DNA from: Streptomyces sp. R41
Lineage (GTDB): Bacteria; Actinomycetota; Actinomycetes; Streptomycetales; Streptomycetaceae
Direction: 5' to 3'
Assembly (NCBI RefSeq): GCF_041053055.1
Contig: NZ_CP163443.1
Span: 1,612,001-1,676,000, forward strand
Length of the DNA stretch: 64,000 bases
Position 1 is the stretch's first letter; every line of letters starts with the position of its first letter. Below the pieces are notes generated by a model, which saw only the letters and a list, made by a program, of their open reading frames with translations, ran no database searches and was not told where the DNA came from. Below are positions 1-64,000 of the stretch, in pieces. The translations under genes were made by a program, and so were the position numbers.

Positions 1-103
1 GAACGGCGACCATGACTGGGGCATCAGCGCGGAGGTCGACCTCGCGGCCTCCGACGCGGAGGGTCGCGCCATCGTCAAGGTCACCGACGTCGGTCAGCTG
101 TGA
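1..103 (+). CDS. C-terminal end of an unidentified protein (possibly helicase-like), partial
   Basis: An open frame enters from the left edge and ends at the TGA at 101-103, leaving about 33 C-terminal residues with motifs HDWGISAEVDLAASD and VKVTDVGQL. The stop lies 19 bases before the thioesterase start, so the two genes are probably cotranscribed. The HDW...AEVDLAASD tail resembles my recollection of the DUF3516 C-terminus of actinobacterial DEAD/DEAH helicases. That assignment is tentative because only the tail is present and no catalytic motif is visible. Confidence 0.5.
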   Translation, partial: NGDHDWGISAEVDLAASDAEGRAIVKVTDVGQL

Positions 104-122
104 GCACAGGAGAATCCCACAC

Positions 123-989
123 ATGACGAACCCGGCCGAGAGGCTCGTCGACCTGCTCGACCTGGAGCAGATAGAGGTCAACATCTTCCGTGGCCGCAGC
201 CCGCAGGAGTCACTGCAGCGGGTCTTCGGCGGCCAGGTGGCGGGCCAGGCACTGGTCGCCGCCGGGCGCACCACTGAGGGCGACCGCCCGGTGCACTCGC
301 TGCACGCGTACTTCCTGCGCCCGGGCCGACCGGGCGTGCCGATCGTGTACCAGGTCGAACGGGTCCGGGACGGGCGGTCGTTCACCACCCGCCGTGTCAC
401 CGCCGTGCAGCAGGGCCGCACGATCTTCAATCTGACCGCCTCCTTTCACAAGCCCGAGGTGGGGAGCTTCGAGCACCAGCTGCCGCCGGCCCGCGAGGTT
501 CCGGACCCGGAGTCGCTGCCGACGGTGACGCAGGAGATCAAGGAACATCTGGGCGCGCTCCCCGAGGCGTTGGAGCGCATGGCACGGCGCCAGCCGTTCG
601 ACATCCGCTATGCGGACCGGCTGCGCTGGACCCCCGAGGAGGTCAAGGACGCCGAGCCGCGCAGCGCGGTGTGGATGCGTGCCGTCGGACCGCTGGGCGA
701 TGACCCGCTCGTGCACACCTGTGCCCTCACGTACGCGAGCGACATGACCCTCCTGGACGCCGTCCGCATCCCGGTGGAACCGCTGTGGGGTCCGCGGGGC
801 TTCGACATGGCCTCGCTGGACCACGCCATGTGGTTCCACCGGCCGTTCCGCGCGGACGAGTGGTTCCTGTACGACCAGGAGTCCCCGATCGCGACGGGCG
901 GTCGCGGACTGGCCCGCGGGCGCATCTACGACCTGGAGGGACGGCTGCTCGTCTCGGTCGTCCAGGAGGGGCTGTTTCGGGCGCTGTAG
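123..989 (+). CDS. tesB: acyl-CoA thioesterase II (TesB family)
   Basis: A 288-residue protein with the double hot-dog layout of TesB, which hydrolyses acyl-CoA to free fatty acid and CoA in the cytoplasm. Recognisable family motifs are FGGQVAGQAL at residues 35-44, ASDMTLLD near 205-212 (holding the conserved Asp), SLDHAMWFHRPF near 231 and VQEGLFR at the C-terminus with the conserved Gln. Length matches the family (about 285-290). The ATG at 123 is chosen because AGGAGA lies just upstream and the protein begins MTNPAERLVDLLDLEQIE as in homologues; an upstream in-frame extension to position 12 has no family similarity and would overlap the preceding gene. Likely in an operon with the truncated gene before it. 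The 3' end merges into a degenerate repeat. Confidence 0.93.
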   Translation: MTNPAERLVDLLDLEQIEVNIFRGRSPQESLQRVFGGQVAGQALVAAGRTTEGDRPVHSLHAYFLRPGRPGVPIVYQVERVRDGRSFTTRRVTAVQQGRTIFNLTASFHKPEVGSFEHQLPPAREVPDPESLPTVTQEIKEHLGALPEALERMARRQPFDIRYADRLRWTPEEVKDAEPRSAVWMRAVGPLGDDPLVHTCALTYASDMTLLDAVRIPVEPLWGPRGFDMASLDHAMWFHRPFRADEWFLYDQESPIATGGRGLARGRIYDLEGRLLVSVVQEGLFRAL

Positions 990-1080
990 GGAAGTGTCCG
1001 AGCGTCCCAGGAGGGGCCTTCAGGGCGCTTTGGGGAGGTGCCCGACCATCCCAGTAGGACTCTTCAGGGTGCTGCCGGAA
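955..1080 (+). repeat. three degenerate tandem units of about 43 bp overlapping the tesB 3' end
   Basis: The last 35 bases of tesB (core CCAGGAGGGGCTGTTTCGG, then GGGCGCTGTAGGGAAGTG) recur as a second unit at 1000-1040 (core CCCAGGAGGGGCCTTCAGGG) and more loosely at 1041-1080 (CCCAGTAGGACTCTTCAGGG). The copies are imperfect and noncoding after the stop codon, as if the gene end had been duplicated and then drifted. Confidence 0.6.
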
Positions 1081-1092
1081 GGCGTCGGGCAG

Positions 1093-2037
1093 TCAGGCGT
1101 TTCTGCGGCGCAGCCACCCGAGCAGCCTTCGTGGCCTCTCGGACTCCTCCATGGTGATCCGATCTTCCCGAGCGGTCGGCCCCGGCCGCGGGACCACTGG
1201 TGGTGGCGTCACGAGTGGTGCGGCCACGGACGATGTGGCCACGGAAAGTGAGGCCTTCGGTGTCGGGCGAGGTGCTGGGCGTAGCTCTCGGGCTTCGGCG
1301 AGGGCCTGGCCCAAGTCGGCTCGGAGCCAGCTGATCTCATCGGGATCCTCGGCTGTCATGATCCGCGAGACCAGATGCGCGGCGGGAGAGTCCGGCGCGC
1401 CGCGGGAGGCCCGCTCGGGCCGGAAGCGGTTCAGGTAGGCACGCTCGTACGGATCCCTGACGATCTCCGCCACCTGAACGGGGTCGAGCAGGGATGCCAC
1501 GACCGCGGCCCGCGCCCAGGCGTCCTCGGTCTGCCGCAGCAGGAATCCCATGTGCCGTCCCCGCCAGTTGCGCGGGCGCAGGTCCAGGCCGGCCTCCAGC
1601 TGGTCGCGGAGTCCCTCGGGCGTCCGGCCGCTCAGCAGCGGTACGTTCTGCTTGTCGGCCGCGAACTGCCGCAGCTCCTCGGCCAGATACAGCCACACCA
1701 CAGCCCTGTAGCGGTTGAGATAGAACTTCACCGGCACCACCAGGCCCAGTCGCGCGAAGCGCGTGAACCTGGCGGCCGTCACACCCATGAGGGCGGCGCC
1801 CTCCGTGGTGCCGACGGCTTTGACGCGCTCCCGCAATGCCTCGGGAAAGCCGTCATCGGAGCGCACCCGGTCGATCTCCGCATGTGTGACGCGACGTCCG
1901 CCTCCGCCCTCGTCGGGGACGGTGCGGACGCATCCGAGGTGCAGGGCGAGGTCGAACTCGCCGCGCTTGAGCTCCAGTTCTCGTGCGGCGCGACTGAGCG
2001 ACGATGTGGCGGACTGTGTAATCGTGTTGCCGGACAT
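1093..2037 (-). CDS. DUF6397-type hypothetical protein
   Basis: A 314-residue protein of unknown function, recognised as the Streptomyces DUF6397 type from its N-terminal block (SLSRAARELELKRGEFDLAL, then GGGGRRVTHAEIDR), a second helix-turn-helix-like block (EGAALMGVTAARFTRFARLG) and the conserved KFYLNRYRAVVWLYLAEEL and RNWRGRHMGFLLRQT stretches. The first two blocks read like excisionase/MerR-style DNA-binding helices, but that is only an impression. The C-terminal 60 residues are Pro/Arg-rich and probably disordered. The start is the ATG at 2037 (MSGNTITQ), which has a GGGAGAA-type ribosome site; an upstream ATG at 2118 adds 27 unconserved residues. It lies downstream of, and on the same strand as, the roadblock gene at 2166-2579. 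Confidence 0.75.
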   Translation of the reverse strand: MSGNTITQSATSSLSRAARELELKRGEFDLALHLGCVRTVPDEGGGGRRVTHAEIDRVRSDDGFPEALRERVKAVGTTEGAALMGVTAARFTRFARLGLVVPVKFYLNRYRAVVWLYLAEELRQFAADKQNVPLLSGRTPEGLRDQLEAGLDLRPRNWRGRHMGFLLRQTEDAWARAAVVASLLDPVQVAEIVRDPYERAYLNRFRPERASRGAPDSPAAHLVSRIMTAEDPDEISWLRADLGQALAEARELRPAPRPTPKASLSVATSSVAAPLVTPPPVVPRPGPTAREDRITMEESERPRRLLGWLRRRNA

Positions 2038-2165
2038 GGCGGTTCTCCCCCGTGGAGCGAGTTGCTCGCGCTGGCGTGCGCTTGCTTCGAGAAAAACCGT
2101 ATCCGGCTCGGCGGACATCGCGGCGAGCCTGTGGATAACTTTGACCGTGGCGACGTATGCGCAGG

Positions 2166-2579
2166 TCAGAGGTCTACAGCGGGCGCGCTTTCCGGCTGCC
2201 GCGCGTCCACGCGGAGGTGCTCGCCGACGCGGTTGACGAGCAGCGTCATCTCATAGGCGACCTGGCCGATGTCGGCCTCCGCGGCGCTGAGGACGCACAG
2301 ACAGCTGCCGGCGCCCGCGGCGGTGACGAAGAGCACCGCATCGTCGAACTCGACCATCGTCTGGCGCACTTGACCGGCGCCGAAGTGACGGCCGGAGCCC
2401 TTGGCAAGACTGTGCAGGCCGGACGAGACCGCGGCGAGGTGTTCGGCATCCTCGCGCCGCAGTCCCGTGCTCGCGCCCGTCACCAGCCCATCGTTCGACA
2501 GCACCAACGCGTGCCGTATGTGTTCGACGCGCTCGGTGAGGTCGTCCAGCAGCCAGCCAAGTCCCGTGTTCTGCGCCAT
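2166..2579 (-). CDS. roadblock/LC7 domain protein, orphan CvnB paralogue
   Basis: A 137-residue protein consisting essentially of one roadblock/LC7 domain (about residues 8-120), the fold of CvnB/MglB-like regulators of small GTPases. It is strikingly similar to the conservon CvnB at 4418-4855: both share GWLLDDL/DWLLDDL, LVLSNDGL, GASTGLRREDAEHLAAV, HSLAKG, GRHFGAG, VRQTMVE and RVGEHL. It lies outside the four-gene conservon, separated by an oppositely oriented oxidoreductase gene. It may be a spare partner for the nearby CvnD GTPase or act with the DUF6397 protein encoded 128 bp downstream. The ATG at 2579 is preferred; a longer start at 2660 would add 27 unconserved residues. Confidence 0.85.
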   Translation of the reverse strand: MAQNTGLGWLLDDLTERVEHIRHALVLSNDGLVTGASTGLRREDAEHLAAVSSGLHSLAKGSGRHFGAGQVRQTMVEFDDAVLFVTAAGAGSCLCVLSAAEADIGQVAYEMTLLVNRVGEHLRVDARQPESAPAVDL

Positions 2580-2674
2580 GATCCGGTCTCCCCGTGGTGT
2601 CCTTCCCCCTGTACGGAGGATCTGACCAGCCAGCCTTCCCCACAGCCGCCGTCCGGGCAAGGAGGATGGGCGGC

Positions 2675-3103
2675 ATGGCAGAGAAGATGACCGACGAGCA
2701 ATGGCGGGCGTTCGTCTCGCACGGCACCCGCACCGGAAAGCTGTCCACTGTCCGAGCCGACGGCAGTCCGCATGTGACGCCGATCTGGTTTCTGCTGGAC
2801 GGCGACGACGTGGTCTTCAACACCGCAAAGGAGAGTGTCAAGGGACGGAACCTGGCCCGGGACGGCCGGGTCGCACTGTGCGTGGACGACGACCGGCCGC
2901 CCTTCGACTTCGTCGTGCTGGAGGGACGGGCCGAGCTTTCGGAGGACCTCGACGAGTTGCGGCACTGGGCGGCGCGGCTCGGCGCCCGGTACATGGGCGA
3001 GGAGCGCGCCGAGGAGTTCGGGAAACGCAACGGGGTTCCCGGTGAACTCCTCGCACGCGTAAGGATCGAGAAGGTCCTGGCCTACGCCTCCGTGGCCCAC
3101 TGA
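2675..3103 (+). CDS. PPOX-class F420/FMN-dependent oxidoreductase
   Basis: A 142-residue split-barrel flavin-type protein (pyridoxine 5'-phosphate oxidase fold). Typical features are the N-terminal TGKLSTVRADGSPHVTPIWF strand pair, VVFNTAKESVKGRNLARDGR in the cofactor-phosphate region, and VALCVDDDRPPFDFVVLEGR before the acidic helix. In actinobacteria this subfamily usually binds F420 and reduces small unsaturated substrates; the substrate here is unknown. The ATG at 2675 is chosen because GGAGG sits 9 bases upstream at 2661-2665; the ATG at 2666 is too close to that site. It is transcribed divergently from the roadblock gene across a 95-bp gap and ends at a stem-loop shared with cvnD. Confidence 0.88.
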   Translation: MAEKMTDEQWRAFVSHGTRTGKLSTVRADGSPHVTPIWFLLDGDDVVFNTAKESVKGRNLARDGRVALCVDDDRPPFDFVVLEGRAELSEDLDELRHWAARLGARYMGEERAEEFGKRNGVPGELLARVRIEKVLAYASVAH

Positions 3104-3113
3104 GAGCATCGGT

Positions 3114-3152
3114 CCGCACCGGAGCGGCCACGGCCCCCGGTGCGGTCGCTTT
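3114..3152 (+). terminator. stem-loop terminator between convergent genes
   Basis: CCGCACCGG at 3114-3122 pairs perfectly with CCGGTGCGG at 3137-3145 around a 14-nt loop, followed by TCGCTTTT. It lies between the ends of the oxidoreductase gene (plus) and cvnD (minus) and could serve both. Confidence 0.65.
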
Positions 3153-3157
3153 TCACA

Positions 3158-3763
3158 TCAGCCGACGGAGTCGAGCAGCCGGGCGGTGTGCACCCGCCCG
3201 GCGTACTCGACGAGACGAATCAGCACCTCCTTCCCGGAGTCGCGGTCACGTGCGTCGCAGAGCACCACGGGCGTGCCACGGTCGAGGTCGAGGGCGCGGG
3301 ACACGTCCTGGGCGCCGTAGGTGCGGGCACCGGCGAAGCAGTTGACGGCCACCACGAACGGGATGTGCCGGTGCTCGAAGTAGTCCACCGCGGGGAAGCA
3401 GTCCTCGAGCCGCCGGGTGTCCGCGAGCACGACGGCGCCGAGGGCGCCCTGCGACAGCTCGTCCCACAGGAACCAGAACCGGTCCTGACCCGGGGTTCCG
3501 AAGAGGTAGAGCGAGAGGCCGGACCTGATGGTGATGCGTCCGAAGTCCATGGCGACGGTCGTCGTGACCTTCTGGTCCACGCCGTCGGTGTCGTCCACCG
3601 ACTGACCCGCCTCGCTGAGCAGTTCCTCGGTACGCAGCGGCCGGATCTCACTGACCGCGCCCACCAGGGTGGTCTTGCCCACGCCGAATCCGCCGGCGAC
3701 CAGTATCTTCAATGCCAGGGCGGTCATCTCGCCACCCGAGGCGTCGGAGTTCTCGGAGACCAT
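3158..3763 (-). CDS. cvnD: conservon GTP-binding protein CvnD
   Basis: A 201-residue Ras-like/MglA-type small GTPase of the Streptomyces conservon class. The P-loop GGFGVGKTT is at residues 24-32, the switch II motif FGTPGQDRFWFLW starts near 88, and the G4 position reads VAVNCFAG where most GTPases have NKxD, a known feature of CvnD proteins. It is expected to cycle nucleotide state under control of the CvnB roadblock and CvnA sensor. Conservon A-D genes are usually tightly packed, but here 239 bp separate cvnC from cvnD, and that gap carries a direct repeat, so cvnD may have its own promoter. The ATG at 3763 gives the usual short acidic leader before LALKILVAGG. Confidence 0.92.
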   Translation of the reverse strand: MVSENSDASGGEMTALALKILVAGGFGVGKTTLVGAVSEIRPLRTEELLSEAGQSVDDTDGVDQKVTTTVAMDFGRITIRSGLSLYLFGTPGQDRFWFLWDELSQGALGAVVLADTRRLEDCFPAVDYFEHRHIPFVVAVNCFAGARTYGAQDVSRALDLDRGTPVVLCDARDRDSGKEVLIRLVEYAGRVHTARLLDSVG

Positions 3764-3798
3764 CGATCACTTCTCTCGGGAGTGCCGACAACGGTCGA

Positions 3799-3864
3799 CG
3801 TCGGTACATCTGCGCGGGGCGTACGTCACTTCTGAGTAGGTGTGCGTCGGTACATCTGTGCGGG
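3799..3864 (-). promoter_or_regulatory. direct repeat in the cvnC-cvnD gap, candidate operator
   Basis: CGTCGGTACATCTG followed by YGCGGG occurs at 3799-3818 and again at 3845-3864, 46 bp apart (about four to five helical turns), between cvnC and the cvnD start at 3763. The 239-bp gap holds no gene. A duplicated, well-conserved 14-mer upstream of a start suggests a protein-binding site. No promoter elements were assigned with confidence. Confidence 0.45.
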
Positions 3865-4002
3865 AGTGCGAAGTCAGCATCATGGCAACTGCGGCTCCTC
3901 TTCGAGGGATTGGACCGCAATCTGACCGTTCTGACCGGCTCGCGCCCATTCGGTGCCCGGATGGGGGCACAAAGAGGTCCAGGACAAGCCGAGGTGGTTC
4001 AT

Positions 4003-4398
4003 CTAGAGCGCTCTCAGTCCCTCGATCACCTCGCGGAGAATCCGCTCGTCGGGCAGTTGCGCGGGCGGCACGGGGCGGCTGACGGTCACGCAACCCAGTT
4101 CAAGGAGGTCTCCGAGGAGCACCCTGACCACGCCCACCGGCAAGTCGGCGCCCGCGGCCAGTTCGGCCACCGATTGCGTCTCGATACGGCACAGTTCGAT
4201 CAGCGCCCGGTGTTCCGGACCGAGCGAGGTGTCGTCGTCGACCCCGGGTGCGCCCGTGTCGAGCGTCACCAGGGCGATCAGGTCGAAGCGCACCCCGGTG
4301 GGTCCGGGTTTGGTGCGCCCGCCCGTCATCGCGTAGGGGCGGACAAGTGGTCCGGCCTCGTTGTCGTACCACTGACTGCCCGGCGTGTCCTCGGTCAT
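4003..4398 (-). CDS. cvnC: conservon DUF742 protein CvnC
   Basis: A 131-residue DUF742 protein, the third component of conservons. Visible family features are LVRPYAMTGGRTKP near the N-terminus, a winged-helix-like block around LIELCRIETQSVAELAAG and LPVGVVRVLLGDLLELG, and the C-terminal ERILREVIEGLRAL. DUF742 proteins associate with the membrane-proximal sensor complex; the biochemical role is not settled. The ATG at 4398 starts 19 bases after the cvnB stop, consistent with one transcript A-B-C. A longer reading from 4623 runs through cvnB in another frame and is rejected. Confidence 0.92.
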   Translation of the reverse strand: MTEDTPGSQWYDNEAGPLVRPYAMTGGRTKPGPTGVRFDLIALVTLDTGAPGVDDDTSLGPEHRALIELCRIETQSVAELAAGADLPVGVVRVLLGDLLELGCVTVSRPVPPAQLPDERILREVIEGLRAL

Positions 4399-4417
4399 CT
4401 GCACCGACCGTCCTCGG

Positions 4418-4855
4418 TCATCCGGCGGCGGGCGGCTGTGCGCCGACGCGCGGCGGCGTGTAGAGGTGCTCGCCGACGCGCTTGACCAGCAGCGCCATCT
4501 CGTATGCCACCAGGCCGATGTCGGCAGTGACGGCGGTGAGGAGGGCGAGGCATGAACCGTCCCCCGCCGCGGCGACGAACAGGAAGCCGTCGTCCATCTC
4601 CACCATCGTCTGGCGTACACCACCGGCGCCGAAGTGGCGCCCCGCGCCCTTGGCCAGGCTGTGGAAGCCGGAGGCGACGGCGGCGAGGTGTTCGGCGTCC
4701 TCGCGCCTCAGGCCAGTGGACGCGCCCACCGCGAGACCGTCGTTCGACAGCACCACGGCGTGTCGCACTTCGGCCACGCGCAGCACCAAGTCGTCCAGCA
4801 GCCAGTCGAGTTCGCCGGACCGCTGGGCGGCCCTCATGCTCGGGTCCTGGATCAT
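4418..4855 (-). CDS. cvnB: conservon roadblock/LC7 protein CvnB
   Basis: A 145-residue roadblock/LC7 protein. The domain spans about residues 15-128 with VVLSNDGLAVGAST, RREDAEHLAAVASG, HSLAKGAGRHFGAG, VRQTMVEMDD and LLVKRVGEHL. In conservons this protein binds the CvnD GTPase and the sensor kinase, acting as a GAP-like or scaffold subunit. Its ATG overlaps the cvnA TGA (ATGA at 4852-4855), so translation is coupled to the sensor. A close paralogue is encoded at 2166-2579. Confidence 0.93.
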   Translation of the reverse strand: MIQDPSMRAAQRSGELDWLLDDLVLRVAEVRHAVVLSNDGLAVGASTGLRREDAEHLAAVASGFHSLAKGAGRHFGAGGVRQTMVEMDDGFLFVAAAGDGSCLALLTAVTADIGLVAYEMALLVKRVGEHLYTPPRVGAQPPAAG

Positions 4856-7386
4856 GCGGGGTCTCCTTCGCTGCTGTCGCTGCCCGGTTCCGGGTCGGGG
4901 GTGGCACCGAGGCCGGGTGATCTGCCGCCGCCGCGTGCCCAGCCGTCGCGGTAGGCCGCCATGCGGTCCCGTACGAGTTCGGGGGTGCGCCGGTCGTCGC
5001 TCTGGGGACCCCGCGTTTCGGCCGGCTCTTCGGAGCGCTGTTCGCGCAGTTGGGGTGCGAGGCTCGCCTGCCGTACACGCCGTGGGAGGTCGTCGGAGCC
5101 TTCCGAGTCGTCAGGGGGACGGTGCAGCCGCAGCGTGGTGACTCCGGGTGGCGGATTTTCCGATGAGCCGTTCACGGGGACTTCGGGGGCTGCCTGTATC
5201 GGGGGCACCAGTGCGGGCCGCTCGGTGATGGCCTGGACGGAGTCCTGTTCCGGGGCGACCGACACGCGCGCGTACTCCCGTTCCGCGGGCCTGTCGGTGT
5301 CCGCTCTGCGGGGGGAACGTTCCGCCACGCCCCCGTGCAGCAGGGCCGTGGGCAGCAGAACGACCGCGGTGGTGCCGCCGTAGGGCGAGGTCCGCAGGTG
5401 CACCTTGATGCCGTGCCGTGCCGCCAGCCTGCTGACCACGAAGAGGCCGAGTCGGTCGCTGTCGAACAGATCGAGCGCTTCGGACTGCTCGATGCGCCGG
5501 TTGGCCTCGGCGAGCGTCTCCTTGCCCATGCCGAGCCCCCGGTCCTCGACCTCGACCGCGTAGCCGTTGCCGACCGGCTCACCGGTGATCCGCACCCGGG
5601 TGTGCGGCGGCGAGAACTGTGCGGCGTTCTCGACGATCTCCGCCAGGAGGTGGGTGAGGTCGGCCACCGCGGCACCGGCCACGGAAGCCTCGGGGAGCTG
5701 TCGTACCTCCACGCGCGCGTAGTCCTCGACTTCGGAGACGGCCGCGCGGACGACGTTCGTCAGCGAGACCGGCATGCGCCAGGCCCGGCCGGGCGCGGCT
5801 CCGGAGAGGATGATCAGGCTCTCCGCGTGGCGCCGCATCCGTGTGGTGAGGTGATCGAGCCGGAACAGGTCGCTCAGCTCGTTCGGATCCTCCGACCTGC
5901 GCTCCATGCTGTCCAACAGGCTCAGTTGGCGGTGCACGAGAACCTGGCTGCGGCGGGCGAGATTGACGAAGACCCCGGAGATTCCGCTGGCGAGTTCCGC
6001 GCGTTCGACGGCGGCGCGCAGGGCGGCTCGGTGCACGGTGCCGAGGGCCTCCGCGACCTGTCCGGTCTCGTCCTCCGCGGGCGGCCCGGACGGGGCCTCT
6101 GCGCGGACGTCGATCTCCTCCCCCGCTCGCAGTTTGCGCATGGCCTGCGGCAGTTTGCGGCGCGCGATCTCCAGGGCACTGTTGCGCAGACTCACCAATT
6201 CGACGACGAGGCCGCGTCCGATGCGTACGGAGATGACGAGCGACGCGACGACGGCAGCGAGTCCGAACAGGACCGCGGCACCGGCGGGGGTGAGCAGACC
6301 GCGTGTGAACGGGTCGGCCCGGTCCGCGACACCACGGCCCGCGTTCGCCTCGATCGTGCGCATGCCGTCCTGCACGCGCGCGTGGGCCGTGTTCCAGTCG
6401 GCCTCCGGCGCCGCGTCGATCGCTTTGCCACCGGGGCGGGAGACGAGCACCTTGTCCTCGACAGCGCGTACGTCGGCGTACGCGCTCCCCTCCACGAGGT
6501 CGTTCCAGTCGGCTCGTTCGGGCCCGCGCAGATCCGCGACGGCCGAATCGGTCAAGGTACGGCGGGTGTCGACGGCACCGGTGAACAGCCGCAGCCGCTC
6601 ACCGTCGAGGCTCCCGGCGAGCCGGGCGCCGGCCAGCACCGCGTCCTCCTGGGCGAGTGCTTCCCCGGCCCGGGAGAATTCGAGCAGCACGCGCGCATCG
6701 GAGCCGAGGTCGGCGTCCTGGATGCCGGTGAGCGCGCCGCCCACGCCGAAGGCGGTCGAGATGGTCTTGGTGTACTGCCCGTACGCCTCGTCCCATCCGG
6801 TACGGCGGTCCAGCACGCCGGTGCGCACGGAGCGCAGTTGCTCGGCCCCGGTGACGAAGGCGTCGAGGCGCCCGGCCACTCCCGCGGGCAGGTCGGCACC
6901 GTCGGCGACGGTGTTGTCGTCGCCCAGTCGCAGCTTCGCCACCGCGCGGTCGGTGCGCCGCGCGAGTGCCTTGAGGCCGTTCGGCTGTTCAGCGGTGGGG
7001 TCGGTCGCGTAGCGGACGGCGGCCGCGCGTTCGGCCTGGAGGGCGGCGACGGCCGCGTCGACCGGGGCTCGGACCGTCGAGTCCACGCGCTGCAACTGTC
7101 GTAGCCGCGCGACGTCCTGGGCGGTGCTCACCGTGGCGTACGCCCACAGGGCGAGCAAGGAGATGACCGGCACCATCAGCAGGCAGACGATCTTGGCTCG
7201 TACGGTGCGGGGCCGGATGCGCCACCGTCCCGCGCGCGTGGGTGCCTCTGGCGCTGTCCCCGCGACGGTCTCCTCGGTATCCGCGCGCTCGTCGGCCGGC
7301 GGGCCGGCGTGCGCGCGGCGACCGCGCGCCAAGGGCTGGGGCGGCGGCTCGGCGCCGGCTGTGGGGGTCCTACGGGGTGTACGCAT
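4852..7386 (-). CDS. cvnA: conservon sensor histidine kinase-like protein CvnA (nitrate/nitrite-sensing domain)
   Basis: An 844-residue membrane sensor. A disordered Pro/Arg-rich leader (1-60) is followed by a transmembrane segment at about 65-86, a large extracytoplasmic helical region (95-365) of the NIT sensing type, a second transmembrane segment at 368-388, and a cytoplasmic linker. A helix with DHLTTRMRRH near 511-520 leads to a GHKL ATPase domain with the N box VENAAQFSPP (595-604), DRGLGMG (625-631) and a G2-like LGLFVVSRLAARHG. The last 150 residues are Pro/Arg/Glu-rich and probably disordered. No response regulator is encoded nearby; conservon sensors act through the CvnB/C/D module instead. 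An MHYT sensor gene lies 63 bp upstream on the same strand. Confidence 0.93.
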   Translation of the reverse strand: MRTPRRTPTAGAEPPPQPLARGRRAHAGPPADERADTEETVAGTAPEAPTRAGRWRIRPRTVRAKIVCLLMVPVISLLALWAYATVSTAQDVARLRQLQRVDSTVRAPVDAAVAALQAERAAAVRYATDPTAEQPNGLKALARRTDRAVAKLRLGDDNTVADGADLPAGVAGRLDAFVTGAEQLRSVRTGVLDRRTGWDEAYGQYTKTISTAFGVGGALTGIQDADLGSDARVLLEFSRAGEALAQEDAVLAGARLAGSLDGERLRLFTGAVDTRRTLTDSAVADLRGPERADWNDLVEGSAYADVRAVEDKVLVSRPGGKAIDAAPEADWNTAHARVQDGMRTIEANAGRGVADRADPFTRGLLTPAGAAVLFGLAAVVASLVISVRIGRGLVVELVSLRNSALEIARRKLPQAMRKLRAGEEIDVRAEAPSGPPAEDETGQVAEALGTVHRAALRAAVERAELASGISGVFVNLARRSQVLVHRQLSLLDSMERRSEDPNELSDLFRLDHLTTRMRRHAESLIILSGAAPGRAWRMPVSLTNVVRAAVSEVEDYARVEVRQLPEASVAGAAVADLTHLLAEIVENAAQFSPPHTRVRITGEPVGNGYAVEVEDRGLGMGKETLAEANRRIEQSEALDLFDSDRLGLFVVSRLAARHGIKVHLRTSPYGGTTAVVLLPTALLHGGVAERSPRRADTDRPAEREYARVSVAPEQDSVQAITERPALVPPIQAAPEVPVNGSSENPPPGVTTLRLHRPPDDSEGSDDLPRRVRQASLAPQLREQRSEEPAETRGPQSDDRRTPELVRDRMAAYRDGWARGGGRSPGLGATPDPEPGSDSSEGDPA

Positions 7387-7449
7387 GGCCTCCTCGCTCG
7401 GAAAGGTTCGGGGCGTGCCTTCCGGTCCGTCGTGGCTCCGGGCCCGCCG

Positions 7450-8223
7450 CTAGCGGGCGACGCTCTCGACCGGCCGCTGGGCCGATGCGGATGCTTCGCG
7501 TTCGTCGGATGTCGGCGACAGCGCGACGAACGCCGATGTCAGGAAGAGATAGGACCCGAGGCCGACGGCGAGGGGGAAGATGAACTGCATCGCCGTGGCC
7601 CCGGGCAGGGCCTGTGCGGTTGGGCTGACGCGCACGCTCACCGCCATCATTCCGGTGTAGTGCATGCTGCTCACCGCGCCGCCCATGACGAGGGAGGCGA
7701 CGGCGACCGCCACGGGCGACTTGATGTTGAGCGCCGCCCACAGGGCCGCGGTCGCCGCGACCACGGCGATCACGACGGAGAGCCCGACCAGGGCCGGGTC
7801 GTAGTGCACCTGGCCGTGCAGCCGCAGCGCGGCCATGCCCAGGTAGTGCATGCTCGCGACGCCGAGGCCGGTGGTGAGCCCGCCCAGGACGAGCGCACGG
7901 CCCCGGTCGCGGCCGTAGCCGACGGCGAAGACGCCCGCGCCGACGACGACCATGGCGACGAGCAGACTGAGGATGGTCAACGGCACGTTGTAGCGCATCT
8001 CTGTACCGGTGACGCTGAAGCCGAGCATCGCCACGAAGTGCATGGTCCAGATGCCGGTGCCGATCGCGGAGGCCGCGGTGAGGAGCCAGTTGCGGCGCGA
8101 CCGCCCGGTGGCGCCGAGCGCGCGGACCGTGCAGCGCAGCCCCAGGGCGGCGCCTATACAGGCCATCACGTACGACAGCACGGGGGTCAGCCAGCCGAAG
8201 GCGGCGTGGTCCAGGTGTCCCAT
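7450..8223 (-). CDS. MHYT-domain integral membrane sensor protein
   Basis: A 257-residue protein with about seven transmembrane helices and the three diagnostic motifs of the MHYT domain: MHFVAML at 61-67, MHYLGM at 125-130 and MHYTGM at 187-192. The Met/His pairs are proposed in the family literature to coordinate a metal (copper) and sense O2, CO or NO. No output domain follows, so it is a stand-alone sensor. It sits 63 bp upstream of cvnA in the same orientation, suggesting cotranscription and signalling into the conservon; that link is inference. The ATG at 8223 has only a weak ribosome site. Confidence 0.9.
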   Translation of the reverse strand: MGHLDHAAFGWLTPVLSYVMACIGAALGLRCTVRALGATGRSRRNWLLTAASAIGTGIWTMHFVAMLGFSVTGTEMRYNVPLTILSLLVAMVVVGAGVFAVGYGRDRGRALVLGGLTTGLGVASMHYLGMAALRLHGQVHYDPALVGLSVVIAVVAATAALWAALNIKSPVAVAVASLVMGGAVSSMHYTGMMAVSVRVSPTAQALPGATAMQFIFPLAVGLGSYLFLTSAFVALSPTSDEREASASAQRPVESVAR

Positions 8224-8375
8224 GGCCCAGGGACGCTAGTCCGGGCAGGGGCGCACAAAGGGGGCGCATTTCGAAAGCTGTTGGAATATGACAAAGAGAT
8301 GTACCTGAACGATCGCGTCCCGCTCGAACGTGTGCGCCGCGACGTCCTTCGTGTCGGTGAGGGATCATGCGGAGC

Positions 8376-8975
8376 ATGAGCGACGACCACACACACGTCC
8401 AGGAGTTCTTCACGGCCCGCGCGGCGGACTGGGACGAGCGGTTCCCCGACGACGGACCGGCATACGCGGCAGCGGTCGCCGAGCTCGGTCTGCGCGAGGG
8501 CGACCGCGTGCTCGACGCGGGGTGCGGCACCGGCCGCGCCCTGCCGCCGCTGCGAGCGGCCGTGGGGGCCTCCGGAGTGGTCGTCGGGGCCGATCTGACC
8601 CCGGCCATGCTGGAGGCCGCCGTACGGGCCGGACGGGACCGGGACGGGCAGTTGCTGCTCGCCGACGTCGCCGGGCTTCCGTTTCGCGCGGAGTCGCTGG
8701 ACGCGGTGTTCGCGGCGGGCCTCATCGCGCACCTGCCGAACCCGGCGGAGAACCTCGGGGAGTTGGCACGCGTGGTGCGGCCGGGCGGCACCCTCGCGCT
8801 CTTCCACCCGATCGGCCGAGCGGCGCTCGCGGCCCGGCAGGGCCGGCAGATCACCCCCGACGACCTGCGCGCGGAGGCCAACCTCCGCCCCCTGCTCGCC
8901 GGTTCAGGCTGGGACATGACGTCGTACGTCGACGAGGACGCCCGCTTCCTCGCACTGGCCGTACGCCGCGGCTGA
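8376..8975 (+). CDS. class I SAM-dependent methyltransferase
   Basis: A 199-residue Rossmann-fold methyltransferase. Motif I VLDAGCGTG is at residues 45-53, GVVVGADLTPAML forms the second strand with its acidic residue, and LLLADVAGLPFRAESLDAVFAAGLIAHLPNP carries motifs II-III, followed by LARVVRPGGTLALFHP. This is the UbiE/Methyltransf_11 type; the substrate cannot be read from sequence. Two in-frame ATGs exist at 8367 and 8376. The second is preferred because GAGGGA ends only 2 bases before the first and about 11 before the second. It is divergent from the MHYT gene over a 152-bp gap and ends inside a 27-bp repeat tract. Confidence 0.85.
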   Translation: MSDDHTHVQEFFTARAADWDERFPDDGPAYAAAVAELGLREGDRVLDAGCGTGRALPPLRAAVGASGVVVGADLTPAMLEAAVRAGRDRDGQLLLADVAGLPFRAESLDAVFAAGLIAHLPNPAENLGELARVVRPGGTLALFHPIGRAALAARQGRQITPDDLRAEANLRPLLAGSGWDMTSYVDEDARFLALAVRRG

Positions 8976-8977
8976 CG

Positions 8978-9074
8978 CGTCAGCCGCTTCCTCCGCGGGT
9001 GAGGCGCCAGCCCTTTGCGGCGCGGCTGGGGCGTCAGCCCCTCCCGGTGTAGCTGGGGCTTCAGCCCATTCCGG
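8978..9074 (+). repeat. 27-bp tandem repeat, three full units plus a partial
   Basis: Units begin at 8978, 9005, 9032 and 9059 at exactly 27-bp spacing, each opening CGTCAGCC, CGCCAGCC, CGTCAGCC or CTTCAGCC and closing in GGTGAGG or GGCTGGGG. The tract fills the convergent gap between the methyltransferase and hydrolase genes, and the hydrolase stop codon (9061-9063) lies inside the fourth unit. Units are imperfect, so the tract is old. Confidence 0.75.
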
Positions 9075-9819
9075 CGATCTCCGCCGCGAAGGCGTCGGGG
9101 TTGTCGAACATGACGTTGTGTCCGGCCCCAGGCACGGTCACGACACGCACTCCGGCGGCCTCCAGACCTTCCCTGCCCGAAAGTTCACCGCTCAGCTCAC
9201 CCTGAAGGTAGACGCGGTCCGCCGTCAGCTCTTCGAGCATCCGGCGCATCGTGGGGTTCGTGCCGCGCCTGAGCCCCGTCGCTGTGCGGTGCAGGGCGCG
9301 CGGATCGGCGAGTCGCATGGTGGCCGCCCAGGAGGGACCGACCTTCTCCAGCACGCGCGCATGGCCGCCGTTGTCGACGTAGTCGTCCTCCTCGTAGGAG
9401 GCGATGCCGCTGCTGCCCGCGGCGAGTGGGGGGTACGGGTCGAGGTTGGCCTCCGTCAGGACCAGCCGTGAGACGAGTTCGGGACGCCGGTGGGCGAGCA
9501 CGATGGCGACGGCGCCGCCCATGCTGTGCGCGACCAGCTCCGCGCCGGTGAGGTGGGCCGCGTCCAGGGCCACCGCCAACGCGTCCGCGTGGTCTTCCAG
9601 GGTGTAGCCGAAGTCCACGGGCCGGTCGCTGATGCCGTGACCGGGCAGGTCGACGAACAGCGTGCGGCGGCCCGCCAGTTCGGGCCGGGCCGCGATATGG
9701 GCGTGGTAGACCGTCGAGGCCGAACCCAGGCCGTGCACGTACACGCGCGCCGGTTCGGCGCCCGGCGCCTCCGTCCAGCGGATCTGGCTTCCCTTGCCGT
9801 CGAACTCGGCCTGCTGCAT
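9061..9819 (-). CDS. alpha/beta-hydrolase
   Basis: A 252-residue alpha/beta-hydrolase. The oxyanion-loop motif VHGLGSAST is at 28-36, the nucleophile elbow VAHSMGGAVA puts Ser at residue 109, an acid is expected in the C-terminal third, and the catalytic His lies in PGAGHNVMFDNP near the end. The substrate is unknown. The ATG at 9819 has GGGGAG upstream and removes 66 unconserved residues of a longer reading that would run through the divergent promoter. It faces a PadR-type repressor gene across a palindromic site, implying PadR control in response to a ligand. Confidence 0.88.
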   Translation of the reverse strand: MQQAEFDGKGSQIRWTEAPGAEPARVYVHGLGSASTVYHAHIAARPELAGRRTLFVDLPGHGISDRPVDFGYTLEDHADALAVALDAAHLTGAELVAHSMGGAVAIVLAHRRPELVSRLVLTEANLDPYPPLAAGSSGIASYEEDDYVDNGGHARVLEKVGPSWAATMRLADPRALHRTATGLRRGTNPTMRRMLEELTADRVYLQGELSGELSGREGLEAAGVRVVTVPGAGHNVMFDNPDAFAAEIAGMG

Positions 9820-9866
9820 CACGCACTCCCCTGTGTCGCTTCGTGGATCTTCACGTCTCCAGGACA

Positions 9867-9902
9867 ATACATCGGAACCGATGTATAGAGGAAGCGATGT
9901 AC
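9867..9902. promoter_or_regulatory. palindromic operator between the hydrolase and PadR genes
   Basis: ATACATCGG-AA-CCGATGTAT (9867-9886) is a perfect inverted repeat with 9-bp arms. The right half recurs as GGAAGCGATGTAC at 9890-9902, 16 bp after GGAACCGATGTAT at 9874-9886. The ATAC/GTAT ends with a short central spacer match the style of known PadR-family operators (general family knowledge). The site lies between two divergent starts (9819 and 9928), placed to repress both genes. Confidence 0.75.
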
Positions 9903-9927
9903 AGCGAGAGTGCGGCAGAATGTGGGC

Positions 9928-10461
9928 ATGCTGGAGCTGGCCATCCTCGGTTTTCTGTACGACGCCCCGCTGCACGGCTACGAGCTGCGCAAGCGCATCA
10001 GCGCGCTGACCGGGCATGTGAAGCCCGTCGCGGAGAGCACGCTGTATCCCGCGATCAAGCGGCTGGAGAAGGCGGACCTGCTGGCGCGGGCGACCCAGCC
10101 CGGTTCAGTGGCCGCCCCCCGTCATGTCCTCACACTCACCGAGGAAGGCAGAAGCGAGCTGCGCCGCCGGCTCGCGGAACCGGTACTGCGCGACATCACC
10201 GACGAGAACCGCTGGTTCACGGTGCTCGCCTTCCTCAGACACCTGGAGGCCCCGGGGGTACAGGCCGCTGTACTGCGGCGCAGGCTCGCCTTCCTGGAGG
10301 AGCCCGCGAGCTTCTTCTACGACGGTGACCGACCGCTGCGCGCCGAGGAACTGGACGACCCCTTCCGGCGGGGCATCCTCACCATCGCGCGGGCCACGAG
10401 CCGCGCCGAACTGGCATGGCTGCGGGCCACGATCGACTCACTCGACGCGGGTGGCCGGTGA
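9928..10461 (+). CDS. PadR-family transcriptional regulator
   Basis: A 177-residue regulator. The N-terminal PadR winged helix (1-90) is typical: MLELAILGFLYDAPLHGYEL, then LYPAIKRLEKADLL and HVLTLTEEGRSELRRRL. The C-terminal half (about 95-177) is the helical dimerisation region of the two-domain PadR group. The ATG at 9928 matches the invariant family start; the upstream GTG at 9910 adds six residues. It likely represses itself and the divergent hydrolase through the palindrome at 9867. Its last 24 bases overlap the convergent MpaB-family gene. Confidence 0.92.
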   Translation: MLELAILGFLYDAPLHGYELRKRISALTGHVKPVAESTLYPAIKRLEKADLLARATQPGSVAAPRHVLTLTEEGRSELRRRLAEPVLRDITDENRWFTVLAFLRHLEAPGVQAAVLRRRLAFLEEPASFFYDGDRPLRAEELDDPFRRGILTIARATSRAELAWLRATIDSLDAGGR

Positions 10462-11328
10462 GACAGGGCAGCCCCGCACCCCGGGCACCGGACAGGTGCC
10501 CAGCTCTGCGACGCGGTAGCCGTCCGGGTAGCCCTTGATCTCCCAGTTCTGCCTCGCGAAGTGCGGGGCACGGCGCGGCGGCATCAGTCGGACCAGCCGG
10601 CCACGTGCCCGCACCGCACGGCGGACCAGCGCGCGTGTGGTCGCGCCCGGGGACTCGTACCGGAACGCTTGCAGCAGCGATTCGTCGAGCAGGGCCAGGG
10701 TCGAGGCACGCAGCAGCGGTGCGAGCGGACGCGGGTACCAGGAGGCCATCAGGTCCAGCGTCGCGTCGGAGACCCGGCGTGCACCCTCGTCCCACCCGAA
10801 ATGGGCCTCTTCGTAGGCGTCGAGACAGGCCTCGAACTCCTCGTAGGTCTCAGGAACGTCCTTGATGCCCATGTGCCGCCCCAGGGTGCGGTAATGCACA
10901 GTGGACGCGACGATCTCGTGGCGCGAGAGCCTGCGCCATCCGTAGGCCTCGATCCACCGCTTGGGCATCACCACGAAGGTGCAGAGCACGTAACGCATGT
11001 CTTCGTTGCTGATGTCGTAGCTGCGGTGCATCTGGTTGATGCGGCGGATCGCCGTACGGCTCTCCTCCGCGTCGAAGCCGTGCTCGACGATGGCGTCGAG
11101 GAGCAGCGCCGTGTCGTCGTAGCGCTTCTGTGTGCGGTCCGTGAGTTCCGCCGTCTCGGCGAGGAGCCCACCGATGCTGGGGACTGCGTAGGTGCGATAG
11201 AGGGCCAGTTCCAGGGCGCGGGTGAAGTCCCAGGGGAATTCGTACGCGGAGGTGAGCCGGTAGATATCCGACGCCTCCTTCTCCGGGTCCATTCGCCGGA
11301 TCTGTTCGAGCCGCTCGTACCGCTTCAC
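10438..11328 (-). CDS. oxygenase MpaB/DUF2236-family protein
   Basis: A 296-residue protein of the ER-bound oxygenase MpaB / rubber-oxygenase catalytic family (former DUF2236). Characteristic stretches are YRLTSAYEFPWDFTRALELA near the N-terminus, TQKRYDDTALLL, the central HRSYDISNEDMRYVLCTFVV and EAYGWRRLSRHEIVA, and the C-terminal SWYPRPLAPLLRASTLALLD. Related enzymes are haem-type oxygenases acting on unsaturated hydrocarbons or prenyl chains; the substrate here is unknown. The GTG at 11328 (reading MKRYERLEQIRRMDPEKE) is chosen because AAGGGGGA precedes it and homologues begin this way. It ends C-rich, convergent with and overlapping padR by 24 bases. Confidence 0.85.
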   Translation of the reverse strand: MKRYERLEQIRRMDPEKEASDIYRLTSAYEFPWDFTRALELALYRTYAVPSIGGLLAETAELTDRTQKRYDDTALLLDAIVEHGFDAEESRTAIRRINQMHRSYDISNEDMRYVLCTFVVMPKRWIEAYGWRRLSRHEIVASTVHYRTLGRHMGIKDVPETYEEFEACLDAYEEAHFGWDEGARRVSDATLDLMASWYPRPLAPLLRASTLALLDESLLQAFRYESPGATTRALVRRAVRARGRLVRLMPPRRAPHFARQNWEIKGYPDGYRVAELGTCPVPGVRGCPVSPATRVE

Positions 11329-11426
11329 CGGGCTGTCCCCCTTCTGTCGCCGCGACTCCAACTCTACGTTGAGTAGCAGCAGATGAACGATCAGCGATGA
11401 CCATCGCACAGGGGGAAGGTGGCCCG

Positions 11427-11741
11427 ATGTCCGACGTGTTCGGCAGACTCCGCAAGAAGTGGCGCAAGAAGACGGCCGAGCGGTCCGAGGAGCGGCGGCC
11501 CGTGGCGCCGCGGCCGGAGAAGCGTGCGCACAACCTGTTCGAGGCGGCCGCGGCTTATGTGTCGGCGTGCGCCGAGGACGACCAGGACCAGATCGACGAG
11601 GCAGCGGCCTGGGTGTCGCCGGAGGCGCTGTCGTTCGGGGTGAACGAGCTCGCTTGCCGGGCCGTGATAGCCCTGGCGCGGGAACGTGACGAGTCGCCTC
11701 AGACGGTGGCCCGCACACTGCTCGGACTGCCTGTGGCCTGA
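11427..11741 (+). CDS. small conserved hypothetical protein
   Basis: A 104-residue protein I cannot assign. It opens with a strongly basic stretch (FGRLRKKWRKKTAERSEER) and continues as an Ala/Glu-rich helical domain (AHNLFEAAAAYVSACAEDDQ, AAAWVSPEALSFGVNELA). No signal peptide or membrane segment is visible. GGGGGAAGG lies just before the ATG at 11427. It is divergent from the MpaB-family gene over 98 bp. Codon use (GC-rich third positions) supports a real gene. Confidence 0.65.
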   Translation: MSDVFGRLRKKWRKKTAERSEERRPVAPRPEKRAHNLFEAAAAYVSACAEDDQDQIDEAAAWVSPEALSFGVNELACRAVIALARERDESPQTVARTLLGLPVA

Positions 11742-11875
11742 CCCTGCGGGCCGGAACGGTCGTTTCGCCCCTGTCCAGCCGGATAACTGCAGCTCCGCGT
11801 GTGCTTCGGGCCCGTGACAAGCGCCTTCCGGTCGCATTATGGTGCGCCGACGAACGTAGCAATGGGGAGGCTGGG

Positions 11876-12745
11876 ATGGCCGGGACGGACGATGGCGCCG
11901 TCGCCACCGGGGACGACGACGCACTGGACGACGACGCGCTGTATGTGCTGACGGCGGTGCTGCTGACACCAGCGAAGTTCCCCAGCGTGCTGGGAGACGA
12001 CTACCCGGAGGCGTGCACGGCGCTCGGCCTCGCGCCTCTCGCCGACGGATACGGTCTCGTGCTCGGCCAGGACGGCGAGGGCGCGCGATGGACGGTCGTC
12101 GTCGACGACGTCTCGCTGGTCGCCGTCGCGATCGCGTCCTGGGACTGCGGAATGGAGCACGACCTGTCGCCGGACGAGCGCACGGTCGTCTCCGCGCTGC
12201 CCGGCTGGCCTCTCGAGGTCGCCGTCTCGGCACCCGGAGTGCCGGCCCCGCACGACCCCGCGCCCGAGCTCACGGAGCAGCCGCCGCTCAGCCCGCCGGA
12301 CACCACCACTTGGGGTCCGGCCCAACGGCGGCTCGGCGCCGACGAGATCGCGCTGCAGTGGGCGATCTGGCGGGAGCAGATCGACGACGCCGATTTCGTG
12401 ACGCCGGAGGGCGAGGCCCAGCCCGAGGTGGCCCGGGCCGAGGGCGCGGCCCAGGAGGAGAGCGGCGACGGTGAGGCGCGCAGCGGTGTCCGCCGGGTGC
12501 TCGCGGAGGCCCGCTCCTATGTGGACACGCCGCCTCCGCTCGGCCGTGTCCGCTCGTCCTTCGCCACGGGCGACGCCCGGACCCTGCGGGCCGATGGACC
12601 CGGCTGGTCCTTGGTCGCGAGGACCGACGACATCGCGTTCGTCCTTCTCGACGAGGAGCCCGGAGAGGTCCTGCCCGTCGGTCGCGGACCGGAACTGCCC
12701 GGCCTCCTGGAGGCCCTCGACAAGATGGCGGTACGCCCGAGCTGA
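11876..12745 (+). CDS. hypothetical protein, acidic
   Basis: A 289-residue acidic protein that I do not recognise. It has an Asp-rich leader, then a region around LYVLTAVLLTPAKFPSVLGD and WTVVVDDVSLVAVAIASWDC, a Pro-rich middle, TWGPAQRRLGADEIALQWAI and a C-terminal domain with PGWSLVARTDDIAFVLLDEE. The two domains with paired beta-strand-like segments look like a cytoplasmic or surface scaffold protein rather than an enzyme. GGGGAGG at 11863-11870 positions the ATG at 11876. It ends before a long perfect hairpin. Confidence 0.65.
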   Translation: MAGTDDGAVATGDDDALDDDALYVLTAVLLTPAKFPSVLGDDYPEACTALGLAPLADGYGLVLGQDGEGARWTVVVDDVSLVAVAIASWDCGMEHDLSPDERTVVSALPGWPLEVAVSAPGVPAPHDPAPELTEQPPLSPPDTTTWGPAQRRLGADEIALQWAIWREQIDDADFVTPEGEAQPEVARAEGAAQEESGDGEARSGVRRVLAEARSYVDTPPPLGRVRSSFATGDARTLRADGPGWSLVARTDDIAFVLLDEEPGEVLPVGRGPELPGLLEALDKMAVRPS

Positions 12746-12939
12746 GGTGCCGTGCCGCGCGGAACTCGGCGGCATGGCCCCCATCGACCGTTCTCGTCAG
12801 GGGCTCGCGTCCGGGTCGAAGACAAGGACCCGCCATCGCGATGTCGTGGTCCTCGTGCGCACACAGGGCGGCGAGTTCCGCCCGCTAGGGGTCGCCCCAA
12901 GCCAGTGGAGATCGCCGAGCTCGGTTGATCCACCCAGCG

Positions 12940-12993
12940 TCGCATCGCCGCTCGCGGACCGTACCGATGGCACGTCCGCGAGCGGCGATGCGA
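12940..12993. terminator. 20-bp perfect stem-loop between convergent genes
   Basis: TCGCATCGCCGCTCGCGGAC (12940-12959) pairs perfectly with GTCCGCGAGCGGCGATGCGA (12974-12993) around a 14-nt loop. It lies in the 293-bp gap between the hypothetical gene ending at 12745 (plus) and the small membrane gene ending at 13039 (minus). There is no T-tract on either strand, typical of Streptomyces hairpin terminators. The rest of the gap shows nothing recognisable. Confidence 0.65.
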
Positions 12994-13038
12994 TCAAAAC
13001 GGGCGCGCTGGACAGAGCCGCACCAGGGCGGTGGCTCC

Positions 13039-13221
13039 TCAGCGGCCGAGCTCCTTGCGCGTGACGCGGCGCAGCCTGCGCCGCTGCGAGGGGTCCAGCG
13101 CAAGGTATGCGGCCGCCGGGACTCCCAGCACGATCAAGAAGGCGGCCCACCAGGGCAACCAGATCAGCAGGATGAGCCCGACCGCCACACCTCCCGCAGC
13201 GATCTTCGCGTTCTTCGACAT
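13039..13221 (-). CDS. small membrane protein
   Basis: A 60-residue protein with two closely spaced hydrophobic segments (about residues 7-24, AAGGVAVGLILLIW, and 27-42, WAAFLIVLGVPAAAYLAL) and a strongly basic tail (PSQRRRLRRVTRKELGR). The positive tail suggests the C-terminus is cytoplasmic. The ATG at 13221 (MSKNAKIA) is chosen; a longer frame from 13284 adds unconserved residues. I recall similar small proteins across Streptomyces but no known function. It lies downstream of the desaturase's own 3' end on the same strand, 105 bp away. Confidence 0.75.
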   Translation of the reverse strand: MSKNAKIAAGGVAVGLILLIWLPWWAAFLIVLGVPAAAYLALDPSQRRRLRRVTRKELGR

Positions 13222-13326
13222 GTGCGTCGCCTCCTTCGCGGCTGCTGCCGCTCTCTGTCCTGAGAACGGGTCCCTGCCTCCCACGGTTCCGGACCGCGCC
13301 CCTGATACGTCCCTGAGCCGCGCCCC

Positions 13327-14382
13327 CTACTCAACCCTGAGAGGCTCCCCGACCTCATGCATGTGGCGGAGGGCCTGCCGGTAGGAGTCGACGAGCCCGG
13401 TCTCCGTGTAGGAGATACCCAACTCCTGGCAGTGCGCCCGTACCAGGGGCTGGGCAAGTCGCAGATGGGGGCGGGGCATGCTGGGGAACAAATGGTGCTC
13501 GATCTGGTAGTTCAGACCACCGAGGAACCAGTCCGTCAGAACAGCTCCCCGGACATTGCGCGAGGTGAGCACTTGGCGACGCAGATGCCCCCATCGCTCG
13601 CCGTCCGGGTCGGGCATTTCCATGCCCTTGTGGTTGGGCGCGAAGGCCATGCCCAGGTGCAGGCCGAACAGCGCCTGGTGGAGGGCGGCGAAGGCCAAGG
13701 CTTTGCCGAGGGGCATGGAGGTGAGCAGCAGGGTCGCGTACGCGACGACGTGGGCGACCAGCAGCAGGGCCTCCACGGACCGCTCACGCAGCGGCTGCCG
13801 GCGAAGATCTTGGAAGCCGTGGACCTTGAGGGCGACGCCTTCGAGGAGGGTGAGCGGGAAGAAGAGCCAGGCCTGGTTCCGGGTGAGCCGGCGCCGGAAG
13901 CCGGATCGGTCCTTGGCCTGTTCACTCGTGAACACCAGGACGTCGGCGACGACGTCGGGGTCCTTGTCGATGTGGTTCGGGTTGGCGTGGTGGCGATTGT
14001 GCTTGTCGTTCCACCACGAATAGCTCATCCCCAGGAGCAGGTTGCCGTGGATAACGCCGATCAGGCGGCTGACGGTCTTGTTGCCGGTGATCTGGGAGTG
14101 GCCCGCGTCGTGGCCTATGAACGCCGTTCGGGCGGCGAGGACGGCGAGCACCGGAGCGAGGAGCAGCGTCCACCAGGAGTTGCCGATCAGGGTGACGCCG
14201 GTCACGACAGCGGCCAGGGCCAGCGCGTTCGCAGCGACCTCGCGCGCGTACCAGCCGTGGCGCCGCTTGAGGAGTCCCCGGTCCTTGACGGTGCGCAGGA
14301 GAGGCGCGAACTCGCTTCCGGGGGTCTGCCCGACGCTCGCCCCTGAAGGGTGTTCCGCGAGGACTGCGGCGGTCTGGGGCAT
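13327..14382 (-). CDS. membrane fatty acid desaturase (acyl-CoA/linoleoyl-CoA type)
   Basis: A 351-residue di-iron membrane desaturase. The three histidine boxes are HDAGH (91-95), HNRHH (128-132) and QIEHH (293-297); the Gln in the third box is characteristic of front-end/DesA3-like acyl desaturases. Hydrophobic spans around 50-90, 108-120 and 200-250 provide the membrane anchors. It introduces a double bond into fatty acyl chains using a ferredoxin or similar electron donor, probably for membrane fluidity. No reductase partner is encoded beside it. It is divergent from the SNF2 helicase gene across a 245-bp gap that should hold both promoters. Confidence 0.93.
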   Translation of the reverse strand: MPQTAAVLAEHPSGASVGQTPGSEFAPLLRTVKDRGLLKRRHGWYAREVAANALALAAVVTGVTLIGNSWWTLLLAPVLAVLAARTAFIGHDAGHSQITGNKTVSRLIGVIHGNLLLGMSYSWWNDKHNRHHANPNHIDKDPDVVADVLVFTSEQAKDRSGFRRRLTRNQAWLFFPLTLLEGVALKVHGFQDLRRQPLRERSVEALLLVAHVVAYATLLLTSMPLGKALAFAALHQALFGLHLGMAFAPNHKGMEMPDPDGERWGHLRRQVLTSRNVRGAVLTDWFLGGLNYQIEHHLFPSMPRPHLRLAQPLVRAHCQELGISYTETGLVDSYRQALRHMHEVGEPLRVE

Positions 14383-14627
14383 GGCGGGTCTCCGGTCTCT
14401 CAGGGAACGTGCTGACCTGATGAAACGTACGAATCAGTGACCTTCGGCGACCATGGCGCCACCACCCGTGTCTGTTCGGGGGCCTCCCGGCGCACCGTAG
14501 GGGTGTTGGCCACACCCTGTGCGAGGTGACCCGCGTCATGGTTCGGCCGCGCCCGCTCGTCCTCCGGAGTGCTGTAGCCTCGGCGGCCCGGCCTCCAGTA
14601 GTCAAATTTGAGGAATGCGTCATCGCT

Positions 14628-17480
14628 GTGCAGAGGATTCCCGCGGCAACCCCCGCCGAGATCTCCGAACTGGCCCGCTGCTGTGCCGTGTTCGTGCCCG
14701 CCGATCCCTCCCGTACCGGCTGCGTCGCGTTCTGGCGCCCCGAAGGCGACTCCCCTCCCCCGGTGGCGTCCGGCTCTGCTGAGGAGTTGACTGTCGCGCT
14801 GCCCGCGGACGAGGGCGTCGAGCTCGTGACCGTGCCCGCCGTGCTGCTTCCTGTACGGGCCGCTCTCCCGGTCCTCACACGCGCGCGTGCCGCCCCGCAG
14901 GTTCACCGGGCGACCGCGTTCTGGGGCGCGGCCGCCGTGCTCGCCCTCCAGTTCGCCGCGCGCGGACTACTGCTGCCGGGGCTGTCGGCGAGCGACCACG
15001 ACACGTGGCGGACGGGTCCGTTGCGCGCGCAGGACCTGGAGCGGATCCGTGAGCTGGCGGCCGCGATGCCTCCCCACGCGCACGCGATGCCGGTGGACGG
15101 CGCCGAACCGCCACGGCTGCCGGAGCCCGAGCCGTTGCTGCGCGCCTTCCTGGACGCGGTCGCCGACGCGTTGCCCCGCTCACCCGCGGCGGCGCTCGCT
15201 GCGGGCGGTCCGTCCTTCGCGGCGCCGGAGCCCCAGCACATGCCCGAGCAGCGCGCCTGGACCACAGATGTCGCCGCCGTGCACGACGCGGACGTACGGA
15301 TCTCCCTGCGCGTCGAGGTGCCGGGGCTGGCATCGGCGGTTTCGGACGAGACACGGCTGCCGTTCCGCGCGGTGCTGCAACTGCACAGCGTGAGCGATCC
15401 GGCCCTGGTCGCGGATGCCTCCGCCGTCTGGGCCGGATCCTCGAGCTTCGGCCCGCGTGCGCGGATGGACGCCTTGCTCGCGCTGCGCCGCGCGGCCCGG
15501 GCCTGGGCCCCGCTGACTCCCCTGCTCGCCGCAGCCGTGCCGGACGCCGTCGAGCTCGCCGACGAGGAAGTGGCCGAGCTCCTCGGCGAAGCCGCGCGCA
15601 CGCTGGCGTTCGCCGGTGTCGACGTGCACTGGCCGAAGGAGCTGGCACGGAAGTTGACGGCACGGGCAGTCATCGGCCCGCCGGACGAGGAAGAGGGTCC
15701 TGGCAAGCCCTCGTCGGACGCGCCCTCGTTCCTGTCCGCGGACGCGCTGCTTGCCTTCAACTGGTGGTTCGCGCTGGGCGATCAGCAGCTCACCCGCCAG
15801 GAGCTGGACCTGCTGGCCGAGGCGAACCGGCCTATGGTCCGGCTGCGCGACCAATGGGTCCTCGTCGACCCGCGGGAGGTGAAGCGCGCCCAGGCACAGC
15901 AGGACCGCAAGGTCACGCCCGTCGACGCGCTGAGCGCCGCGCTGACGGGCTCAACGGAGGTCGACGGCCGCCGGGTCGAGGTACGTCCCACGGGCTGGCT
16001 GGCGGCCCTGCGGGAGCGGCTGGCGGACCCGGAGGGGCAGGAGCCGGTCGGGCAGCCCGCCGCGCTCCACGCGACGCTGCGGGACTACCAGGCGCGGGGC
16101 CTCAACTGGCTGGCCCGCATGACCTCTTTGGGACTGGGCGGCTGTCTGGCCGACGACATGGGCCTGGGCAAGACGATCACGCTGATCGCCCTGCATCTGC
16201 ACCGGCAGACCGACCAGTCCGCCGCGGGCCCCACGCTCGTGGTCTGCCCGGCCTCCCTGATGGGCAACTGGCAGCGCGAGATCGAGAAGTTCGCTCCCGG
16301 CACCCCCGTACGCCGCTTCCACGGCTCGCGGCGCAGCCTGGAGGACGTGGCCGGCTGCGAGTTCGTGCTCACGACGTACGGCACGATGCGGCTCGACGCG
16401 CCGCGGCTCGACGAGATGGCATGGGGCATGGTGGTCGCGGACGAGGCCCAGCACGTGAAGAACCCCTACTCGGCGACGGCGCGGGCGCTGCGCACCATCG
16501 GCGCACGCGCGCGCGTGGCGCTCACCGGCACCCCGGTGGAGAACAACCTCTCGGAGCTGTGGGCGATCCTCGACTGGACGACACCGGGTCTGCTCGGCAG
16601 GCTCGGCACGTTCCGCACCCGCTACGCGCAAGCCGTCGAGGGCGGCCAGGATCCCGCGGCGGCCGAGCGGCTCGCCCAGCTCGTACGACCGTTCCTGCTG
16701 CGCCGCCGCAAGTCGGATCCGGGCATCGCGCCCGAGCTGCCGCCGAAGACGGAGACCGACCGTGCCGTGTCGCTGACCAAGGAGCAAGCGGGCCTTTACG
16801 AGGCCATGGTGCGCGAGACCCTCACGGAGATCTCGGGCGCGGACAGCATGGCGCGGCGCGGCCTGATCGTGAAACTGCTCACCGGGCTGAAGCAGATCTG
16901 CAACCACCCGGCTCAGTTCCTCAAGGAGGACCGGCCGAAGATCCCGGGCCGGTCCGGGAAGCTGGAGCTGCTGGACGAACTGCTCGATACGATCCTCTCC
17001 GAGGGAGCGAGCGTTCTGGTCTTCACGCAGTACGTGCGGATGGCGCGCCTCATCGAGCGTCACCTGGCGGCACGCGGCGTGTCGACGCAGTTCCTGCACG
17101 GAGGGACGCCCATCAACCAGCGCGAGGCGATGGTGCAGCGCTTCCAGGAGGGCGAAATCCCCGTCTTCTTGCTGTCGTTGAAGGCCGCGGGCACGGGACT
17201 GAACCTGACACGGGCCGAACACGTCGTGCACTACGACCGCTGGTGGAATCCGGCCGTCGAGGCACAGGCCACGGACCGCGCGTACCGCATCGGGCAGAGC
17301 CGGCCCGTCCAGGTGCATCGGCTCATCGCCGAGGGGACCATCGAGGACCGTATCGCCGACATGCTGCGGCGCAAGCAGCAGTTGGCCGACGCCGTCCTGG
17401 GCGCCGGTGAGGCGGCGCTCACGGAGCTGACCGACGCGGAACTGGCCGACCTGGTGGAGCTTCGAGGGGGCGCACGATGA
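14628..17480 (+). CDS. SNF2-family DEAD/DEAH-box ATP-dependent helicase
   Basis: A protein of about 950 residues with a bacterial SNF2 N-terminal region (1-450, including AFNWWFALGDQQLTRQE) followed by the SNF2 ATPase core. Walker A DDMGLGKT lies near 509-517, motif II ADEAQH near 604, TGTPVENNLSELW follows, and the helicase C domain carries FLHGGTPINQRE near 822 and ATDRAYRIGQ near 882. It translocates on double-stranded DNA and remodels protein-DNA complexes. The start is uncertain: GTG at 14628 (reading MQRIPAATPAEISEL) begins where family similarity begins, while an in-frame ATG at 14526 would add 34 residues. It overlaps the SWIM gene by ATGA and works with it by inference. Confidence 0.92.
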   Translation: MQRIPAATPAEISELARCCAVFVPADPSRTGCVAFWRPEGDSPPPVASGSAEELTVALPADEGVELVTVPAVLLPVRAALPVLTRARAAPQVHRATAFWGAAAVLALQFAARGLLLPGLSASDHDTWRTGPLRAQDLERIRELAAAMPPHAHAMPVDGAEPPRLPEPEPLLRAFLDAVADALPRSPAAALAAGGPSFAAPEPQHMPEQRAWTTDVAAVHDADVRISLRVEVPGLASAVSDETRLPFRAVLQLHSVSDPALVADASAVWAGSSSFGPRARMDALLALRRAARAWAPLTPLLAAAVPDAVELADEEVAELLGEAARTLAFAGVDVHWPKELARKLTARAVIGPPDEEEGPGKPSSDAPSFLSADALLAFNWWFALGDQQLTRQELDLLAEANRPMVRLRDQWVLVDPREVKRAQAQQDRKVTPVDALSAALTGSTEVDGRRVEVRPTGWLAALRERLADPEGQEPVGQPAALHATLRDYQARGLNWLARMTSLGLGGCLADDMGLGKTITLIALHLHRQTDQSAAGPTLVVCPASLMGNWQREIEKFAPGTPVRRFHGSRRSLEDVAGCEFVLTTYGTMRLDAPRLDEMAWGMVVADEAQHVKNPYSATARALRTIGARARVALTGTPVENNLSELWAILDWTTPGLLGRLGTFRTRYAQAVEGGQDPAAAERLAQLVRPFLLRRRKSDPGIAPELPPKTETDRAVSLTKEQAGLYEAMVRETLTEISGADSMARRGLIVKLLTGLKQICNHPAQFLKEDRPKIPGRSGKLELLDELLDTILSEGASVLVFTQYVRMARLIERHLAARGVSTQFLHGGTPINQREAMVQRFQEGEIPVFLLSLKAAGTGLNLTRAEHVVHYDRWWNPAVEAQATDRAYRIGQSRPVQVHRLIAEGTIEDRIADMLRRKQQLADAVLGAGEAALTELTDAELADLVELRGGAR

Positions 17481-18739
17481 CGGATCGCAACGAGGAGCGT
17501 ACGTTCGCCGCGCTGCCGTCCGCGCGCGGGCGGGGCTTCGCGCAGACGTGGTGGGGCCAGGCCTGGCTGAAGGCCCTGGAGGACGCGGCGTTGGACTCCG
17601 AGCAGGTGAAGACGGGCCGCGGGCTGGCGCGCGCCGGGGCGGTGGGCGCCGTGTCGGTCCGTCCGGGGCGCATCACGGCCGTCGTCCAGGACCACGACCG
17701 CACCGCACACCGGGCGGATGTCCTGCTTCAGGAGCTGTCCGGGGAGCAGTGGGACCGCTTCCTCAACATGGCCGTAGAGCGCGCGGGGCACATCGCGGCG
17801 CTGCTCGACCGCGACATGCCGCCGCATCTTGTCGAGGACGCGGCGGCCGCCGGAGTCGAACTCCTGCCGGGACTCGGCGATCTGGAGGCGGAGTGCGACT
17901 GCGGTGCCTGGGACCACTGTGGACACACGGCCGCGCTCTGCTACCAGATGGCGCGGTTGCTGGACGAGGATCCGTTCGTGCTGCTGTTGATGCGGGGGCG
18001 CGGCGAACGCCGCCTGATGGATGAGCTCCAGGAGCGCACCAGCGCGCCCGTGCGGGAGTCGCCGGTCACCAGCCGGGAAGGCGTGGACGCGGCCGCGGCG
18101 TACGCCGCCGGGGACATCCTGCCGCCGCTACCAGCTCTTCCCGAACTGCCCGCCGAGCCCGGGCAGCCCCCCTCCCTGGACATGGAGACCACGCCCGCGC
18201 CAGGAGTCGACCCGGCCGCGGTGGAGTTCCTCGCGGCCGCCGCCACGGGCGAGGCGTACCGGCTGCTCGCCGAGGCACTCGGTTCCGGACACGGACAGCG
18301 GGCGGTCGAGACTGAGTTGTCACTGGGCCAGGACGCGGTCCGGCTGGCCGCGGGCGGCGCGGAGCAGGCGATCACCCGGCGGCTCGCCGAGGGTTCGGGA
18401 CGCGATCGCGAGGAGCTGCAACTCGCCATACGGGCCTGGCGGTACGGGGGCGTGGCAGCGCTGTCCGTCCTCGAGGACGAGTGGGCCGTGGAGGCGGAAT
18501 CGCTGGCACGCGCGCGTGCGGCGCTGGAGTCCGCCTGGGACGAGGACGAGCGGCCACGGCTGCGCGCCACACGCAATCGCTGGACGGCGGTCGGCGCGTC
18601 CACTCAGCTGCGTCTGGGGCGCGACGACCGGTGGTGGCCGTATCGCATGGAGCAGGGCCGCTGGGCCCCGGCCGGACCGGCGGTGAGGGATCCGGCAACG
18701 GCACTCGCCACGGCGGAAGGAAACCCGATGAATGGTTGA
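17477..18739 (+). CDS. SWIM zinc-finger protein
   Basis: A 420-residue protein with an N-terminal FAQTWWGQAWLKALED motif typical of actinobacterial SWIM proteins and a SWIM zinc finger with Cys-x-Cys and Cys-x-His ligands in CDCGAWDHCGHTAALCY (from about residue 140). The C-terminal 200 residues are helical and Ala/Glu-rich, ending in a Trp/Arg-rich segment (RDDRWWPYRMEQGRWAP). SWIM domains bind DNA or protein. The ATG overlaps the helicase TGA (17477-17480), so the pair is translationally coupled and probably acts together on DNA. Confidence 0.88.
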   Translation: MTDRNEERTFAALPSARGRGFAQTWWGQAWLKALEDAALDSEQVKTGRGLARAGAVGAVSVRPGRITAVVQDHDRTAHRADVLLQELSGEQWDRFLNMAVERAGHIAALLDRDMPPHLVEDAAAAGVELLPGLGDLEAECDCGAWDHCGHTAALCYQMARLLDEDPFVLLLMRGRGERRLMDELQERTSAPVRESPVTSREGVDAAAAYAAGDILPPLPALPELPAEPGQPPSLDMETTPAPGVDPAAVEFLAAAATGEAYRLLAEALGSGHGQRAVETELSLGQDAVRLAAGGAEQAITRRLAEGSGRDREELQLAIRAWRYGGVAALSVLEDEWAVEAESLARARAALESAWDEDERPRLRATRNRWTAVGASTQLRLGRDDRWWPYRMEQGRWAPAGPAVRDPATALATAEGNPMNG

Positions 18740-18827
18740 CGCCCACAGTTCACCTCCAGGTCGCACGACGTTCGGTGCCGGGGCCAACTCTGGCCGCTGT
18801 CAACGAACTTGTGCCCCAGGAGGCCCG

Positions 18828-20171
18828 ATGTCCCCGCATGCTGTCGGCCGGCGCCGTGTCCACCGATCCGTCGCCGCGGGTGTGCCGCTCGCCGTGCTGG
18901 CCGCCCTCGTGGTGTCCGGCACCGCGAGCGCGGCGGGCGACCCGTCGCAGCCGCGCGTGACGCGCACCGCGACGCTCGCCGACATCCCGCTTGGTGTGTT
19001 CAGCAACGCACTGCTGCCGGGGACGGTGGCCGACGACCGGGGCGTGGACCTCGGCGGAATCGGCAGTGACATCTATCCGGCCGGGCGCAAGGGCGAGTTC
19101 TGGACGGTCACCGACCGCGGGCCAAACGGCCAGATCAAGGTGGACGGCAAGAAGCGGCGGACCTTCCCGGTGCCGGGCTTCGACCCGGCGATCGTGAAGA
19201 TCCGGGTGTCCGGTGACACGGTGCAGGTCCTCGAAGCGATACCGATCACCACATCCTCGGGGAAGCCCGTCACCGGGCTGCCCAACCAGGCGGGGCGCGA
19301 CGAAGCGCCGTACTCCTATGACGCGCAGACCCCGCTCACGTACAACGCGAACGGTGTGGACACCGAGGGCATCGTGCGGGCCGAGGACGGCACCTTCTGG
19401 CTTGTCGACGAGTACGGTCCTTCGCTGATCCATGTCTCCGCGCGCGGGAAGGTGCTCACGCGGTATGTGCCCAAGGGGCTGAACCTGACGGGGACGGACT
19501 ACCCGGTGGTCGAGGCGCTGCCAGCCATCCTGCTGCACCGGAAGATCAACCGTGGTTTCGAAGGGCTCACCCAACTCCCGGGCGGCGACCTGGTGATGGC
19601 CCTGCAGAGCCCGCTCTCGCTGCCGGACGGGGACGCGGGAGACGCCTCGCGCACGACGCGGCTGCTGCGCTTCTCGCCCAAGAAACGGGCCGTGACGGCC
19701 GAGTACGCGTACCGCTTCGACCCGGTGAACGTGGTCGACCCCAGCGAGGACGACACATCCGAGCTGAAGATCTCCTCCGTGGTGGCCGTCGGCCATGACC
19801 GGTTGCTCGTCGAGGAGCGCACCGACAAGGCCGCCCGCCTGCAGCTGGTGAAGCTCACGCGTGACGCGGACATCCTCGGCGACGCGTGGGACACCGACAC
19901 GACGTCCCCCTCTCTGGAACAGGTCGACGACCCGGCAGCTGTCGGCGTTCCGGTCCTGCGCAAGCGCCTGGTCGTGGACCTTGGAACGGTCGAAGGGGTG
20001 CCCGGCAAGATCGAGGGCGTCGCGCGCGTGGACCACGACACGCTCGCCCTCATCAACGACAACGACTTCGGGATGACCGACGGGGCCGGCGCGTTCGACG
20101 CGCAGGGCCGACTGGTGGACAGCGGGATCGAGACGACGGTCACGTACGTGCGGCTGCCGCGCGGGATCTGA
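18828..20171 (+). CDS. secreted esterase-like/phytase-like beta-propeller protein
   Basis: A 447-residue exported protein. The N-terminus (RRRVHRSVAAG, then a hydrophobic run LAVLAALVVSGTASA) is a classic signal peptide cleaved near residue 37. The mature part matches the esterase-like activity of phytase family (PF13449): GIGSDIYPAGRKGEFWTVTD, then GVDTEGIVRAEDGTFWLVDE, GFEGLTQLPGGDLVMALQSP and KIEGVARVDHDTLALINDND, with acidic loop residues that may bind calcium. It probably hydrolyses phosphate or carboxylic esters outside the cell. CAGGAGG precedes the ATG at 18828. Confidence 0.88.
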   Translation: MSPHAVGRRRVHRSVAAGVPLAVLAALVVSGTASAAGDPSQPRVTRTATLADIPLGVFSNALLPGTVADDRGVDLGGIGSDIYPAGRKGEFWTVTDRGPNGQIKVDGKKRRTFPVPGFDPAIVKIRVSGDTVQVLEAIPITTSSGKPVTGLPNQAGRDEAPYSYDAQTPLTYNANGVDTEGIVRAEDGTFWLVDEYGPSLIHVSARGKVLTRYVPKGLNLTGTDYPVVEALPAILLHRKINRGFEGLTQLPGGDLVMALQSPLSLPDGDAGDASRTTRLLRFSPKKRAVTAEYAYRFDPVNVVDPSEDDTSELKISSVVAVGHDRLLVEERTDKAARLQLVKLTRDADILGDAWDTDTTSPSLEQVDDPAAVGVPVLRKRLVVDLGTVEGVPGKIEGVARVDHDTLALINDNDFGMTDGAGAFDAQGRLVDSGIETTVTYVRLPRGI

Positions 20172-20192
20172 CCTCGGGGACTCTTCATACGG

Positions 20193-20233
20193 CACGCGCG
20201 CGTGGGCGATGAACGGCGGTCACGCGCGCGTGG
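20193..20233 (+). repeat. two copies of CACGCGCGCGTGG
   Basis: CACGCGCGCGTGG occurs at 20193-20205 and 20221-20233 in the 65-bp gap between convergent genes. The CACGCGCGTG core is self-complementary, so each copy can form a small hairpin. This may be a simple terminator or chance in GC-rich DNA. Confidence 0.35.
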
Positions 20234-20236
20234 CGC

Positions 20237-21115
20237 TCACGTCAGTGGCTTGGTCAGCTTGTGGGTGCCCTTGCCGATGTCCGCCGCCAGGCTGCAGGCG
20301 ACGTTGTCGATGCCGATCTTGTAGCCGCTGGAGTCCGGGTACTGCACCAGGGTGCCGCGCACGGTACCCGCGGGCTGCCTGGCCGCCTTGCGGTCCAGCG
20401 TCGATTCGCACAGCGCCGACGCGGCCTTCTTGAGGGCGGCGTCGGTCGAGTAACTGCCGTTGAGTTCGGCCACCTTCACCACTTCGGCGTCGTGCGGCTT
20501 GGTGCACGAGCGCTTGGCGGCCTGCCCGGGCAGGCTGTCGAACGTGTCGAAACAGTCGCCCTTCTTCAGCATGTAGTACGGCACTTCGTCGTTCGCGAGG
20601 GTCGGGAAGAGCGATTCGAGGTCACTCGGTACCACTCCGCTGGGTACCTCCGAGGGCAGTGTCGGCACGACGCTGGGCACCTCTGAAGGCAGGGACGGCA
20701 GTTCGGAGGGAATGCTCAGCGAGGGGCTGGGCGAGCGGCGCGTGCTCTCGGTGGGTGACTTCTTGTCCTGTTTGCCGTCACCGCCGAAGACCACCACGGC
20801 CACGGCAACGATGGCTCCTACGGCCACGATCACGGCGAGCACGAGGAACAGGGGGTTGCGGCGCCGCCCTCCGCCTCGATGGCCACCGGGCCCACCGGGC
20901 GATCCAGGAGGAGGCGGCGGCTGCCAGCCCCCGCCGCCCTGTCCGGGAGGCCAACCACCGCCCTGCGACGGCGGTCCGTAGCCGCCAGGAGGTGGACCAT
21001 AGCCGCCGGCTGGAGGTCCGTAGCCTCCGGACGGAGGGCCAAAACCACCACCTCCAGGAGGCGGCGTGTCTCCCGGCGGCCGAGGGGGCTGGGGCGGTAC
21101 GGGCGGCATGGCCAT
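20237..21115 (-). CDS. Pro/Gly-rich membrane protein with septum-formation-like domain
   Basis: A 292-residue protein. Residues 1-85 are a Pro/Gly/Tyr-rich cytoplasmic tail with repeated GGYGPP units, 88-110 form one transmembrane helix (LFLVLAVIVAVGAIVAVAVV), 115-165 are a Ser/Pro-rich linker with PSEVPS-type repeats, and 175-290 are an extracytoplasmic domain with four Cys (KKGDCFDTFD, KRSCTKPHDAEVV, ALCESTL, NVACSLA). This matches the septum formation-related domain (PF13845). Function is unknown; the tail resembles those of actinobacterial membrane scaffold proteins. Two ATGs lie close together (21115, 21109). Confidence 0.8.
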   Translation of the reverse strand: MAMPPVPPQPPRPPGDTPPPGGGGFGPPSGGYGPPAGGYGPPPGGYGPPSQGGGWPPGQGGGGWQPPPPPGSPGGPGGHRGGGRRRNPLFLVLAVIVAVGAIVAVAVVVFGGDGKQDKKSPTESTRRSPSPSLSIPSELPSLPSEVPSVVPTLPSEVPSGVVPSDLESLFPTLANDEVPYYMLKKGDCFDTFDSLPGQAAKRSCTKPHDAEVVKVAELNGSYSTDAALKKAASALCESTLDRKAARQPAGTVRGTLVQYPDSSGYKIGIDNVACSLAADIGKGTHKLTKPLT

Positions 21116-21235
21116 ACCGTCAAGAGTCGCCTCGAACCGGTCAAGACGCGACCCCCGCGCGGAAGTTGATACGGACCCATGCCATGGATCGCACGATTCC
21201 GGAGAATTCCGCGCAGAGATCCGCAGAACGAGACC

Positions 21236-21275
21236 GTGAGGCCCGGACCCCCCGGAAGGCGGGTCCGGGCCTCAC
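21236..21275 (-). terminator. 15-bp stem-loop downstream of xylA
   Basis: GTGAGGCCCGGACCC (21236-21250) pairs perfectly with GGGTCCGGGCCTCAC (21261-21275) around a 10-nt loop, 66 bases past the xylA stop in the xylA direction. It separates xylA from the membrane-protein gene on the same strand. Confidence 0.75.
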
Positions 21276-21341
21276 GAATCCGCCGGGCAGCAGGGCCGCA
21301 CCACCGCCAGAAGACAGTTCCGCACGCCCGAGCGGACGCGA

Positions 21342-22671
<1,330 letters not shown>

Positions 22672-24117
22672 ATGTCAGCAGCCGAGGGTCCGCTCGTCGT
22701 CGGGGTGGACACATCCACCCAGTCCACCAAGGTCCTGGTCGTCGACGCGTCGACCGGACAGGTTGTGGCGAGCGGACAGGCACCGCACACCGTCTCCACG
22801 GGGGCGGGCCGCGAGAGCGACCCGCGGCAGTGGTGGGACGCGCTCTGCGAGGCCCTGCACCAGTGCGGGGACGCGGCACGCGAGGCCGCGGCGGTGTCGA
22901 TCGGCGGTCAGCAGCACGGGCTCGTCACCCTCGACGCCCAGGGCGATCCCGTACGCCCTGCCCTGCTGTGGAACGACGTGCGCTCGGCGCCCCAGGCGCG
23001 TCGGCTCGTCGAGGAGCTGGGCGGTCCGAAGGCCTGGGCCGAACGGACCGGAAGTGTGCCCGGCCCCTCGTTCACGGTCACGAAATGGGCCTGGCTGGCC
23101 GAGAACGAGCCGGACGCCGTCCGTGCGACCGCGGCCGTACGACTCCCCCACGACTACCTCACCGAACGGCTCACCGGACAGGGCACGACCGACCGCGGTG
23201 ATGCCTCCGGTACGGGCTGGTGGGCGTCCGGGACCGAGACGTACGACGAAGAGGTCCTCGCCCACGTCGGCCTCGACCCGGCGCTGCTCCCGCACATCGT
23301 CCGGCCCGGTGAGGTGGCCGGAACCGTGCACGCCCGCGGTGGGCTGCCGTTCTCCCGGGGCACACTGGTCGCCGCGGGCACCGGCGACAACGCGGCCGCC
23401 GCGCTCGGCCTGGGGCTGCGCCCCGGCACCCCGGTACTGAGCCTCGGCACTTCCGGCACGGTGTACGCCGTTTCGACGCGGCGCCCCGCCGACCCGACCG
23501 GCACCGTGGCGGGCTTCGCCGACGCGCGTGGCGACTGGCTCCCGCTGGCCTGCACACTGAACTGCACCCTGGCTGTCGACCGCGTCGCCGCACTGCTGGG
23601 CCTCGACCGCGAGGCCGTCGAGCCGGGCGCGGGCGTGACGCTGCTCCCCTACCTGGACGGTGAGCGCACGCCGAACCTGCCGCACGCCTCCGGACTGCTG
23701 CACGGGCTCAGGCACGACACGACGGGCGGGCAGCTGCTCCAGGCGGCGTACGACGGCGCGGTCCACTCGTTGCTGGGCGCTCTCGACCTGGTGCTCGACG
23801 AGGACGCCGACCGCTCCGCTCCGCTGCTGCTGATCGGCGGCGGCGCGCGAGGAACGGCCTGGCAGGACACGGTTCGCCGGCTGTCGGGGCGGCCCGTTCA
23901 GGTGCCCGAGGCCAAGGAACTGGTCGCGCTGGGGGCCGCCGCACAGGCCGCGGGCCTGCTGACCGGCGAGGACCCGGCCGCGGTCGCCCGGCGCTGGAAC
24001 ACCGCCAGCGGGCCCGTGCTCGACGCCGTGGAGCGGGACGAGGGGACGCTCGCGAGGATCGCCGGGGTACTCTCCGACGCGGCCCCGCTGCTGGAGCCGG
24101 AGCCGAACCGGAACTGA
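22672..24117 (+). CDS. xylB: xylulokinase
   Basis: A 481-residue FGGY-family carbohydrate kinase that phosphorylates D-xylulose to xylulose 5-phosphate. The N-terminal phosphate loop GVDTSTQSTKVLVVD is at 10-24, the substrate segment SIGGQQHGLV follows, a catalytic Asp lies in GTGDNAAAALGLG, then LSLGTSGTVYA and the C-terminal adenosine motif LLIGGGARGTAWQD. GAGGGAGAG positions the ATG at 22672 (MSAAEGPLVVGVDTS); upstream in-frame starts are unlikely because they lie in the promoter. Paired divergently with xylA. Confidence 0.96.
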   Translation: MSAAEGPLVVGVDTSTQSTKVLVVDASTGQVVASGQAPHTVSTGAGRESDPRQWWDALCEALHQCGDAAREAAAVSIGGQQHGLVTLDAQGDPVRPALLWNDVRSAPQARRLVEELGGPKAWAERTGSVPGPSFTVTKWAWLAENEPDAVRATAAVRLPHDYLTERLTGQGTTDRGDASGTGWWASGTETYDEEVLAHVGLDPALLPHIVRPGEVAGTVHARGGLPFSRGTLVAAGTGDNAAAALGLGLRPGTPVLSLGTSGTVYAVSTRRPADPTGTVAGFADARGDWLPLACTLNCTLAVDRVAALLGLDREAVEPGAGVTLLPYLDGERTPNLPHASGLLHGLRHDTTGGQLLQAAYDGAVHSLLGALDLVLDEDADRSAPLLLIGGGARGTAWQDTVRRLSGRPVQVPEAKELVALGAAAQAAGLLTGEDPAAVARRWNTASGPVLDAVERDEGTLARIAGVLSDAAPLLEPEPNRN

Positions 24118-24174
24118 CCGGACACCGACAAGGACCGCCCCGAGGGGACCGTCCGGACGAGGACTGACGGAGGC

Positions 24175-25383
24175 ATGACCGCACCGCTGCACGAGGTTCA
24201 TCCGACCGGTTCCGGCCGTCGGCTGCCCGACACCCAGCAGGGCATGCGTCGCCGCAACCTATCCCGGGTGATGCACACCGTCTGCGCCGACGGACCGCTG
24301 TCGCGCGCCGCCGTCGCCTCGCGCATCGGCCTGACCCGGGCGGCCGTGTCGACGCTGGTGGACGAGCTGATCCGTTCCGGGCTCCTCGAAGAGCTGGGCC
24401 CCGAGCGGCCCGGCCGAGTGGGGCGGCCGGGCTCGGCCCTCGCCGTCAGCGGGCACGGTCCCGCGGGGATCGGGGCGGAGGTGGGCGTCGACCATCTCGC
24501 GGTGTGTGCGGTCGATCTACGTGGTGAGGTGCGGGCCCGGGCCGTGCGGCACGGCACGAACCGCGGGCGGCCGCCCGAGCCGGTGATCCAGGAACTGACG
24601 ACGCTGATACGTCAGGTGATCGCCGAGGCGGAGCAGGAGGGGCTGTGGCCCGCGGGCCTCGCGGTCGCCGTGCCCGGTCTGGTGGCCCGTGACGCCCGGA
24701 CCGTGGTCCGCGCCCCCAACCTCGACTGGCACGACACGGACCTCGGCGCGCTGCTGCCCGGGGAGCTGCCGCTGACCGTGGACAACGAGGCCAACTTCGG
24801 CGGTCTCGCGGAACTCTGGCTCGGCGAGGCGACGCCGCATGACTTTCTGCATGTGTCGGCGGAGATCGGCATCGGTGCGGCGGTGCTCGTGGACGGTCGA
24901 TTGCTGCGCGGAACGCGCGGCTTCGCGGGCGAGTTGGGGCATGTGCCGATCCATCCGGAAGGGCCGGAGTGCCCGTGCGGTGGACGCGGGTGCCTCGAAC
25001 AGTACGCGGGTGAGGAAGCCGTCCTGCGCGCGGCCGGTCTGGAGCCGGGGGAGGACCGGGTCGGGCTGCTGGCCGAGCGCGCCGCCGAGGGAGACGCGGA
25101 GGTACGGCGTGCCCTGCGCGAGGCCGGAACCGCGCTCGGCATCGCGCTGACCGGGGCGGTCAATCTGCTGGACCCGGAGACTGTCGTGCTGGGCGGAGCG
25201 CTGTCCGGTCTCGCGCCATGGCTGCTGCCATCGCTGGAAGGCGAGTTGGCACGTCGCACAGCGGGTCCGGCCTGTGCCGTGTCCGTCTCGCGGCTCGGTC
25301 CCGAGGGGCCGCTGCTGGGCGCGGCGCACTCGGTGGTGCGGGCGGTGCTCGACGATCCGGCCGGGGTGGCGGCTCGGGCGTAG
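24175..25383 (+). CDS. ROK-family transcriptional regulator, XylR-like
   Basis: A 402-residue ROK repressor. The N-terminal winged helix (about 20-85: RRNLSRVMHTVCADGPLSRA, IGLTRAAVSTLVDELIRSGL) precedes a sugar-kinase-like ROK domain (95-390) with LAVAVPGLVAR, VDNEANFGGLAELWLGEA and the zinc motif CPCGGRGCLEQYAG near 265-278. ROK regulators release DNA on binding sugar. It starts 57 bases after xylB on the same strand, so it most likely controls xylA/xylB in response to xylose. It begins ATGACCGCACCG with GGAGG just upstream. Confidence 0.92.
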   Translation: MTAPLHEVHPTGSGRRLPDTQQGMRRRNLSRVMHTVCADGPLSRAAVASRIGLTRAAVSTLVDELIRSGLLEELGPERPGRVGRPGSALAVSGHGPAGIGAEVGVDHLAVCAVDLRGEVRARAVRHGTNRGRPPEPVIQELTTLIRQVIAEAEQEGLWPAGLAVAVPGLVARDARTVVRAPNLDWHDTDLGALLPGELPLTVDNEANFGGLAELWLGEATPHDFLHVSAEIGIGAAVLVDGRLLRGTRGFAGELGHVPIHPEGPECPCGGRGCLEQYAGEEAVLRAAGLEPGEDRVGLLAERAAEGDAEVRRALREAGTALGIALTGAVNLLDPETVVLGGALSGLAPWLLPSLEGELARRTAGPACAVSVSRLGPEGPLLGAAHSVVRAVLDDPAGVAARA

Positions 25384-25639
25384 CGAGCGGGACGGGCACA
25401 CCACGCGGCGGGCGCAGCGGGCAGCCGGGCGCAGAAAGCGGCGTACGGGGAGAGGCGAGGGACGCCCCGCCGGGCACCAATTCCCCCTTTCGGGTGGCCG
25501 AGTTGTCCACAGTCCCGGGCTTGTCCACCGACTCACGCCTCGCTCTTCCTGCCCAACCGGCAAGCGCCGTACCGTAATTCACGCGAGGCGCAGCCGTCGG
25601 ACCGATGACTGCGTGTCCGGGCGAATCGGGGGGGGTCAC

Positions 25640-27124
25640 ATGTCGGGGGAGACGGTTCCAGGACTGCGGCGCGAGGCGATCGGGCTGCGCGAGGTGCTGT
25701 TCCAGAGCATCACGGCCATGGCGCCGGCCGCGGCGGTCGCCGCGTCCATTCCGTCGGGCGCTGCCTTCGCGGGCGGCAGTCTGCCGTTGTCCGTGCTGAT
25801 CGCCCTGGTGGCGTGTCTGTTCACCGCGTCGTGCGTGGCCGAGCTGGCACGGCAGCTGCCCGCCGCGGGATCGGTGGCCACGTACGCGGCACAGGGACTC
25901 CACCCGGCCGTCGGATTCCTCGTGGGCTGGGGCTATGTGTTCGTCGAGGCGCTGGTGCCGCCGCTGCTGCTCCTGCAGCTCGGGTTCACCACGGCGGGCA
26001 CGCTGCACCAGGAGTGGTCGTCGTATCCGGACGACCTGTGGTGGCCTTGGTCACTCGCCGGCGCGGCGGTGATCGCTCTGGCGGGCTACTTCGGAGTGCG
26101 CGCCTCGGCCCGCTTCGGAACCGTCCTCGGAGTGTTCGAGGTGCTGGTCTTCGTGGTCTTCGCGGTATGGCTGATCGTCAAGGCGGGCGGTGACAACACA
26201 TTGTCGGTGTTCGGCACGTCGCACACGGCCGAGGGATTCCACGGCATCAGCGGCGTGTTCGCGGGATCGGTGTACACGGTGCTCGCCTTCGCCGGGTTCG
26301 AGGCGGCGGCGCCGCTCGCGGAGGAGACAAAGGATCCGCGCCGCACGATGCACCGGGCCGTCCTCGGCGCGGCGCTCGCGATCGGCCTCGTCTACGTCCT
26401 GACGACCTACGCCATGGCCGTGTACTTCGGACCTGACCGCTTCGCCGGGTTCGGGGCCTCCGGCGCCGCGTCCTGGGAGGGCGTGGCCCGCACTTCGTTC
26501 GGCCTGTTCTGGGTGCTGGTGTTCCTCGCGGTGGTCAACTCGACGATCGCGAACGCCAACGCCTGCGCCAATGTCTCCACGCGAACCGCCTTCGCCCTGG
26601 GGCGGATCCGGGTGTTCCCACAGCTCTTCGCGCGCGTGCACCCCAGGCACCGCTCCCCCGTCGCCGGAGTCGCCGTGCAGTGCGCCGTGGCGCTCGCGGC
26701 CATGCTGGGGCTCGGCTTTTACTACGACCCCGTGACCGCGTTCCTCCTGCTCGCGACAGTGATCGTCACGGTGGTGATCGGCGTTTACATCGTGGTGAAT
26801 CTCGCTTGTGCGGGCTACTTCCTGCGCCGCAGGCGGGAATTGCTCAAACCGGTGCGGCATCTGCTGTTCCCGCTGCTCGGCATCGTCGCCTTCGTTCCCG
26901 CGCTGCTGACCGCGGCGGGCCTGCCGGTCTTCGACTTCGTATCCGAGCTGACCGCGCCCGTCTCATACGCGGGACCGGTCGTCGGTGCCTGGATGATCGC
27001 GGGGGTCGTGGTATTGATCGTCCTGGTGCGCCGTCACCCCGGGCGCATAGCCGAGACCGCCCGTGTCCATCTCGACGAGACCTCCACCCCCGACCCCCGG
27101 CAGAGCGGAGCTGTGCAGTCATGA
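25640..27124 (+). CDS. APC-family amino acid/amide permease
   Basis: A 494-residue integral membrane transporter of the amino acid-polyamine-organocation superfamily, with 12 or more hydrophobic helices. Recognisable signatures are the unwound helix-1 region around SITAMAPAAAVAASIPSGA, TM6-region GSVYTVLAFAGFEAAAPLAE and the cytoplasmic LAEETKDPRRTMHRAV. The ATG at 25640 follows a G-rich ribosome site; a far-upstream reading is unconserved. The stop overlaps the next start (ATGA at 27121-27124), tying it to the formamidase, so the substrate is probably an amide or the amine product. Confidence 0.9.
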   Translation: MSGETVPGLRREAIGLREVLFQSITAMAPAAAVAASIPSGAAFAGGSLPLSVLIALVACLFTASCVAELARQLPAAGSVATYAAQGLHPAVGFLVGWGYVFVEALVPPLLLLQLGFTTAGTLHQEWSSYPDDLWWPWSLAGAAVIALAGYFGVRASARFGTVLGVFEVLVFVVFAVWLIVKAGGDNTLSVFGTSHTAEGFHGISGVFAGSVYTVLAFAGFEAAAPLAEETKDPRRTMHRAVLGAALAIGLVYVLTTYAMAVYFGPDRFAGFGASGAASWEGVARTSFGLFWVLVFLAVVNSTIANANACANVSTRTAFALGRIRVFPQLFARVHPRHRSPVAGVAVQCAVALAAMLGLGFYYDPVTAFLLLATVIVTVVIGVYIVVNLACAGYFLRRRRELLKPVRHLLFPLLGIVAFVPALLTAAGLPVFDFVSELTAPVSYAGPVVGAWMIAGVVVLIVLVRRHPGRIAETARVHLDETSTPDPRQSGAVQS

Positions 27125-28134
27125 GCGACCCCCGGATCCTGACCGTGCGGCCCGCGCCGGGCGAGTACGCCTGGACGTTCGGCGGCGCGCCGCCCGTGGC
27201 GCGTATCGCGCCCGGCACGGTCCTGGATCTCTACACCGAGGACTGCTTCGCCGGACGGGTGCGCTCCGAGAAGGACCTGGTGTCCGACGTGTGCGAGTTT
27301 CCGTTCCTGAACCCGCAGACGGGTCCCTTCCATGTGGAGGGAGCCGAGCCGGGCGACACGGTCGCGGTCCACTTCGTGTCGATAGAACCGGCCCGCGACT
27401 GGGCGGCATCGACGACGGTTCCCCTCTTCGGTGCGCTCACTTCCACGCACACCACGGCCACGCTGCAGCCACCACTGCCGGAGACCGTGTGGATCTGGCA
27501 GCTCGACCGGGAGCGGCGCACGGCACTGTTCAGCGCGCGAGACAGTGACATCCGGATCGAGCTGCCGATGGATCCGATGCATGGAACCGTCGGCGTGGCG
27601 CCCGCGAACCTGGAGGTGCGCTCCGCGCTGGTGCCCGACGCACACGGCGGGAACATGGACACCCCGGAGATGCGGGCCGGCGTGACCTGCTACCTCGGAG
27701 TGAACGTCGAGGGTGCCCTGTTGAGCCTCGGTGACGGGCACGCACGGCAGGGCGAGGGCGAGACCTGCGGAGTCGCCGTCGAGTGCGCGATGAACACGGT
27801 GGTGATCGTCGAACTGCTCAAGGGAGTGGCCACCCCCTGGCCGCGCATCGAGTCCGACACGCACATCATCTCGACCGGCTCGGCACGCCCCTTGGAGGAC
27901 GCGTTCCGGATATCCCAGCTCGACCTGGTGCAGTGGCTGGTGCGTGACTACGGGTTCAGCGAGTTGGACGCGTACCAGTTCGCGACCCAGGCGGTCGAGT
28001 CGCCGCTCGCCAACGTCTGCGACACCAACTACACATGTGTCGCCAAGCTCCGCAAGGAATGGCTGCCCGCACGGGAGACACATCGCGGACTGCACGCACA
28101 GATGCGCGACACAGCGGCGGTACTCCGACGCTGA
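27121..28134 (+). CDS. acetamidase/formamidase
   Basis: A 337-residue protein of the FmdA/AmdA family (PF03069), which hydrolyses formamide or acetamide to ammonia and the carboxylate. Family stretches are VLDLYTEDCFAGRV, FHVEGAEPGDTVAVHF, PMHGTVGVAP and DAHGGNMDTPEMRAGVTCYL, plus GDGHARQGEGE, where the conserved acidic and His residues cluster. It overlaps the permease gene by 4 bases. Together the pair looks like an uptake-and-hydrolysis unit for a short-chain amide as nitrogen source. Confidence 0.93.
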   Translation: MSDPRILTVRPAPGEYAWTFGGAPPVARIAPGTVLDLYTEDCFAGRVRSEKDLVSDVCEFPFLNPQTGPFHVEGAEPGDTVAVHFVSIEPARDWAASTTVPLFGALTSTHTTATLQPPLPETVWIWQLDRERRTALFSARDSDIRIELPMDPMHGTVGVAPANLEVRSALVPDAHGGNMDTPEMRAGVTCYLGVNVEGALLSLGDGHARQGEGETCGVAVECAMNTVVIVELLKGVATPWPRIESDTHIISTGSARPLEDAFRISQLDLVQWLVRDYGFSELDAYQFATQAVESPLANVCDTNYTCVAKLRKEWLPARETHRGLHAQMRDTAAVLRR

Positions 28135-28175
28135 GCCGGCGTCGTCACCCCCCACCATCGAAAGGCAGACACTCC

Positions 28176-28775
28176 ATGGAACGGGCCGGATCGTTCCCGA
28201 GCCGGCGGCGGCTGCTGAAGGGCGCAGCCCTCGCCGCCCTCCCCTACTCGTTACTCCCCAACACCCGGGCCGGCGCAGAGGCTGCGTCGGTGGACTACCC
28301 GGGCGCCGAATGGACACAGGCGAGCGCGTCCAACTACACGGCGTCCAACCGGCCGACGGACTATCCGCTCGACTACGTGATCATCCATGTCACCCAGGCG
28401 ACCTACCCCGACACCCTGTCCGTCTTCCAGAACCCGAAGAAGGAGGTGTCCGCCCACTACCTCGTGCGATCGGCCGACGGACATGTCGCGCAGTGCGTCA
28501 AAGAGCACGACATCGCCTGGCACGCGGGGAACTGGGACTACAACACGCGCAGCATCGGCATCGAGCACGAGGGCTGGGTGGACCGGCCCGCCTACTTCAC
28601 CAACGCCCTGTACGAGGAGTCGGCCAGGCTCACGGCCGCGATCTGCACCAGATACAGCATCCCCAAAGACCGCGCCCACATCCTCGGCCATTACGAGGTA
28701 CCGGGTACCGACCACACCGACCCGGGGCCGAACTGGGACTGGACGCGCTACATAAGGCTCGTCAACTTCGCCTGA
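28176..28775 (+). CDS. secreted N-acetylmuramoyl-L-alanine amidase (amidase_2)
   Basis: A 199-residue exported zinc amidase. The N-terminus SRRRLLKGAALAALPYSLLP is a Tat-type signal (twin Arg followed by a hydrophobic core), cleaved near ARAGAEA (about residue 34). The mature part is a PGRP-like amidase_2 domain: zinc His71 in DYVIIHVTQAT, SAHYLVRSADGHVAQ, then HDIAWHAGNW, IGIEHEGW, and HTDPGPNWDW with the last ligands. It cleaves the lactyl-L-Ala bond of peptidoglycan. It lies 41 bases after the formamidase but is functionally unrelated. Confidence 0.92.
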   Translation: MERAGSFPSRRRLLKGAALAALPYSLLPNTRAGAEAASVDYPGAEWTQASASNYTASNRPTDYPLDYVIIHVTQATYPDTLSVFQNPKKEVSAHYLVRSADGHVAQCVKEHDIAWHAGNWDYNTRSIGIEHEGWVDRPAYFTNALYEESARLTAAICTRYSIPKDRAHILGHYEVPGTDHTDPGPNWDWTRYIRLVNFA

Positions 28776-28916
28776 TCCAAGGGATCGAAGGCCTCGGGAG
28801 TGTCCGGAAGGCGTCGGTGATGTGGGCGGCGGGTGCGGAGCACGGTCACACAGCTTGTCCGCGCCCGCACCGGAAGTGACGATGGTCCCAGCCGCATCGC
28901 CTTCCGGGAGGCCGAA

Positions 28917-30218
28917 TTGAGCGATCCATGGGTGGCCCTGGAACCGGGGACCGATCCCGTCGAGCGGGTGCGGATCCTGCGCCGCGCCCACGAGGCGTTC
29001 ACCGAGGCGGGCACGGTGCCGCGGCCGGTGCGTTCCGTGGTGGCCGACTCGTGGCGGCGTTCGGCGCGGGCCGGTGTCGTACCGGACGGCACCGCGAGTG
29101 TGGAGCTCATGGACGGGGATCTCGGCTCATATCGGGCGGAGCATCCGCTGGCCCGGGTGATGCCGCTGTTCCGCGAACTCATGGGGACGTTCGCGGCGGA
29201 CGGGGAGCACCTCCTTGCGGTGTGCGACGCGCAGGGTCGGCTGCTGTGGGTCGAGGGCCATCCAGCCACGCGGCGGCAGGCGGGGCGGATGAACTTCGTG
29301 CCGGGTGCGCGGTGGTCGGAGACGGCGGTGGGTACGAACGCGCCGGGTACGGCCGTTGCCGTCGACCGGCCGGTGCAGGTGTTCGCGGCGGAGCACTTCA
29401 TCCGGCGAGTCCAGCCCTGGACGTGCGCGGCGGCGCCGGTGCACGACCCACGCACCGGGCGGGTGCTCGGTGCGGTGGACATCACCGGTGGGGACGGTCT
29501 CGCGCATCCGCACAGTCTCGGCTTCGTGCAGGCGGTGGCGCGCGCCGCGGAGTCCCAACTGGCATTGCTCACACCGCCGAAGGCCATGACGGACACCGTC
29601 GAACTGACCGCGCTGGGCCGCGACGAGGCGCAACTGCTCGCGGGCGGCCGGAAGATCAGGCTCAGCCGCAGGCACAGCGAGATCCTGGTGCTGCTGGCTC
29701 GGCACCCGGAAGGTCTGACGGGCGACGAGTTGTTGTGCGCGCTGTACGAGGACGAGTCGGTGACGCCGGTGACGCTGCGCGCCGAACTGGCACGGCTGCG
29801 CCGGGTCCTCGGGCCGGGCCTGCTGGGTTCGCGGCCCTATCGGCTGACGGCGCCGGTCGAGTCCGATGTCGCGGTGGTGGAGCGGCGGCTCGGCACCGGG
29901 GCGGTCACCGGGGCCGCTGCGGTGTACGCCGGTCCGCTGCTGCCGGGTTCGGGTGCCCCAGCAGTGGTGCGGCTGCGGCACAGGCTGGCGGACGGGCTGC
30001 GTACGGCGCTCATCGCCCGTCGTGACCCCGATTTGCTGGCCGACTGGGCCCGCGCACCCTGGGGCGAGGACGACCTCGACGTTTGGCGGGCGCTGGCCGC
30101 CGTGCGGCCGACGGCGGCCGTGCGGGCGCGACTGGAGGCGTTGGAGTCCGAGCTGTCGGCGCCTCCGGGCCGGCTGCGTCCCGCACCGCGCGGGCGGGAG
30201 CGACCGGCGCGACCCTGA
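28917..30218 (+). CDS. GAF-domain helix-turn-helix transcriptional regulator
   Basis: A 433-residue regulator. Residues 20-75 form a helical leader (VRILRRAHEAFTEAGTVPRP, DSWRRSARAG), 80-215 a GAF domain of the AcoR type (LLAVCDAQGRLLWVEGHP, GARWSETAVGTNAPGTAVAV, AAPVHDPRTGRVLGAVDITG), and about 245-335 a winged-helix DNA-binding domain. The sigma54 AAA+ domain of AcoR is absent, a common actinobacterial arrangement. The start is uncertain: TTG at 28917 has GGGAGG 5 bases upstream, while GTG at 28833 would add 28 residues. The adjacent aldehyde dehydrogenase is its likely target. Confidence 0.85.
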   Translation: MSDPWVALEPGTDPVERVRILRRAHEAFTEAGTVPRPVRSVVADSWRRSARAGVVPDGTASVELMDGDLGSYRAEHPLARVMPLFRELMGTFAADGEHLLAVCDAQGRLLWVEGHPATRRQAGRMNFVPGARWSETAVGTNAPGTAVAVDRPVQVFAAEHFIRRVQPWTCAAAPVHDPRTGRVLGAVDITGGDGLAHPHSLGFVQAVARAAESQLALLTPPKAMTDTVELTALGRDEAQLLAGGRKIRLSRRHSEILVLLARHPEGLTGDELLCALYEDESVTPVTLRAELARLRRVLGPGLLGSRPYRLTAPVESDVAVVERRLGTGAVTGAAAVYAGPLLPGSGAPAVVRLRHRLADGLRTALIARRDPDLLADWARAPWGEDDLDVWRALAAVRPTAAVRARLEALESELSAPPGRLRPAPRGRERPARP

Positions 30219-30301
30219 CGGGCGCGCCCAAGGCCCCCGTCCAAGCCACCGGCTCGGGCACCGGCACCGGCACCGGCCACCGCACCACCGGCGTGGCCGA
30301 A

Positions 30302-30400
30302 CGAACCGGGTGCCGGGCACCGCACAATGTGCGAGGCGCCGCACGAGTGCCAGGTGCCGCGCGGTGTGAGCGCCGCACGGCTGCCAGGCATCGCGCAACG
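30302..30400 (+). promoter_or_regulatory. imperfect 34-37-bp repeats upstream of the aldehyde dehydrogenase gene
   Basis: Within the 262-bp gap between the GAF-HTH regulator and the dehydrogenase, TGCC(A/G)GG recurs at 30311, 30348 and 30382 inside longer similar units. The last two are closest, sharing CGCCGCACG-NN-TGCCAGG. They lie 80-180 bp before the start at 30481 and could be binding sites for the regulator. A short GCACCG run at about 30258-30280 precedes them. Confidence 0.4.
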
Positions 30401-30480
30401 TCCTTGCAACGTCCGTGCTCCTAGCCTCGCGGCGAGAGCTGCCCAACGGCGGGCAGCGCTTCTCCGGGAGGCAGACCAGC

Positions 30481-32004
30481 ATGACCCGTTACGCGGCGCC
30501 CGGCACCGAGGGCGCGATCGTCTCCTACCAGGCGCGTTATGACCACTTCATCGGCGGAGAGTACGTACCGCCGGCTCGCGGACAGTACTTCGAGAACCCG
30601 AGTCCGGTGAACGGGCAGCCGTTCACGGAGGTCGCGCGGGGCACCGCCGAGGACGTGGAGCGCGCGCTGGACGCGGCGCACGCGGCGGCGCCCGGCTGGG
30701 GGCGCACGTCCGTGACCGCGCGCGCCGACATCCTGCTCAAGATCGCTGATCGGATGGAGGCGAACCTGGAGAAGCTGGCGGTCGCCGAGAGCTGGGAGAA
30801 CGGCAAGCCCGTGCGCGAGACCCTGGCGGCCGACATCCCGCTCGCGATCGACCACTTCCGCTACTTCGCGGGAGCGATCCGCGCCCAGGAGGGTTCGCTC
30901 GGCGAGGTCGACGACGACACCGTCGCGTACCACTTCCACGAGCCGCTCGGCGTGGTCGCGCAGATCATTCCGTGGAACTTCCCCATCCTGATGGCGGTCT
31001 GGAAGCTCGCCCCGGCGCTTGCCGCGGGCAACGCGGTCGTCATCAAGCCCGCCGAGCAGACCCCGGCCTCCATCCACTACTGGATGAGCCTGATCGCGGA
31101 TCTGCTGCCCCCGGGTGTCGTGAACATCGTCAACGGCTTCGGCGTGGAGGCGGGAAAGCCCCTCGCGTCCAGCCCCCGGGTGGCGAAGGTCGCGTTCACG
31201 GGCGAGACGACGACGGGGCGGCTGATCATGCAGTACGCCTCCGAGAACATCAAGCCGGTCACGCTGGAGCTCGGCGGCAAGTCCCCGAACATCTTCTTCG
31301 ACGACGTGTGGGCGGCCGACGACGACTTCCGCGACAAGGCGCTCGAAGGCTTCACGATGTTCGCGCTCAACCAGGGCGAGGTGTGCACGTGCCCGTCCCG
31401 CGCGCTGATCCAGCGCGGCCACTACCGCGAGTTCCTGGAAGCGGCGGTCGCCCGCACCGAACTCATCAAGCCCGGCCATCCCCTCGACACCGACACGATG
31501 ATCGGCGCCCAGGCCTCCAACGACCAGTTGGAGAAGATCCTCTCCTACCTGGACATCGGCCGGCAGGAGGGGGCCAAGGTCCTCACCGGGGGTGAACGCA
31601 TCGAGCACGACGGTGAGTTGAAGGGTGGCTACTACGTCCAGCCGACGATCTTCGAGGGCGACAACCGTATGCGGATCTTCCAGGAGGAGATCTTCGGACC
31701 GGTCGTTTCGGTCACGTCGTTCGACGACTTCGACGATGCCATCAAGATCGCGAACGACACGCTGTACGGGCTCGGGGCGGGCGTGTGGACGCGGGACATC
31801 AACACCGCCTACCGGGCGGGCCGCGCGATCCAGGCCGGCCGTGTCTGGACGAACTGCTACCACGCGTACCCGGCGCACGCCGCGTTCGGCGGATACAAGC
31901 AGTCCGGGATCGGCCGCGAGAACCACAAGATGATGCTGGAGCACTACCAACAGACGAAGAACATTCTTTGTTCTTACAGCCCTCAGAAACTCGGCTTCTT
32001 CTAG
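30481..32004 (+). CDS. NAD-dependent aldehyde dehydrogenase (acetaldehyde type)
   Basis: A 507-residue aldehyde dehydrogenase that oxidises short aldehydes to acids with NAD. Diagnostic features are [20 protein letters not shown] and [11 protein letters not shown] in the Rossmann fold, [11 protein letters not shown], the catalytic Glu in [13 protein letters not shown] and the nucleophile in [11 protein letters not shown]. The C-terminus [18 protein letters not shown] is unusual: its codons (ATT CTT TGT TCT) are A/T-ending, unlike the rest of the gene. A diverged copy of just these last 18 codons occurs at 34442. The start is the ATG at 30481 after CGGGAGG. Confidence 0.96.
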
Positions 32005-32013
32005 AGCCTCAAG

Positions 32014-32052
32014 TGGGTTGCCTGGAGGCACTGTTGCCCTCCAGGCAACCCA
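32014..32052 (+). terminator. 15-bp stem-loop after the aldehyde dehydrogenase gene
   Basis: TGGGTTGCCTGGAGG (32014-32028) pairs perfectly with CCTCCAGGCAACCCA (32038-32052) around a 9-nt loop, starting 9 bases past the stop. It is a strong terminator. A weaker version of the same hairpin follows the duplicated gene tail at 34516-34541. Confidence 0.85.
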
Positions 32053-32108
32053 GTACGACACTCCCTTGCCTCGCTTCGTGCGCGCGGCCACTGCGAAGCA
32101 CCGTTCGT

Positions 32109-32146
32109 CGGGGGTCCATCCCTGTGCGTACAGGGATGGACCCCCG
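32109..32146. repeat. 17-bp perfect hairpin with 4-nt loop, CRISPR-repeat-like but single
   Basis: CGGGGGTCCATCCCTGT (32109-32125) pairs perfectly with ACAGGGATGGACCCCCG (32130-32146) around GCGT. It lies inside a gene-free, scarred stretch (32053-33041) that otherwise holds only transposase debris. The inner CCATCCCTGTGCGTACAGGG resembles a type I-E CRISPR repeat, but no second copy was found nearby. Confidence 0.7.
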
Positions 32147-32539
32147 TCCCTCGCCAAGGACGGCTCGTGTCCGAAGCTGCTCCGCGTGAGTGGGGGGTGA
32201 AACTGCGGGTCCGAGCCGGTCGGCCAGCAGCCGCGGCGCGCCACCCTGCTGCGCCAACAGGGCCTCCAGGCGGGCCAGCCCCGTTTCCGCGGGGGCCTCC
32301 ACCCGGTCCTGTTGCCAGCCGGACAGCCGCTCCCATCCTCCCGGCCCAAGGGTCGGGGAGCCAGCTCGGAGCAGGCAGGGCTCCCCGGTGCGGGCCTATC
32401 GGCGGTTGTCGTCGATGAGTTCGAGGTTGCGGGTGTACTAGGGTGTCGGATTTCTCCCGGTTCCGGATCAGGGTGCCCTGCTCCACAGTAGAGGGTGCTA
32501 CGGCGTTGGCGATCTTCCGCCGCTGCACAGGCAGACCCT

Positions 32540-32890
32540 CGCTGCGCCTGGTCGAGTATCTGCCCGACGGGACCTACTTGGGGAATATGAATCTGGGCGG
32601 GCAATAAGACGCGCATCCTGGAGGGGTGCTCGTCCGGTGATCGAGTACCGCGTCGACGGTGGCGACGTAGTCAGGCGGTTGACTGACCTGCTGGCCCCGC
32701 AGGCTTCTCGGGCCGCGGAGTTGGCGGGGCTCTACCAAGCGAGGTGGGAGGCGCAGTCGGCGTTCCGGCAGATCAAGACTTTCCAGCGTGGGCCGGTTGA
32801 GGTCCTGTGCTCGGGAGACCTGAATCTGGGCGGCAGGAGCTCTGGGCGCACCTGGTCGTGCGCCACTGCTTCACGGGGGTCATCGTGTGT
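32540..32890 (+). pseudogene. IS4-like transposase remnant (frameshifted, internally deleted)
   Basis: Pieces of a DDE transposase are scattered over several frames. GRPSLRLVEYLPDGTYLGNM (32533-32590) is followed by VIEYRVDGGD near 32637, AELAGLYQARWEAQSAFRQI (the conserved YREK-region equivalent) and KTFQRGPVEVLCSGD. After about 32830 the similarity continues in another frame as RQELWAHLVVRHCFTGV. Reading across, CTGGGCGGCAGGAGCTC looks like CTGGTGCGGCAGGAGCTC with one T lost. No terminal inverted repeats could be delimited. A 13-bp repeat TGAATCTGGGCGG occurs at 32588 and 32821. Confidence 0.7.
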
Positions 32891-33041
32891 CTGGCCGACG
32901 ACGTGGAGTCTACGGTGGGGTCTTGCCATCCCTCAGAGAACCCTTCGCCCCAAGGGGCCGCACCCATGAACGCCCGTCCGGCCAGTCCGAGGACGACCGG
33001 ATACAGTGCGCGAGACGGCAGCCTGGTCAGAGAGGGGAAGC

Positions 33042-34262
33042 GTGACCGACACCAGCGACACCCGACCCGCCGACAGTGAAGCGCAAGCGCCGCGGCAGAA
33101 CAGACTGCACCGCCTGATGCGCTACATCCCCCTGATCGCCCCCGTCCTGCTGTGGGCCGTGCCCTGCTGGGTGCTCCTGCACAGCGGCCAGCACTGGCCG
33201 CTGCCCGTCACGCTCGCCGGCACCGCCCTGTTCGCCCTCGGCCTCGTCGGTATGCCGCTCGCGATGGTGCGCGGCCACGGCCGGCGCCAGCAGGACCGGG
33301 CGGCGATCGTCGGTGACACCCTGCTGGGCACCAGTTGGGTTCTGTTCACCTGGTCCATTCTGCTCGGCCTCCCATTGCGGCTCGTACTGACCGTGGCCGG
33401 CGTCGACGAGAGTCAGGACCGGGCTCGAATTGTCACTTGGGCCGTCCTCGGCATAACCGCCGTACTACTCGCCTGGGGGTACGCCGAAGCCCGCCGCGTG
33501 CCACGCGTGCGCCGACTCGACGTGCAGCTCCCACGGCTGGGTGCCGGGTTGGACGGCATCCGCGTCGTCCTCATCACCGACACCCACTACGGTCCCCTCG
33601 ATCGCACTCGCTGGTCGGCGCGGGTATGCGAGACGGTGAACACCCTGGAAGCCGACCTGGTCTGCCACACCGGTGACATCGCGGACGGCACGGCCGAACG
33701 CCGCCGCGCCCAGGCCGCCCCACTCGGAACCGTGCGGGCCACCCGGGCCCGGGTCTACGTCACCGGCAACCACGAGTACTTCAGCGAGGCCCAGGGCTGG
33801 GTCGACCTGATGGACGAGCTGGGCTGGGAGCCGCTGCGCAACCGCCATCTGCTGCTCGAACGCGGAGGCGACACCCTCGTGGTCGCCGGCGTGGATGACG
33901 TCACCGCCGAGTCCTCCGGCCTGGCAGGCCACCGCGCCCACCTCGCCGGAGCCTTGAACGGCGCCGACCCCGACCTACCCGTCCTGCTCTTGGCACACCA
34001 GCCCAAGTTCATCGACCGGGCGGCAGCCGGCGGCATCGACCTCCAGCTCTCCGGCCACACCCACGGCGGCCAGATCTGGCCCTTCCATCACCTGGTCCGC
34101 ATCGACCAGCCCGCCCTCGCCGGCCTCAGCCACCACGGCCCCCGCACCCTCCTCTACACCAGCCGCGGCACCGGCTTCTGGGGCCCGCCGTTCCGCGTCT
34201 TCGCCCCCAGCGAGATCACCCTGCTCGTGCTCCGCTCCCCGCACCTGCCCACCTCGATGTAG
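33042..34262 (+). CDS. membrane-anchored metallophosphoesterase
   Basis: A 406-residue protein with about four transmembrane helices (roughly 30-150: YIPLIAPVLLWAVPCWVLLH, LAGTALFALGLVGMPLAM, LFTWSILLGLPLRLVL, VTWAVLGITAVLLAWGY) and a C-terminal calcineurin-like metallophosphoesterase domain. The metal-binding set is intact: LITDTHYG near 178, HTGDIADG near 208, VTGNHEYF near 240 and LSGHTHGGQIWPFHH near 335. The active site probably faces the cell exterior or periplasm-like space. GTG at 33042 follows GAGGGGAAG. It is the only intact gene in the scar between the two dehydrogenase tails. Confidence 0.9.
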   Translation: MTDTSDTRPADSEAQAPRQNRLHRLMRYIPLIAPVLLWAVPCWVLLHSGQHWPLPVTLAGTALFALGLVGMPLAMVRGHGRRQQDRAAIVGDTLLGTSWVLFTWSILLGLPLRLVLTVAGVDESQDRARIVTWAVLGITAVLLAWGYAEARRVPRVRRLDVQLPRLGAGLDGIRVVLITDTHYGPLDRTRWSARVCETVNTLEADLVCHTGDIADGTAERRRAQAAPLGTVRATRARVYVTGNHEYFSEAQGWVDLMDELGWEPLRNRHLLLERGGDTLVVAGVDDVTAESSGLAGHRAHLAGALNGADPDLPVLLLAHQPKFIDRAAAGGIDLQLSGHTHGGQIWPFHHLVRIDQPALAGLSHHGPRTLLYTSRGTGFWGPPFRVFAPSEITLLVLRSPHLPTSM

Positions 34263-34441
34263 CACTCGACGGGCCGACACATCCGCTTGGAGCAGTCCAC
34301 GAGCCGAGGGATGCGGCGTCGACAGATGACCAGGCCCGTCTCGCTGAGGACAAGATCCGGACCGTTCCCGGGCCGACGGCTCCAACGAGCCATACGTGGC
34401 CACGTTTTACGCAGGTCAGCGACGCGTGACGCCTATACCGC

Positions 34442-34498
34442 CAGCAGACGAAGAATCTGCTGGTGTCGTACTCGGCGCAGAAGCTCGGGTTCTTCTAG
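34442..34498 (+). pseudogene. duplicated 3' end of the aldehyde dehydrogenase gene
   Basis: Eighteen codons plus TAG read QQTKNLLVSYSAQKLGFF, identical at 15 of 18 residues to the end of the intact dehydrogenase at 31948-32004 and in the same orientation. By eye about three quarters of the bases match, and similarity continues past the stop into a related hairpin. No similarity is visible before CAGCAG at 34442. This copy uses Streptomyces-like codons (CTG CTG GTG TCG), whereas the tail of the intact gene does not, so this may be the original gene end. Confidence 0.8.
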
Positions 34499-34515
34499 AG
34501 GGCCCAAGTCGGTTA

Positions 34516-34541
34516 CCTGGAGAGAACTATGGCTCTCCAGG
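34516..34541 (+). terminator. 9-bp stem-loop after the dehydrogenase tail fragment
   Basis: CCTGGAGAG (34516-34524) pairs with CTCTCCAGG (34533-34541) around an 8-nt loop, 17 bases past the fragment's stop. It is the diverged counterpart of the terminator at 32014-32052. Confidence 0.65.
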
Positions 34542-34689
34542 CAGCCTCAGAGCGAAATCACCATCCTTGACCGTCCAAACGGGTATGGGCTGCTCGTTCG
34601 GCCTCGTTGCCCGCTTTATCTCCGCTATTTCCTTCCGGAGTTGTTTTGGCACTGCTCGCGCGACCGGATTGTTGGTTAGGGTGACAAGG

Positions 34690-35105
34690 AGAGGCTGATC
34701 CCGATGCCCTTGACCAGGGCGATAGCCAGGCTGGCGAGTTCGGGGCTGCACAGAATGGGTCGGACACGACGGGGGGCTCGCGTTGGATCGCCTGGCCGGA
34801 GCGGAGCTGGAAGTCGGCCAAGACCAGTTCGTGCTTCACGGGCTTGTCATCTTGCTCGGTCCAGCCGCGCAGCCCATACAGGCTGACGATCCCGGCCATG
34901 TCGGCGGGTGGCAGCGGGCAGTAAGCCGTGGCGTGCCCGGACTTCCGGGAACCGGAGCCGTCAGGAAACAACACCCCACAGTCGTGGGGCGCGGTCACCG
35001 GCTCCACCGACACGGTCAGCGTCTTGTTGCGGTCCCGCGGCGCCGGCAGGGCGGCGACGTAATCCCGCACCGCCCGACGCTGGGCACCGCAGACGCGGTG
35101 GGCGT
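34690..35105 (-). pseudogene. IS701-like transposase C-terminal remnant
   Basis: Minus-strand translation gives a recognisable transposase tail: DYVAALPAPRDRNKTL, VTAPHDCGVLFPDGSG, GHATAYCPLPPADMAG, IVSLYGLRGWTEQDDKPVKH and ELVLADFQLRS, as in IS701-family DDE transposases, where LRGW.EQ..K.VK.EL is conserved. No N-terminal or catalytic first Asp region is present, and the reading trails into unrelated sequence after PVVSDP. The adjacent stretch 34540-34690 is locally richer in A and T and holds no gene. Confidence 0.65.
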
Positions 35106-35792
35106 GTGACCGGCCGGCCCCCACCCGCGGTGCTGCCCCCATCGCTGCGCGTGCGACTCGGGCTGATCGCGGCCCTCGCCGCGCTGGTGGTCGTCGTGCT
35201 CGGGGTCCTGTACGCCGGCCACAGCGAGCCCGGCAGGGTGGACAGGTGGATCATCCAGCCGACGGCGGACAGTGTGCGGCCGCCGTGGCGGCGCGTCGCT
35301 CTGGCCCTGGACTTCTTGGGGGAGCCCGCCGGATCGGCGATGTTGGTCGTGGCCGCCGTGGGCGGCTGCCTGCTGCTTCGGCGTCCTCGCGCAGCGGTGC
35401 TCATCGTTGCCGGGGTCGGCATGAGCGTGGGGACGGCGACACTGCTCAAGTCGCTGGTGGGACGCACCATCCACGGTGACGGCAACCTGTCCTATCCGAG
35501 CGGGCACACCGCCTTCTTCACCGCGCTCGCCCTCATGGCGGCGTTGCTCGCGACTGGCCGGCTCGGCCTCGGCAGGACGGCCGGCACGTCACTCGTGTTC
35601 GCCGCGGCGCTGGTTGCCGGCGCCGCGATGGGATGGGCGCAGGTCGCCCTGGGCGCGCACTACCCGACCGATGTCCTCGGCGGCTGGTGCACCGCGCTGG
35701 CGGTGATACCGGCGACCGCGTGGCTGGTCGACCGGATGGCTGACCGGCTGGCCGATCGGATGGCCGACGCCGGTCGACGGGAGCATCGCTGA
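35106..35792 (+). CDS. PAP2-family membrane phosphatase
   Basis: A 228-residue integral membrane phosphatidic acid phosphatase type 2 protein with five or six hydrophobic helices. The catalytic motifs are present: KSLVGRT in motif 1, LSYPSGHTAFFTAL in motif 2, and QVALGAHYPTDVLGGW in motif 3. Members dephosphorylate phosphatidic acid or undecaprenyl pyrophosphate, the latter being relevant to the lipid carrier used by the neighbouring polysaccharide locus (inference). The GTG at 35106 (reading MTGRPPPAVLPPSL) lacks a clear ribosome site, so the start is uncertain. It ends 7 bases from the convergent last gene of the EPS operon. Confidence 0.87.
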   Translation: MTGRPPPAVLPPSLRVRLGLIAALAALVVVVLGVLYAGHSEPGRVDRWIIQPTADSVRPPWRRVALALDFLGEPAGSAMLVVAAVGGCLLLRRPRAAVLIVAGVGMSVGTATLLKSLVGRTIHGDGNLSYPSGHTAFFTALALMAALLATGRLGLGRTAGTSLVFAAALVAGAAMGWAQVALGAHYPTDVLGGWCTALAVIPATAWLVDRMADRLADRMADAGRREHR

Positions 35793-35799
35793 CGTCACG

Positions 35800-37125
35800 T
35801 CACGCCAAGCGGCGGAATACGGGCTTCACCGGTCGTCCGCCCAGCCAGGGGGTGGGGTCACCGGCGTCCAGTGCCTTCCGGTATACCGCACATGCCTGGG
35901 CCACCACGTCGACGGTGCGGTCGATGTCCGCGTCGTCGAGCGCGCTGCTCACCACGAACGACGGGGCCAGCACTCCGCCCGCGAGGAGCCGGCGCAGGAA
36001 CAGGGTGCGGTACTGCTGCGACGGCTGCCGGTTCTCGTCCAGGGTGGCGAAGACCAGGTTGCTGGCCCGGCCCCGGACGACGATGTGGTCGCCGACGCCC
36101 ATGCCGGCCGCAGCGTCGCGGACACCGGCGGCCAGCCGCTCGCCGAGGGCGTGCAGCCGCGCGGTGACGCCCTCCTCGACGTAGGTGCTTTGCACGGCCA
36201 TCGCGGCTGCCAGGGAATGCGTTTCCGCACCGTGCGTGGTGGACAGCAGGAACACCCGGTCGCCGGAGTGACGCAGCCCGCCCCGCTCCATCAGCTCGCG
36301 GCGCCCGGCCAGCGCGGAGACGGCGAACCCGTTGCCCAGCGCCTTGCCGAACGTGGAGAGGTCGGGGACGACGCCGTACAGGCCCTGGGCGCCCGCCTCG
36401 GACCAGCGCAGGCCGGTGATCATCTCATCGAAGATCAGTACGCAGCCGTGCCGGTCGGCCAGTTCGCGCAGGCCGGCGAGGTATCCGGGAGGCGGCTCGG
36501 TGTGGCCGGCAGGTTCGAGAATCAGGCAGGCGACCTCGTCCTGGTACCGGGTGAGCAGCTCCTCCGTGGCGGCCAGGTCCCCGTAAGGGAACGCCACGGT
36601 GAGCTCGGTGGTCGCCGCCGGAATACCGGCGGCCATCGGCGTGGTGCCGATGAACCAGTCGTCGACGGAGAAGAACGGATGGTCGGCGCAGATGGCCACC
36701 CGCGGGCGCCCGGTGACGGCACGGGCGAGTCGCACCGCGGCGGTGGTGACGTCGGAGCCGTTCTTCGCGAACTTCACCATCTCCGCGGTCGGCACCGTGG
36801 CCAGGAAGCGTTCCGCGGCCTCGACCTCCACGATGGACGGCCGAACGAAGTTGCTGCCGCGGTCGATTTCCCTGCGCACCGCTTCGTTCACGCGTGGGTG
36901 GGCGTGGCCGAGGCTGACCGATCGCAGGCCGGAGCCGTACTCGATGTAGCGGTTGCCGTCGATGTCCCACACGTGGGCACCGCGGCCGTGGCTGATGACC
37001 GGGGCCAAGTTCTCGGGGTACTGGTCGTCGCCCTTGGCGTAGGTGTGCGCACCCCCGGGGATCATGGCGTGCAGCCGCTCGTTCGCCGTCCGCGACCGGG
37101 GCAGGAGGAACTCTTCGGTGTCCAC
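35800..37125 (-). CDS. PLP-dependent aminotransferase class III (glutamate-1-semialdehyde aminomutase-like)
   Basis: A 441-residue fold-type I PLP enzyme. IPGGAHTYAKGDD, then GAHVWDIDGNRYIEYGSGLR, the PLP-phosphate region AKNGSDVTTAAVRLARAV, LIFDEMITGLRWSEAGAQG and the Schiff-base Lys in STFGKALGNGFAVSAL (near residue 260) are all present. It resembles glutamate-1-semialdehyde aminomutase, but its position at the end of an EPS operon points to amination of a sugar or side group rather than haem synthesis. It starts with GTG at 37125, 7 bases after rfbC. It is the last gene of the 21-gene run. Confidence 0.88.
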   Translation of the reverse strand: MDTEEFLLPRSRTANERLHAMIPGGAHTYAKGDDQYPENLAPVISHGRGAHVWDIDGNRYIEYGSGLRSVSLGHAHPRVNEAVRREIDRGSNFVRPSIVEVEAAERFLATVPTAEMVKFAKNGSDVTTAAVRLARAVTGRPRVAICADHPFFSVDDWFIGTTPMAAGIPAATTELTVAFPYGDLAATEELLTRYQDEVACLILEPAGHTEPPPGYLAGLRELADRHGCVLIFDEMITGLRWSEAGAQGLYGVVPDLSTFGKALGNGFAVSALAGRRELMERGGLRHSGDRVFLLSTTHGAETHSLAAAMAVQSTYVEEGVTARLHALGERLAAGVRDAAAGMGVGDHIVVRGRASNLVFATLDENRQPSQQYRTLFLRRLLAGGVLAPSFVVSSALDDADIDRTVDVVAQACAVYRKALDAGDPTPWLGGRPVKPVFRRLA

Positions 37126-37132
37126 GCTGACT

Positions 37133-37684
37133 TCAGCTCTCTTTCTGCTTCAGGACCTGGGCGAGGCTCGGCGCCTCCCGGTCCCGCTGGGACATCGATG
37201 CGACCGGCAGCGGCCAGGGAATGGCGAGCTCCGGGTCGTCGAAGCGAATCGTCAGGTCCTCGGCCGGATCGTGCGGGCGGTCGATCCGGTACGAGGTGTC
37301 GGCGGTCTCGGTCAGCGCCTGGAAGCCGTGCGCGCACCCCGCCGGGATGTACAGGGTCGTCTGTGTCTCGCCGGACAGCTCGAAGGAGGCCACGTTGCGG
37401 TACGTCGGCGAGTCCGGCCGCAGGTCCACGACGACGTCGAAGATCTTCCCGTACGAGCACCGCACCAGCTTGGCCTCGCCCAAGCCGGAGCGCAGGTGCA
37501 GGCCGCGCAGCACGCCCCGGACCGAGCGAGAGACGCTGTCCTGGACGAAGGCGTCCGGGTCGAGGCCCACCGAGCGGACCACGTCGGCGTCGAAGGTGCG
37601 GCAGAAGAAGCCGCGCTCGTCGGCGTACGGCGTCGGTTCGAAGAGATACGCGCCGGCGATCTCCGGGACTTCGGTCGCTTTCAT
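37133..37684 (-). CDS. rfbC: dTDP-4-dehydrorhamnose 3,5-epimerase-family protein
   Basis: A 183-residue RmlC-type cupin epimerase. The catalytic set is recognisable: FCRTFDADVV and QDSVSRSVRGVLRGLHLR (His in GLHLR), YGKIFDVVVDLRPDSPTY, then LYIPAGCAHGFQALTE with the second conserved His. These enzymes epimerise C3/C5 of 4-keto-6-deoxy sugars on dTDP (or CDP) donors. No other dTDP-rhamnose gene (rmlA, B, D) is nearby, so the partner pathway may be encoded elsewhere or the substrate differs. The ATG at 37684 overlaps the preceding TGA by 4 bases. Confidence 0.9.
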   Translation of the reverse strand: MKATEVPEIAGAYLFEPTPYADERGFFCRTFDADVVRSVGLDPDAFVQDSVSRSVRGVLRGLHLRSGLGEAKLVRCSYGKIFDVVVDLRPDSPTYRNVASFELSGETQTTLYIPAGCAHGFQALTETADTSYRIDRPHDPAEDLTIRFDDPELAIPWPLPVASMSQRDREAPSLAQVLKQKES

Positions 37685-38913
37685 GGAGCCTTCCGCGAGG
37701 TGGGGGCGTGGTCGGCCGCAGGGAACAGGGCCGTGGTCAAGGAGTTGAACTGGTGGTCAAGTCGGCGGGCGGCGGCCTGGTTCCGCTCGGTGAGGGTCTG
37801 CCGCAGCTCGGCCGATCGCTTCTCCAGCGCCCGGAACTGCTCGAGCAGCCGGTCGGCGTCGACCTCGCGCGCCGGATGGCAGTACGCGCCGAGGCCCATC
37901 TCCGTCATGAGCGCGTCGCTTTTGGCCGCGTAACAGAGAGCGAGCACCGGCGTACCGGTCTTCAGCGCGCAGATCAGGTTGTGGTACCGGATCGCCACCA
38001 CGGTGTCGGCAGCCGCCATCTCCTTCATCAGGTCGGCCAGTGAGGACGGCTCGGCAGCGGTGACCAGCGGCGAGTCCACCGCGTCGAGGATCGCGGCGAC
38101 CACCGACGCGTCGCATTCGTCGCCGGTGAGCAGCCGGACCGGCCTGCCCTCCTCGACCAGCGTGCGGACGAACCGGATCGTCCCGTCGAGGTAGCGCCGG
38201 TATATCTCCTCGGCCCGGGCGCGGTCGTCGTTGCCGCCGTGGAAGTCCATGACGCCGACGCAGACCGTGCCGGGCGAGTCCGAGGGGGCGCTCGCCCGCG
38301 GCGTCGGCAGGGAGAAGGCGAGGTCCGGGTAGACCTCGTCGCGCGCGGTGTCCACGCCCATCGCCCGCATCGCGTCGCGGGACTGGGCGTCCCGGTACGA
38401 CCGGTACGCGGCCAGCCGCGCCGACCAGCGCACCAGGGCCCGGGTCGGCCGGTTGCCGATCGTCGCGGCGCCGACGCTGACCAGCGCGACCCGGGTGCCG
38501 AACAGCCGGCCGGATGCGCAGAGCAGGAACAGCGAGTACGGGAAACCCCACGGCCGCAGCGGCAGCGTGGCCTCCAGGACGCCCATGCCCGGCACGATCA
38601 CCACGTCGTGCCGGCGCACCCAGGCGGCGGTGCGGAAGACGTCGACGAGTTTGCCCAGACCCTTCGCCGCGACCGCGCCCGCACGCGACGCGGTCCGGTA
38701 CTCCCCGCGGTACCAGTGGAGCCGCGTCGCGGGGATCCCGAACCGGGTCGTCACGGCCTCGGGCCCGCCGCACAGCGCGTCCACGACCGCCTCCCGGTGC
38801 TCGGCGCGCAGGTAGCCGAGGACGGCCTCGAGCGACCCGTCGTTGCCGAGGTTGCCGGAGCCGAGCAGGCCGAACACCCCGACGCGCACCGGAGTTTCGT
38901 CCGCGGACGTCAT
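37681..38913 (-). CDS. polysaccharide pyruvyl transferase-family protein
   Basis: A 410-residue protein of the PF04230 (WcaK/AmsJ/CsaB) family, which attaches pyruvate ketals to polysaccharides. It opens VRVGVFGLLGSGNLGNDGSL, the family N-terminal loop, and carries VVIVPGMGVLEATLPL, VALVSVGAATIGNRPTR, then ICALKTGTPVLALCYAAKSD and YHNLICALK in the second Rossmann-like half, the donor-binding region. Pyruvylation would add negative charge to the polymer. It overlaps both neighbours by 4 bases. Confidence 0.85.
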   Translation of the reverse strand: MTSADETPVRVGVFGLLGSGNLGNDGSLEAVLGYLRAEHREAVVDALCGGPEAVTTRFGIPATRLHWYRGEYRTASRAGAVAAKGLGKLVDVFRTAAWVRRHDVVIVPGMGVLEATLPLRPWGFPYSLFLLCASGRLFGTRVALVSVGAATIGNRPTRALVRWSARLAAYRSYRDAQSRDAMRAMGVDTARDEVYPDLAFSLPTPRASAPSDSPGTVCVGVMDFHGGNDDRARAEEIYRRYLDGTIRFVRTLVEEGRPVRLLTGDECDASVVAAILDAVDSPLVTAAEPSSLADLMKEMAAADTVVAIRYHNLICALKTGTPVLALCYAAKSDALMTEMGLGAYCHPAREVDADRLLEQFRALEKRSAELRQTLTERNQAAARRLDHQFNSLTTALFPAADHAPTSRKAP

Positions 38914-39857
38914 GCCTGCCTCCCCTCACGGCCGGCGACGAGGGCGTCGACGGAGACCGTGAGCAGGGCCGGGTCGACCGGGGCGCGGTCCTCGACCCGC
39001 TCGCCGGCGCCCGGCCGGACCCGGCTGGTCATCCACGAGGCCAGGTGGCGATAGCACGCGCGCCGGTCGGCCGGGGACAACGGCGCCCGCCGGATCGCCG
39101 AGGCGAAGCCCCAGATGTACTCGGCGAGCAGCCGGGGCGTCGGGTGCAGCCGGCCTGCCCGGCGCGGGTCCAGGTTGACGCACCGGGAGCGCTTGGAAGG
39201 GTTCGCCCGCTCGGCGCGGGTGGGGTGGTCGCGGCGGAAGTACAGGAGTTCCGGCACCTGGTGGAAGCGCCCGTGCAGTGCGATCTCGGCGACGAACGTG
39301 CGGTCCGCGTGGTGGTAGCTGTCCATCGGCTTCACCCGGCGCAGCGCGTCGGCCCGGATCACCCCGTAGAAGTCGTCACCGCCGGGCTCGAACAGCATGC
39401 TGCGGAAGCGCTCCGGCGGGTGCGGCGAGTCGGTGGCGAGCGTGTACTCGTACGGGACCGTCACCTGGCCGTCGCCGTCGATGACCGCCTGGTCGGCGTG
39501 CGCGAGGATCACGTCCGGCCGCTCGTCCAGCGCCTCAACGCAGCGCTGCAGCAGGTCGCGGGCGTAAAGGTCGTCGTGCGAGGCCCACTTGAACAGCTCG
39601 CCGCGGGACTCGGCGAACACATGGTTGTGGTTCGGCGTGGCGCCGATGTTGCGGGGCAGCCGGAGGTACCGGATGCGCGAGTCCCGCGCGGCGTACTTGC
39701 GGCAGATCTCCTGGGTCCCGTCGGTCGAGGCGTTGTCGGAGATGACCAGCTCGAAGTCCTCGTAGGTCTGGCCGAGCAGGGCGTCGAGCGACTCGGCCAG
39801 GTACTCCTCGCCGTTGTACACGGGCAGGCCGATGCTCAGCCTGGGTTGGGCGGTCAT
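38910..39857 (-). CDS. glycosyltransferase family 2
   Basis: A 315-residue GT-A glycosyltransferase. It begins MTAQPRLSIGLPVYNGEEYL with the nucleotide-sugar DxD-like motif in VISDNASTDGTQEICRKYA, followed by RLPRNIGATPNHNHVF and KWASHDDLYARDLLQRC. The HHADRTFVAEIALHG region holds the catalytic base. The ATG at 39857 overlaps the flippase stop by 4 bases; a longer reading from 40658 runs through the flippase gene and is rejected. It adds one sugar to the lipid-linked repeat unit on the cytoplasmic face. Confidence 0.92.
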   Translation of the reverse strand: MTAQPRLSIGLPVYNGEEYLAESLDALLGQTYEDFELVISDNASTDGTQEICRKYAARDSRIRYLRLPRNIGATPNHNHVFAESRGELFKWASHDDLYARDLLQRCVEALDERPDVILAHADQAVIDGDGQVTVPYEYTLATDSPHPPERFRSMLFEPGGDDFYGVIRADALRRVKPMDSYHHADRTFVAEIALHGRFHQVPELLYFRRDHPTRAERANPSKRSRCVNLDPRRAGRLHPTPRLLAEYIWGFASAIRRAPLSPADRRACYRHLASWMTSRVRPGAGERVEDRAPVDPALLTVSVDALVAGREGRQA

Positions 39858-41161
39858 GAGGTCCTCACTTCGGGGATGGAGTTCTGGCGGTGCTCGCCCA
39901 GGGCGGACCGCAGTTGCAGCCACCACACGGCCGAGCCGCTGACGGTCGCGGCGGCGACGCCCCAGGCCGAGCCGACCGTGCCGGCCATGACCGCCCCGCC
40001 GAGCCCGCCGCCGACGTAGCAGGCGGAGGCGAACAGCTGGCAGCGCAGGCTGCGTCGGGCCGCGCCGAGCGCGCGCAGCCCGGCCGCCGCGCCGGTGCCG
40101 AGGCCCGCGCCCGCGACGCCGAGGGTGATCGGCACGATGAGCTGTGCGGAGGAGTGCCAGACGTCGCCGAGGGCGAGTTCGCCGAGCCGGTCCGGCATCA
40201 GCAGCAGCGCCGCGCCCCACAGCAGCGCGGCACCGGCCTGCCCGCCACCGAGGAGGAGACAGAACCTGCCGAGGCGGTGCGGGGCCTGCCGCAGCACGCG
40301 TGCCGCTTCCGGGACCGTGACCAGCGAGAGACCCATGAGTACGGCGAGGAAGGGACCCATCAGGAGCTCGGCGCCCCGCACCGCACCCACCGCACCGAGC
40401 CCGACGATCGCGCCGAGCCCGTAGGCCCGCAGCTGGCTCGCGCCGCTGAGGCTGACGTTCTCGACCAGGTACCGGTAGCCGAGATCGCGCTGCTCGCGAA
40501 GCCACCCGCGCGCCTCGGTCACCCGGGGCCCGATGTCGGACTGGAAGTAGCCGTACGCAGCGGCCACCGTGGCGGACGCGCCCCAGGCGAGCACGAAAGC
40601 GGCCACGCTGCCCACACGGGCCGCCACGACCATGGCGGGTATGAGCGCGATGCCCCACACGACGTCGTTGACGAACGCCTTGCGCCCGGTGCCGGCGGCG
40701 AAGAACGCAAACCGCCAGGCGTCCTGGAGCAGCAGCCCCGGCAACATGACGCCAAGGGCGGCGAACGCGGGCCCCACGCGGCCGCCGAGGCCGAGCCCGG
40801 CCACCACGGACACCGCGCCGAGGGCGGTACCAACGCCGAGCGCGGTACCCGTCGACCGGACCACAGCCCCGCGCCAGGACGCGTCCGGCACGCCGCTGAA
40901 GCGCACCACGAGCGGGTCGGTGGCAAGGCCGCGGGAGACGTTGAGCACCACGCCGTAGGTCACCCAGGCCAGGCTGAACACGCCGAACGCGGTCACCCCC
41001 AGCGAGCGGGCCACGTAGATGCCCACCGCGAAGTTGCTGATGCTGGAGGCCGCCTGGTCGGCCAGTCCCCAGGACAGCCGGCCGACGAGGGCCCGCTTGG
41101 CGGACCCGGCCGGTGGCGCCGTTGTCTGCGGATTCTCCCCCTCGGTGGTCATCGGCGTCAT
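39854..41161 (-). CDS. Wzx-type polysaccharide flippase (oligosaccharide export family)
   Basis: A 435-residue integral membrane protein with about 12 hydrophobic helices, the MATE/Wzx-like architecture of lipid-linked oligosaccharide flippases. It starts MTPMTTEGENPQTT and passes into SWGLADQAASSISNFAVGIY, the typical N-terminal helix with a conserved Gln, then YLVENVSLSGASQLRAYGLG mid-protein, equivalent to the second bundle start. It should move the undecaprenyl-linked repeat unit across the membrane. The ATG at 41161 overlaps the previous TGA; a longer same-frame extension to 42379 runs through the neighbouring gene. Confidence 0.85.
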   Translation of the reverse strand: MTPMTTEGENPQTTAPPAGSAKRALVGRLSWGLADQAASSISNFAVGIYVARSLGVTAFGVFSLAWVTYGVVLNVSRGLATDPLVVRFSGVPDASWRGAVVRSTGTALGVGTALGAVSVVAGLGLGGRVGPAFAALGVMLPGLLLQDAWRFAFFAAGTGRKAFVNDVVWGIALIPAMVVAARVGSVAAFVLAWGASATVAAAYGYFQSDIGPRVTEARGWLREQRDLGYRYLVENVSLSGASQLRAYGLGAIVGLGAVGAVRGAELLMGPFLAVLMGLSLVTVPEAARVLRQAPHRLGRFCLLLGGGQAGAALLWGAALLLMPDRLGELALGDVWHSSAQLIVPITLGVAGAGLGTGAAAGLRALGAARRSLRCQLFASACYVGGGLGGAVMAGTVGSAWGVAAATVSGSAVWWLQLRSALGEHRQNSIPEVRTS

Positions 41162-42432
41162 GCCTTGATCAGGCCGGCGCCGTGCAGGGCGTCGGCCGCG
41201 ACGGCCACGGTGTCGAACGGCAGCCCGGACCGCTCGGCGACGTCCAGCAGACTGTGCTCGCCGTCGGAGAGGTTGAGCACCCAGAGCATGGCCATCTGGG
41301 CCTGCTTGGTGTCGCTGCGGCCGCCGAGCGCGTCGTACAACCCGCGTCGGCCCAGCTGTGGTTCGCCGTAGGGGCTGAGGTTGAGGTACCGCCGGTTGCG
41401 GTCGAGCACGGCGAACGCCTCGCGGCAGACTGCAAGGGTGTCCGCCATCGCCTCCGGGAAGACGAAGTCCGGGTTGTCCGCCGAGGTGTGGTACTCGGGG
41501 TAGCCGGCGTACGGGGTCCGGCTGAGCGAGCCCACGCCGAGATTGAACCCGGGCGAGCAGTACTGCCGCTCGTCGTAGCCGTACGGGGTGAACTCGTCGA
41601 CGTGGTGCGGGCGTTCGGATGCGGTCAGCACATGCCGCATCACCCGGTCGATCTCCGCGTCGCCGCGTCTGCTCTGCTTGTACGTCAACTGGCCCCGGTC
41701 CCCGGCGCAGGCGAGCACGAGGCCGTGCTTGACCCGGTCCACCCGCTCCGCGTTGCGGGCCAGCCAGGTGATCGCCCCGATGGTGCCGGGCGCGTAGATG
41801 AACCGGTAGGTGTAGTACGGCGTCTCCTGTGCCAGCGCCCGGGCCAGGAACGTCGCCACCGCGATGCCTGCCAGGTTGTCGTTGGCCAGCGACGGGTGGC
41901 AGACGTGGCAGGAGACGATCACCTCGTCGGGGACCTGCCCGGGGACGACATGCTCGGCGTAGGTGAGGTGGCCGTCTTCGAGCGTGGAGTCGATGCGTAC
42001 CTCGTAGTCGCCGTCCGGCAGCGCGTCCAGGGTCTCCTGGGCCAGGCAGAATCCCCATTCCGGCTTGTAGTAGCTGGTGCGGTACGGCACCCAACTCGGG
42101 TGGTCCGGAAGGGTGTGCAGGTGCGTGCGCAGCTCGGCCAGCGGCATGGTCGCCGACACCGGCACGCTGTAGCCGAGCACGTGCAGGCTGGACGCGGCGA
42201 AGTCGACGACCCGGTTGCCGGCGGTGTCGGCGATGTAGGCGTCGCGGATGTTCCACTCCTGCGGCACCGTCCAGTCGAGCACCTGCGTCCCGGTCGGCAC
42301 CTCGTGCACCTGCAGCGGGACGTACTCGCCGACGATCTCCAGGGTGGCGCGCACACCGTCGCCGGTGATGCTCCGGCACAGCGGGTACAGCCGCTCCACC
42401 AGGGCGTGCATCTCTTCGCCGACTGCGGTCAT
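41158..42432 (-). CDS. DUF4910/M28-like aminopeptidase-domain protein
   Basis: A 424-residue protein recognised as the DUF4910 type: LYPLCRSITGDGVRATLEIV at the N-terminus, PQEWNIRDAYIADTAGNRVV, then an M28-like zinc peptidase core with VIVSCHVCHPSLANDNLAGI (metal His and Asp), GTIGAITWLARN and EYHTSADNPDFVFPEAM, and a C-terminal winged helix. Such genes are frequent in polysaccharide clusters; the real substrate is not known to me, and a role in trimming an amide-linked sugar substituent is speculation. The ATG at 42432 overlaps the epimerase stop by 4 bases. Confidence 0.82.
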   Translation of the reverse strand: MTAVGEEMHALVERLYPLCRSITGDGVRATLEIVGEYVPLQVHEVPTGTQVLDWTVPQEWNIRDAYIADTAGNRVVDFAASSLHVLGYSVPVSATMPLAELRTHLHTLPDHPSWVPYRTSYYKPEWGFCLAQETLDALPDGDYEVRIDSTLEDGHLTYAEHVVPGQVPDEVIVSCHVCHPSLANDNLAGIAVATFLARALAQETPYYTYRFIYAPGTIGAITWLARNAERVDRVKHGLVLACAGDRGQLTYKQSRRGDAEIDRVMRHVLTASERPHHVDEFTPYGYDERQYCSPGFNLGVGSLSRTPYAGYPEYHTSADNPDFVFPEAMADTLAVCREAFAVLDRNRRYLNLSPYGEPQLGRRGLYDALGGRSDTKQAQMAMLWVLNLSDGEHSLLDVAERSGLPFDTVAVAADALHGAGLIKA

Positions 42433-43454
42433 CGGCGCCACCGCAGGGTGTCGTCGACGGTGCCGGCGTCGGACGCCGCGCTCAGCACGGCGAGGCGGGT
42501 GAAGCGTCGCTCGAAGTCCTCCCGGGTCAGGTCGAACTTCCGGTAGGCGTCGGCGAGTTCGAGCGCGCCCTGCTTCACCGTCCACTCGCAGTCGAAGCCA
42601 GGAATTGCGGCGCGGAACCGGGAGAAGTCCACCCGGTACGACCGCGGATCGGCACCGTTCTCGCCGGTGATCCTCACCTTCGCGCCGGTCACCGCTTCGG
42701 CGACCTGTTCGGCGATCTCGGCGACCGTGACGTTGTTGGTCTCGCTGCCGATGTTGAACGCCCGGTCGTGCACCGCTTCCTGCGGCGCGGTCAGCGCGGC
42801 CGTGAAGGCCCTTGCGATGTCGGCGGCGTGCACCAGCGGGCGCCAGGGGGTGCCGTCGGAGAGCACCAGCACCTCGCCGGACAGGAGGGCGTGGCCCACC
42901 AGGTTGTTCAGCACGATGTCGGCGCGCAGCCGGGGCGAATAGCCGAAAGCGGTGGCGTTGCGCATGAACACCGGGGTGAAGTCGTCGTCGGCCAGCGCGT
43001 GCAGGTCGTCCTCCACCCGCACCTTGGACTCCGCGTACGGCGTCACCGGGCGCAGCGGGGCGTCCTCGGTCACCAGGTCGTCGCCGCCTGCGGCGCCGTA
43101 GACCGAGCAGGTGGACGCGTACAGGAAGCGCCGCACTCCGGCGTCGCGGGCCAGCCGGGCCAGCCGTACGGACGCGTGGTGGTTGATGTCGTAGGTGAGT
43201 TCCGGCGCCAGCGATCCCAGCGGGTCGTTGGAGAGCGCGGCCAGGTGGATCACGGCGTCCACCCCCGCCACGTGTTCGGCCGTGACGTCGCGCAGGTCCA
43301 CCCGGTGCCCCGACGGGTCCGCGGGCGCCGGGCCGAGGACGCAGTCGGCGAACAGGCCGGCGTCGAGGCCGACGACCTCGTGTCCGGCGGCCGCGAGGAC
43401 CGGGGCCATCACGGTGCCCAGGTAGCCCTGGTGTCCGGTCAGCAGTACGCGCAA
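42429..43454 (-). CDS. NAD-dependent epimerase/dehydratase (extended SDR)
   Basis: A 341-residue extended short-chain dehydrogenase. The nucleotide-binding GHQGYLG is at residues 7-13, AVIHLAALSNDPLG follows, the catalytic Ser lies in YASTCSVYGA and the Tyr-Lys pair in YAESK, with substrate-binding RPLVHAADIARAF. It acts on a nucleotide sugar, as an epimerase, reductase or 4,6-dehydratase; no motif decides which. Neighbours encoding a cytidylyltransferase-like enzyme and a C-methyltransferase suggest a CDP-linked branched deoxysugar. Confidence 0.9.
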   Translation of the reverse strand: MRVLLTGHQGYLGTVMAPVLAAAGHEVVGLDAGLFADCVLGPAPADPSGHRVDLRDVTAEHVAGVDAVIHLAALSNDPLGSLAPELTYDINHHASVRLARLARDAGVRRFLYASTCSVYGAAGGDDLVTEDAPLRPVTPYAESKVRVEDDLHALADDDFTPVFMRNATAFGYSPRLRADIVLNNLVGHALLSGEVLVLSDGTPWRPLVHAADIARAFTAALTAPQEAVHDRAFNIGSETNNVTVAEIAEQVAEAVTGAKVRITGENGADPRSYRVDFSRFRAAIPGFDCEWTVKQGALELADAYRKFDLTREDFERRFTRLAVLSAASDAGTVDDTLRWRR

Positions 43455-43457
43455 AGT

Positions 43458-44105
43458 TCAGTCCCCCAGATTGAGCGTGAGTTTGGTGACGGCGAACGCC
43501 TCGGCGTAGCGCGCGTGGCATTCGATACCGCGGATCCGGGCAAGGCCGAGGAATGCCTCCCGGTCGTACCAGGGCCGGTGCCGCTGCGAGGGGTAGTGCT
43601 CCTGCAACAGCCGCACCTTCAGTTCGGCGATCTCGGGCGACAGCGGCTGGTACGCCGCCGGTCGGCCGAGATCGCCGTCCCACTTGACGATCTCGTAGCC
43701 GAGCACGAGGTGGTCGCGGAACGCGGTGGGCAGCAGCTGCGCCAGGCCGCGGTGATCCTGGTGCGCGTCGTCGGTACGCGGGGCGAGGACCAGGTCCGGC
43801 TCGGTCTGCAGACGCAGCTCCTCGACCGCGGCCTTGGCCTCCTCCCAGTGCGCGGGCATCCGTCCGTCCGGCAGCTTGAGCACGGTCAGCCGCAGGTCGG
43901 CGCCCGGGCAGAAGGCGGCGAGCGCGGCCCGCTCCTCCTGCTCCCGCTCGCTGCCACCGCCGGAGAGCACCAGCGCGTCGACCCGGGTGCCCGGGTGCGC
44001 GAGGCACATCGTCAGCAGCGTGCCGCCGGCGCCGATGGCGATGTCGTCGCAGTGCGCCCCTACCGCGACGATCCGGTCCAGGCGCCCGGCCCCGAGCCGG
44101 ATCAC
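43458..44105 (-). CDS. PIG-L family deacetylase
   Basis: A 215-residue LmbE/PIG-L zinc deacetylase. The metal motif AHCDDIAIGAGG (a variant of AHPDD with Cys for Pro) lies near residue 17, and the distal ligand is in DDAHQDHRGLAQL. Family enzymes remove N-acetyl groups from GlcNAc-type sugars. The GTG at 44105 overlaps the preceding TGA (GTGA), and the gene ends 3 bases before the epimerase. It implies that an N-acetylated sugar is deacetylated, perhaps before amine modification. Confidence 0.88.
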   Translation of the reverse strand: MIRLGAGRLDRIVAVGAHCDDIAIGAGGTLLTMCLAHPGTRVDALVLSGGGSEREQEERAALAAFCPGADLRLTVLKLPDGRMPAHWEEAKAAVEELRLQTEPDLVLAPRTDDAHQDHRGLAQLLPTAFRDHLVLGYEIVKWDGDLGRPAAYQPLSPEIAELKVRLLQEHYPSQRHRPWYDREAFLGLARIRGIECHARYAEAFAVTKLTLNLGD

Positions 44106-44902
44106 GCTCTCGCTCCGGCACTCGCGCCGTCGTGTTCCCACACGGCCCACGGACGGTCGCCCCGGGCGTAGGCGTCGTCGAGCGCGGCCCGCTCCTTCAC
44201 GGTGTCGGTCGGCTTCCAGAAGCCGCGGTGCTGGTGCGCCACCAGCCGTCCACGCTTGGCCAGTTGGGCGCAGCCGTCGGCGACCAGGTCCCCGTTCTCC
44301 GGTATGTGGTCGAAGACCTCCTGGCGAAGCACGAAGTAGCCGCCGTTCTCCCACAGCGGCATATCGCTCACCGCGGTGATGCCCCCCACCAGGCCGTCCT
44401 CGCCGAGGTCCACGCAGTGGAACGAGGACTGCGGCGGCACCACCATCATCGACGCCCCGGCGTCGCGCCGGGCGAAGTTCTCGATCATCTCCGGCAGCGG
44501 GGCATCGGTGAGCACGTCGGCGTAGTTGGCGAGGAACATCTCGTCGCCGTCCAGGTGGTGCCGCACCCGGCGCAGCCGCTCCCCGATCGGTGACTCGATG
44601 CCAGTCTGCGCGAACGTGATCGTCCAGTCCGCGATGTCGGTGGACAGCAGCTCGGTCCGCCCGCCCCGCAGCACGAAGTCGTTGGACGTCGTCTCCTCGT
44701 AGTTGAGGAAGAAATCCTTGATGTGATGCGCCCCGTACCCGAGACACAGGATGAACTCCGTGTGCCCGAAGTGCGCGTAGTAGCGCATGACGTGCCAGAT
44801 CAGCGGGCGCGGCCCGACCATCGCCATCGGCTTGGGCACGTCGTCGGAGGTTCCGTTGCGCATGCGCATCCCGTAACCGCCGCAGAACAGAACGACCTTC
44901 AT
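44102..44902 (-). CDS. rfbF: sugar-phosphate nucleotidyltransferase, glucose-1-phosphate cytidylyltransferase-like
   Basis: A 266-residue nucleotidyltransferase. It opens MKVVLFCGGYGMRMRNGTSD with the GGxGxR NTP loop, VPKPMAMVGPRPLIWHVMRY carries the catalytic Lys, and FILCLGYGAHHIKDFFLNY, VTDA-type ADVLTDAPLPEMI and ENGGYFVLRQEVFDHI follow. The overall pattern is closest to RfbF, which makes CDP-glucose from CTP and glucose 1-phosphate; base preference cannot be proved here. The ATG at 44902 overlaps the methyltransferase stop. Confidence 0.87.
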   Translation of the reverse strand: MKVVLFCGGYGMRMRNGTSDDVPKPMAMVGPRPLIWHVMRYYAHFGHTEFILCLGYGAHHIKDFFLNYEETTSNDFVLRGGRTELLSTDIADWTITFAQTGIESPIGERLRRVRHHLDGDEMFLANYADVLTDAPLPEMIENFARRDAGASMMVVPPQSSFHCVDLGEDGLVGGITAVSDMPLWENGGYFVLRQEVFDHIPENGDLVADGCAQLAKRGRLVAHQHRGFWKPTDTVKERAALDDAYARGDRPWAVWEHDGASAGARA

Positions 44903-46149
44903 GCTGTGACCTTTCCAGACGCGACCTCGACAATGCTCAGTTCCGGGATGGGAAAGACCAGCCGACCGCCCCAGTCGTGCACGAAGGACAGCTGCTCGAC
45001 CAGCTCGGCCCGCAGGTTCCACGGGAGGACGAGGACGTAGTCCGGCTTGTCGGCGGCTATCTGCTCGGGCGGCAGGATCGGGATGCGCGTGCCCGGGGTG
45101 AACCTGCCGTGCTTGTACGGGTTGCGGTCGACCGTGTACGCGAGCAGGTCGGGCCGGATGCCGCAGTGGTTGAGCAGGGTGTTGCCCTTGCCCGGGGCGC
45201 CGTAGCCGACGACCGTCTCACCGCGCTCGGCCGCGTCGATGAGGAACCGCAGGAGGTCCCGGCGCACCTTGGCCACCCGAGCGGAGAACTCGGTGTACCC
45301 GGACAGCTCCTGCAGCCCGGCGGCCTTCTCCCGGGCCAGCACGTCGGCCACCCGCTGCGACGGCTCCCCCGCCACCTCGGCCGGCCGGGCCCACAGCCGG
45401 ATGGAGCCGCCGTGCGTAGGCAGCAGCTCGACGTCCACGAGCGCGAGTCCGCCGCTCGCAAGGGCTCGGATCGCGGACGCGACCGTGTAGTACTGGAAGT
45501 GCTCGTGGTAGATCGTGTCGTACTGGTTCTCCTCGATCAGGGTCAGCAGGTGCTGCACCTCGATGGAGACCCAGCCGTCGTCGGCGACCAGGGCGCGCAG
45601 CCCCTGGGTGAACCCGACCACGTCGGGGATGTGCGCGTACACGTTGTTGGCCACGACCAGGTCCGCGGGGCCCTGCTCGGCGCGGACGGCCGAGCCGGTG
45701 TCCGGGTCCAGGAACTCCGTGAGCGTGGGCACACCCGCGTCCCGCGCCGCGGCGCCGACGTTCACGGACGGCTCGATGCCGAGGCAGCGGATCCCGCGGT
45801 CCACCACATGCCTCAGCAGGTACCCGTCGTTGCTCGCGACCTCGACCACGAAGGCGTCCGGGCCGAGGGCAAGACGCTCTACGGCGTCGGCGACGAACGT
45901 GCGCGCGTGCTCCACCCAGGAGGTCGAGTACGAGGAGAAGTACGCGTACTCCTTGAACGTCTCCTCCGGCGTGATCAGCGGAGGGATCTGCGCCAGCCAG
46001 CAGTCGGTGCAGACCCGCAGGTGCAGCGGGTACGCGGGCTCCGGTTGATCCAGTTGGTCCGCGGCGAGAAAGCTCTCACATGGTGGCGTCGCCCCAAGGT
46101 CGACGACGCTCGCCATCGCTTCCGAGCCGCACAGTCGGCATCGTGTCAT
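44899..46149 (-). CDS. nucleotide-sugar C-methyltransferase
   Basis: A 416-residue three-domain sugar methyltransferase. The N-terminal zinc domain has CRLCGSE and RVCTDCWLAQIP (four Cys), the central SAM domain has VVEVASNDGYLLRHV and DLVVANNVYAHIPD with EVQHLLTLIEENQYDTIYHE, and the C-terminal domain includes VVGYGAPGKGNTLLNHCGI. This matches TylC3/NovU-type 3-C- or 5-C-methyltransferases acting on 4-keto deoxysugars. It indicates that the polymer carries a branched methyl sugar. It overlaps both neighbours by 4 bases. Confidence 0.93.
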   Translation of the reverse strand: MTRCRLCGSEAMASVVDLGATPPCESFLAADQLDQPEPAYPLHLRVCTDCWLAQIPPLITPEETFKEYAYFSSYSTSWVEHARTFVADAVERLALGPDAFVVEVASNDGYLLRHVVDRGIRCLGIEPSVNVGAAARDAGVPTLTEFLDPDTGSAVRAEQGPADLVVANNVYAHIPDVVGFTQGLRALVADDGWVSIEVQHLLTLIEENQYDTIYHEHFQYYTVASAIRALASGGLALVDVELLPTHGGSIRLWARPAEVAGEPSQRVADVLAREKAAGLQELSGYTEFSARVAKVRRDLLRFLIDAAERGETVVGYGAPGKGNTLLNHCGIRPDLLAYTVDRNPYKHGRFTPGTRIPILPPEQIAADKPDYVLVLPWNLRAELVEQLSFVHDWGGRLVFPIPELSIVEVASGKVTA

Positions 46150-47387
46150 CTGCTGTCCCCATCCCCCCTGCTCGCGCGGGTGTCCCCACCGCGAGCCAGT
46201 GCTGACCGACCCGCGATCGCGGTGCGGTACTCCTCCACCAGGCGCTCAAGGCCGACGGCCGGGCTGAACCCCTGCTCGTAACGGCGCCGGGCCGCCTGGC
46301 CCATCTCCCGGTTGCGGGCCGGCTCGGCCGCGATCCGGCGTATGCAGGACGCGAGCGAGGCGGACTCGCCCGGCCGGTGCAGCAGTCCGGTCACCCCGTC
46401 CTCGACGAGTTCGACGAAGGCGCCGTGACCGGCGGCGACGGTCGGGACCCCCGCCGCCATCGCCTCCACGACCACCAGGCCGAACGCCTCCAGCCAGGTC
46501 GAGGGAGCCACCACGGCGACCGACCGCGCGACGGCCTTTTGGCACTCCGCCCCGTCGTACAGGCCGACGTAGCGCACGTCGTCCCGGCCCGCAGCCCAGG
46601 CGGTCACCTCTCGCTCCAGCGGCCCCGCGCCGGCGATCACGAGCGGTACGCCCACGCCCCCGCTCGCTGCGATCTCGTCCCACGCGGCCATGAGCAGCCG
46701 TACGCCCTTGGCCTCCGCGAGCCGGCCGAGATAGAGCAGATGCTCACCGGTGCCCTCTCGGCAAGTGCCCGGGTCGGGCACGAAGTTGTGCTTCACCGCA
46801 AGGCGCTCGGCGGGCATACCGGCCCGCACCAGGACGTCGCGCTGCGCCGCGGAGATGCAGAAGAACCGCTCCACGCCGGACCACCACCGCCGCCGGTTGA
46901 CCGACAGGCTGACCGCGAGGGGCACCGTCGCCAGGCGGGAGTTGCGGTAACAGCCGTGCCGGACGGCGGGCAGCGGCGTCGACCCGACGCACTCGGTGCA
47001 CGGCCGGCCGTCCCGTTGCAGCGTGCCGGGCGGGCAGACCTGGGTGTAGTTGTGCAGCGTGGCGACGGCGGGCACGCCGGCGTCGGCGCAGGCGGCGAGG
47101 ACCGCGGGCGACAGGAGCGGGAAGACGTTGTGGACGTGCACCACGTCCGGCCGTTCGGTGCGAAGGCGGGCGGCCAGTTCCGTGCGAACCGCCGGGTTCC
47201 ACGGCACGAGCAGCGGCACCGCGACCTTGCCGAGCAACGACCGGTCGGCGATGGTGTCGCTGCGCCGCTCGAACACCTCGACCCGGTGGCCGGCCGCGAG
47301 CAGCAGCTCCACCTCCTGGTCGACGACCTTGTTCTCCCCGCTCGGCTGCGCCGAGTTGTAGCGGTTGTGCACCACGAGGACGTGCAT
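46146..47387 (-). CDS. glycosyltransferase family 4
   Basis: A 413-residue GT-B glycosyltransferase. The acceptor domain begins MHVLVVHNRYNSAQPSGENK and has DVVHVHNVFPLLSPAVL and ATLHNYTQVCPPGTLQRDG, with an internal Cys cluster typical of this EPS subgroup. The donor domain has LLYLGRLAEAKGVRLLMAAW, VIAGAGPLEREV and the EX7E motif in WLEAFGLVVVEAMAAGVP. Overlaps the methyltransferase by 4 bases. One of two GT4 enzymes in the operon. Confidence 0.93.
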   Translation of the reverse strand: MHVLVVHNRYNSAQPSGENKVVDQEVELLLAAGHRVEVFERRSDTIADRSLLGKVAVPLLVPWNPAVRTELAARLRTERPDVVHVHNVFPLLSPAVLAACADAGVPAVATLHNYTQVCPPGTLQRDGRPCTECVGSTPLPAVRHGCYRNSRLATVPLAVSLSVNRRRWWSGVERFFCISAAQRDVLVRAGMPAERLAVKHNFVPDPGTCREGTGEHLLYLGRLAEAKGVRLLMAAWDEIAASGGVGVPLVIAGAGPLEREVTAWAAGRDDVRYVGLYDGAECQKAVARSVAVVAPSTWLEAFGLVVVEAMAAGVPTVAAGHGAFVELVEDGVTGLLHRPGESASLASCIRRIAAEPARNREMGQAARRRYEQGFSPAVGLERLVEEYRTAIAGRSALARGGDTRASRGDGDSR

Positions 47388-47389
47388 GC

Positions 47390-48694
47390 TCAGGTCACCT
47401 CCGATCTACGGGCCCAGCGCGGGATGTGTCGTCGAGGGACTTCGGGCATCGAGAGGGGAGCGGCCTCGGCGGGTGCCGCAAGGAGCGAGGCTGCCAGGGC
47501 CAGATGCAGCAGATACGGCGAGGCGTCGCCAAGACCGGCCTCGGTGTACGACGCGATCGCGCAGTAGCTGATCAGGAAGATCGCGCAGGCCCTCTGCAGC
47601 GACGGTGGCCGCAGCAACGCGACGCCGCCCAGCACGATGATGATCCCCGCGACGAGGGTGACGCCGATCAGACCCTGCTCGTTGTAGACGGCCAGCCAGC
47701 TGTTGTCGATCGGCAGCCCGCCGAACGACTTGTCGCCCAGGCCCACGCCGAACAGCTGCTCCGAGGTCGACCGGGGCGCTGCCAGCAGGGCGTCCCAGAC
47801 CTTGGCCCGACCGGTGAGGCTGGAGAAGTTCTCCTTGCTCTGCCCGCGCAGGAACCACGACTGCAGCGCGGAGGCGAACCCCACCGCGGCCACCACGGCG
47901 ATCAGCACCGCCCAGGTGAAGAACCGGCGGGCTGCCGCGGTGGTCAGGATGAGCGAGCCGATCGCCAACGCCAGCCCGATGAACAGGCCGAGCGTGGCCG
48001 TCCGGGTATGGGTCAGCGCGAGCAGCACGAATGACGGCACGATGACCACCGCGGCGCTGACCCGGTCGGTCCGGCGGCCCAGGACGAGCAGCACGGTGAG
48101 CCCGATGATCACCGCGGCGTACTGCCCGATCTGCGGCGGGGTGAGCGGCCACAACGCGCCGACAAGGCGTCCGCCGTAGAGGTCGGGCAGGGCCGCGCCC
48201 GGTGAGACGACCAGGCCGGCGGCCACCGATCCGAGCACCGCGAAGTACATCCGGATGTGGTGCCGGACGAACGTCAGGCTGCCGTCCCACCAGCGGCTGA
48301 GCAGCCACAGCGTGCCGACGAAGAGAGCCAGCCGGAAGCAGCGGAACAGCGCGCCGAACCCGGACTCCAGGTTCGCGCTGGAGATCACGCTCGCCACCAG
48401 CAGCAGGGTGAGCAGGAACACGTAGGCGCTGGCCCGGATGCGCAGTCGGAGATTGACCGTGAGCGCCAGCGCGAACGCGGCGACCAGCGCGCCCATGGTG
48501 ACCATCTGGATGAGGGAGCGGGGCAGCGGGACGATGGTCTTCGCCCCGGCGGAGCCGAGCGTGTTGAGGACCAGCAGTCCCCAGACGATCCCGACGATCC
48601 TCGGTGTGCCGGCAGGGCGCGGTTCGGCGCCGGGCTGCGTGGCCGCCGTGTCCGGTCCGCCCGGCAGCCCATCGCGCGTCAGGTCCCCGCCCAT
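47390..48694 (-). CDS. Wzy/O-antigen ligase-like membrane protein (candidate polymerase)
   Basis: A 434-residue polytopic membrane protein with about 11-12 hydrophobic helices and a short cytoplasmic tail. The large loop after LLALTHTRTATLGLFIGLA leads to FSSLTGRAKVWDALLAAPRS and GVGLGDKSFGGLPIDNSWLA, the hallmark of the PF04932 Wzy_C/O-antigen ligase family (the TGR.xxW and DNSxL motifs). In this operon it is the probable polymerase of repeat units. The ATG at 48694 comes 1 base after the beta-helix gene's stop. Confidence 0.87.
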   Translation of the reverse strand: MGGDLTRDGLPGGPDTAATQPGAEPRPAGTPRIVGIVWGLLVLNTLGSAGAKTIVPLPRSLIQMVTMGALVAAFALALTVNLRLRIRASAYVFLLTLLLVASVISSANLESGFGALFRCFRLALFVGTLWLLSRWWDGSLTFVRHHIRMYFAVLGSVAAGLVVSPGAALPDLYGGRLVGALWPLTPPQIGQYAAVIIGLTVLLVLGRRTDRVSAAVVIVPSFVLLALTHTRTATLGLFIGLALAIGSLILTTAAARRFFTWAVLIAVVAAVGFASALQSWFLRGQSKENFSSLTGRAKVWDALLAAPRSTSEQLFGVGLGDKSFGGLPIDNSWLAVYNEQGLIGVTLVAGIIIVLGGVALLRPPSLQRACAIFLISYCAIASYTEAGLGDASPYLLHLALAASLLAAPAEAAPLSMPEVPRRHIPRWARRSEVT

Positions 48695-48695
48695 C

Positions 48696-50234
48696 TCAAC
48701 CACCGGCCCGTGGGTCGAGGGTGCTGCCCGCGTCCTGCTGGTACGGCGTGCTCTGCCACTGCCCGAAGTCGAGCACCCGGCTCTGGTCTTCGGCGACGAA
48801 CTCCCACGGTCCGACGTAATCGTTGTCGTGCCAGCGGTTGTGCTGCTTGGTGGTGATCGCGTCAGCCACCCGCTCGCCCTTGTACGGCGACCAGTCCGGA
48901 TAGGTTCCGTAATTAGCAAGGAGCGCCATTCGGTCGCACTTCTGCGTGCACTTGACGACGGACTTGTCCAGCACGAAGCGGTTGTCGTGGATGTCCACCC
49001 GCTGGGTCTTCCACCGGCAGTCGGCGTAGAGCGGTGCCTTGGCGATCGCCGGCTTCGCGCAGCGGTGGGTGTCCCCCACCAGCAAGGTGCAGTCACCGGA
49101 CGAGGTGTTGGCCGGGCTGTTGCAGAACCGGTCGGCGTTTTCCCACAGGGTGATCCCGGACCAGTTGTTCTCCAGCACGTTCCGGTAGATCTCGATCTTG
49201 TTGGTGCGGGCCCGGATCCGTGGTTCGCCGCCGGACTCGGACAGGTAGATGGTCGCGTACGGGAAGGTGTCGCCGCGGTCGCCCTCCCTGCGGCCCTCGA
49301 CCCAGTTGTTCCGCCGGAAAGTGTTGTTCCGGATGACCGCGTTGTAACTGGTCTCGTAGATCAGCGCGGCACCGTCGTTGGCCTCGAGCACGTTGTTCTC
49401 GATGCGGAAGTCGTTGTTGTTGGTGTCCGCCCACAACCCGGTTCCGCGGTTGTCGTGCACCCAGTTGCCGCGCACGTCGGCGCCGTTGACGGCCCAGAAC
49501 TTGATGCCTCCGGTGCAGCCGCAACCCTTTCGCCGCCGCTCCCAGTCGCCGGTGTTGTTGCCCACGATCTCGTTGCCCTCGACCACCAGGCCGCTGATCC
49601 GGCCGTTGGCCTTGTACGCGTTCATGCCGTACTGACCGTTGTCGCGCAGGCAGCTGGCGCGGACCTGCTGGCGGGCACCGGCCATCAGCCCGGCGCCGGA
49701 GTTGTTCTGGATCGTCGCGTGCTCGATCACCCACCCGTCGCCCGAGTCATGGTTGACCACGCCCTCGTCCGGCGGCGCGACGAAACCCTGCACGGTCAGG
49801 TAGCGGATGGTGACGTTGCGGGCGGTACCGCCGAACGCGTACTGGTTGATCTTCCGGCCGTCGAGCACCGCGCCCGGCGCACCGAGGTAGCGGTCCCCCT
49901 TCTTGGGGATGACCTGGGCGTAGCGGTCTCGCTCGAGCGTGTGCTTGCCCGGTCGAAGCCAGAACGTGGTGTTCGGGGGGCTGCTCTTGGTCTTCGCTGC
50001 CAGGTCACCGACCACCTTGGGGTCGACGGTCACCGCGCCCGCCGGTGCCTTCGCCGGCCCGGCCGCGGGCTTGGCGCACACCCGGGCCACGGATCGGTCC
50101 GCGGACGTGGCGGACGTGGTGGCCGCGGCCTTCGGCTCCGCCCCGGCGCCCGACGCGCTGTCACAGCCGGTCGCCAGCAGGGCCAGCGCCAGCGGTGCCG
50201 CCGCCAACGCCCAGTGCCGCCTCTTGATCCCCAC
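48696..50234 (-). CDS. lipoprotein with right-handed parallel beta-helix
   Basis: A 512-residue exported protein. The signal has a lipobox-like LALALLATGCDSASG (Cys near 24), then a Ser/Thr/Ala-rich linker, then about 400 residues of parallel beta-helix repeats visible as NNSGAGLMAG, NGQYGMNAYKANGRI, NNNDFRIENNVLEANDGAAL and NKIEIYRNVLENNWSGITLW. The fold is shared by pectate lyases and mannuronan C5-epimerases; no unambiguous catalytic motif is visible. A surface enzyme acting on a uronate polymer is a reasonable inference here. The GTG at 50234 follows GGGGGG. Confidence 0.85.
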   Translation of the reverse strand: MGIKRRHWALAAAPLALALLATGCDSASGAGAEPKAAATTSATSADRSVARVCAKPAAGPAKAPAGAVTVDPKVVGDLAAKTKSSPPNTTFWLRPGKHTLERDRYAQVIPKKGDRYLGAPGAVLDGRKINQYAFGGTARNVTIRYLTVQGFVAPPDEGVVNHDSGDGWVIEHATIQNNSGAGLMAGARQQVRASCLRDNGQYGMNAYKANGRISGLVVEGNEIVGNNTGDWERRRKGCGCTGGIKFWAVNGADVRGNWVHDNRGTGLWADTNNNDFRIENNVLEANDGAALIYETSYNAVIRNNTFRRNNWVEGRREGDRGDTFPYATIYLSESGGEPRIRARTNKIEIYRNVLENNWSGITLWENADRFCNSPANTSSGDCTLLVGDTHRCAKPAIAKAPLYADCRWKTQRVDIHDNRFVLDKSVVKCTQKCDRMALLANYGTYPDWSPYKGERVADAITTKQHNRWHDNDYVGPWEFVAEDQSRVLDFGQWQSTPYQQDAGSTLDPRAGG

Positions 50235-50242
50235 GCGCCCCC

Positions 50243-52210
50243 CTAGCCGCGGAACCTGAGCACGGTGGTGAAGCCCTCCGTGCCGTCGGTGAAGCCGGTG
50301 CCGACCAGCGTTGTGGCGGGTTCCTTGCGCCCGAAACCGGCGGAGTACCAGCCCAGCGGCGGATCGGTCTCGCCGCGATGCGCCCGCCAGGACAGCTGCC
50401 CGGGCAGGTCGAGCACCGCGGAGCAGTCCTCGCCGTCCCGCGTCCAGGTGAGCTCGGCCCGGTTCTCCACCAGGTCCGCGGTGATCGCCGGGCCGAGGTG
50501 GAACACCAGACGCACGGCACCGCCCGGGCCGCGCACCTCGTCGACCACCCTCAACTCCCGGCTCACGGCCGTCAGTTCCACCCGGCGGCGGTGCACCGAG
50601 CCTTGGTAACCGTCGTGCTCCGCACTCCAGCGGGCCGTCCCCCCATCGGAGGCGCCGGACGTGTCCGCGACCAGTACGCGGCTGCGGGCATGCCGGGTCC
50701 ACAGGAACGGGCCGCCGGAGACGGACTGGTCACCGCCGTCCAGTTGCAGCGTGTTGTGGCCGAGCGTCGACCGGAAGTACTGCCGCCACTCGGGCTGCCC
50801 GTGGTAGCAGTACGTCCCCGGGTCGGCGAGCACGTCGACCCCGTCGTGCCGGACCTCCACGGACAGCGCGTCCGCGTGGGCGTGCGCGGCGATGGACAGG
50901 AAGCCGTGCGGACCACCGTCGCAGCGGCACCAGATCTCCCCCGGGCCGCGCAGGATGGTCATGCCCGCGTCGGCGAAGTGGCCCGGTCGGCTTGCCGGGC
51001 GGGCCACGGCCGGTGCGGTTCCATTGTTCGAGTACGGCTTGATGAGCGCGGCCAGCAGCGGGGTGCGCACATCGGTTCCGGTCACCGACGGCCACCAGGC
51101 GAGCCGGCCGAACACGGCCTCCCCGGTGGACAGCAGCGAGCCCCAGCGATCGGTGCCCGCGCCGTCCACGACCAGACCGTGCCCGTCGTCCGCGTCGCCC
51201 TGGCGCGGCGGCCGCAGCCGGTTGTCCACGACGGCCGCGAGCGCGTCGGTCATCCGCAGCAGCACCAGGCGGACGGTCGCGGGGACGGGCACGCCCGCGG
51301 CGTCCGCCTCGGCCACCGCGGCCAGACCGAGCTCCAGCACCAGGCCGTGGTACTCGGAGGCCAGCTCACGGTTGAGACCGGAGAGGAAGGTATTGCCGCG
51401 CAGATGCCGCTCGAGCGACCGCAGGGCGTCGGCCCGCCAACGCGCCGAGGAGGTGAACCAGTCGAACGCGCAGGCCGCGGCGAACTGCCCGGCGGTCTCG
51501 GCGATGACGTGGTTGTTCGCCGAAGACCCCCGGCTGGGAAAGGCGGCCAGCCAGCGCTGGTGGTGCCAGATCTGGTTCAGCGCCACCGGGTTGCCCTCGA
51601 ACAGCTCGGTCGCGCCCGGCCAGCCGTCGAGCAGCCGGCGGATCCACACCCAGGAGAGCAGCCGGATGCCCAGCTCGATGCCGCTGATCCAGTGCACTCC
51701 GCGCAGCGGTGGGTTGGCCGCCCACCACGACCGCAGGTGCTCGGCGACCCGCTCGGCGTACCGCTCGTCCCCGGTGATCGCGTAGGCGGCGGCGAGCACG
51801 GTGAGGTACTGGTGCCGGGACAGCTCCCAGATCTGCTTGATGTCCCCGACCGCGTCCTCGTTCCGGTACGGCACGTCGAAGGCGTAGCCCCACGGAGCCC
51901 GGCGCCCGGTCTTCGGGTCGCACCACCAGTCCGGGTCGGTCAGGTCGTCGCGGACCACCCCGAAGAACTCGGCGTGCCCGTACATCAGCCGGTCCGCCTC
52001 GGCGATGAGACGTTTCGCGGCGTCCGGTGGCACTGCGGCGATCGTCCCCGCGGGCAGGACCGCGGTGAACCGGGCGCCGGTCACGCTCGGGCAGGCCGGC
52101 GGCGCCGACCGCCACCGCCGCCTGCGCACCACGTCGCCCACCCGGCCCGCGACCTCCTGCGGTCCCATCCGGGACAGCCGCCGCAGGTACCAGCCCGCGC
52201 TCATGGTCAT
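50243..52210 (-). CDS. heparinase II/III-family alginate lyase-like protein
   Basis: A 655-residue protein with an alpha/alpha toroid N-terminal domain (about 100-350: WELSRHQYLTVLAAAYAITG, HWISGIELGIRLLSWVW, SSANNHVIAETAGQFAAACA) and a C-terminal beta-sandwich heparinase II/III domain (about 390-640: FLSIAAHAHADALSVEVRHD with conserved His, DPGTYCYHGQPEWRQYFRST, HNTLQLDGGDQS). Family members cleave uronate-containing glycans by beta-elimination. No signal peptide is evident, so it may act in the cytoplasm or be exported differently. The ATG at 52210 overlaps the next gene's stop. Confidence 0.87.
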   Translation of the reverse strand: MTMSAGWYLRRLSRMGPQEVAGRVGDVVRRRRWRSAPPACPSVTGARFTAVLPAGTIAAVPPDAAKRLIAEADRLMYGHAEFFGVVRDDLTDPDWWCDPKTGRRAPWGYAFDVPYRNEDAVGDIKQIWELSRHQYLTVLAAAYAITGDERYAERVAEHLRSWWAANPPLRGVHWISGIELGIRLLSWVWIRRLLDGWPGATELFEGNPVALNQIWHHQRWLAAFPSRGSSANNHVIAETAGQFAAACAFDWFTSSARWRADALRSLERHLRGNTFLSGLNRELASEYHGLVLELGLAAVAEADAAGVPVPATVRLVLLRMTDALAAVVDNRLRPPRQGDADDGHGLVVDGAGTDRWGSLLSTGEAVFGRLAWWPSVTGTDVRTPLLAALIKPYSNNGTAPAVARPASRPGHFADAGMTILRGPGEIWCRCDGGPHGFLSIAAHAHADALSVEVRHDGVDVLADPGTYCYHGQPEWRQYFRSTLGHNTLQLDGGDQSVSGGPFLWTRHARSRVLVADTSGASDGGTARWSAEHDGYQGSVHRRRVELTAVSRELRVVDEVRGPGGAVRLVFHLGPAITADLVENRAELTWTRDGEDCSAVLDLPGQLSWRAHRGETDPPLGWYSAGFGRKEPATTLVGTGFTDGTEGFTTVLRFRG

Positions 52211-54399
52211 CGCGCCCGCTCCAACGTCACCGGCGCGCCGCAGGCCAGACCGGTCTGCACGGCGAGGGTGGCCGAGGTGGTGGCGACCAGCGACTCCAGC
52301 GGCACCGGCATCGGCCCGCCGGTCCGCACGGCCTTGATGAACGCGGCCAGCTCGGCGTTCTGGCCCTTGTCCCGGGCCTTGGGCAGCCGCGAACTGACCC
52401 ACTTCTTGGGGCCGTACACCGAGGCACGGACGAAGTCGTCCAGTCGCAGCACCTTGCCGTCCGCGACCAGGTCCAGCGTCTCCTTGGGGAAGCCGGGCGC
52501 GCCGGTGGTGACGTAGCTGATGGTGGCGGTGGACCCGTCCGGGTAGCGCAGTACGACCTGCAGGTCGTCGTTGCCGGACGGGGCGACCGCGTACACCGAG
52601 ACCGGGTCGGCGTCGAGCAGCCAGCTCGCGGTGTCGATGAAGTGCCCGCCCTCGCCGACGAACCGTGAGCCCTCGCTGCCCTGTTGGAGGTACCAGCTGC
52701 CGTGCTGCAGTTGGCCCGCGTTGACGAGGTAGCGCAGGCTCGCCGGGCCGGTCCGGGCGCCGAACCGCTTCCTGGCGTCCTGCAGCAGCGGCGCGAACCG
52801 GCGGTTGAAGCCCACCTGCAGCCGGTCGTTGCCGGACTCCTCCACCGCCGCGAGTACGCCGGCCAGCTCGTCCTCGGTGAGGGCCAGGGGCTTCTCCACG
52901 AACACGGTCTTGCCCGCAAGGAGTGCTCTTCGGGTCAGTTCGGCGTGCGAGCTGTGCCGGGTGACCACGAACACCGCGTCGATGGACTTGTCGCCGAGCA
53001 CGGCGTCGAGATCGGTGGTCGCCTCGGCGAAGCCGAACTTCCGCTGCGCGTTGGCCGCGGACAGCGCCGTCGTGGTGACCACTGTCGACAGCTCGACGCC
53101 CTCGCGCTGTGCCAGGTGCGGCAGCAGCATCGACGTCGCATAGTTTCCCGCGCCGACGAACGCGAGGCGCACCGGTGTCTTGGCGGCCCGGGCCGGCGTG
53201 GACACTCCGCCGCTGGGTCGCTTCACCGCGGGCACGGCCACCGCCGGGGCCCCCGCTTCCTCCGCTTCCCCCGCGTGTTCGGGGTACCGGAACAGCACGG
53301 CCACGGCCTTCAGGTCGCCGTCCTTCAGGCGCTGGTACGTCTCGACCGCGTCATCGAAGTCGGCGATGTGGGAGACCAAGGGCTCCACGTCGACGGCGCC
53401 GCGGGCGACGAGGTCGAGGAAGCACGCCAGGTTGCGGCGCTCGGTCCAGCGCACGTAGCCGATCGGGTAGTCCCGGCCCTCGAGCTCGTACTCCGGGTCG
53501 TAGCGCCCGGGGCCGTAACTGCGGGAGAACCGGACGTCGAGCTCCTTCTCGTAGTACGCGTTCCACGGCAGGTCCAGGCGGCACTTGCCGATGTCGACGA
53601 CCCGGCCGCGGTCCCGGCAGAGTCGGGCGGCCAGCTCGACGGGCTGGTTGCTGCCGCCGCCCGCGGCCAGGTACACCTGGTCCACGCCGTGACCGTCGGT
53701 GAGTTCGGCGACGGCGGCTTCCACGGCCGGGGACGCGGGATCGCCGCAGGCCGCGGCGCCCAGGCGCTCGGCGAGTTCGCAGCGCACCGCGTCGGGGTCG
53801 GCCCCGACGACGCGGACTCCCGAGGCGACGAGCAGCTGCACCACCAGCTGCCCGATCAGGCCGAGGCCGATGACCAGCGCCACCTCGCCGAGCTGTGGCT
53901 CGCCTTGGCGGACGCCCTGCATCGCGATCGACCCGACGGTGCCGAAGGCCGCGTGCCGCGGCGCGAGGCCGTCCGGCACCGGGGCGTAGAGGTTCTTCGG
54001 CACCCAGTTGAGCTCGGCATGCAGCGCGTGCTCGTTGCCTGCGCAGGCCACGAGGTCGCCGACCTTCACATCGTCGATCCCGGCGCCGACCTGTTCGACG
54101 ACCCCGCACAGCGAGTAGCCGAGCGGCGTGTAGGAGTCCAGCTTGCCCATCACCTTGCGGTAGGTGGCGGGCACCCCGTTGGTGGCCACGCTCTGCATGA
54201 CCTTGGCCACCTGGTCCGGCCGTGAGCGGGCCTTGCCCAGCATCGACATGCCGGCCTCGGACACCTTCATGAGCTCGGTCCCGGTGGAGATCAGCGAGAA
54301 GGCACTGCGGACCAGCACGCCGCCCGGCTTGCACCCCGGCACCGGAACGTCGAGCACCGCCAGCTCGCCGCTCTTGTAGTTCTGTACAACCTGTTTCAC
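52207..54399 (-). CDS. bi-domain oxidoreductase (zinc alcohol dehydrogenase fused to Gfo/Idh/MocA)
   Basis: A 730-residue fusion. Residues 1-375 form a medium-chain zinc-type dehydrogenase (LGYSLCGVVEQVGAGIDDVK, then VALVIGLGLIGQLVVQLLVA in the NAD fold), a Pro/Ala linker spans 375-405, and 408-730 form a Gfo/Idh/MocA oxidoreductase (VRLAFVGAGNYATSMLLPHL, HSSHAELTRRALLAGKTVFV and EKPLALTEDELAGVL with the EKP motif). This two-domain type recurs beside heparinase II/III genes in EPS clusters; its substrate is unknown. GTG start at 54399 with AGGGGAC upstream. Confidence 0.92.
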   Translation of the reverse strand: MKQVVQNYKSGELAVLDVPVPGCKPGGVLVRSAFSLISTGTELMKVSEAGMSMLGKARSRPDQVAKVMQSVATNGVPATYRKVMGKLDSYTPLGYSLCGVVEQVGAGIDDVKVGDLVACAGNEHALHAELNWVPKNLYAPVPDGLAPRHAAFGTVGSIAMQGVRQGEPQLGEVALVIGLGLIGQLVVQLLVASGVRVVGADPDAVRCELAERLGAAACGDPASPAVEAAVAELTDGHGVDQVYLAAGGGSNQPVELAARLCRDRGRVVDIGKCRLDLPWNAYYEKELDVRFSRSYGPGRYDPEYELEGRDYPIGYVRWTERRNLACFLDLVARGAVDVEPLVSHIADFDDAVETYQRLKDGDLKAVAVLFRYPEHAGEAEEAGAPAVAVPAVKRPSGGVSTPARAAKTPVRLAFVGAGNYATSMLLPHLAQREGVELSTVVTTTALSAANAQRKFGFAEATTDLDAVLGDKSIDAVFVVTRHSSHAELTRRALLAGKTVFVEKPLALTEDELAGVLAAVEESGNDRLQVGFNRRFAPLLQDARKRFGARTGPASLRYLVNAGQLQHGSWYLQQGSEGSRFVGEGGHFIDTASWLLDADPVSVYAVAPSGNDDLQVVLRYPDGSTATISYVTTGAPGFPKETLDLVADGKVLRLDDFVRASVYGPKKWVSSRLPKARDKGQNAELAAFIKAVRTGGPMPVPLESLVATTSATLAVQTGLACGAPVTLERAR

Positions 54400-54427
54400 C
54401 GAAGTCCCCTTGTTTCTACGCCGTCTT

Positions 54428-56362
54428 CTACGCCGCCGAGCAAGCGCTCCGGCCGGACCCGGAGGTCGCGTCGCGGTACCAGTACTCGAGGGTCAGCACA
54501 TGCCAGAGATGCTTGGAGAAGTCCTGCTGCCCCGCGGCGTCCTCGGCGACCATGCGCGCCAGCGCGTCGCGGCGCAGGAACCCGGAATTGACGAGCACGC
54601 CGTCGTTCACCACCTCGCGCACCAGCGGTGCCAGGTCCCGGCTCATCCAGGCGCGCAGCGGGGCGCTGAACAGGCCCTTGGGCCGGTACACGATCTCCCG
54701 GGGCAGGATCGAGGTGGCCGCCTCCTTGAGGACGGCCTTGCCCTGCCGTCCGGCGATCTTGCGATCGCCGGGGACGGCGAACGCCGCCTTGACCACCTCG
54801 ATGTCCACGTACGGCACCCGTACCTCGGTCGAGGCGGCCATGCTGGAGCGGTCCGTGTACGTGAGGTTCAGGCCCGGAAGGAACATCCGGGTGTCGGTCA
54901 GGCACATGCGGTTGACGAAGTCGTCGAGGTCGTTGTCCTGGTAGACGTCCGCATGTTCGGTCAGCACGTCGTCGACCGTCCCGGCCAGGTCCGGATCGAG
55001 AAGGGCGAGCAACTCGTCCTGGTCGTACATGGTGTAGCTGCGCCGGAACGCGGTCTCCTCCGGCAGATCGGCGAAGGAGAGGAACCGCTTGGCGAAGCGC
55101 ACCGACCGGTACCCCCGGCGGGACGTGGCGACCGGCAGCCGGTCCACGGCCCCGGACACCCCGCGGCGCAGGGGGCGCGGGACGCGCTGGTAGCGCAGCG
55201 CGAGCAGGTTGGCCAGGTGCTTGCGGTAACCGGCGAACAGCTCGTCGGCACCCATCCCCGAGAGCATCACCTTGACCCCGGCCTCCCGGGCGGCCGAGCA
55301 GATCAGGTACGTGTTGATCGCGGCGGGGTCGCCGATCGGCTCGTCCAGGTGGTACGTCATCTGCGGCAGCAGGTCGAGCACGTTCGGGGCGATCTCGATC
55401 TCGTGCAGGTCGACGCCGAACCGCTCGGCCACCTGCCGGGCATAGCGCAGGTCGTCCGGCATCGCCTCGAACTTGGCGTCCTCGGCGCGGAAGCCGATCG
55501 TGTAGGCGGAGATCCCGGGTTGGTGGCGGGCCGCGAGCGCGGTCAGATAGCTGGAGTCGAGGCCGCCGGAGAGGAAGGTCGCCACGGGTACGTCGGAGAG
55601 CAGGTGGCGCCGCGTCGACTCCTCGACGATGGCGGCCAGGTCCGGCTGCTCTCCTGCCCGGGCCCGATCCCGACCCTCGGCGGCGACATCCCGGAGATTC
55701 CAGTACCGGCCGCGCTCCACCCGGCCGTCGGGCCGGATCCGCAGCCAGCTCCCCGGCGGCAACTTCTCCGCTTCGCGGAACGCGCAGCGCGAGTCCGGCA
55801 CCCAGTAGTACAGCAGCGAGGCCACCAGCGCCGCGTGGTCCACCTCCAGCGACCCACCGGTCGCGGCGGCGAGCGCCTTGAGCTCGGAGGCGAACACCAG
55901 GCCCTCGCCGCGCCTGAGCAGGAACAGCGGCTTGATCCCCAACTGGTCGCGGGCGAGCACCAGTTCACCGGTTCGCTCGTCGAAGATCCCGAACGCGAAC
56001 ATGCCGCGCAGCCGGGACAGGCAGTCCGTGCCCCAGCGCCGCCAGGCCTCGAGCAGCACCTCGGTGTCGGAGGTGCCGCGGAAGCGCACCCCGGTGGCTG
56101 CCAGCTCGGCACGCAGCTCGGGCGCGTTGTACAACTCGCCGTTGTACGTCAGGGCGAGGCCGTCCGAGACCATCGGCTGGGCGCCGGTCTCGGACAGGTC
56201 GATGATGGCCAGCCGGCGGTGCCCGAGCTGCACTTCGCCGTCACCCACGGGGTGGCCGTAGCGGCCCGCACCGTCCGGGCCGCGGTGGGCGAGGATGGCG
56301 GTGAGCCGGTCGGTCACGGCCTTTCCGTCCGGCCATCGGTAAGTGCCTGCGATGCCACACAT
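54428..56362 (-). CDS. asnB: asparagine synthetase B-like amidotransferase
   Basis: A 644-residue class II glutamine amidotransferase. Cys2 in MCGIAGTYRWPDG is the nucleophile, RGPDGAGRYGHP and LTYNGELYNAPELRAEL complete the glutaminase domain (1-200), and the synthetase domain has the PP-loop FLSGGLDSSYLTAL near 258 with DELFAGYRKH. In EPS loci this family (as in WbpS-like enzymes) amidates sugar carboxyl groups to uronamides. That fits the AlgD-type uronate pathway here but is inference. It starts 3 bases after the Wzz-like gene. Confidence 0.9.
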   Translation of the reverse strand: MCGIAGTYRWPDGKAVTDRLTAILAHRGPDGAGRYGHPVGDGEVQLGHRRLAIIDLSETGAQPMVSDGLALTYNGELYNAPELRAELAATGVRFRGTSDTEVLLEAWRRWGTDCLSRLRGMFAFGIFDERTGELVLARDQLGIKPLFLLRRGEGLVFASELKALAAATGGSLEVDHAALVASLLYYWVPDSRCAFREAEKLPPGSWLRIRPDGRVERGRYWNLRDVAAEGRDRARAGEQPDLAAIVEESTRRHLLSDVPVATFLSGGLDSSYLTALAARHQPGISAYTIGFRAEDAKFEAMPDDLRYARQVAERFGVDLHEIEIAPNVLDLLPQMTYHLDEPIGDPAAINTYLICSAAREAGVKVMLSGMGADELFAGYRKHLANLLALRYQRVPRPLRRGVSGAVDRLPVATSRRGYRSVRFAKRFLSFADLPEETAFRRSYTMYDQDELLALLDPDLAGTVDDVLTEHADVYQDNDLDDFVNRMCLTDTRMFLPGLNLTYTDRSSMAASTEVRVPYVDIEVVKAAFAVPGDRKIAGRQGKAVLKEAATSILPREIVYRPKGLFSAPLRAWMSRDLAPLVREVVNDGVLVNSGFLRRDALARMVAEDAAGQQDFSKHLWHVLTLEYWYRDATSGSGRSACSAA

Positions 56363-56365
56363 TTC

Positions 56366-57886
56366 CTACCGCGCCTCCTGGTCGTTGTCCGGACCCTGTG
56401 CGGCCCACACCGGCAGCCGTTCCGTCCGCCGCCCGCCCGTCCGGTTCTGCCGAGCCGGTATCTCGCTGCGGCCGCGCAGCGCGGTGTGCAGCCCGTCCCA
56501 CAGCGTGCCGTCGGTCCGGTCACGCGGATCGGGGTCGATCAGCACCACACCGATCACCGGAATGCGCTGGTCCGCGAGCTGCCGCGCCACGGTGTGCAGC
56601 CATGCGGCGCTGCCGTGCCCGGCACGCACGACGAGCACGGTCTGGGTGCCGAGGTACTGGAGGTCGGTCCACGCCGTGCCGGGCGCCACCGAGCCGACGC
56701 CGATCAGGCGCTCCTGAGGCGACACGGCCGCGGCACGCTCGCCGCTGACCACGGTCGGGTCACCTGACTTCGGGCGGCGCTTGGCGAGCTGCGGGCCGGG
56801 CAGACCGTCGATGACGACCACCGGCCCCTGCGCCGCCACTGCCCGGGCGAGGTCCAGGGCGATCACGCTCGTGCTGCGTGCACAGCCCAGTTCCAGCAGC
56901 GACACCGGTTCCGCGGAGCCGCGCACGGTGCGGGCGAGGCTCGTGGTGAGGCGTTCGCGTGCCACCCGGGTCCGTCGGCGCTGCCACAGCCTGCCCGACC
57001 GGCGGGGCAACTCCGCGATGACCGAGGCGCCGAGGTTCGCCGCGATGTCCCGGCGCAGCACGGGGCGGTCAGCCACCACCACACCCACCGCGGCCAGCGC
57101 GAGCCCGACGAACAGTCCGAGGACAAGTCCGATCACGGCGTTGGTGACGGCGGCCTTGGGCAGGGAGTGCCGCACCGCGCGCGGGGCGTCCACGATCTGC
57201 GTGCCGGCGATGAGCTGGGGCGTGCCGATGCGCGCCTCCTCGGCGCGCTGGCTGAAATCGGCGACCCGCGAAGTGAGCTCGGCCCGGCGGGCGAAGAGCG
57301 ACTCCATGCTCGCCGACGCTTTCGGGTCGCTGTCCGGCGATCGGCCGCCGATCTGCTTGTTGACCCCGGCAAGCTCCTCCTGCATGCGGTCACGCTGGGC
57401 GAGCAGGCCCTTGGCCTCGGCGTCCGCGATGTCCCGTACCCGCTTCGCATGGTCCGCGACGAACGCATCGGCCAGTGCCTTGGCCCGGGCCACCGCTTCC
57501 GCGTCGGTGTCACCAGTCACATCGATCTGGAGCACGTTGTTGGACAATCCGGTGCCCCGGTAGTCCCGCATGAAGTCCTCCGGTTTTTCCGGGGACTTGA
57601 GGGACCGCAGGGCCTGGTCGGCGATCCGCGTGGTCCCCAGCAGCTGGACGTCGGTGCGGATCAGCGTTCCGGTGTCGTTCGGCTGGTCCTCCTGATGCGC
57701 GACCAGCACCTTGGTCACCGCGGCCGGCGCCGGCGGCAGCAGGACCGCCACCGCCGCGCCGATCAGCAGTCCGAGCAGCGCCATGGCGCACCAGAGACGG
57801 CGGCGCCTGCGGACCGCGACCACCAGCGCCTGCAGGTCGATGAGCGGAGTGGCGGCCGACGACTCCGAAGTCGTGCTCGTCGTCAC
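56366..57886 (-). CDS. Wzz-like chain-length protein with degenerate kinase domain
   Basis: A 506-residue membrane protein. A Wzz-type N-terminus (TM at about 31-52, WCAMALLGLLIGAAVAVLL) precedes an extracytoplasmic coiled-coil region (60-230; QRAEEARIGTPQ and the conserved tail before TM2), TM2 at about 236-260 (IGLVLGLFVGLALAAVGVVV), and a cytoplasmic domain with the BY-kinase layout. The Walker A position reads CARSTSVIALDLARAVAA, lacking GKS/T, and Walker A'-like VVVIDGLPG lacks its Asp-Asp. It is probably non-catalytic. GTG start overlapping the previous stop (GTGA). Confidence 0.85.
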   Translation of the reverse strand: MTTSTTSESSAATPLIDLQALVVAVRRRRRLWCAMALLGLLIGAAVAVLLPPAPAAVTKVLVAHQEDQPNDTGTLIRTDVQLLGTTRIADQALRSLKSPEKPEDFMRDYRGTGLSNNVLQIDVTGDTDAEAVARAKALADAFVADHAKRVRDIADAEAKGLLAQRDRMQEELAGVNKQIGGRSPDSDPKASASMESLFARRAELTSRVADFSQRAEEARIGTPQLIAGTQIVDAPRAVRHSLPKAAVTNAVIGLVLGLFVGLALAAVGVVVADRPVLRRDIAANLGASVIAELPRRSGRLWQRRRTRVARERLTTSLARTVRGSAEPVSLLELGCARSTSVIALDLARAVAAQGPVVVIDGLPGPQLAKRRPKSGDPTVVSGERAAAVSPQERLIGVGSVAPGTAWTDLQYLGTQTVLVVRAGHGSAAWLHTVARQLADQRIPVIGVVLIDPDPRDRTDGTLWDGLHTALRGRSEIPARQNRTGGRRTERLPVWAAQGPDNDQEAR

Positions 57887-59253
57887 GCTGAACCTCCCGT
57901 GGCATGGCCGCGAACCGCGAACGTCAAAGTGGCGTCGTCCAAAGGACGGTCGGCAGTCCGCGTCGGACCGGTGCGGACCATGCCGGCGACGACGATGCCG
58001 ACGACGTCATGCCTGCCGTCCGCACACGCCTCGGCGATGCCGGCGAGCTCCTCCGCGGTCCAGCTGCCCGCGCTCAGGACGACCAGGGCACCGGACTCCG
58101 TGCCGCGGTCCGGCACGATCGGCCGGTCCACCGAAACCTCCACCACCCGCAGCAGCGGATCGCCCTTGGCCTCGGCGACGAGCTGCCCGGCGGCCCGTCG
58201 AGCGACCTCGTCGCCTTCCGGTACGACAACCAGCAGGCGCCGGGGGGTCGGCAGCTGTTCCCGGAGGCGAGCGCACACCCGCCGGTAACGGATCCGCCTG
58301 TCGGCCTCGTCGCCGGACCTCTGCGGGGTCGGTATGTCCCACCGGGTGTCGACGCCGAGAAGTCGGCGGATCCGGGCCCGTGGGCCAGGGCTTTCCGGTC
58401 GGAGCGCGCGCCGTTCACCAGGCACGTCGACGGTGCCGAGGAGCGCCGAGCCCAGCGCCGCGGCGATCTCCGGTTCGGTGCGCAGCCGGCGACTCACCCG
58501 TGCGGCGGCGAGATGGCCGATGACCGCGAGCAGGAAGAACAGCAGGGCCCCGCCGACGATGAGCTGCATCCTCGTCGGCGCTGCCGCGCCGGTCGGCCGG
58601 GGCGCCGGCCCCATGACGACCATGCTGGCCTTGTTGGTCGCCGGGTCGGCCTCCTCCAGCTTCTTCATGGCGTCCTGCAGCTCGGTGCGCAGCTTCTCGA
58701 GCTCGGTGCGGGCCTGCACGCTCTCCACGGTCTGCCCCGGATCGGCCGCATTGGCCAGGTCGGTGATGCGGCGGTTGGTCTCCGCCACCTTCTTCCGCAG
58801 CGCCTCGGTCCCCGTAGCCACTTCGGAGTCGGCACTGCCGCCTGCGATCCGCGCGGCGAAGGTGACGAATTGCTGGGCCACCTGGTCGGAGAGCCGCTGC
58901 GCACGCTCCGGGCTGTCGGCCGTACCCGAGATCTTGATGATGTTCCCGTCGGCCGCCTTGGCGCTCACCTGATCCCGCAGTTCGACGCCGCTGACGCCCT
59001 TCCAGCCGAGCGTGGCGGCCGCGCGGTCGACCACCGCCGAACTGGTCGCGATGTCCACCTGAGTCAGCAGTTCGCGCTCCTCCCACAGCCCCGGCAGCAG
59101 TACCGATGCCGACGCCGTGTACCGCGGCGGAAACACCAGCACCGAGCTGCCGTAGCCGACGAGCGCACCCACCACGGCGAGTACGGCGAGAAGCCGCCAC
59201 CGCCGACGGAGAATCCGTCCGATCGTGACCAGACGGATCGTGTCTTCACTCAA
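57883..59253 (-). CDS. second Wzz-like protein, degenerate kinase tail
   Basis: A 456-residue paralogue-type Wzz protein. TM1 is at about 19-40 (LLAVLAVVGALVGYGSSVLV), a coiled-coil-containing extracytoplasmic part follows (TRTELEKLRTELQDAMKKLE region), then TM2 near 228-248 (LIVGGALLFFLLAVIGHLAA) and a cytoplasmic domain with RRLLVVVPEGDEVARRAAGQ where a P-loop would be expected. The Walker A Lys is absent and no Tyr-rich tail is visible. It starts with TTG at 59253, overlapping the GT4 stop (TTGA). Confidence 0.85.
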   Translation of the reverse strand: MSEDTIRLVTIGRILRRRWRLLAVLAVVGALVGYGSSVLVFPPRYTASASVLLPGLWEERELLTQVDIATSSAVVDRAAATLGWKGVSGVELRDQVSAKAADGNIIKISGTADSPERAQRLSDQVAQQFVTFAARIAGGSADSEVATGTEALRKKVAETNRRITDLANAADPGQTVESVQARTELEKLRTELQDAMKKLEEADPATNKASMVVMGPAPRPTGAAAPTRMQLIVGGALLFFLLAVIGHLAAARVSRRLRTEPEIAAALGSALLGTVDVPGERRALRPESPGPRARIRRLLGVDTRWDIPTPQRSGDEADRRIRYRRVCARLREQLPTPRRLLVVVPEGDEVARRAAGQLVAEAKGDPLLRVVEVSVDRPIVPDRGTESGALVVLSAGSWTAEELAGIAEACADGRHDVVGIVVAGMVRTGPTRTADRPLDDATLTFAVRGHATGGSA

Positions 59254-60504
59254 TGGAGCGGCCTCTTCCCCGTGCGGACCGGCCCGCCCGCCGACACCGG
59301 AGCACGGTCCCGGCAGGCAGCGGCGTATGCGGCGAGCAGCGACGCTTGCGAGTTCCGCCAGGAGAGCTGCCCGCCGATCCGCTCCTGGCCGATCTTGCCC
59401 ATCCGGGCCCGCTTCTCCGGATCGTCGAGAAGCACCGTGATGAGCTTGGCGAATTCCGCCTCGTCGTTGGCAGGCGCGTAGAGGGCGGCGTCACCGGCGG
59501 AAACCCGTGCCTCCCGGAGCTCGAACGAGACGATCGGCCGACCCATCGCCATGTACTCCAGGACCTTGTTCATGGTCGACACGTCGTTGAGCGGATTGCG
59601 CGGGTCGGGCGAGAGGCACACGTCGGCGGTGGACAGGTAGCGCACCAGGTCGGCGTCCGGAACGCGCCCGGTGAACTGAACCTGCTCGGAGAGCCCGAGC
59701 CGCCGGGACAGTTCCACCATCGCGTCGAAGGCGTCGCCGGCGCCGACGAACACCGCATGCCAGTCGCTCCGCCCGAACTCGTCACGCAGCTTCGCTAGGG
59801 CCCGCAGGGCGTAGTCGACACCGTCCTGAGGCCCCATGACGCCGAGGTAGCACAGCAGATGAGGCTTGCCGCGCTTCAACTCCGGCTCGGGCGGCACCGG
59901 TTGGAACCGGTCGATCTGGGGTGCGCTGCGCACCACGAAAACGTCCGCCGGCCGCTTGCCGCCACGCCGCAGCGCGACGTCCCGGTAGCTCTCGTTCGTG
60001 GCGAGCACGATGTCCGCGGCCCGGTAGGTCCGCCGCTCCAGCGCGCACACGGCGCGGTAGAGCAGATCCTCACCGCGGTCGAACCGGGAGAGGTACAGCT
60101 CGGGTACCAGGTCGTGCTGGTCGAAGACGAACCGCGCGCCGCGCCGCTTCAGCCACAGCGCCGGCAGGAACAGCAGGTCGGGCGGGTTGCAGGCGTGGAC
60201 CACGTCGACCGGGCCGACCTTGCGGGCCAGCCGGACCGTGTGCCACAACGCCGATCCGTATTCCCGCAGGTAGCCGGCCGGCCCTCCGGTGGCCGCGCGC
60301 AACGGGTAGCGGTGAATCCGCACCCCGTCGATCACCGCCTCCGGCTCCGTGTCCCGCTTCTCCCCCCGGGGACAGATGACGTGCACCTCCCAGCCCGCGT
60401 CGCGCAGCGTCGTGCACTCCTGCCACACCCGCCGGTCGAACGGCACCGACAGGTTCTCCACCAGGATCAGCGCGCGTCGGTTCGTCCCGTCGCCGCTGAT
60501 TGCG

Positions 60505-60515
<11 letters not shown>
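59250..60515 (-). CDS. glycosyltransferase family 4 (WcaI/ExpE-like)
   Basis: A 421-residue GT-B glycosyltransferase. The acceptor half starts RRALILVENLSVPFDRRVWQ with EGYEVHVICP-like WEVHVICPRGEKRD, then VDVVHACNPPDLLFLPALWL and FVFDQHDLVPELYLSRF. The donor half has LCYLGVMGPQDGVDYALRAL, VQFTGRVPDADLVRYLSTAD and PDPRNPLNDVSTMNKVLEYM, in place of the canonical EX7E. TTG at 60515 is the only in-frame start near the beginning and overlaps algD by 11 bases; the ribosome site is weak, so the start is somewhat uncertain. Confidence 0.92.
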
Positions 60516-61821
<1,306 letters not shown>

Positions 61822-61894
61822 GACTCGTTCCTCCCCCAAGGCAGGCCCTTCCGGCCTGCGGTCCGTGCGCCGACCAAACGACGCCCCCCGCGCA

Positions 61895-63421
61895 TCAGTA
61901 GGCCCCCTGCCCGTGGAGCACCGCACGCAGCGTCTTCCACAAGATCACTGTGTCGAGGGCGAGCGACCAGTCCTCCACGTACCGCAGGTCGAGGCGGACC
62001 GCCTCCTCCCACGGCAGATCGCTGCGCCCGCTGATCTGCCACAGGCCGGTGAGCCCGGGCTTGACCAGCAGCCGCCGCCGGATGTCCGGGCCGTACGCGG
62101 CGGACTCCTCCGGTAGCGGAGGCCGCGGACCGACGAGCGACATCGAGCCGGTGAGCACGTTGAAAAGCTGCGGGAGCTCGTCGATCGAGTACCGGCGCAG
62201 CACTGCTCCCACCCGGGTCACCCGCGGATCCCGGCGGAGCTTGAACAGCAGCCCTGCACCCTCGTTGCGGTCGGCCAGCTCGGTACGGGCCCCGTGAGCC
62301 CCGGCGACCATGGTGCGGAACTTGAGAATGGTGAACTCACGGCCGTCCTTGCCGACCCTGCGCTGGCGGTAGAACGCCCCACCCCGGCTGTCCACCAGCA
62401 CGAGCAGCCCGACGAGGACCATCAGCGGCGCGAAGAGCATCAGCAGGATCGCCGCGCCCATCCGGTCGACGACCCCTTTGATCGCCCGGCGGCCCCCGGT
62501 GAAGGTCGGCATGCTGACCCGCAGCAGCGGGATCCCGAGCACCGCGTCGACGTGCAGCCGCGGGCCGGCCACCTCCATCAGCACGGGGGCCACGATCATC
62601 TCGGCGTCGCTGCCTTCGAGGTTCCAAGCCAGCCGCTGCAGCCGGTCCGGTGACCAGTGCGGGTCCGGTGTGACCGCGACGACGCGGTAGCCGTCGTGGC
62701 GAACGTGCTTGGCAACGTCCGCCAGTTGGCCGACGACCGGCACTCCGTCCAGTTCTTGATCACCGTCGAGCCCGAGACCATCCGCCGTGCACACCCCGTC
62801 CACCCGCCAGCCGAGATGCGGGAACTTGCGGGTTCGGGTGATCAGATCGCGCACGGTGTCCGGGCTCCCGGCAGCGAGCACCGGTCTCAGGCACCGTCCT
62901 TCCTTGCGCTGTTTGTGCAGCCAGAGGCGCAGCAGATACCGCGTGGGCATGGTGATGAGCGCGATCGCGGGGATCGCGACGAAGATCCAGAGCTTGATGT
63001 TGCGCGAGGTGAGGGCGATCCCGCCGAGCGCCAGTACGACGGTCGCCATGAACAGTGAGCGTCCGAGCCGGCGGAATTCCTCGGCGCCCTGGCCGAGCGC
63101 GGCCGGAGCCCACGACCGGCTCACCGCAAGCGCTCCCAGCACCAGCAGCTCGGTGCCGAATGCGAGAATTCCCCACTTCTCATGCCAGTTGGCCGCGTCC
63201 CGGGCCCCGAAGAAGTCGCCGATCGCCGCCACCACCAAGGCGGTGGCCACGGTGTCGCTGATGATCACGGTACGGCGGTACCGCTGCTCCCAGTCGGTCG
63301 CCGGCTGGCTGATCGCCCCGTTCGCCAGACGCCCGCGCGCCGACGGAAAAGGGCCGACTATTCCCCCTTGCCGCACAGAACCCCCCAAGGTCCCCAGTGG
63401 TTCGACGTGTTCGCCTACCAC
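61895..63421 (-). CDS. exopolysaccharide polyprenyl glycosylphosphotransferase (initiating sugar transferase)
   Basis: A 508-residue WbaP/CpsE-type enzyme. Four N-terminal transmembrane helices (about 45-165), a CoA-binding-like middle domain (180-300), a further membrane segment (ILLMLFAPLMVLVGLLVLVD, about 325-345) and the C-terminal bacterial sugar transferase domain with FTILKFRTM, RVGAVLRRYSIDELPQLFNV, LVGPRPPLP and LLVKPGLTGLWQISGRSD. It transfers sugar 1-phosphate to undecaprenyl phosphate, the first step of Wzx/Wzy assembly. The GTG at 63421 has GGGGGCG upstream. It is the first gene of the operon. Confidence 0.95.
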   Translation of the reverse strand: MVGEHVEPLGTLGGSVRQGGIVGPFPSARGRLANGAISQPATDWEQRYRRTVIISDTVATALVVAAIGDFFGARDAANWHEKWGILAFGTELLVLGALAVSRSWAPAALGQGAEEFRRLGRSLFMATVVLALGGIALTSRNIKLWIFVAIPAIALITMPTRYLLRLWLHKQRKEGRCLRPVLAAGSPDTVRDLITRTRKFPHLGWRVDGVCTADGLGLDGDQELDGVPVVGQLADVAKHVRHDGYRVVAVTPDPHWSPDRLQRLAWNLEGSDAEMIVAPVLMEVAGPRLHVDAVLGIPLLRVSMPTFTGGRRAIKGVVDRMGAAILLMLFAPLMVLVGLLVLVDSRGGAFYRQRRVGKDGREFTILKFRTMVAGAHGARTELADRNEGAGLLFKLRRDPRVTRVGAVLRRYSIDELPQLFNVLTGSMSLVGPRPPLPEESAAYGPDIRRRLLVKPGLTGLWQISGRSDLPWEEAVRLDLRYVEDWSLALDTVILWKTLRAVLHGQGAY

Positions 63422-64000
63422 TGTTTCGCCCCCTGCAGGAGGCCCCCGCCCCCCGCACTGGTCCTCCCCTCGGGAGGCCCCCGCCTCCCGGCACGCTGTT
63501 CCCCCCTCGGGAAGCCCCGCCCCCCGCGTATGACATCCCGGCTATTTCAGAGCTACGTGAACAACCCACCCTGGCGGCAGCAGACTCGCATGTCCTGCCC
63601 GCCTCTCAAGGTGCGCGGGAAGCCGTGGAAACCTCGGATGCTCCCCGCACCCAAAGCCCCTCTCGGCTCCAAGAATTGATCACCCCCACGTCCGGCTCCG
63701 GAGGCTCAGCTACCGGCCGTCCGTAGCAGCGGACCCATAGAACACCATTTGTCGGCTCGTGTCCCAGCATGTGAAGCACGGTCAATCTAGACCATCGCGG
63801 CCCGTCTGGAGAGAGGGATGTGTGGAATTTGTGCCTACGATTTGAAGCTGGGTCCACAGATCGGCGACCGCCTGCGGGTGCCTTGGCGACGGAGGAGCAC
63901 CCTGTGACCTGTGATGACGGGAGTTTCTCCGGGCTGCCGCACCGGCAACCCCGAGGCGTCCCGGCACTGCCAACTGGGTCACGCTCAGGGCATGTTCGGC
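63422..64000 (-). promoter_or_regulatory. gene-free upstream region of the EPS operon
   Basis: 579 bases without a credible gene precede the 21-gene minus-strand run and must contain its main promoter unless transcription enters from beyond the window. The right half (63600-63850) is less GC-rich than coding DNA. Short open frames here lack ribosome sites and recognisable similarity. No promoter could be called with confidence. Confidence 0.4.
63430..63530 (-). repeat. three degenerate 36-bp repeats upstream of the EPS operon
   Basis: GGAGGCCCCCGCC at 63438-63450 and 63473-63485 and the related GGAAGCCCCGCC at 63510-63521 are embedded in similar units of about 36 bp. They lie 10-110 bp upstream of the initiating transferase start, in what should be its 5' untranslated region. 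Confidence 0.5.

Follow-up and report, generated by a model that had tools for sequence, protein, structure and literature searches.

What does a filamentous actinomycete make with a long gene run that combines Wzx/Wzy-type assembly proteins with an AlgD-type dehydrogenase, and how alginate-like is the product? We addressed this in 64,000 nucleotides of Streptomyces sp. R41 (the window). An earlier note, made from the letters of this DNA, had read the locus as making a Wzy-dependent, uronate-containing polymer with an alginate-like toolkit for on-board trimming or epimerisation.

A single-strand locus of 21 genes

Between 63421 and 35800 the minus strand carries 21 open reading frames whose GC content by codon position is that expected of coding DNA (Table 1), which bears out the gene count, strand and extent given earlier. 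Most junctions do overlap by 4 nt, as had been claimed (exactly so in 11 of 20, the remainder being short gaps or other overlaps), and the family names assigned at the time to the sugar transferase, Wzz, glycosyltransferase, asparagine synthase, heparinase II/III, beta-helix and pyruvyl transferase genes agree with Pfam and NCBIfam. According to Pfam, the glycosyltransferases are two GT4 enzymes (g3, g11) and one GT2 enzyme (g18). The start of g10 was reset to 48691, leaving a 4-nt gap to g9. Eight genes absent from the earlier list (g7, g12–g16, g20 and g21) nevertheless matter for function.

Table 1. Features of the locus and its flanks (positions in the window).
Feature	Position	Strand	Evidence
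g1 initiating polyprenyl-phosphate sugar-1-phosphate transferase	61895..63421	-	PF02397 213 bits; TIGR03025 397 bits, cut-off 296
g2 GDP-mannose 6-dehydrogenase, AlgD type (by sequence)	60505..61821, ORF open to 61926	-	PDB 1mfz AlgD 478 bits; FGGSC motif kept
g3 GT4 glycosyltransferase, predicted mannuronosyltransferase	59250..60515	-	PF13692; travels with AlgD
g4 Wzz-like chain-length protein	57883..59253	-	PF02706 28.5 bits, cut-off 25.5
g5 Wzz-like chain-length protein, kinase-like tail apparently degenerate	56366..57886	-	PF02706 44.6 bits; weak PRK09841 match
g6 glutamine-dependent amidotransferase, Asn-synthetase-like	54428..56362	-	PF00733; TIGR01536 429 bits
g7 two-domain oxidoreductase, zinc ADH + Gfo/Idh/MocA	52207..54399	-	PF00107, PF01408
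g8 heparinase II/III-fold protein	50243..52210	-	PF07940, PF16889
g9 right-handed beta-helix lipoprotein	48696..50234	-	PF13229; lipobox LLATGC, by eye
g10 Wzy-like polymerase (probable)	47390..48691	-	sub-threshold PF04932; 10 hydrophobic segments
g11 GT4 glycosyltransferase	46146..47387	-	PF00534
g12 sugar 3-C-methyltransferase	44899..46149	-	PF08421/PF08484; PDB 4rv9 294 bits
g13 sugar-1-phosphate nucleotidyltransferase, CDP-glucose-synthase-like	44102..44902	-	TIGR02623 187.5 bits, cut-off 300; PF00483 20.6, cut-off 21.2
g14 PIG-L family deacylase	43458..44105	-	PF02585
g15 extended SDR, nucleotide-sugar epimerase/dehydrogenase	42429..43454	-	PF01370; best PDB 6vo6
g16 DUF4910 metallopeptidase-like sugar protein	41158..42432	-	PF16254 383 bits; PDB 3k9t 498 bits
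g17 Wzx flippase (by model)	39854..41161	-	predicted model matches MOP transporters including WzxE
g18 GT2 glycosyltransferase	38910..39857	-	PF00535
g19 polysaccharide pyruvyl transferase	37681..38913	-	PF04230 86.5 bits
g20 RmlC-type 3,5-epimerase	37133..37684	-	PF00908; TIGR01221 159.5 bits, cut-off 155.8
g21 class-III aminotransferase, GSAM-like	35800..37125	-	PF00202; PDB GSAM 203 bits
PAP2-family phosphatase gene, convergent, adjoins cluster	34908..35792	+	PF01569
Conserved upstream block, probable promoter region	63732..63844	-	alignment of 21 sequences

Assembly proteins of the Wzx/Wzy type

The TIGR03025 score of g1, above the cut-off, marks it as an initiating polyprenyl-phosphate sugar transferase, and the PF02706 matches of g4 and g5, both over cut-off, mark these two as Wzz chain-length regulators. 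The Pfam scan of g17 returned no hit. Its predicted model (pLDDT 84.8) has the MOP flippase fold, with WzxE among the top matches (9g9p, E 7.7e-8) and MATE (6fhz, E 1.5e-8) and MurJ matched too, at TM about 0.7 for the MATE and WzxE structures. The model agrees with the earlier Wzx-like call: g17 is, as modelled, a Wzx of the MOP superfamily, taken over MATE by context. For g10, PF04932 matches below threshold (23.8 bits against a cut-off of 31.7, E 4.1e-5), and this, with the hydrophobic segments seen by hydropathy, points to a probable Wzy-like polymerase.

An AlgD-type dehydrogenase and GDP-mannose supply

Against the PDB, g2 scored 478 bits to the Pseudomonas GDP-mannose dehydrogenase AlgD and 225 bits to the best UDP-glucose dehydrogenase, and it retains the FGGSC motif. 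The previous AlgD-like call was right by sequence: g2 reads as a GDP-mannose 6-dehydrogenase of AlgD type, resembling AlgD more than it does the UDP-sugar dehydrogenases. Its start probably lies at 61821 (residue 36), where the AlgD homology begins, rather than at 61926. As for the supply of GDP-mannose, the genome has two mannose-1-phosphate guanylyltransferase matches over cut-off. That g2 is instead a UDP-glucose dehydrogenase, and the uronate glucuronate, is highly improbable given this bit-score gap, even though both enzymes belong to one superfamily and NCBIfam lists no AlgD-specific model for g2.

Possible fate of the uronate: g6 to g9

The alginate-like reading with trimming stands in part. 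The AlgD-type dehydrogenase makes a uronate likely; the lack of a g8 export signal by hydropathy, the epimerase motif missing from g9 and the distribution of g7 leave the remainder unsupported. More specifically, hydropathy gives g8 neither a signal nor a transmembrane stretch, so it may never encounter the exported polymer. DPH[DE] is the active-site motif of the alginate epimerases AlgG and AlgE, and it is missing from g9 and occurs in none of 24 g9 homologues. The model of g9 has the right-handed beta-helix of mannuronan C5 epimerases, a fold common to many families, and matches AlgE4 and AlgE6 tied with many other beta-helix enzymes; a profile search of the PDB for g9 as an epimerase produced no significant match, the best being NosD at E 0.062. 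No alginate synthase (Alg8/Alg44), pore or lyase family came up when the 21 genes were scanned with Pfam, against the idea of an alginate-like toolkit. We regard an alginate-like polymer edited in periplasmic style, with g9 as C5 epimerase and g8 as exported lyase, as very unlikely.

Relatives of g7 occur in 6 of 118 genomes (families f11 and f18), none of them among the 18 of 296 genomes positive for AlgD; since these genomes have no reported AlgD, the substrate of g7 and g8 need not be mannuronate. The g8 residues NNH, YH and AHxHAD, aligned to 5jmd, are kept in 9 of 9, and g8 carries the Asn, Tyr and His residues of heparinase II/III-like lyases, those that we take to be catalytic. Dermatan-sulfate epimerase has the heparinase fold, and g8 might likewise be a cytoplasmic C5 epimerase and not a lyase, partnered by g6 and g7 in its action on the lipid-linked unit. 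This would fit the lack of an export signal by hydropathy, the conserved active site and the gene neighbourhoods (g8 is a neighbour of g7 and g6 in genomes G326 and G291, whereas in G296 they share a contig without adjoining), but no residue tested separates lyase from epimerase, and we consider it unlikely. The amidotransferase g6 lies over the asparagine synthase TIGR01536 cut-off (429 bits against 267) and under that of the XrtA/PEP-CTERM amidotransferase TIGR03108 (458 against 817); as it passes the plain asparagine synthase cut-off, uronate amidation by g6 is a guess.

A second module, predicted for a branched sugar

Overlooked in the earlier note, g12–g16 form a second module of 3-C-methyltransferase, nucleotidyltransferase, PIG-L, SDR and DUF4910 genes. 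The PDB match of g12 is the D-mycarose 3-C-methyltransferase, and g16 has the DUF4910 architecture of PF16254 combined with HTH_47 (110 bits). Together with g20 and g21, this module should yield a rare, modified branched sugar, as judged from the families present.

Flanks and upstream region

The PAP2-family gene is matched at the same cluster end in 20 of 20 relatives. Upstream of g1, mean pairwise identity per 20 alignment columns is 0.61–0.83 through most of the block at 63732..63844, against mostly 0.1–0.55 in surrounding non-coding columns (21 sequences); the block is probably the promoter region. No riboswitch or known RNA reached gathering score upstream in the window and L004; between 45500 and 64000, a search with the sigma-70 consensus found no promoter-like site and terminators were not more numerous than in shuffles. 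Compared with the dre consensus for DasR (taken from the accessible part of PMC4398421), the block has TGGTCTAGA, the left half, with the right half missing, and we do not claim a DasR site. Transposase relics suspected upstream by eye were dropped, the fragments tried giving no Pfam hit.

A predicted acidic heteropolysaccharide

Gene families, AlgD type, flippase fold, conserved order and modular make-up all come from the data, and on them we base a model that we consider likely: one long operon, presumably a single transcript, directing a Wzx/Wzy-assembled acidic heteropolysaccharide with mannuronate, its chemistry being predicted. An AlgD-type dehydrogenase in a locus of Wzx/Wzy type makes a uronate-containing polymer likely, in line with the earlier proposal. 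In the model, where each substrate and the sugar order are predicted, g1 would begin the repeat unit on undecaprenyl phosphate, g2 would oxidise GDP-mannose to GDP-mannuronate and g3 would transfer mannuronate to the unit. g11 and g18 would add more sugars, one being the 3-C-methyl-branched sugar from g12–g16 with g20/g21, the individual roles of g14–g16 being putative. Roles are equally tentative for g6, which may amidate the uronate, for g7 and g8, whose action on the unit would be intracellular, and for g9, which would work on the polymer outside. g19 would attach pyruvate, g17 would flip the unit and g10 polymerise it, with g4 and g5 setting chain length.

The product could also be a wall-anchored, teichuronic-acid-like glycopolymer rather than free slime, one that LCP ligases encoded outside the cluster attach to peptidoglycan. 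The Gram-positive host, the PAP2 phosphatase beside the cluster in all 20 relatives and Tua-family matches, all below their cut-offs, lend this some plausibility; none of the 21 genes showed an LCP family in Pfam scans, and we hold this reading possible but rather doubtful.

Comparison with known systems

The alginate operon of Pseudomonas and Azotobacter has an AlgD-type GDP-mannose dehydrogenase in common with the R41 locus; it is synthase-dependent, whereas assembly here is of the Wzx/Wzy type, and Pfam scans of the 21 genes saw no alginate gene family beyond AlgD. In the filamentous actinomycete Actinoplanes missouriensis, the Wzx/Wzy-dependent EPS clusters wps-1 to wps-3 likewise contain Wzx, Wzy, Wzz and glycosyltransferase genes, and deletion of wps-1 distorts sporangia. 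These clusters have 10–11 genes, with sulfotransferases in wps-1, and their gene lists, in the accessible part of the paper, contain no AlgD, heparinase, beta-helix, DUF4910 or pyruvyl transferase (PMC13390465). Neighbourhoods of DUF4910/CA_C2195 resemble the locus in joining DUF4910 to SDR, nucleotidyltransferase, sugar methylase and sometimes exporter and pyruvyltransferase genes, with AlgD or heparinase unmentioned in the portion available (PMC4000134). The Ebosin (ste) EPS cluster of Streptomyces sp. 139 is of similar size (27 ORFs), and its main text, so far as accessible, has no word beginning "mannuron" (PMC4347597).

Calling the R41 combination little described is reasonable as far as this gene set goes: we found no paper describing it or tying a product to it (subscription journals lay mostly outside the search). 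It is too broad otherwise: besides the A. missouriensis clusters (PMC13390465), chemical work has reported a Streptomyces EPS that contains mannuronate, according to the part of PMC10317929 available.

One fixed locus in the genus and its meaning

Among 246 genomes of the genus, AlgD occurs in 92 and DUF4910 in 91, all inside the 92, and the locus is absent from 154; the lone AlgD genome without DUF4910 is 82% complete. The AlgD and DUF4910 genes lie 18.7–20.0 kb apart on one contig and strand in 90 of the 91 pairs. A search for the gene set in other genomes, as the earlier note had proposed, showed the full set of 21 genes in collinear order at each of the 20 loci read, and with the whole order so kept the cluster is not a product of chance. 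In 80 named loci, the cluster part covered is collinear throughout, two being incomplete at the edge of a sequence stretch; the genomes examined hold the locus whole or not at all. The novelty here is this conservation, one fixed locus in over a third of the genus.

The two modules evolve in step (their distances correlate at 0.93, 0 of 2000 permutations). Cluster distances correlate with those of rpoB too weakly to establish vertical descent of the locus (r 0.32, reached by 85 of 2000 permutations). Outside the genus, g3 adjoins AlgD in 8 of 9 loci, the ninth having about 1 kb after AlgD without a g3 match. The locus is a mosaic, since its modules occur apart outside the genus.

Wzy loci usually vary between close strains, unlike the R41-type locus, whose order is invariant in the 20 relatives read. 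Its constancy would fit a far-reaching reading, which we think quite improbable as a whole: over a third of Streptomyces species would share one surface polysaccharide, a mannuronate polymer that is amidated and C5-epimerised and also contains a 3-C-methyl amino sugar; a heparinase-fold epimerase would edit its uronate on the lipid carrier, within the cytoplasm, and the whole would be unchanging as if selected for one exact structure. If so many species do keep one exact glycan, it probably has a basic role in mycelial or spore life. The locus would then also give practical access to mannuronate heteropolymers and to candidate enzymes, such as DUF4910 and the g7/g8 pair.

Locus layout and probable precursor supply

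The source genome consists of one contig of 10.46 Mb, of which the window covers 1612001-1676000, and reading of its ORFs places 21 closely packed genes (g1-g21) in the locus. Given a g2 start at 61821, the longest intra-cluster gap is 73 nt, so the cluster is likely read as one long transcript. About 310-420 nt upstream of g1, a block is more conserved than its surroundings across 21 sequences. Its core, ATGGTCTAGATTGACC, is almost invariant, and a GGTCTAG core is exact in 16 of the 21, 173-453 nt from the g1 start. Half of the ATGGTCTAGATTGACC core equals the DasR site consensus, and in this genome the g1 start is about 350 nt away.

In a comparison with solved structures, g2 scored 478 bits against Pseudomonas GDP-mannose dehydrogenase versus 225 against the next enzyme, UDP-glucose dehydrogenase. 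Judged from sequence, this gap is the most telling single result for the cluster, and it bears out the AlgD-like dehydrogenase proposed in an earlier note. GDP-mannose can be supplied by two predicted mannose-1-phosphate guanylyltransferases, matched above cut-off elsewhere in the source genome. The adjoining PAP2 phosphatase may serve in lipid-carrier recycling.

Coordinates of the locus and neighboring features
Feature	Coordinates	Strand or orientation	Remark
Cluster g1-g21	63421-35800	minus	21 genes
Conserved upstream block	63732-63844		
Wzz-like pair	56366-59253		
PAP2 phosphatase gene	34908-35792	convergent	adjoins g21; matched in 20/20 relatives
NAGPA (phosphodiester glycosidase) gene	66123-67397 (3124-4398 in locus L004)		upstream of cluster; loci of the 20 relatives cover roughly 2.5 kb on this side

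Conservation within the genus

Among 246 genomes of the genus, AlgD (g2; E<=1e-100) was present in 92, split into two fragments in one of them and found as a single match in the other 91, and had no match in 154. DUF4910 (g16; E<=1e-60) was present in 91, all of them AlgD-positive; the sole AlgD-positive genome without a DUF4910 match is 82% complete. The two genes lie 18.7-20.0 kb apart on a shared contig and strand in 90 of these 91 genomes and on two contigs in the remaining one. Twenty of the 92 loci, hand-picked from contiguous assemblies with low-scoring ones included, were compared gene by gene. All 21 genes were matched with order and strand kept in every one (64-96% amino-acid identity); in a few, genome G027 foremost, the best match spans only part of a gene.

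From 431 loci found with g9, 80 named ones were retained, each covering at most 10 kb either side of g9; 76 carry the label Streptomyces, which points to this as the source genus, and the remainder are assigned to Streptantibioticus, Kitasatospora, 'Actinobacteria bacterium OV320' and a Hamadaea MAG. Genes within the covered stretch are collinear in all 80, and distal genes are absent from L133 and L147 because that stretch is short. Distances of the two modules agree with each other (r 0.93, 0 of 2000 permutations) and poorly with rpoB (r 0.32, 85 of 2000 permutations); the cluster thus evolves as a single piece, for which these data do not establish straightforward vertical inheritance.

Predicted functions

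Overlooked in the earlier note were g12 (a sugar 3-C-methyltransferase scoring 294 bits against D-mycarose 3-C-methyltransferase), g13 (a CDP-glucose-synthase-like nucleotidyltransferase scoring below its family cut-offs), g14 (PIG-L family), g15 (an extended SDR, closest solved structure 6vo6), g16 (DUF4910, 498 bits to 3k9t), g20 (RmlC) and g21 (a GSAM-like aminotransferase). Jointly they should make one unusual sugar, branched and possibly amino. A role for DUF4910 proteins in modified-sugar biosynthesis has been proposed from gene neighborhoods (PMC4000134).

An alginate-like uronate toolkit had also been claimed. Relatives of g7 (E<=1e-100) occur in 14 of 118 genomes, and six of these, in families f11 and f18, are not among the AlgD-positive genomes of a 296-genome survey, which counts against that claim. 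In g8, the positions that align to active-site residues of heparinase III are conserved in 9/9 homologues; hydropathy revealed no export signal, so the protein probably works in the cytoplasm. Its neighbor g9 is a lipoprotein, judged from its lipobox, modeled as a right-handed beta-helix (mean pLDDT 66; 181 residues >=90; C-terminal part mostly <50). AlgE4/AlgE6 epimerase modules are the top matches of the model, with a glycosidase, the RbmB lyase and phage tailspikes scoring nearly equally. DPH[DE] is a motif of alginate epimerases, and it was found in 0/24 g9 homologues; given both results, epimerase, lyase and glycosidase are all candidate activities. Since g6 scores above the cut-off of plain asparagine synthase, uronate amidation, suggested by context, is only a guess.

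Both Wzz-like proteins carry long cytoplasmic tails resembling tyrosine-kinase P-loop domains, in which no Walker A motif was recognizable by eye; they may therefore be pseudokinase chain-length regulators.

Relatives outside the genus

Across the class, AlgD (E<=1e-90) was found in 18/296 genomes spanning 8/114 genera; eight of the 18 lie outside the genus and hold nine AlgD loci. AlgD adjoins g3 in eight of these nine, making g3 the likely mannuronosyltransferase; the ninth, on a 14.9-kb contig, had no g3 match in the ~1 kb following AlgD. Family f17 contributes three genomes whose matches to the cluster comprise AlgD, g3 and g12-g16 (62-84% identity), RmlC (55-62%), more weakly g1 and g18 and, in a single case, g21; g4-g11, g17 and g19 were unmatched within the 38 kb examined. 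Their loci (L170-L175) are distinct, with other genes accompanying AlgD, the GT4 gene next to it and the sugar cassette g12-g16, and perhaps specify a further mannuronate/branched-sugar polymer, made by other actinomycetes. Two f13 loci share AlgD, g3, g6-g11 and g17 (42-72%) without g12-g16, and f33 shares AlgD, g3, g6-g8 and g10 (41-63%). The rest hold AlgD with g3, or AlgD alone. L178 and L176-L177, from two further actinobacterial families, carry AlgD and its GT4, with most of the cluster absent. These gene sets indicate that the Streptomyces locus joins two modules found apart elsewhere.

The literature searched yielded no description of this gene set. A mannuronate-containing Streptomyces exopolysaccharide (PMC10317929) is compatible with the cluster but not linked to it; gene-cluster wording was absent from the portion of that text searched. 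The cluster itself is genuine and conserved, and is best read as belonging to the Wzx/Wzy class of exopolysaccharide loci.
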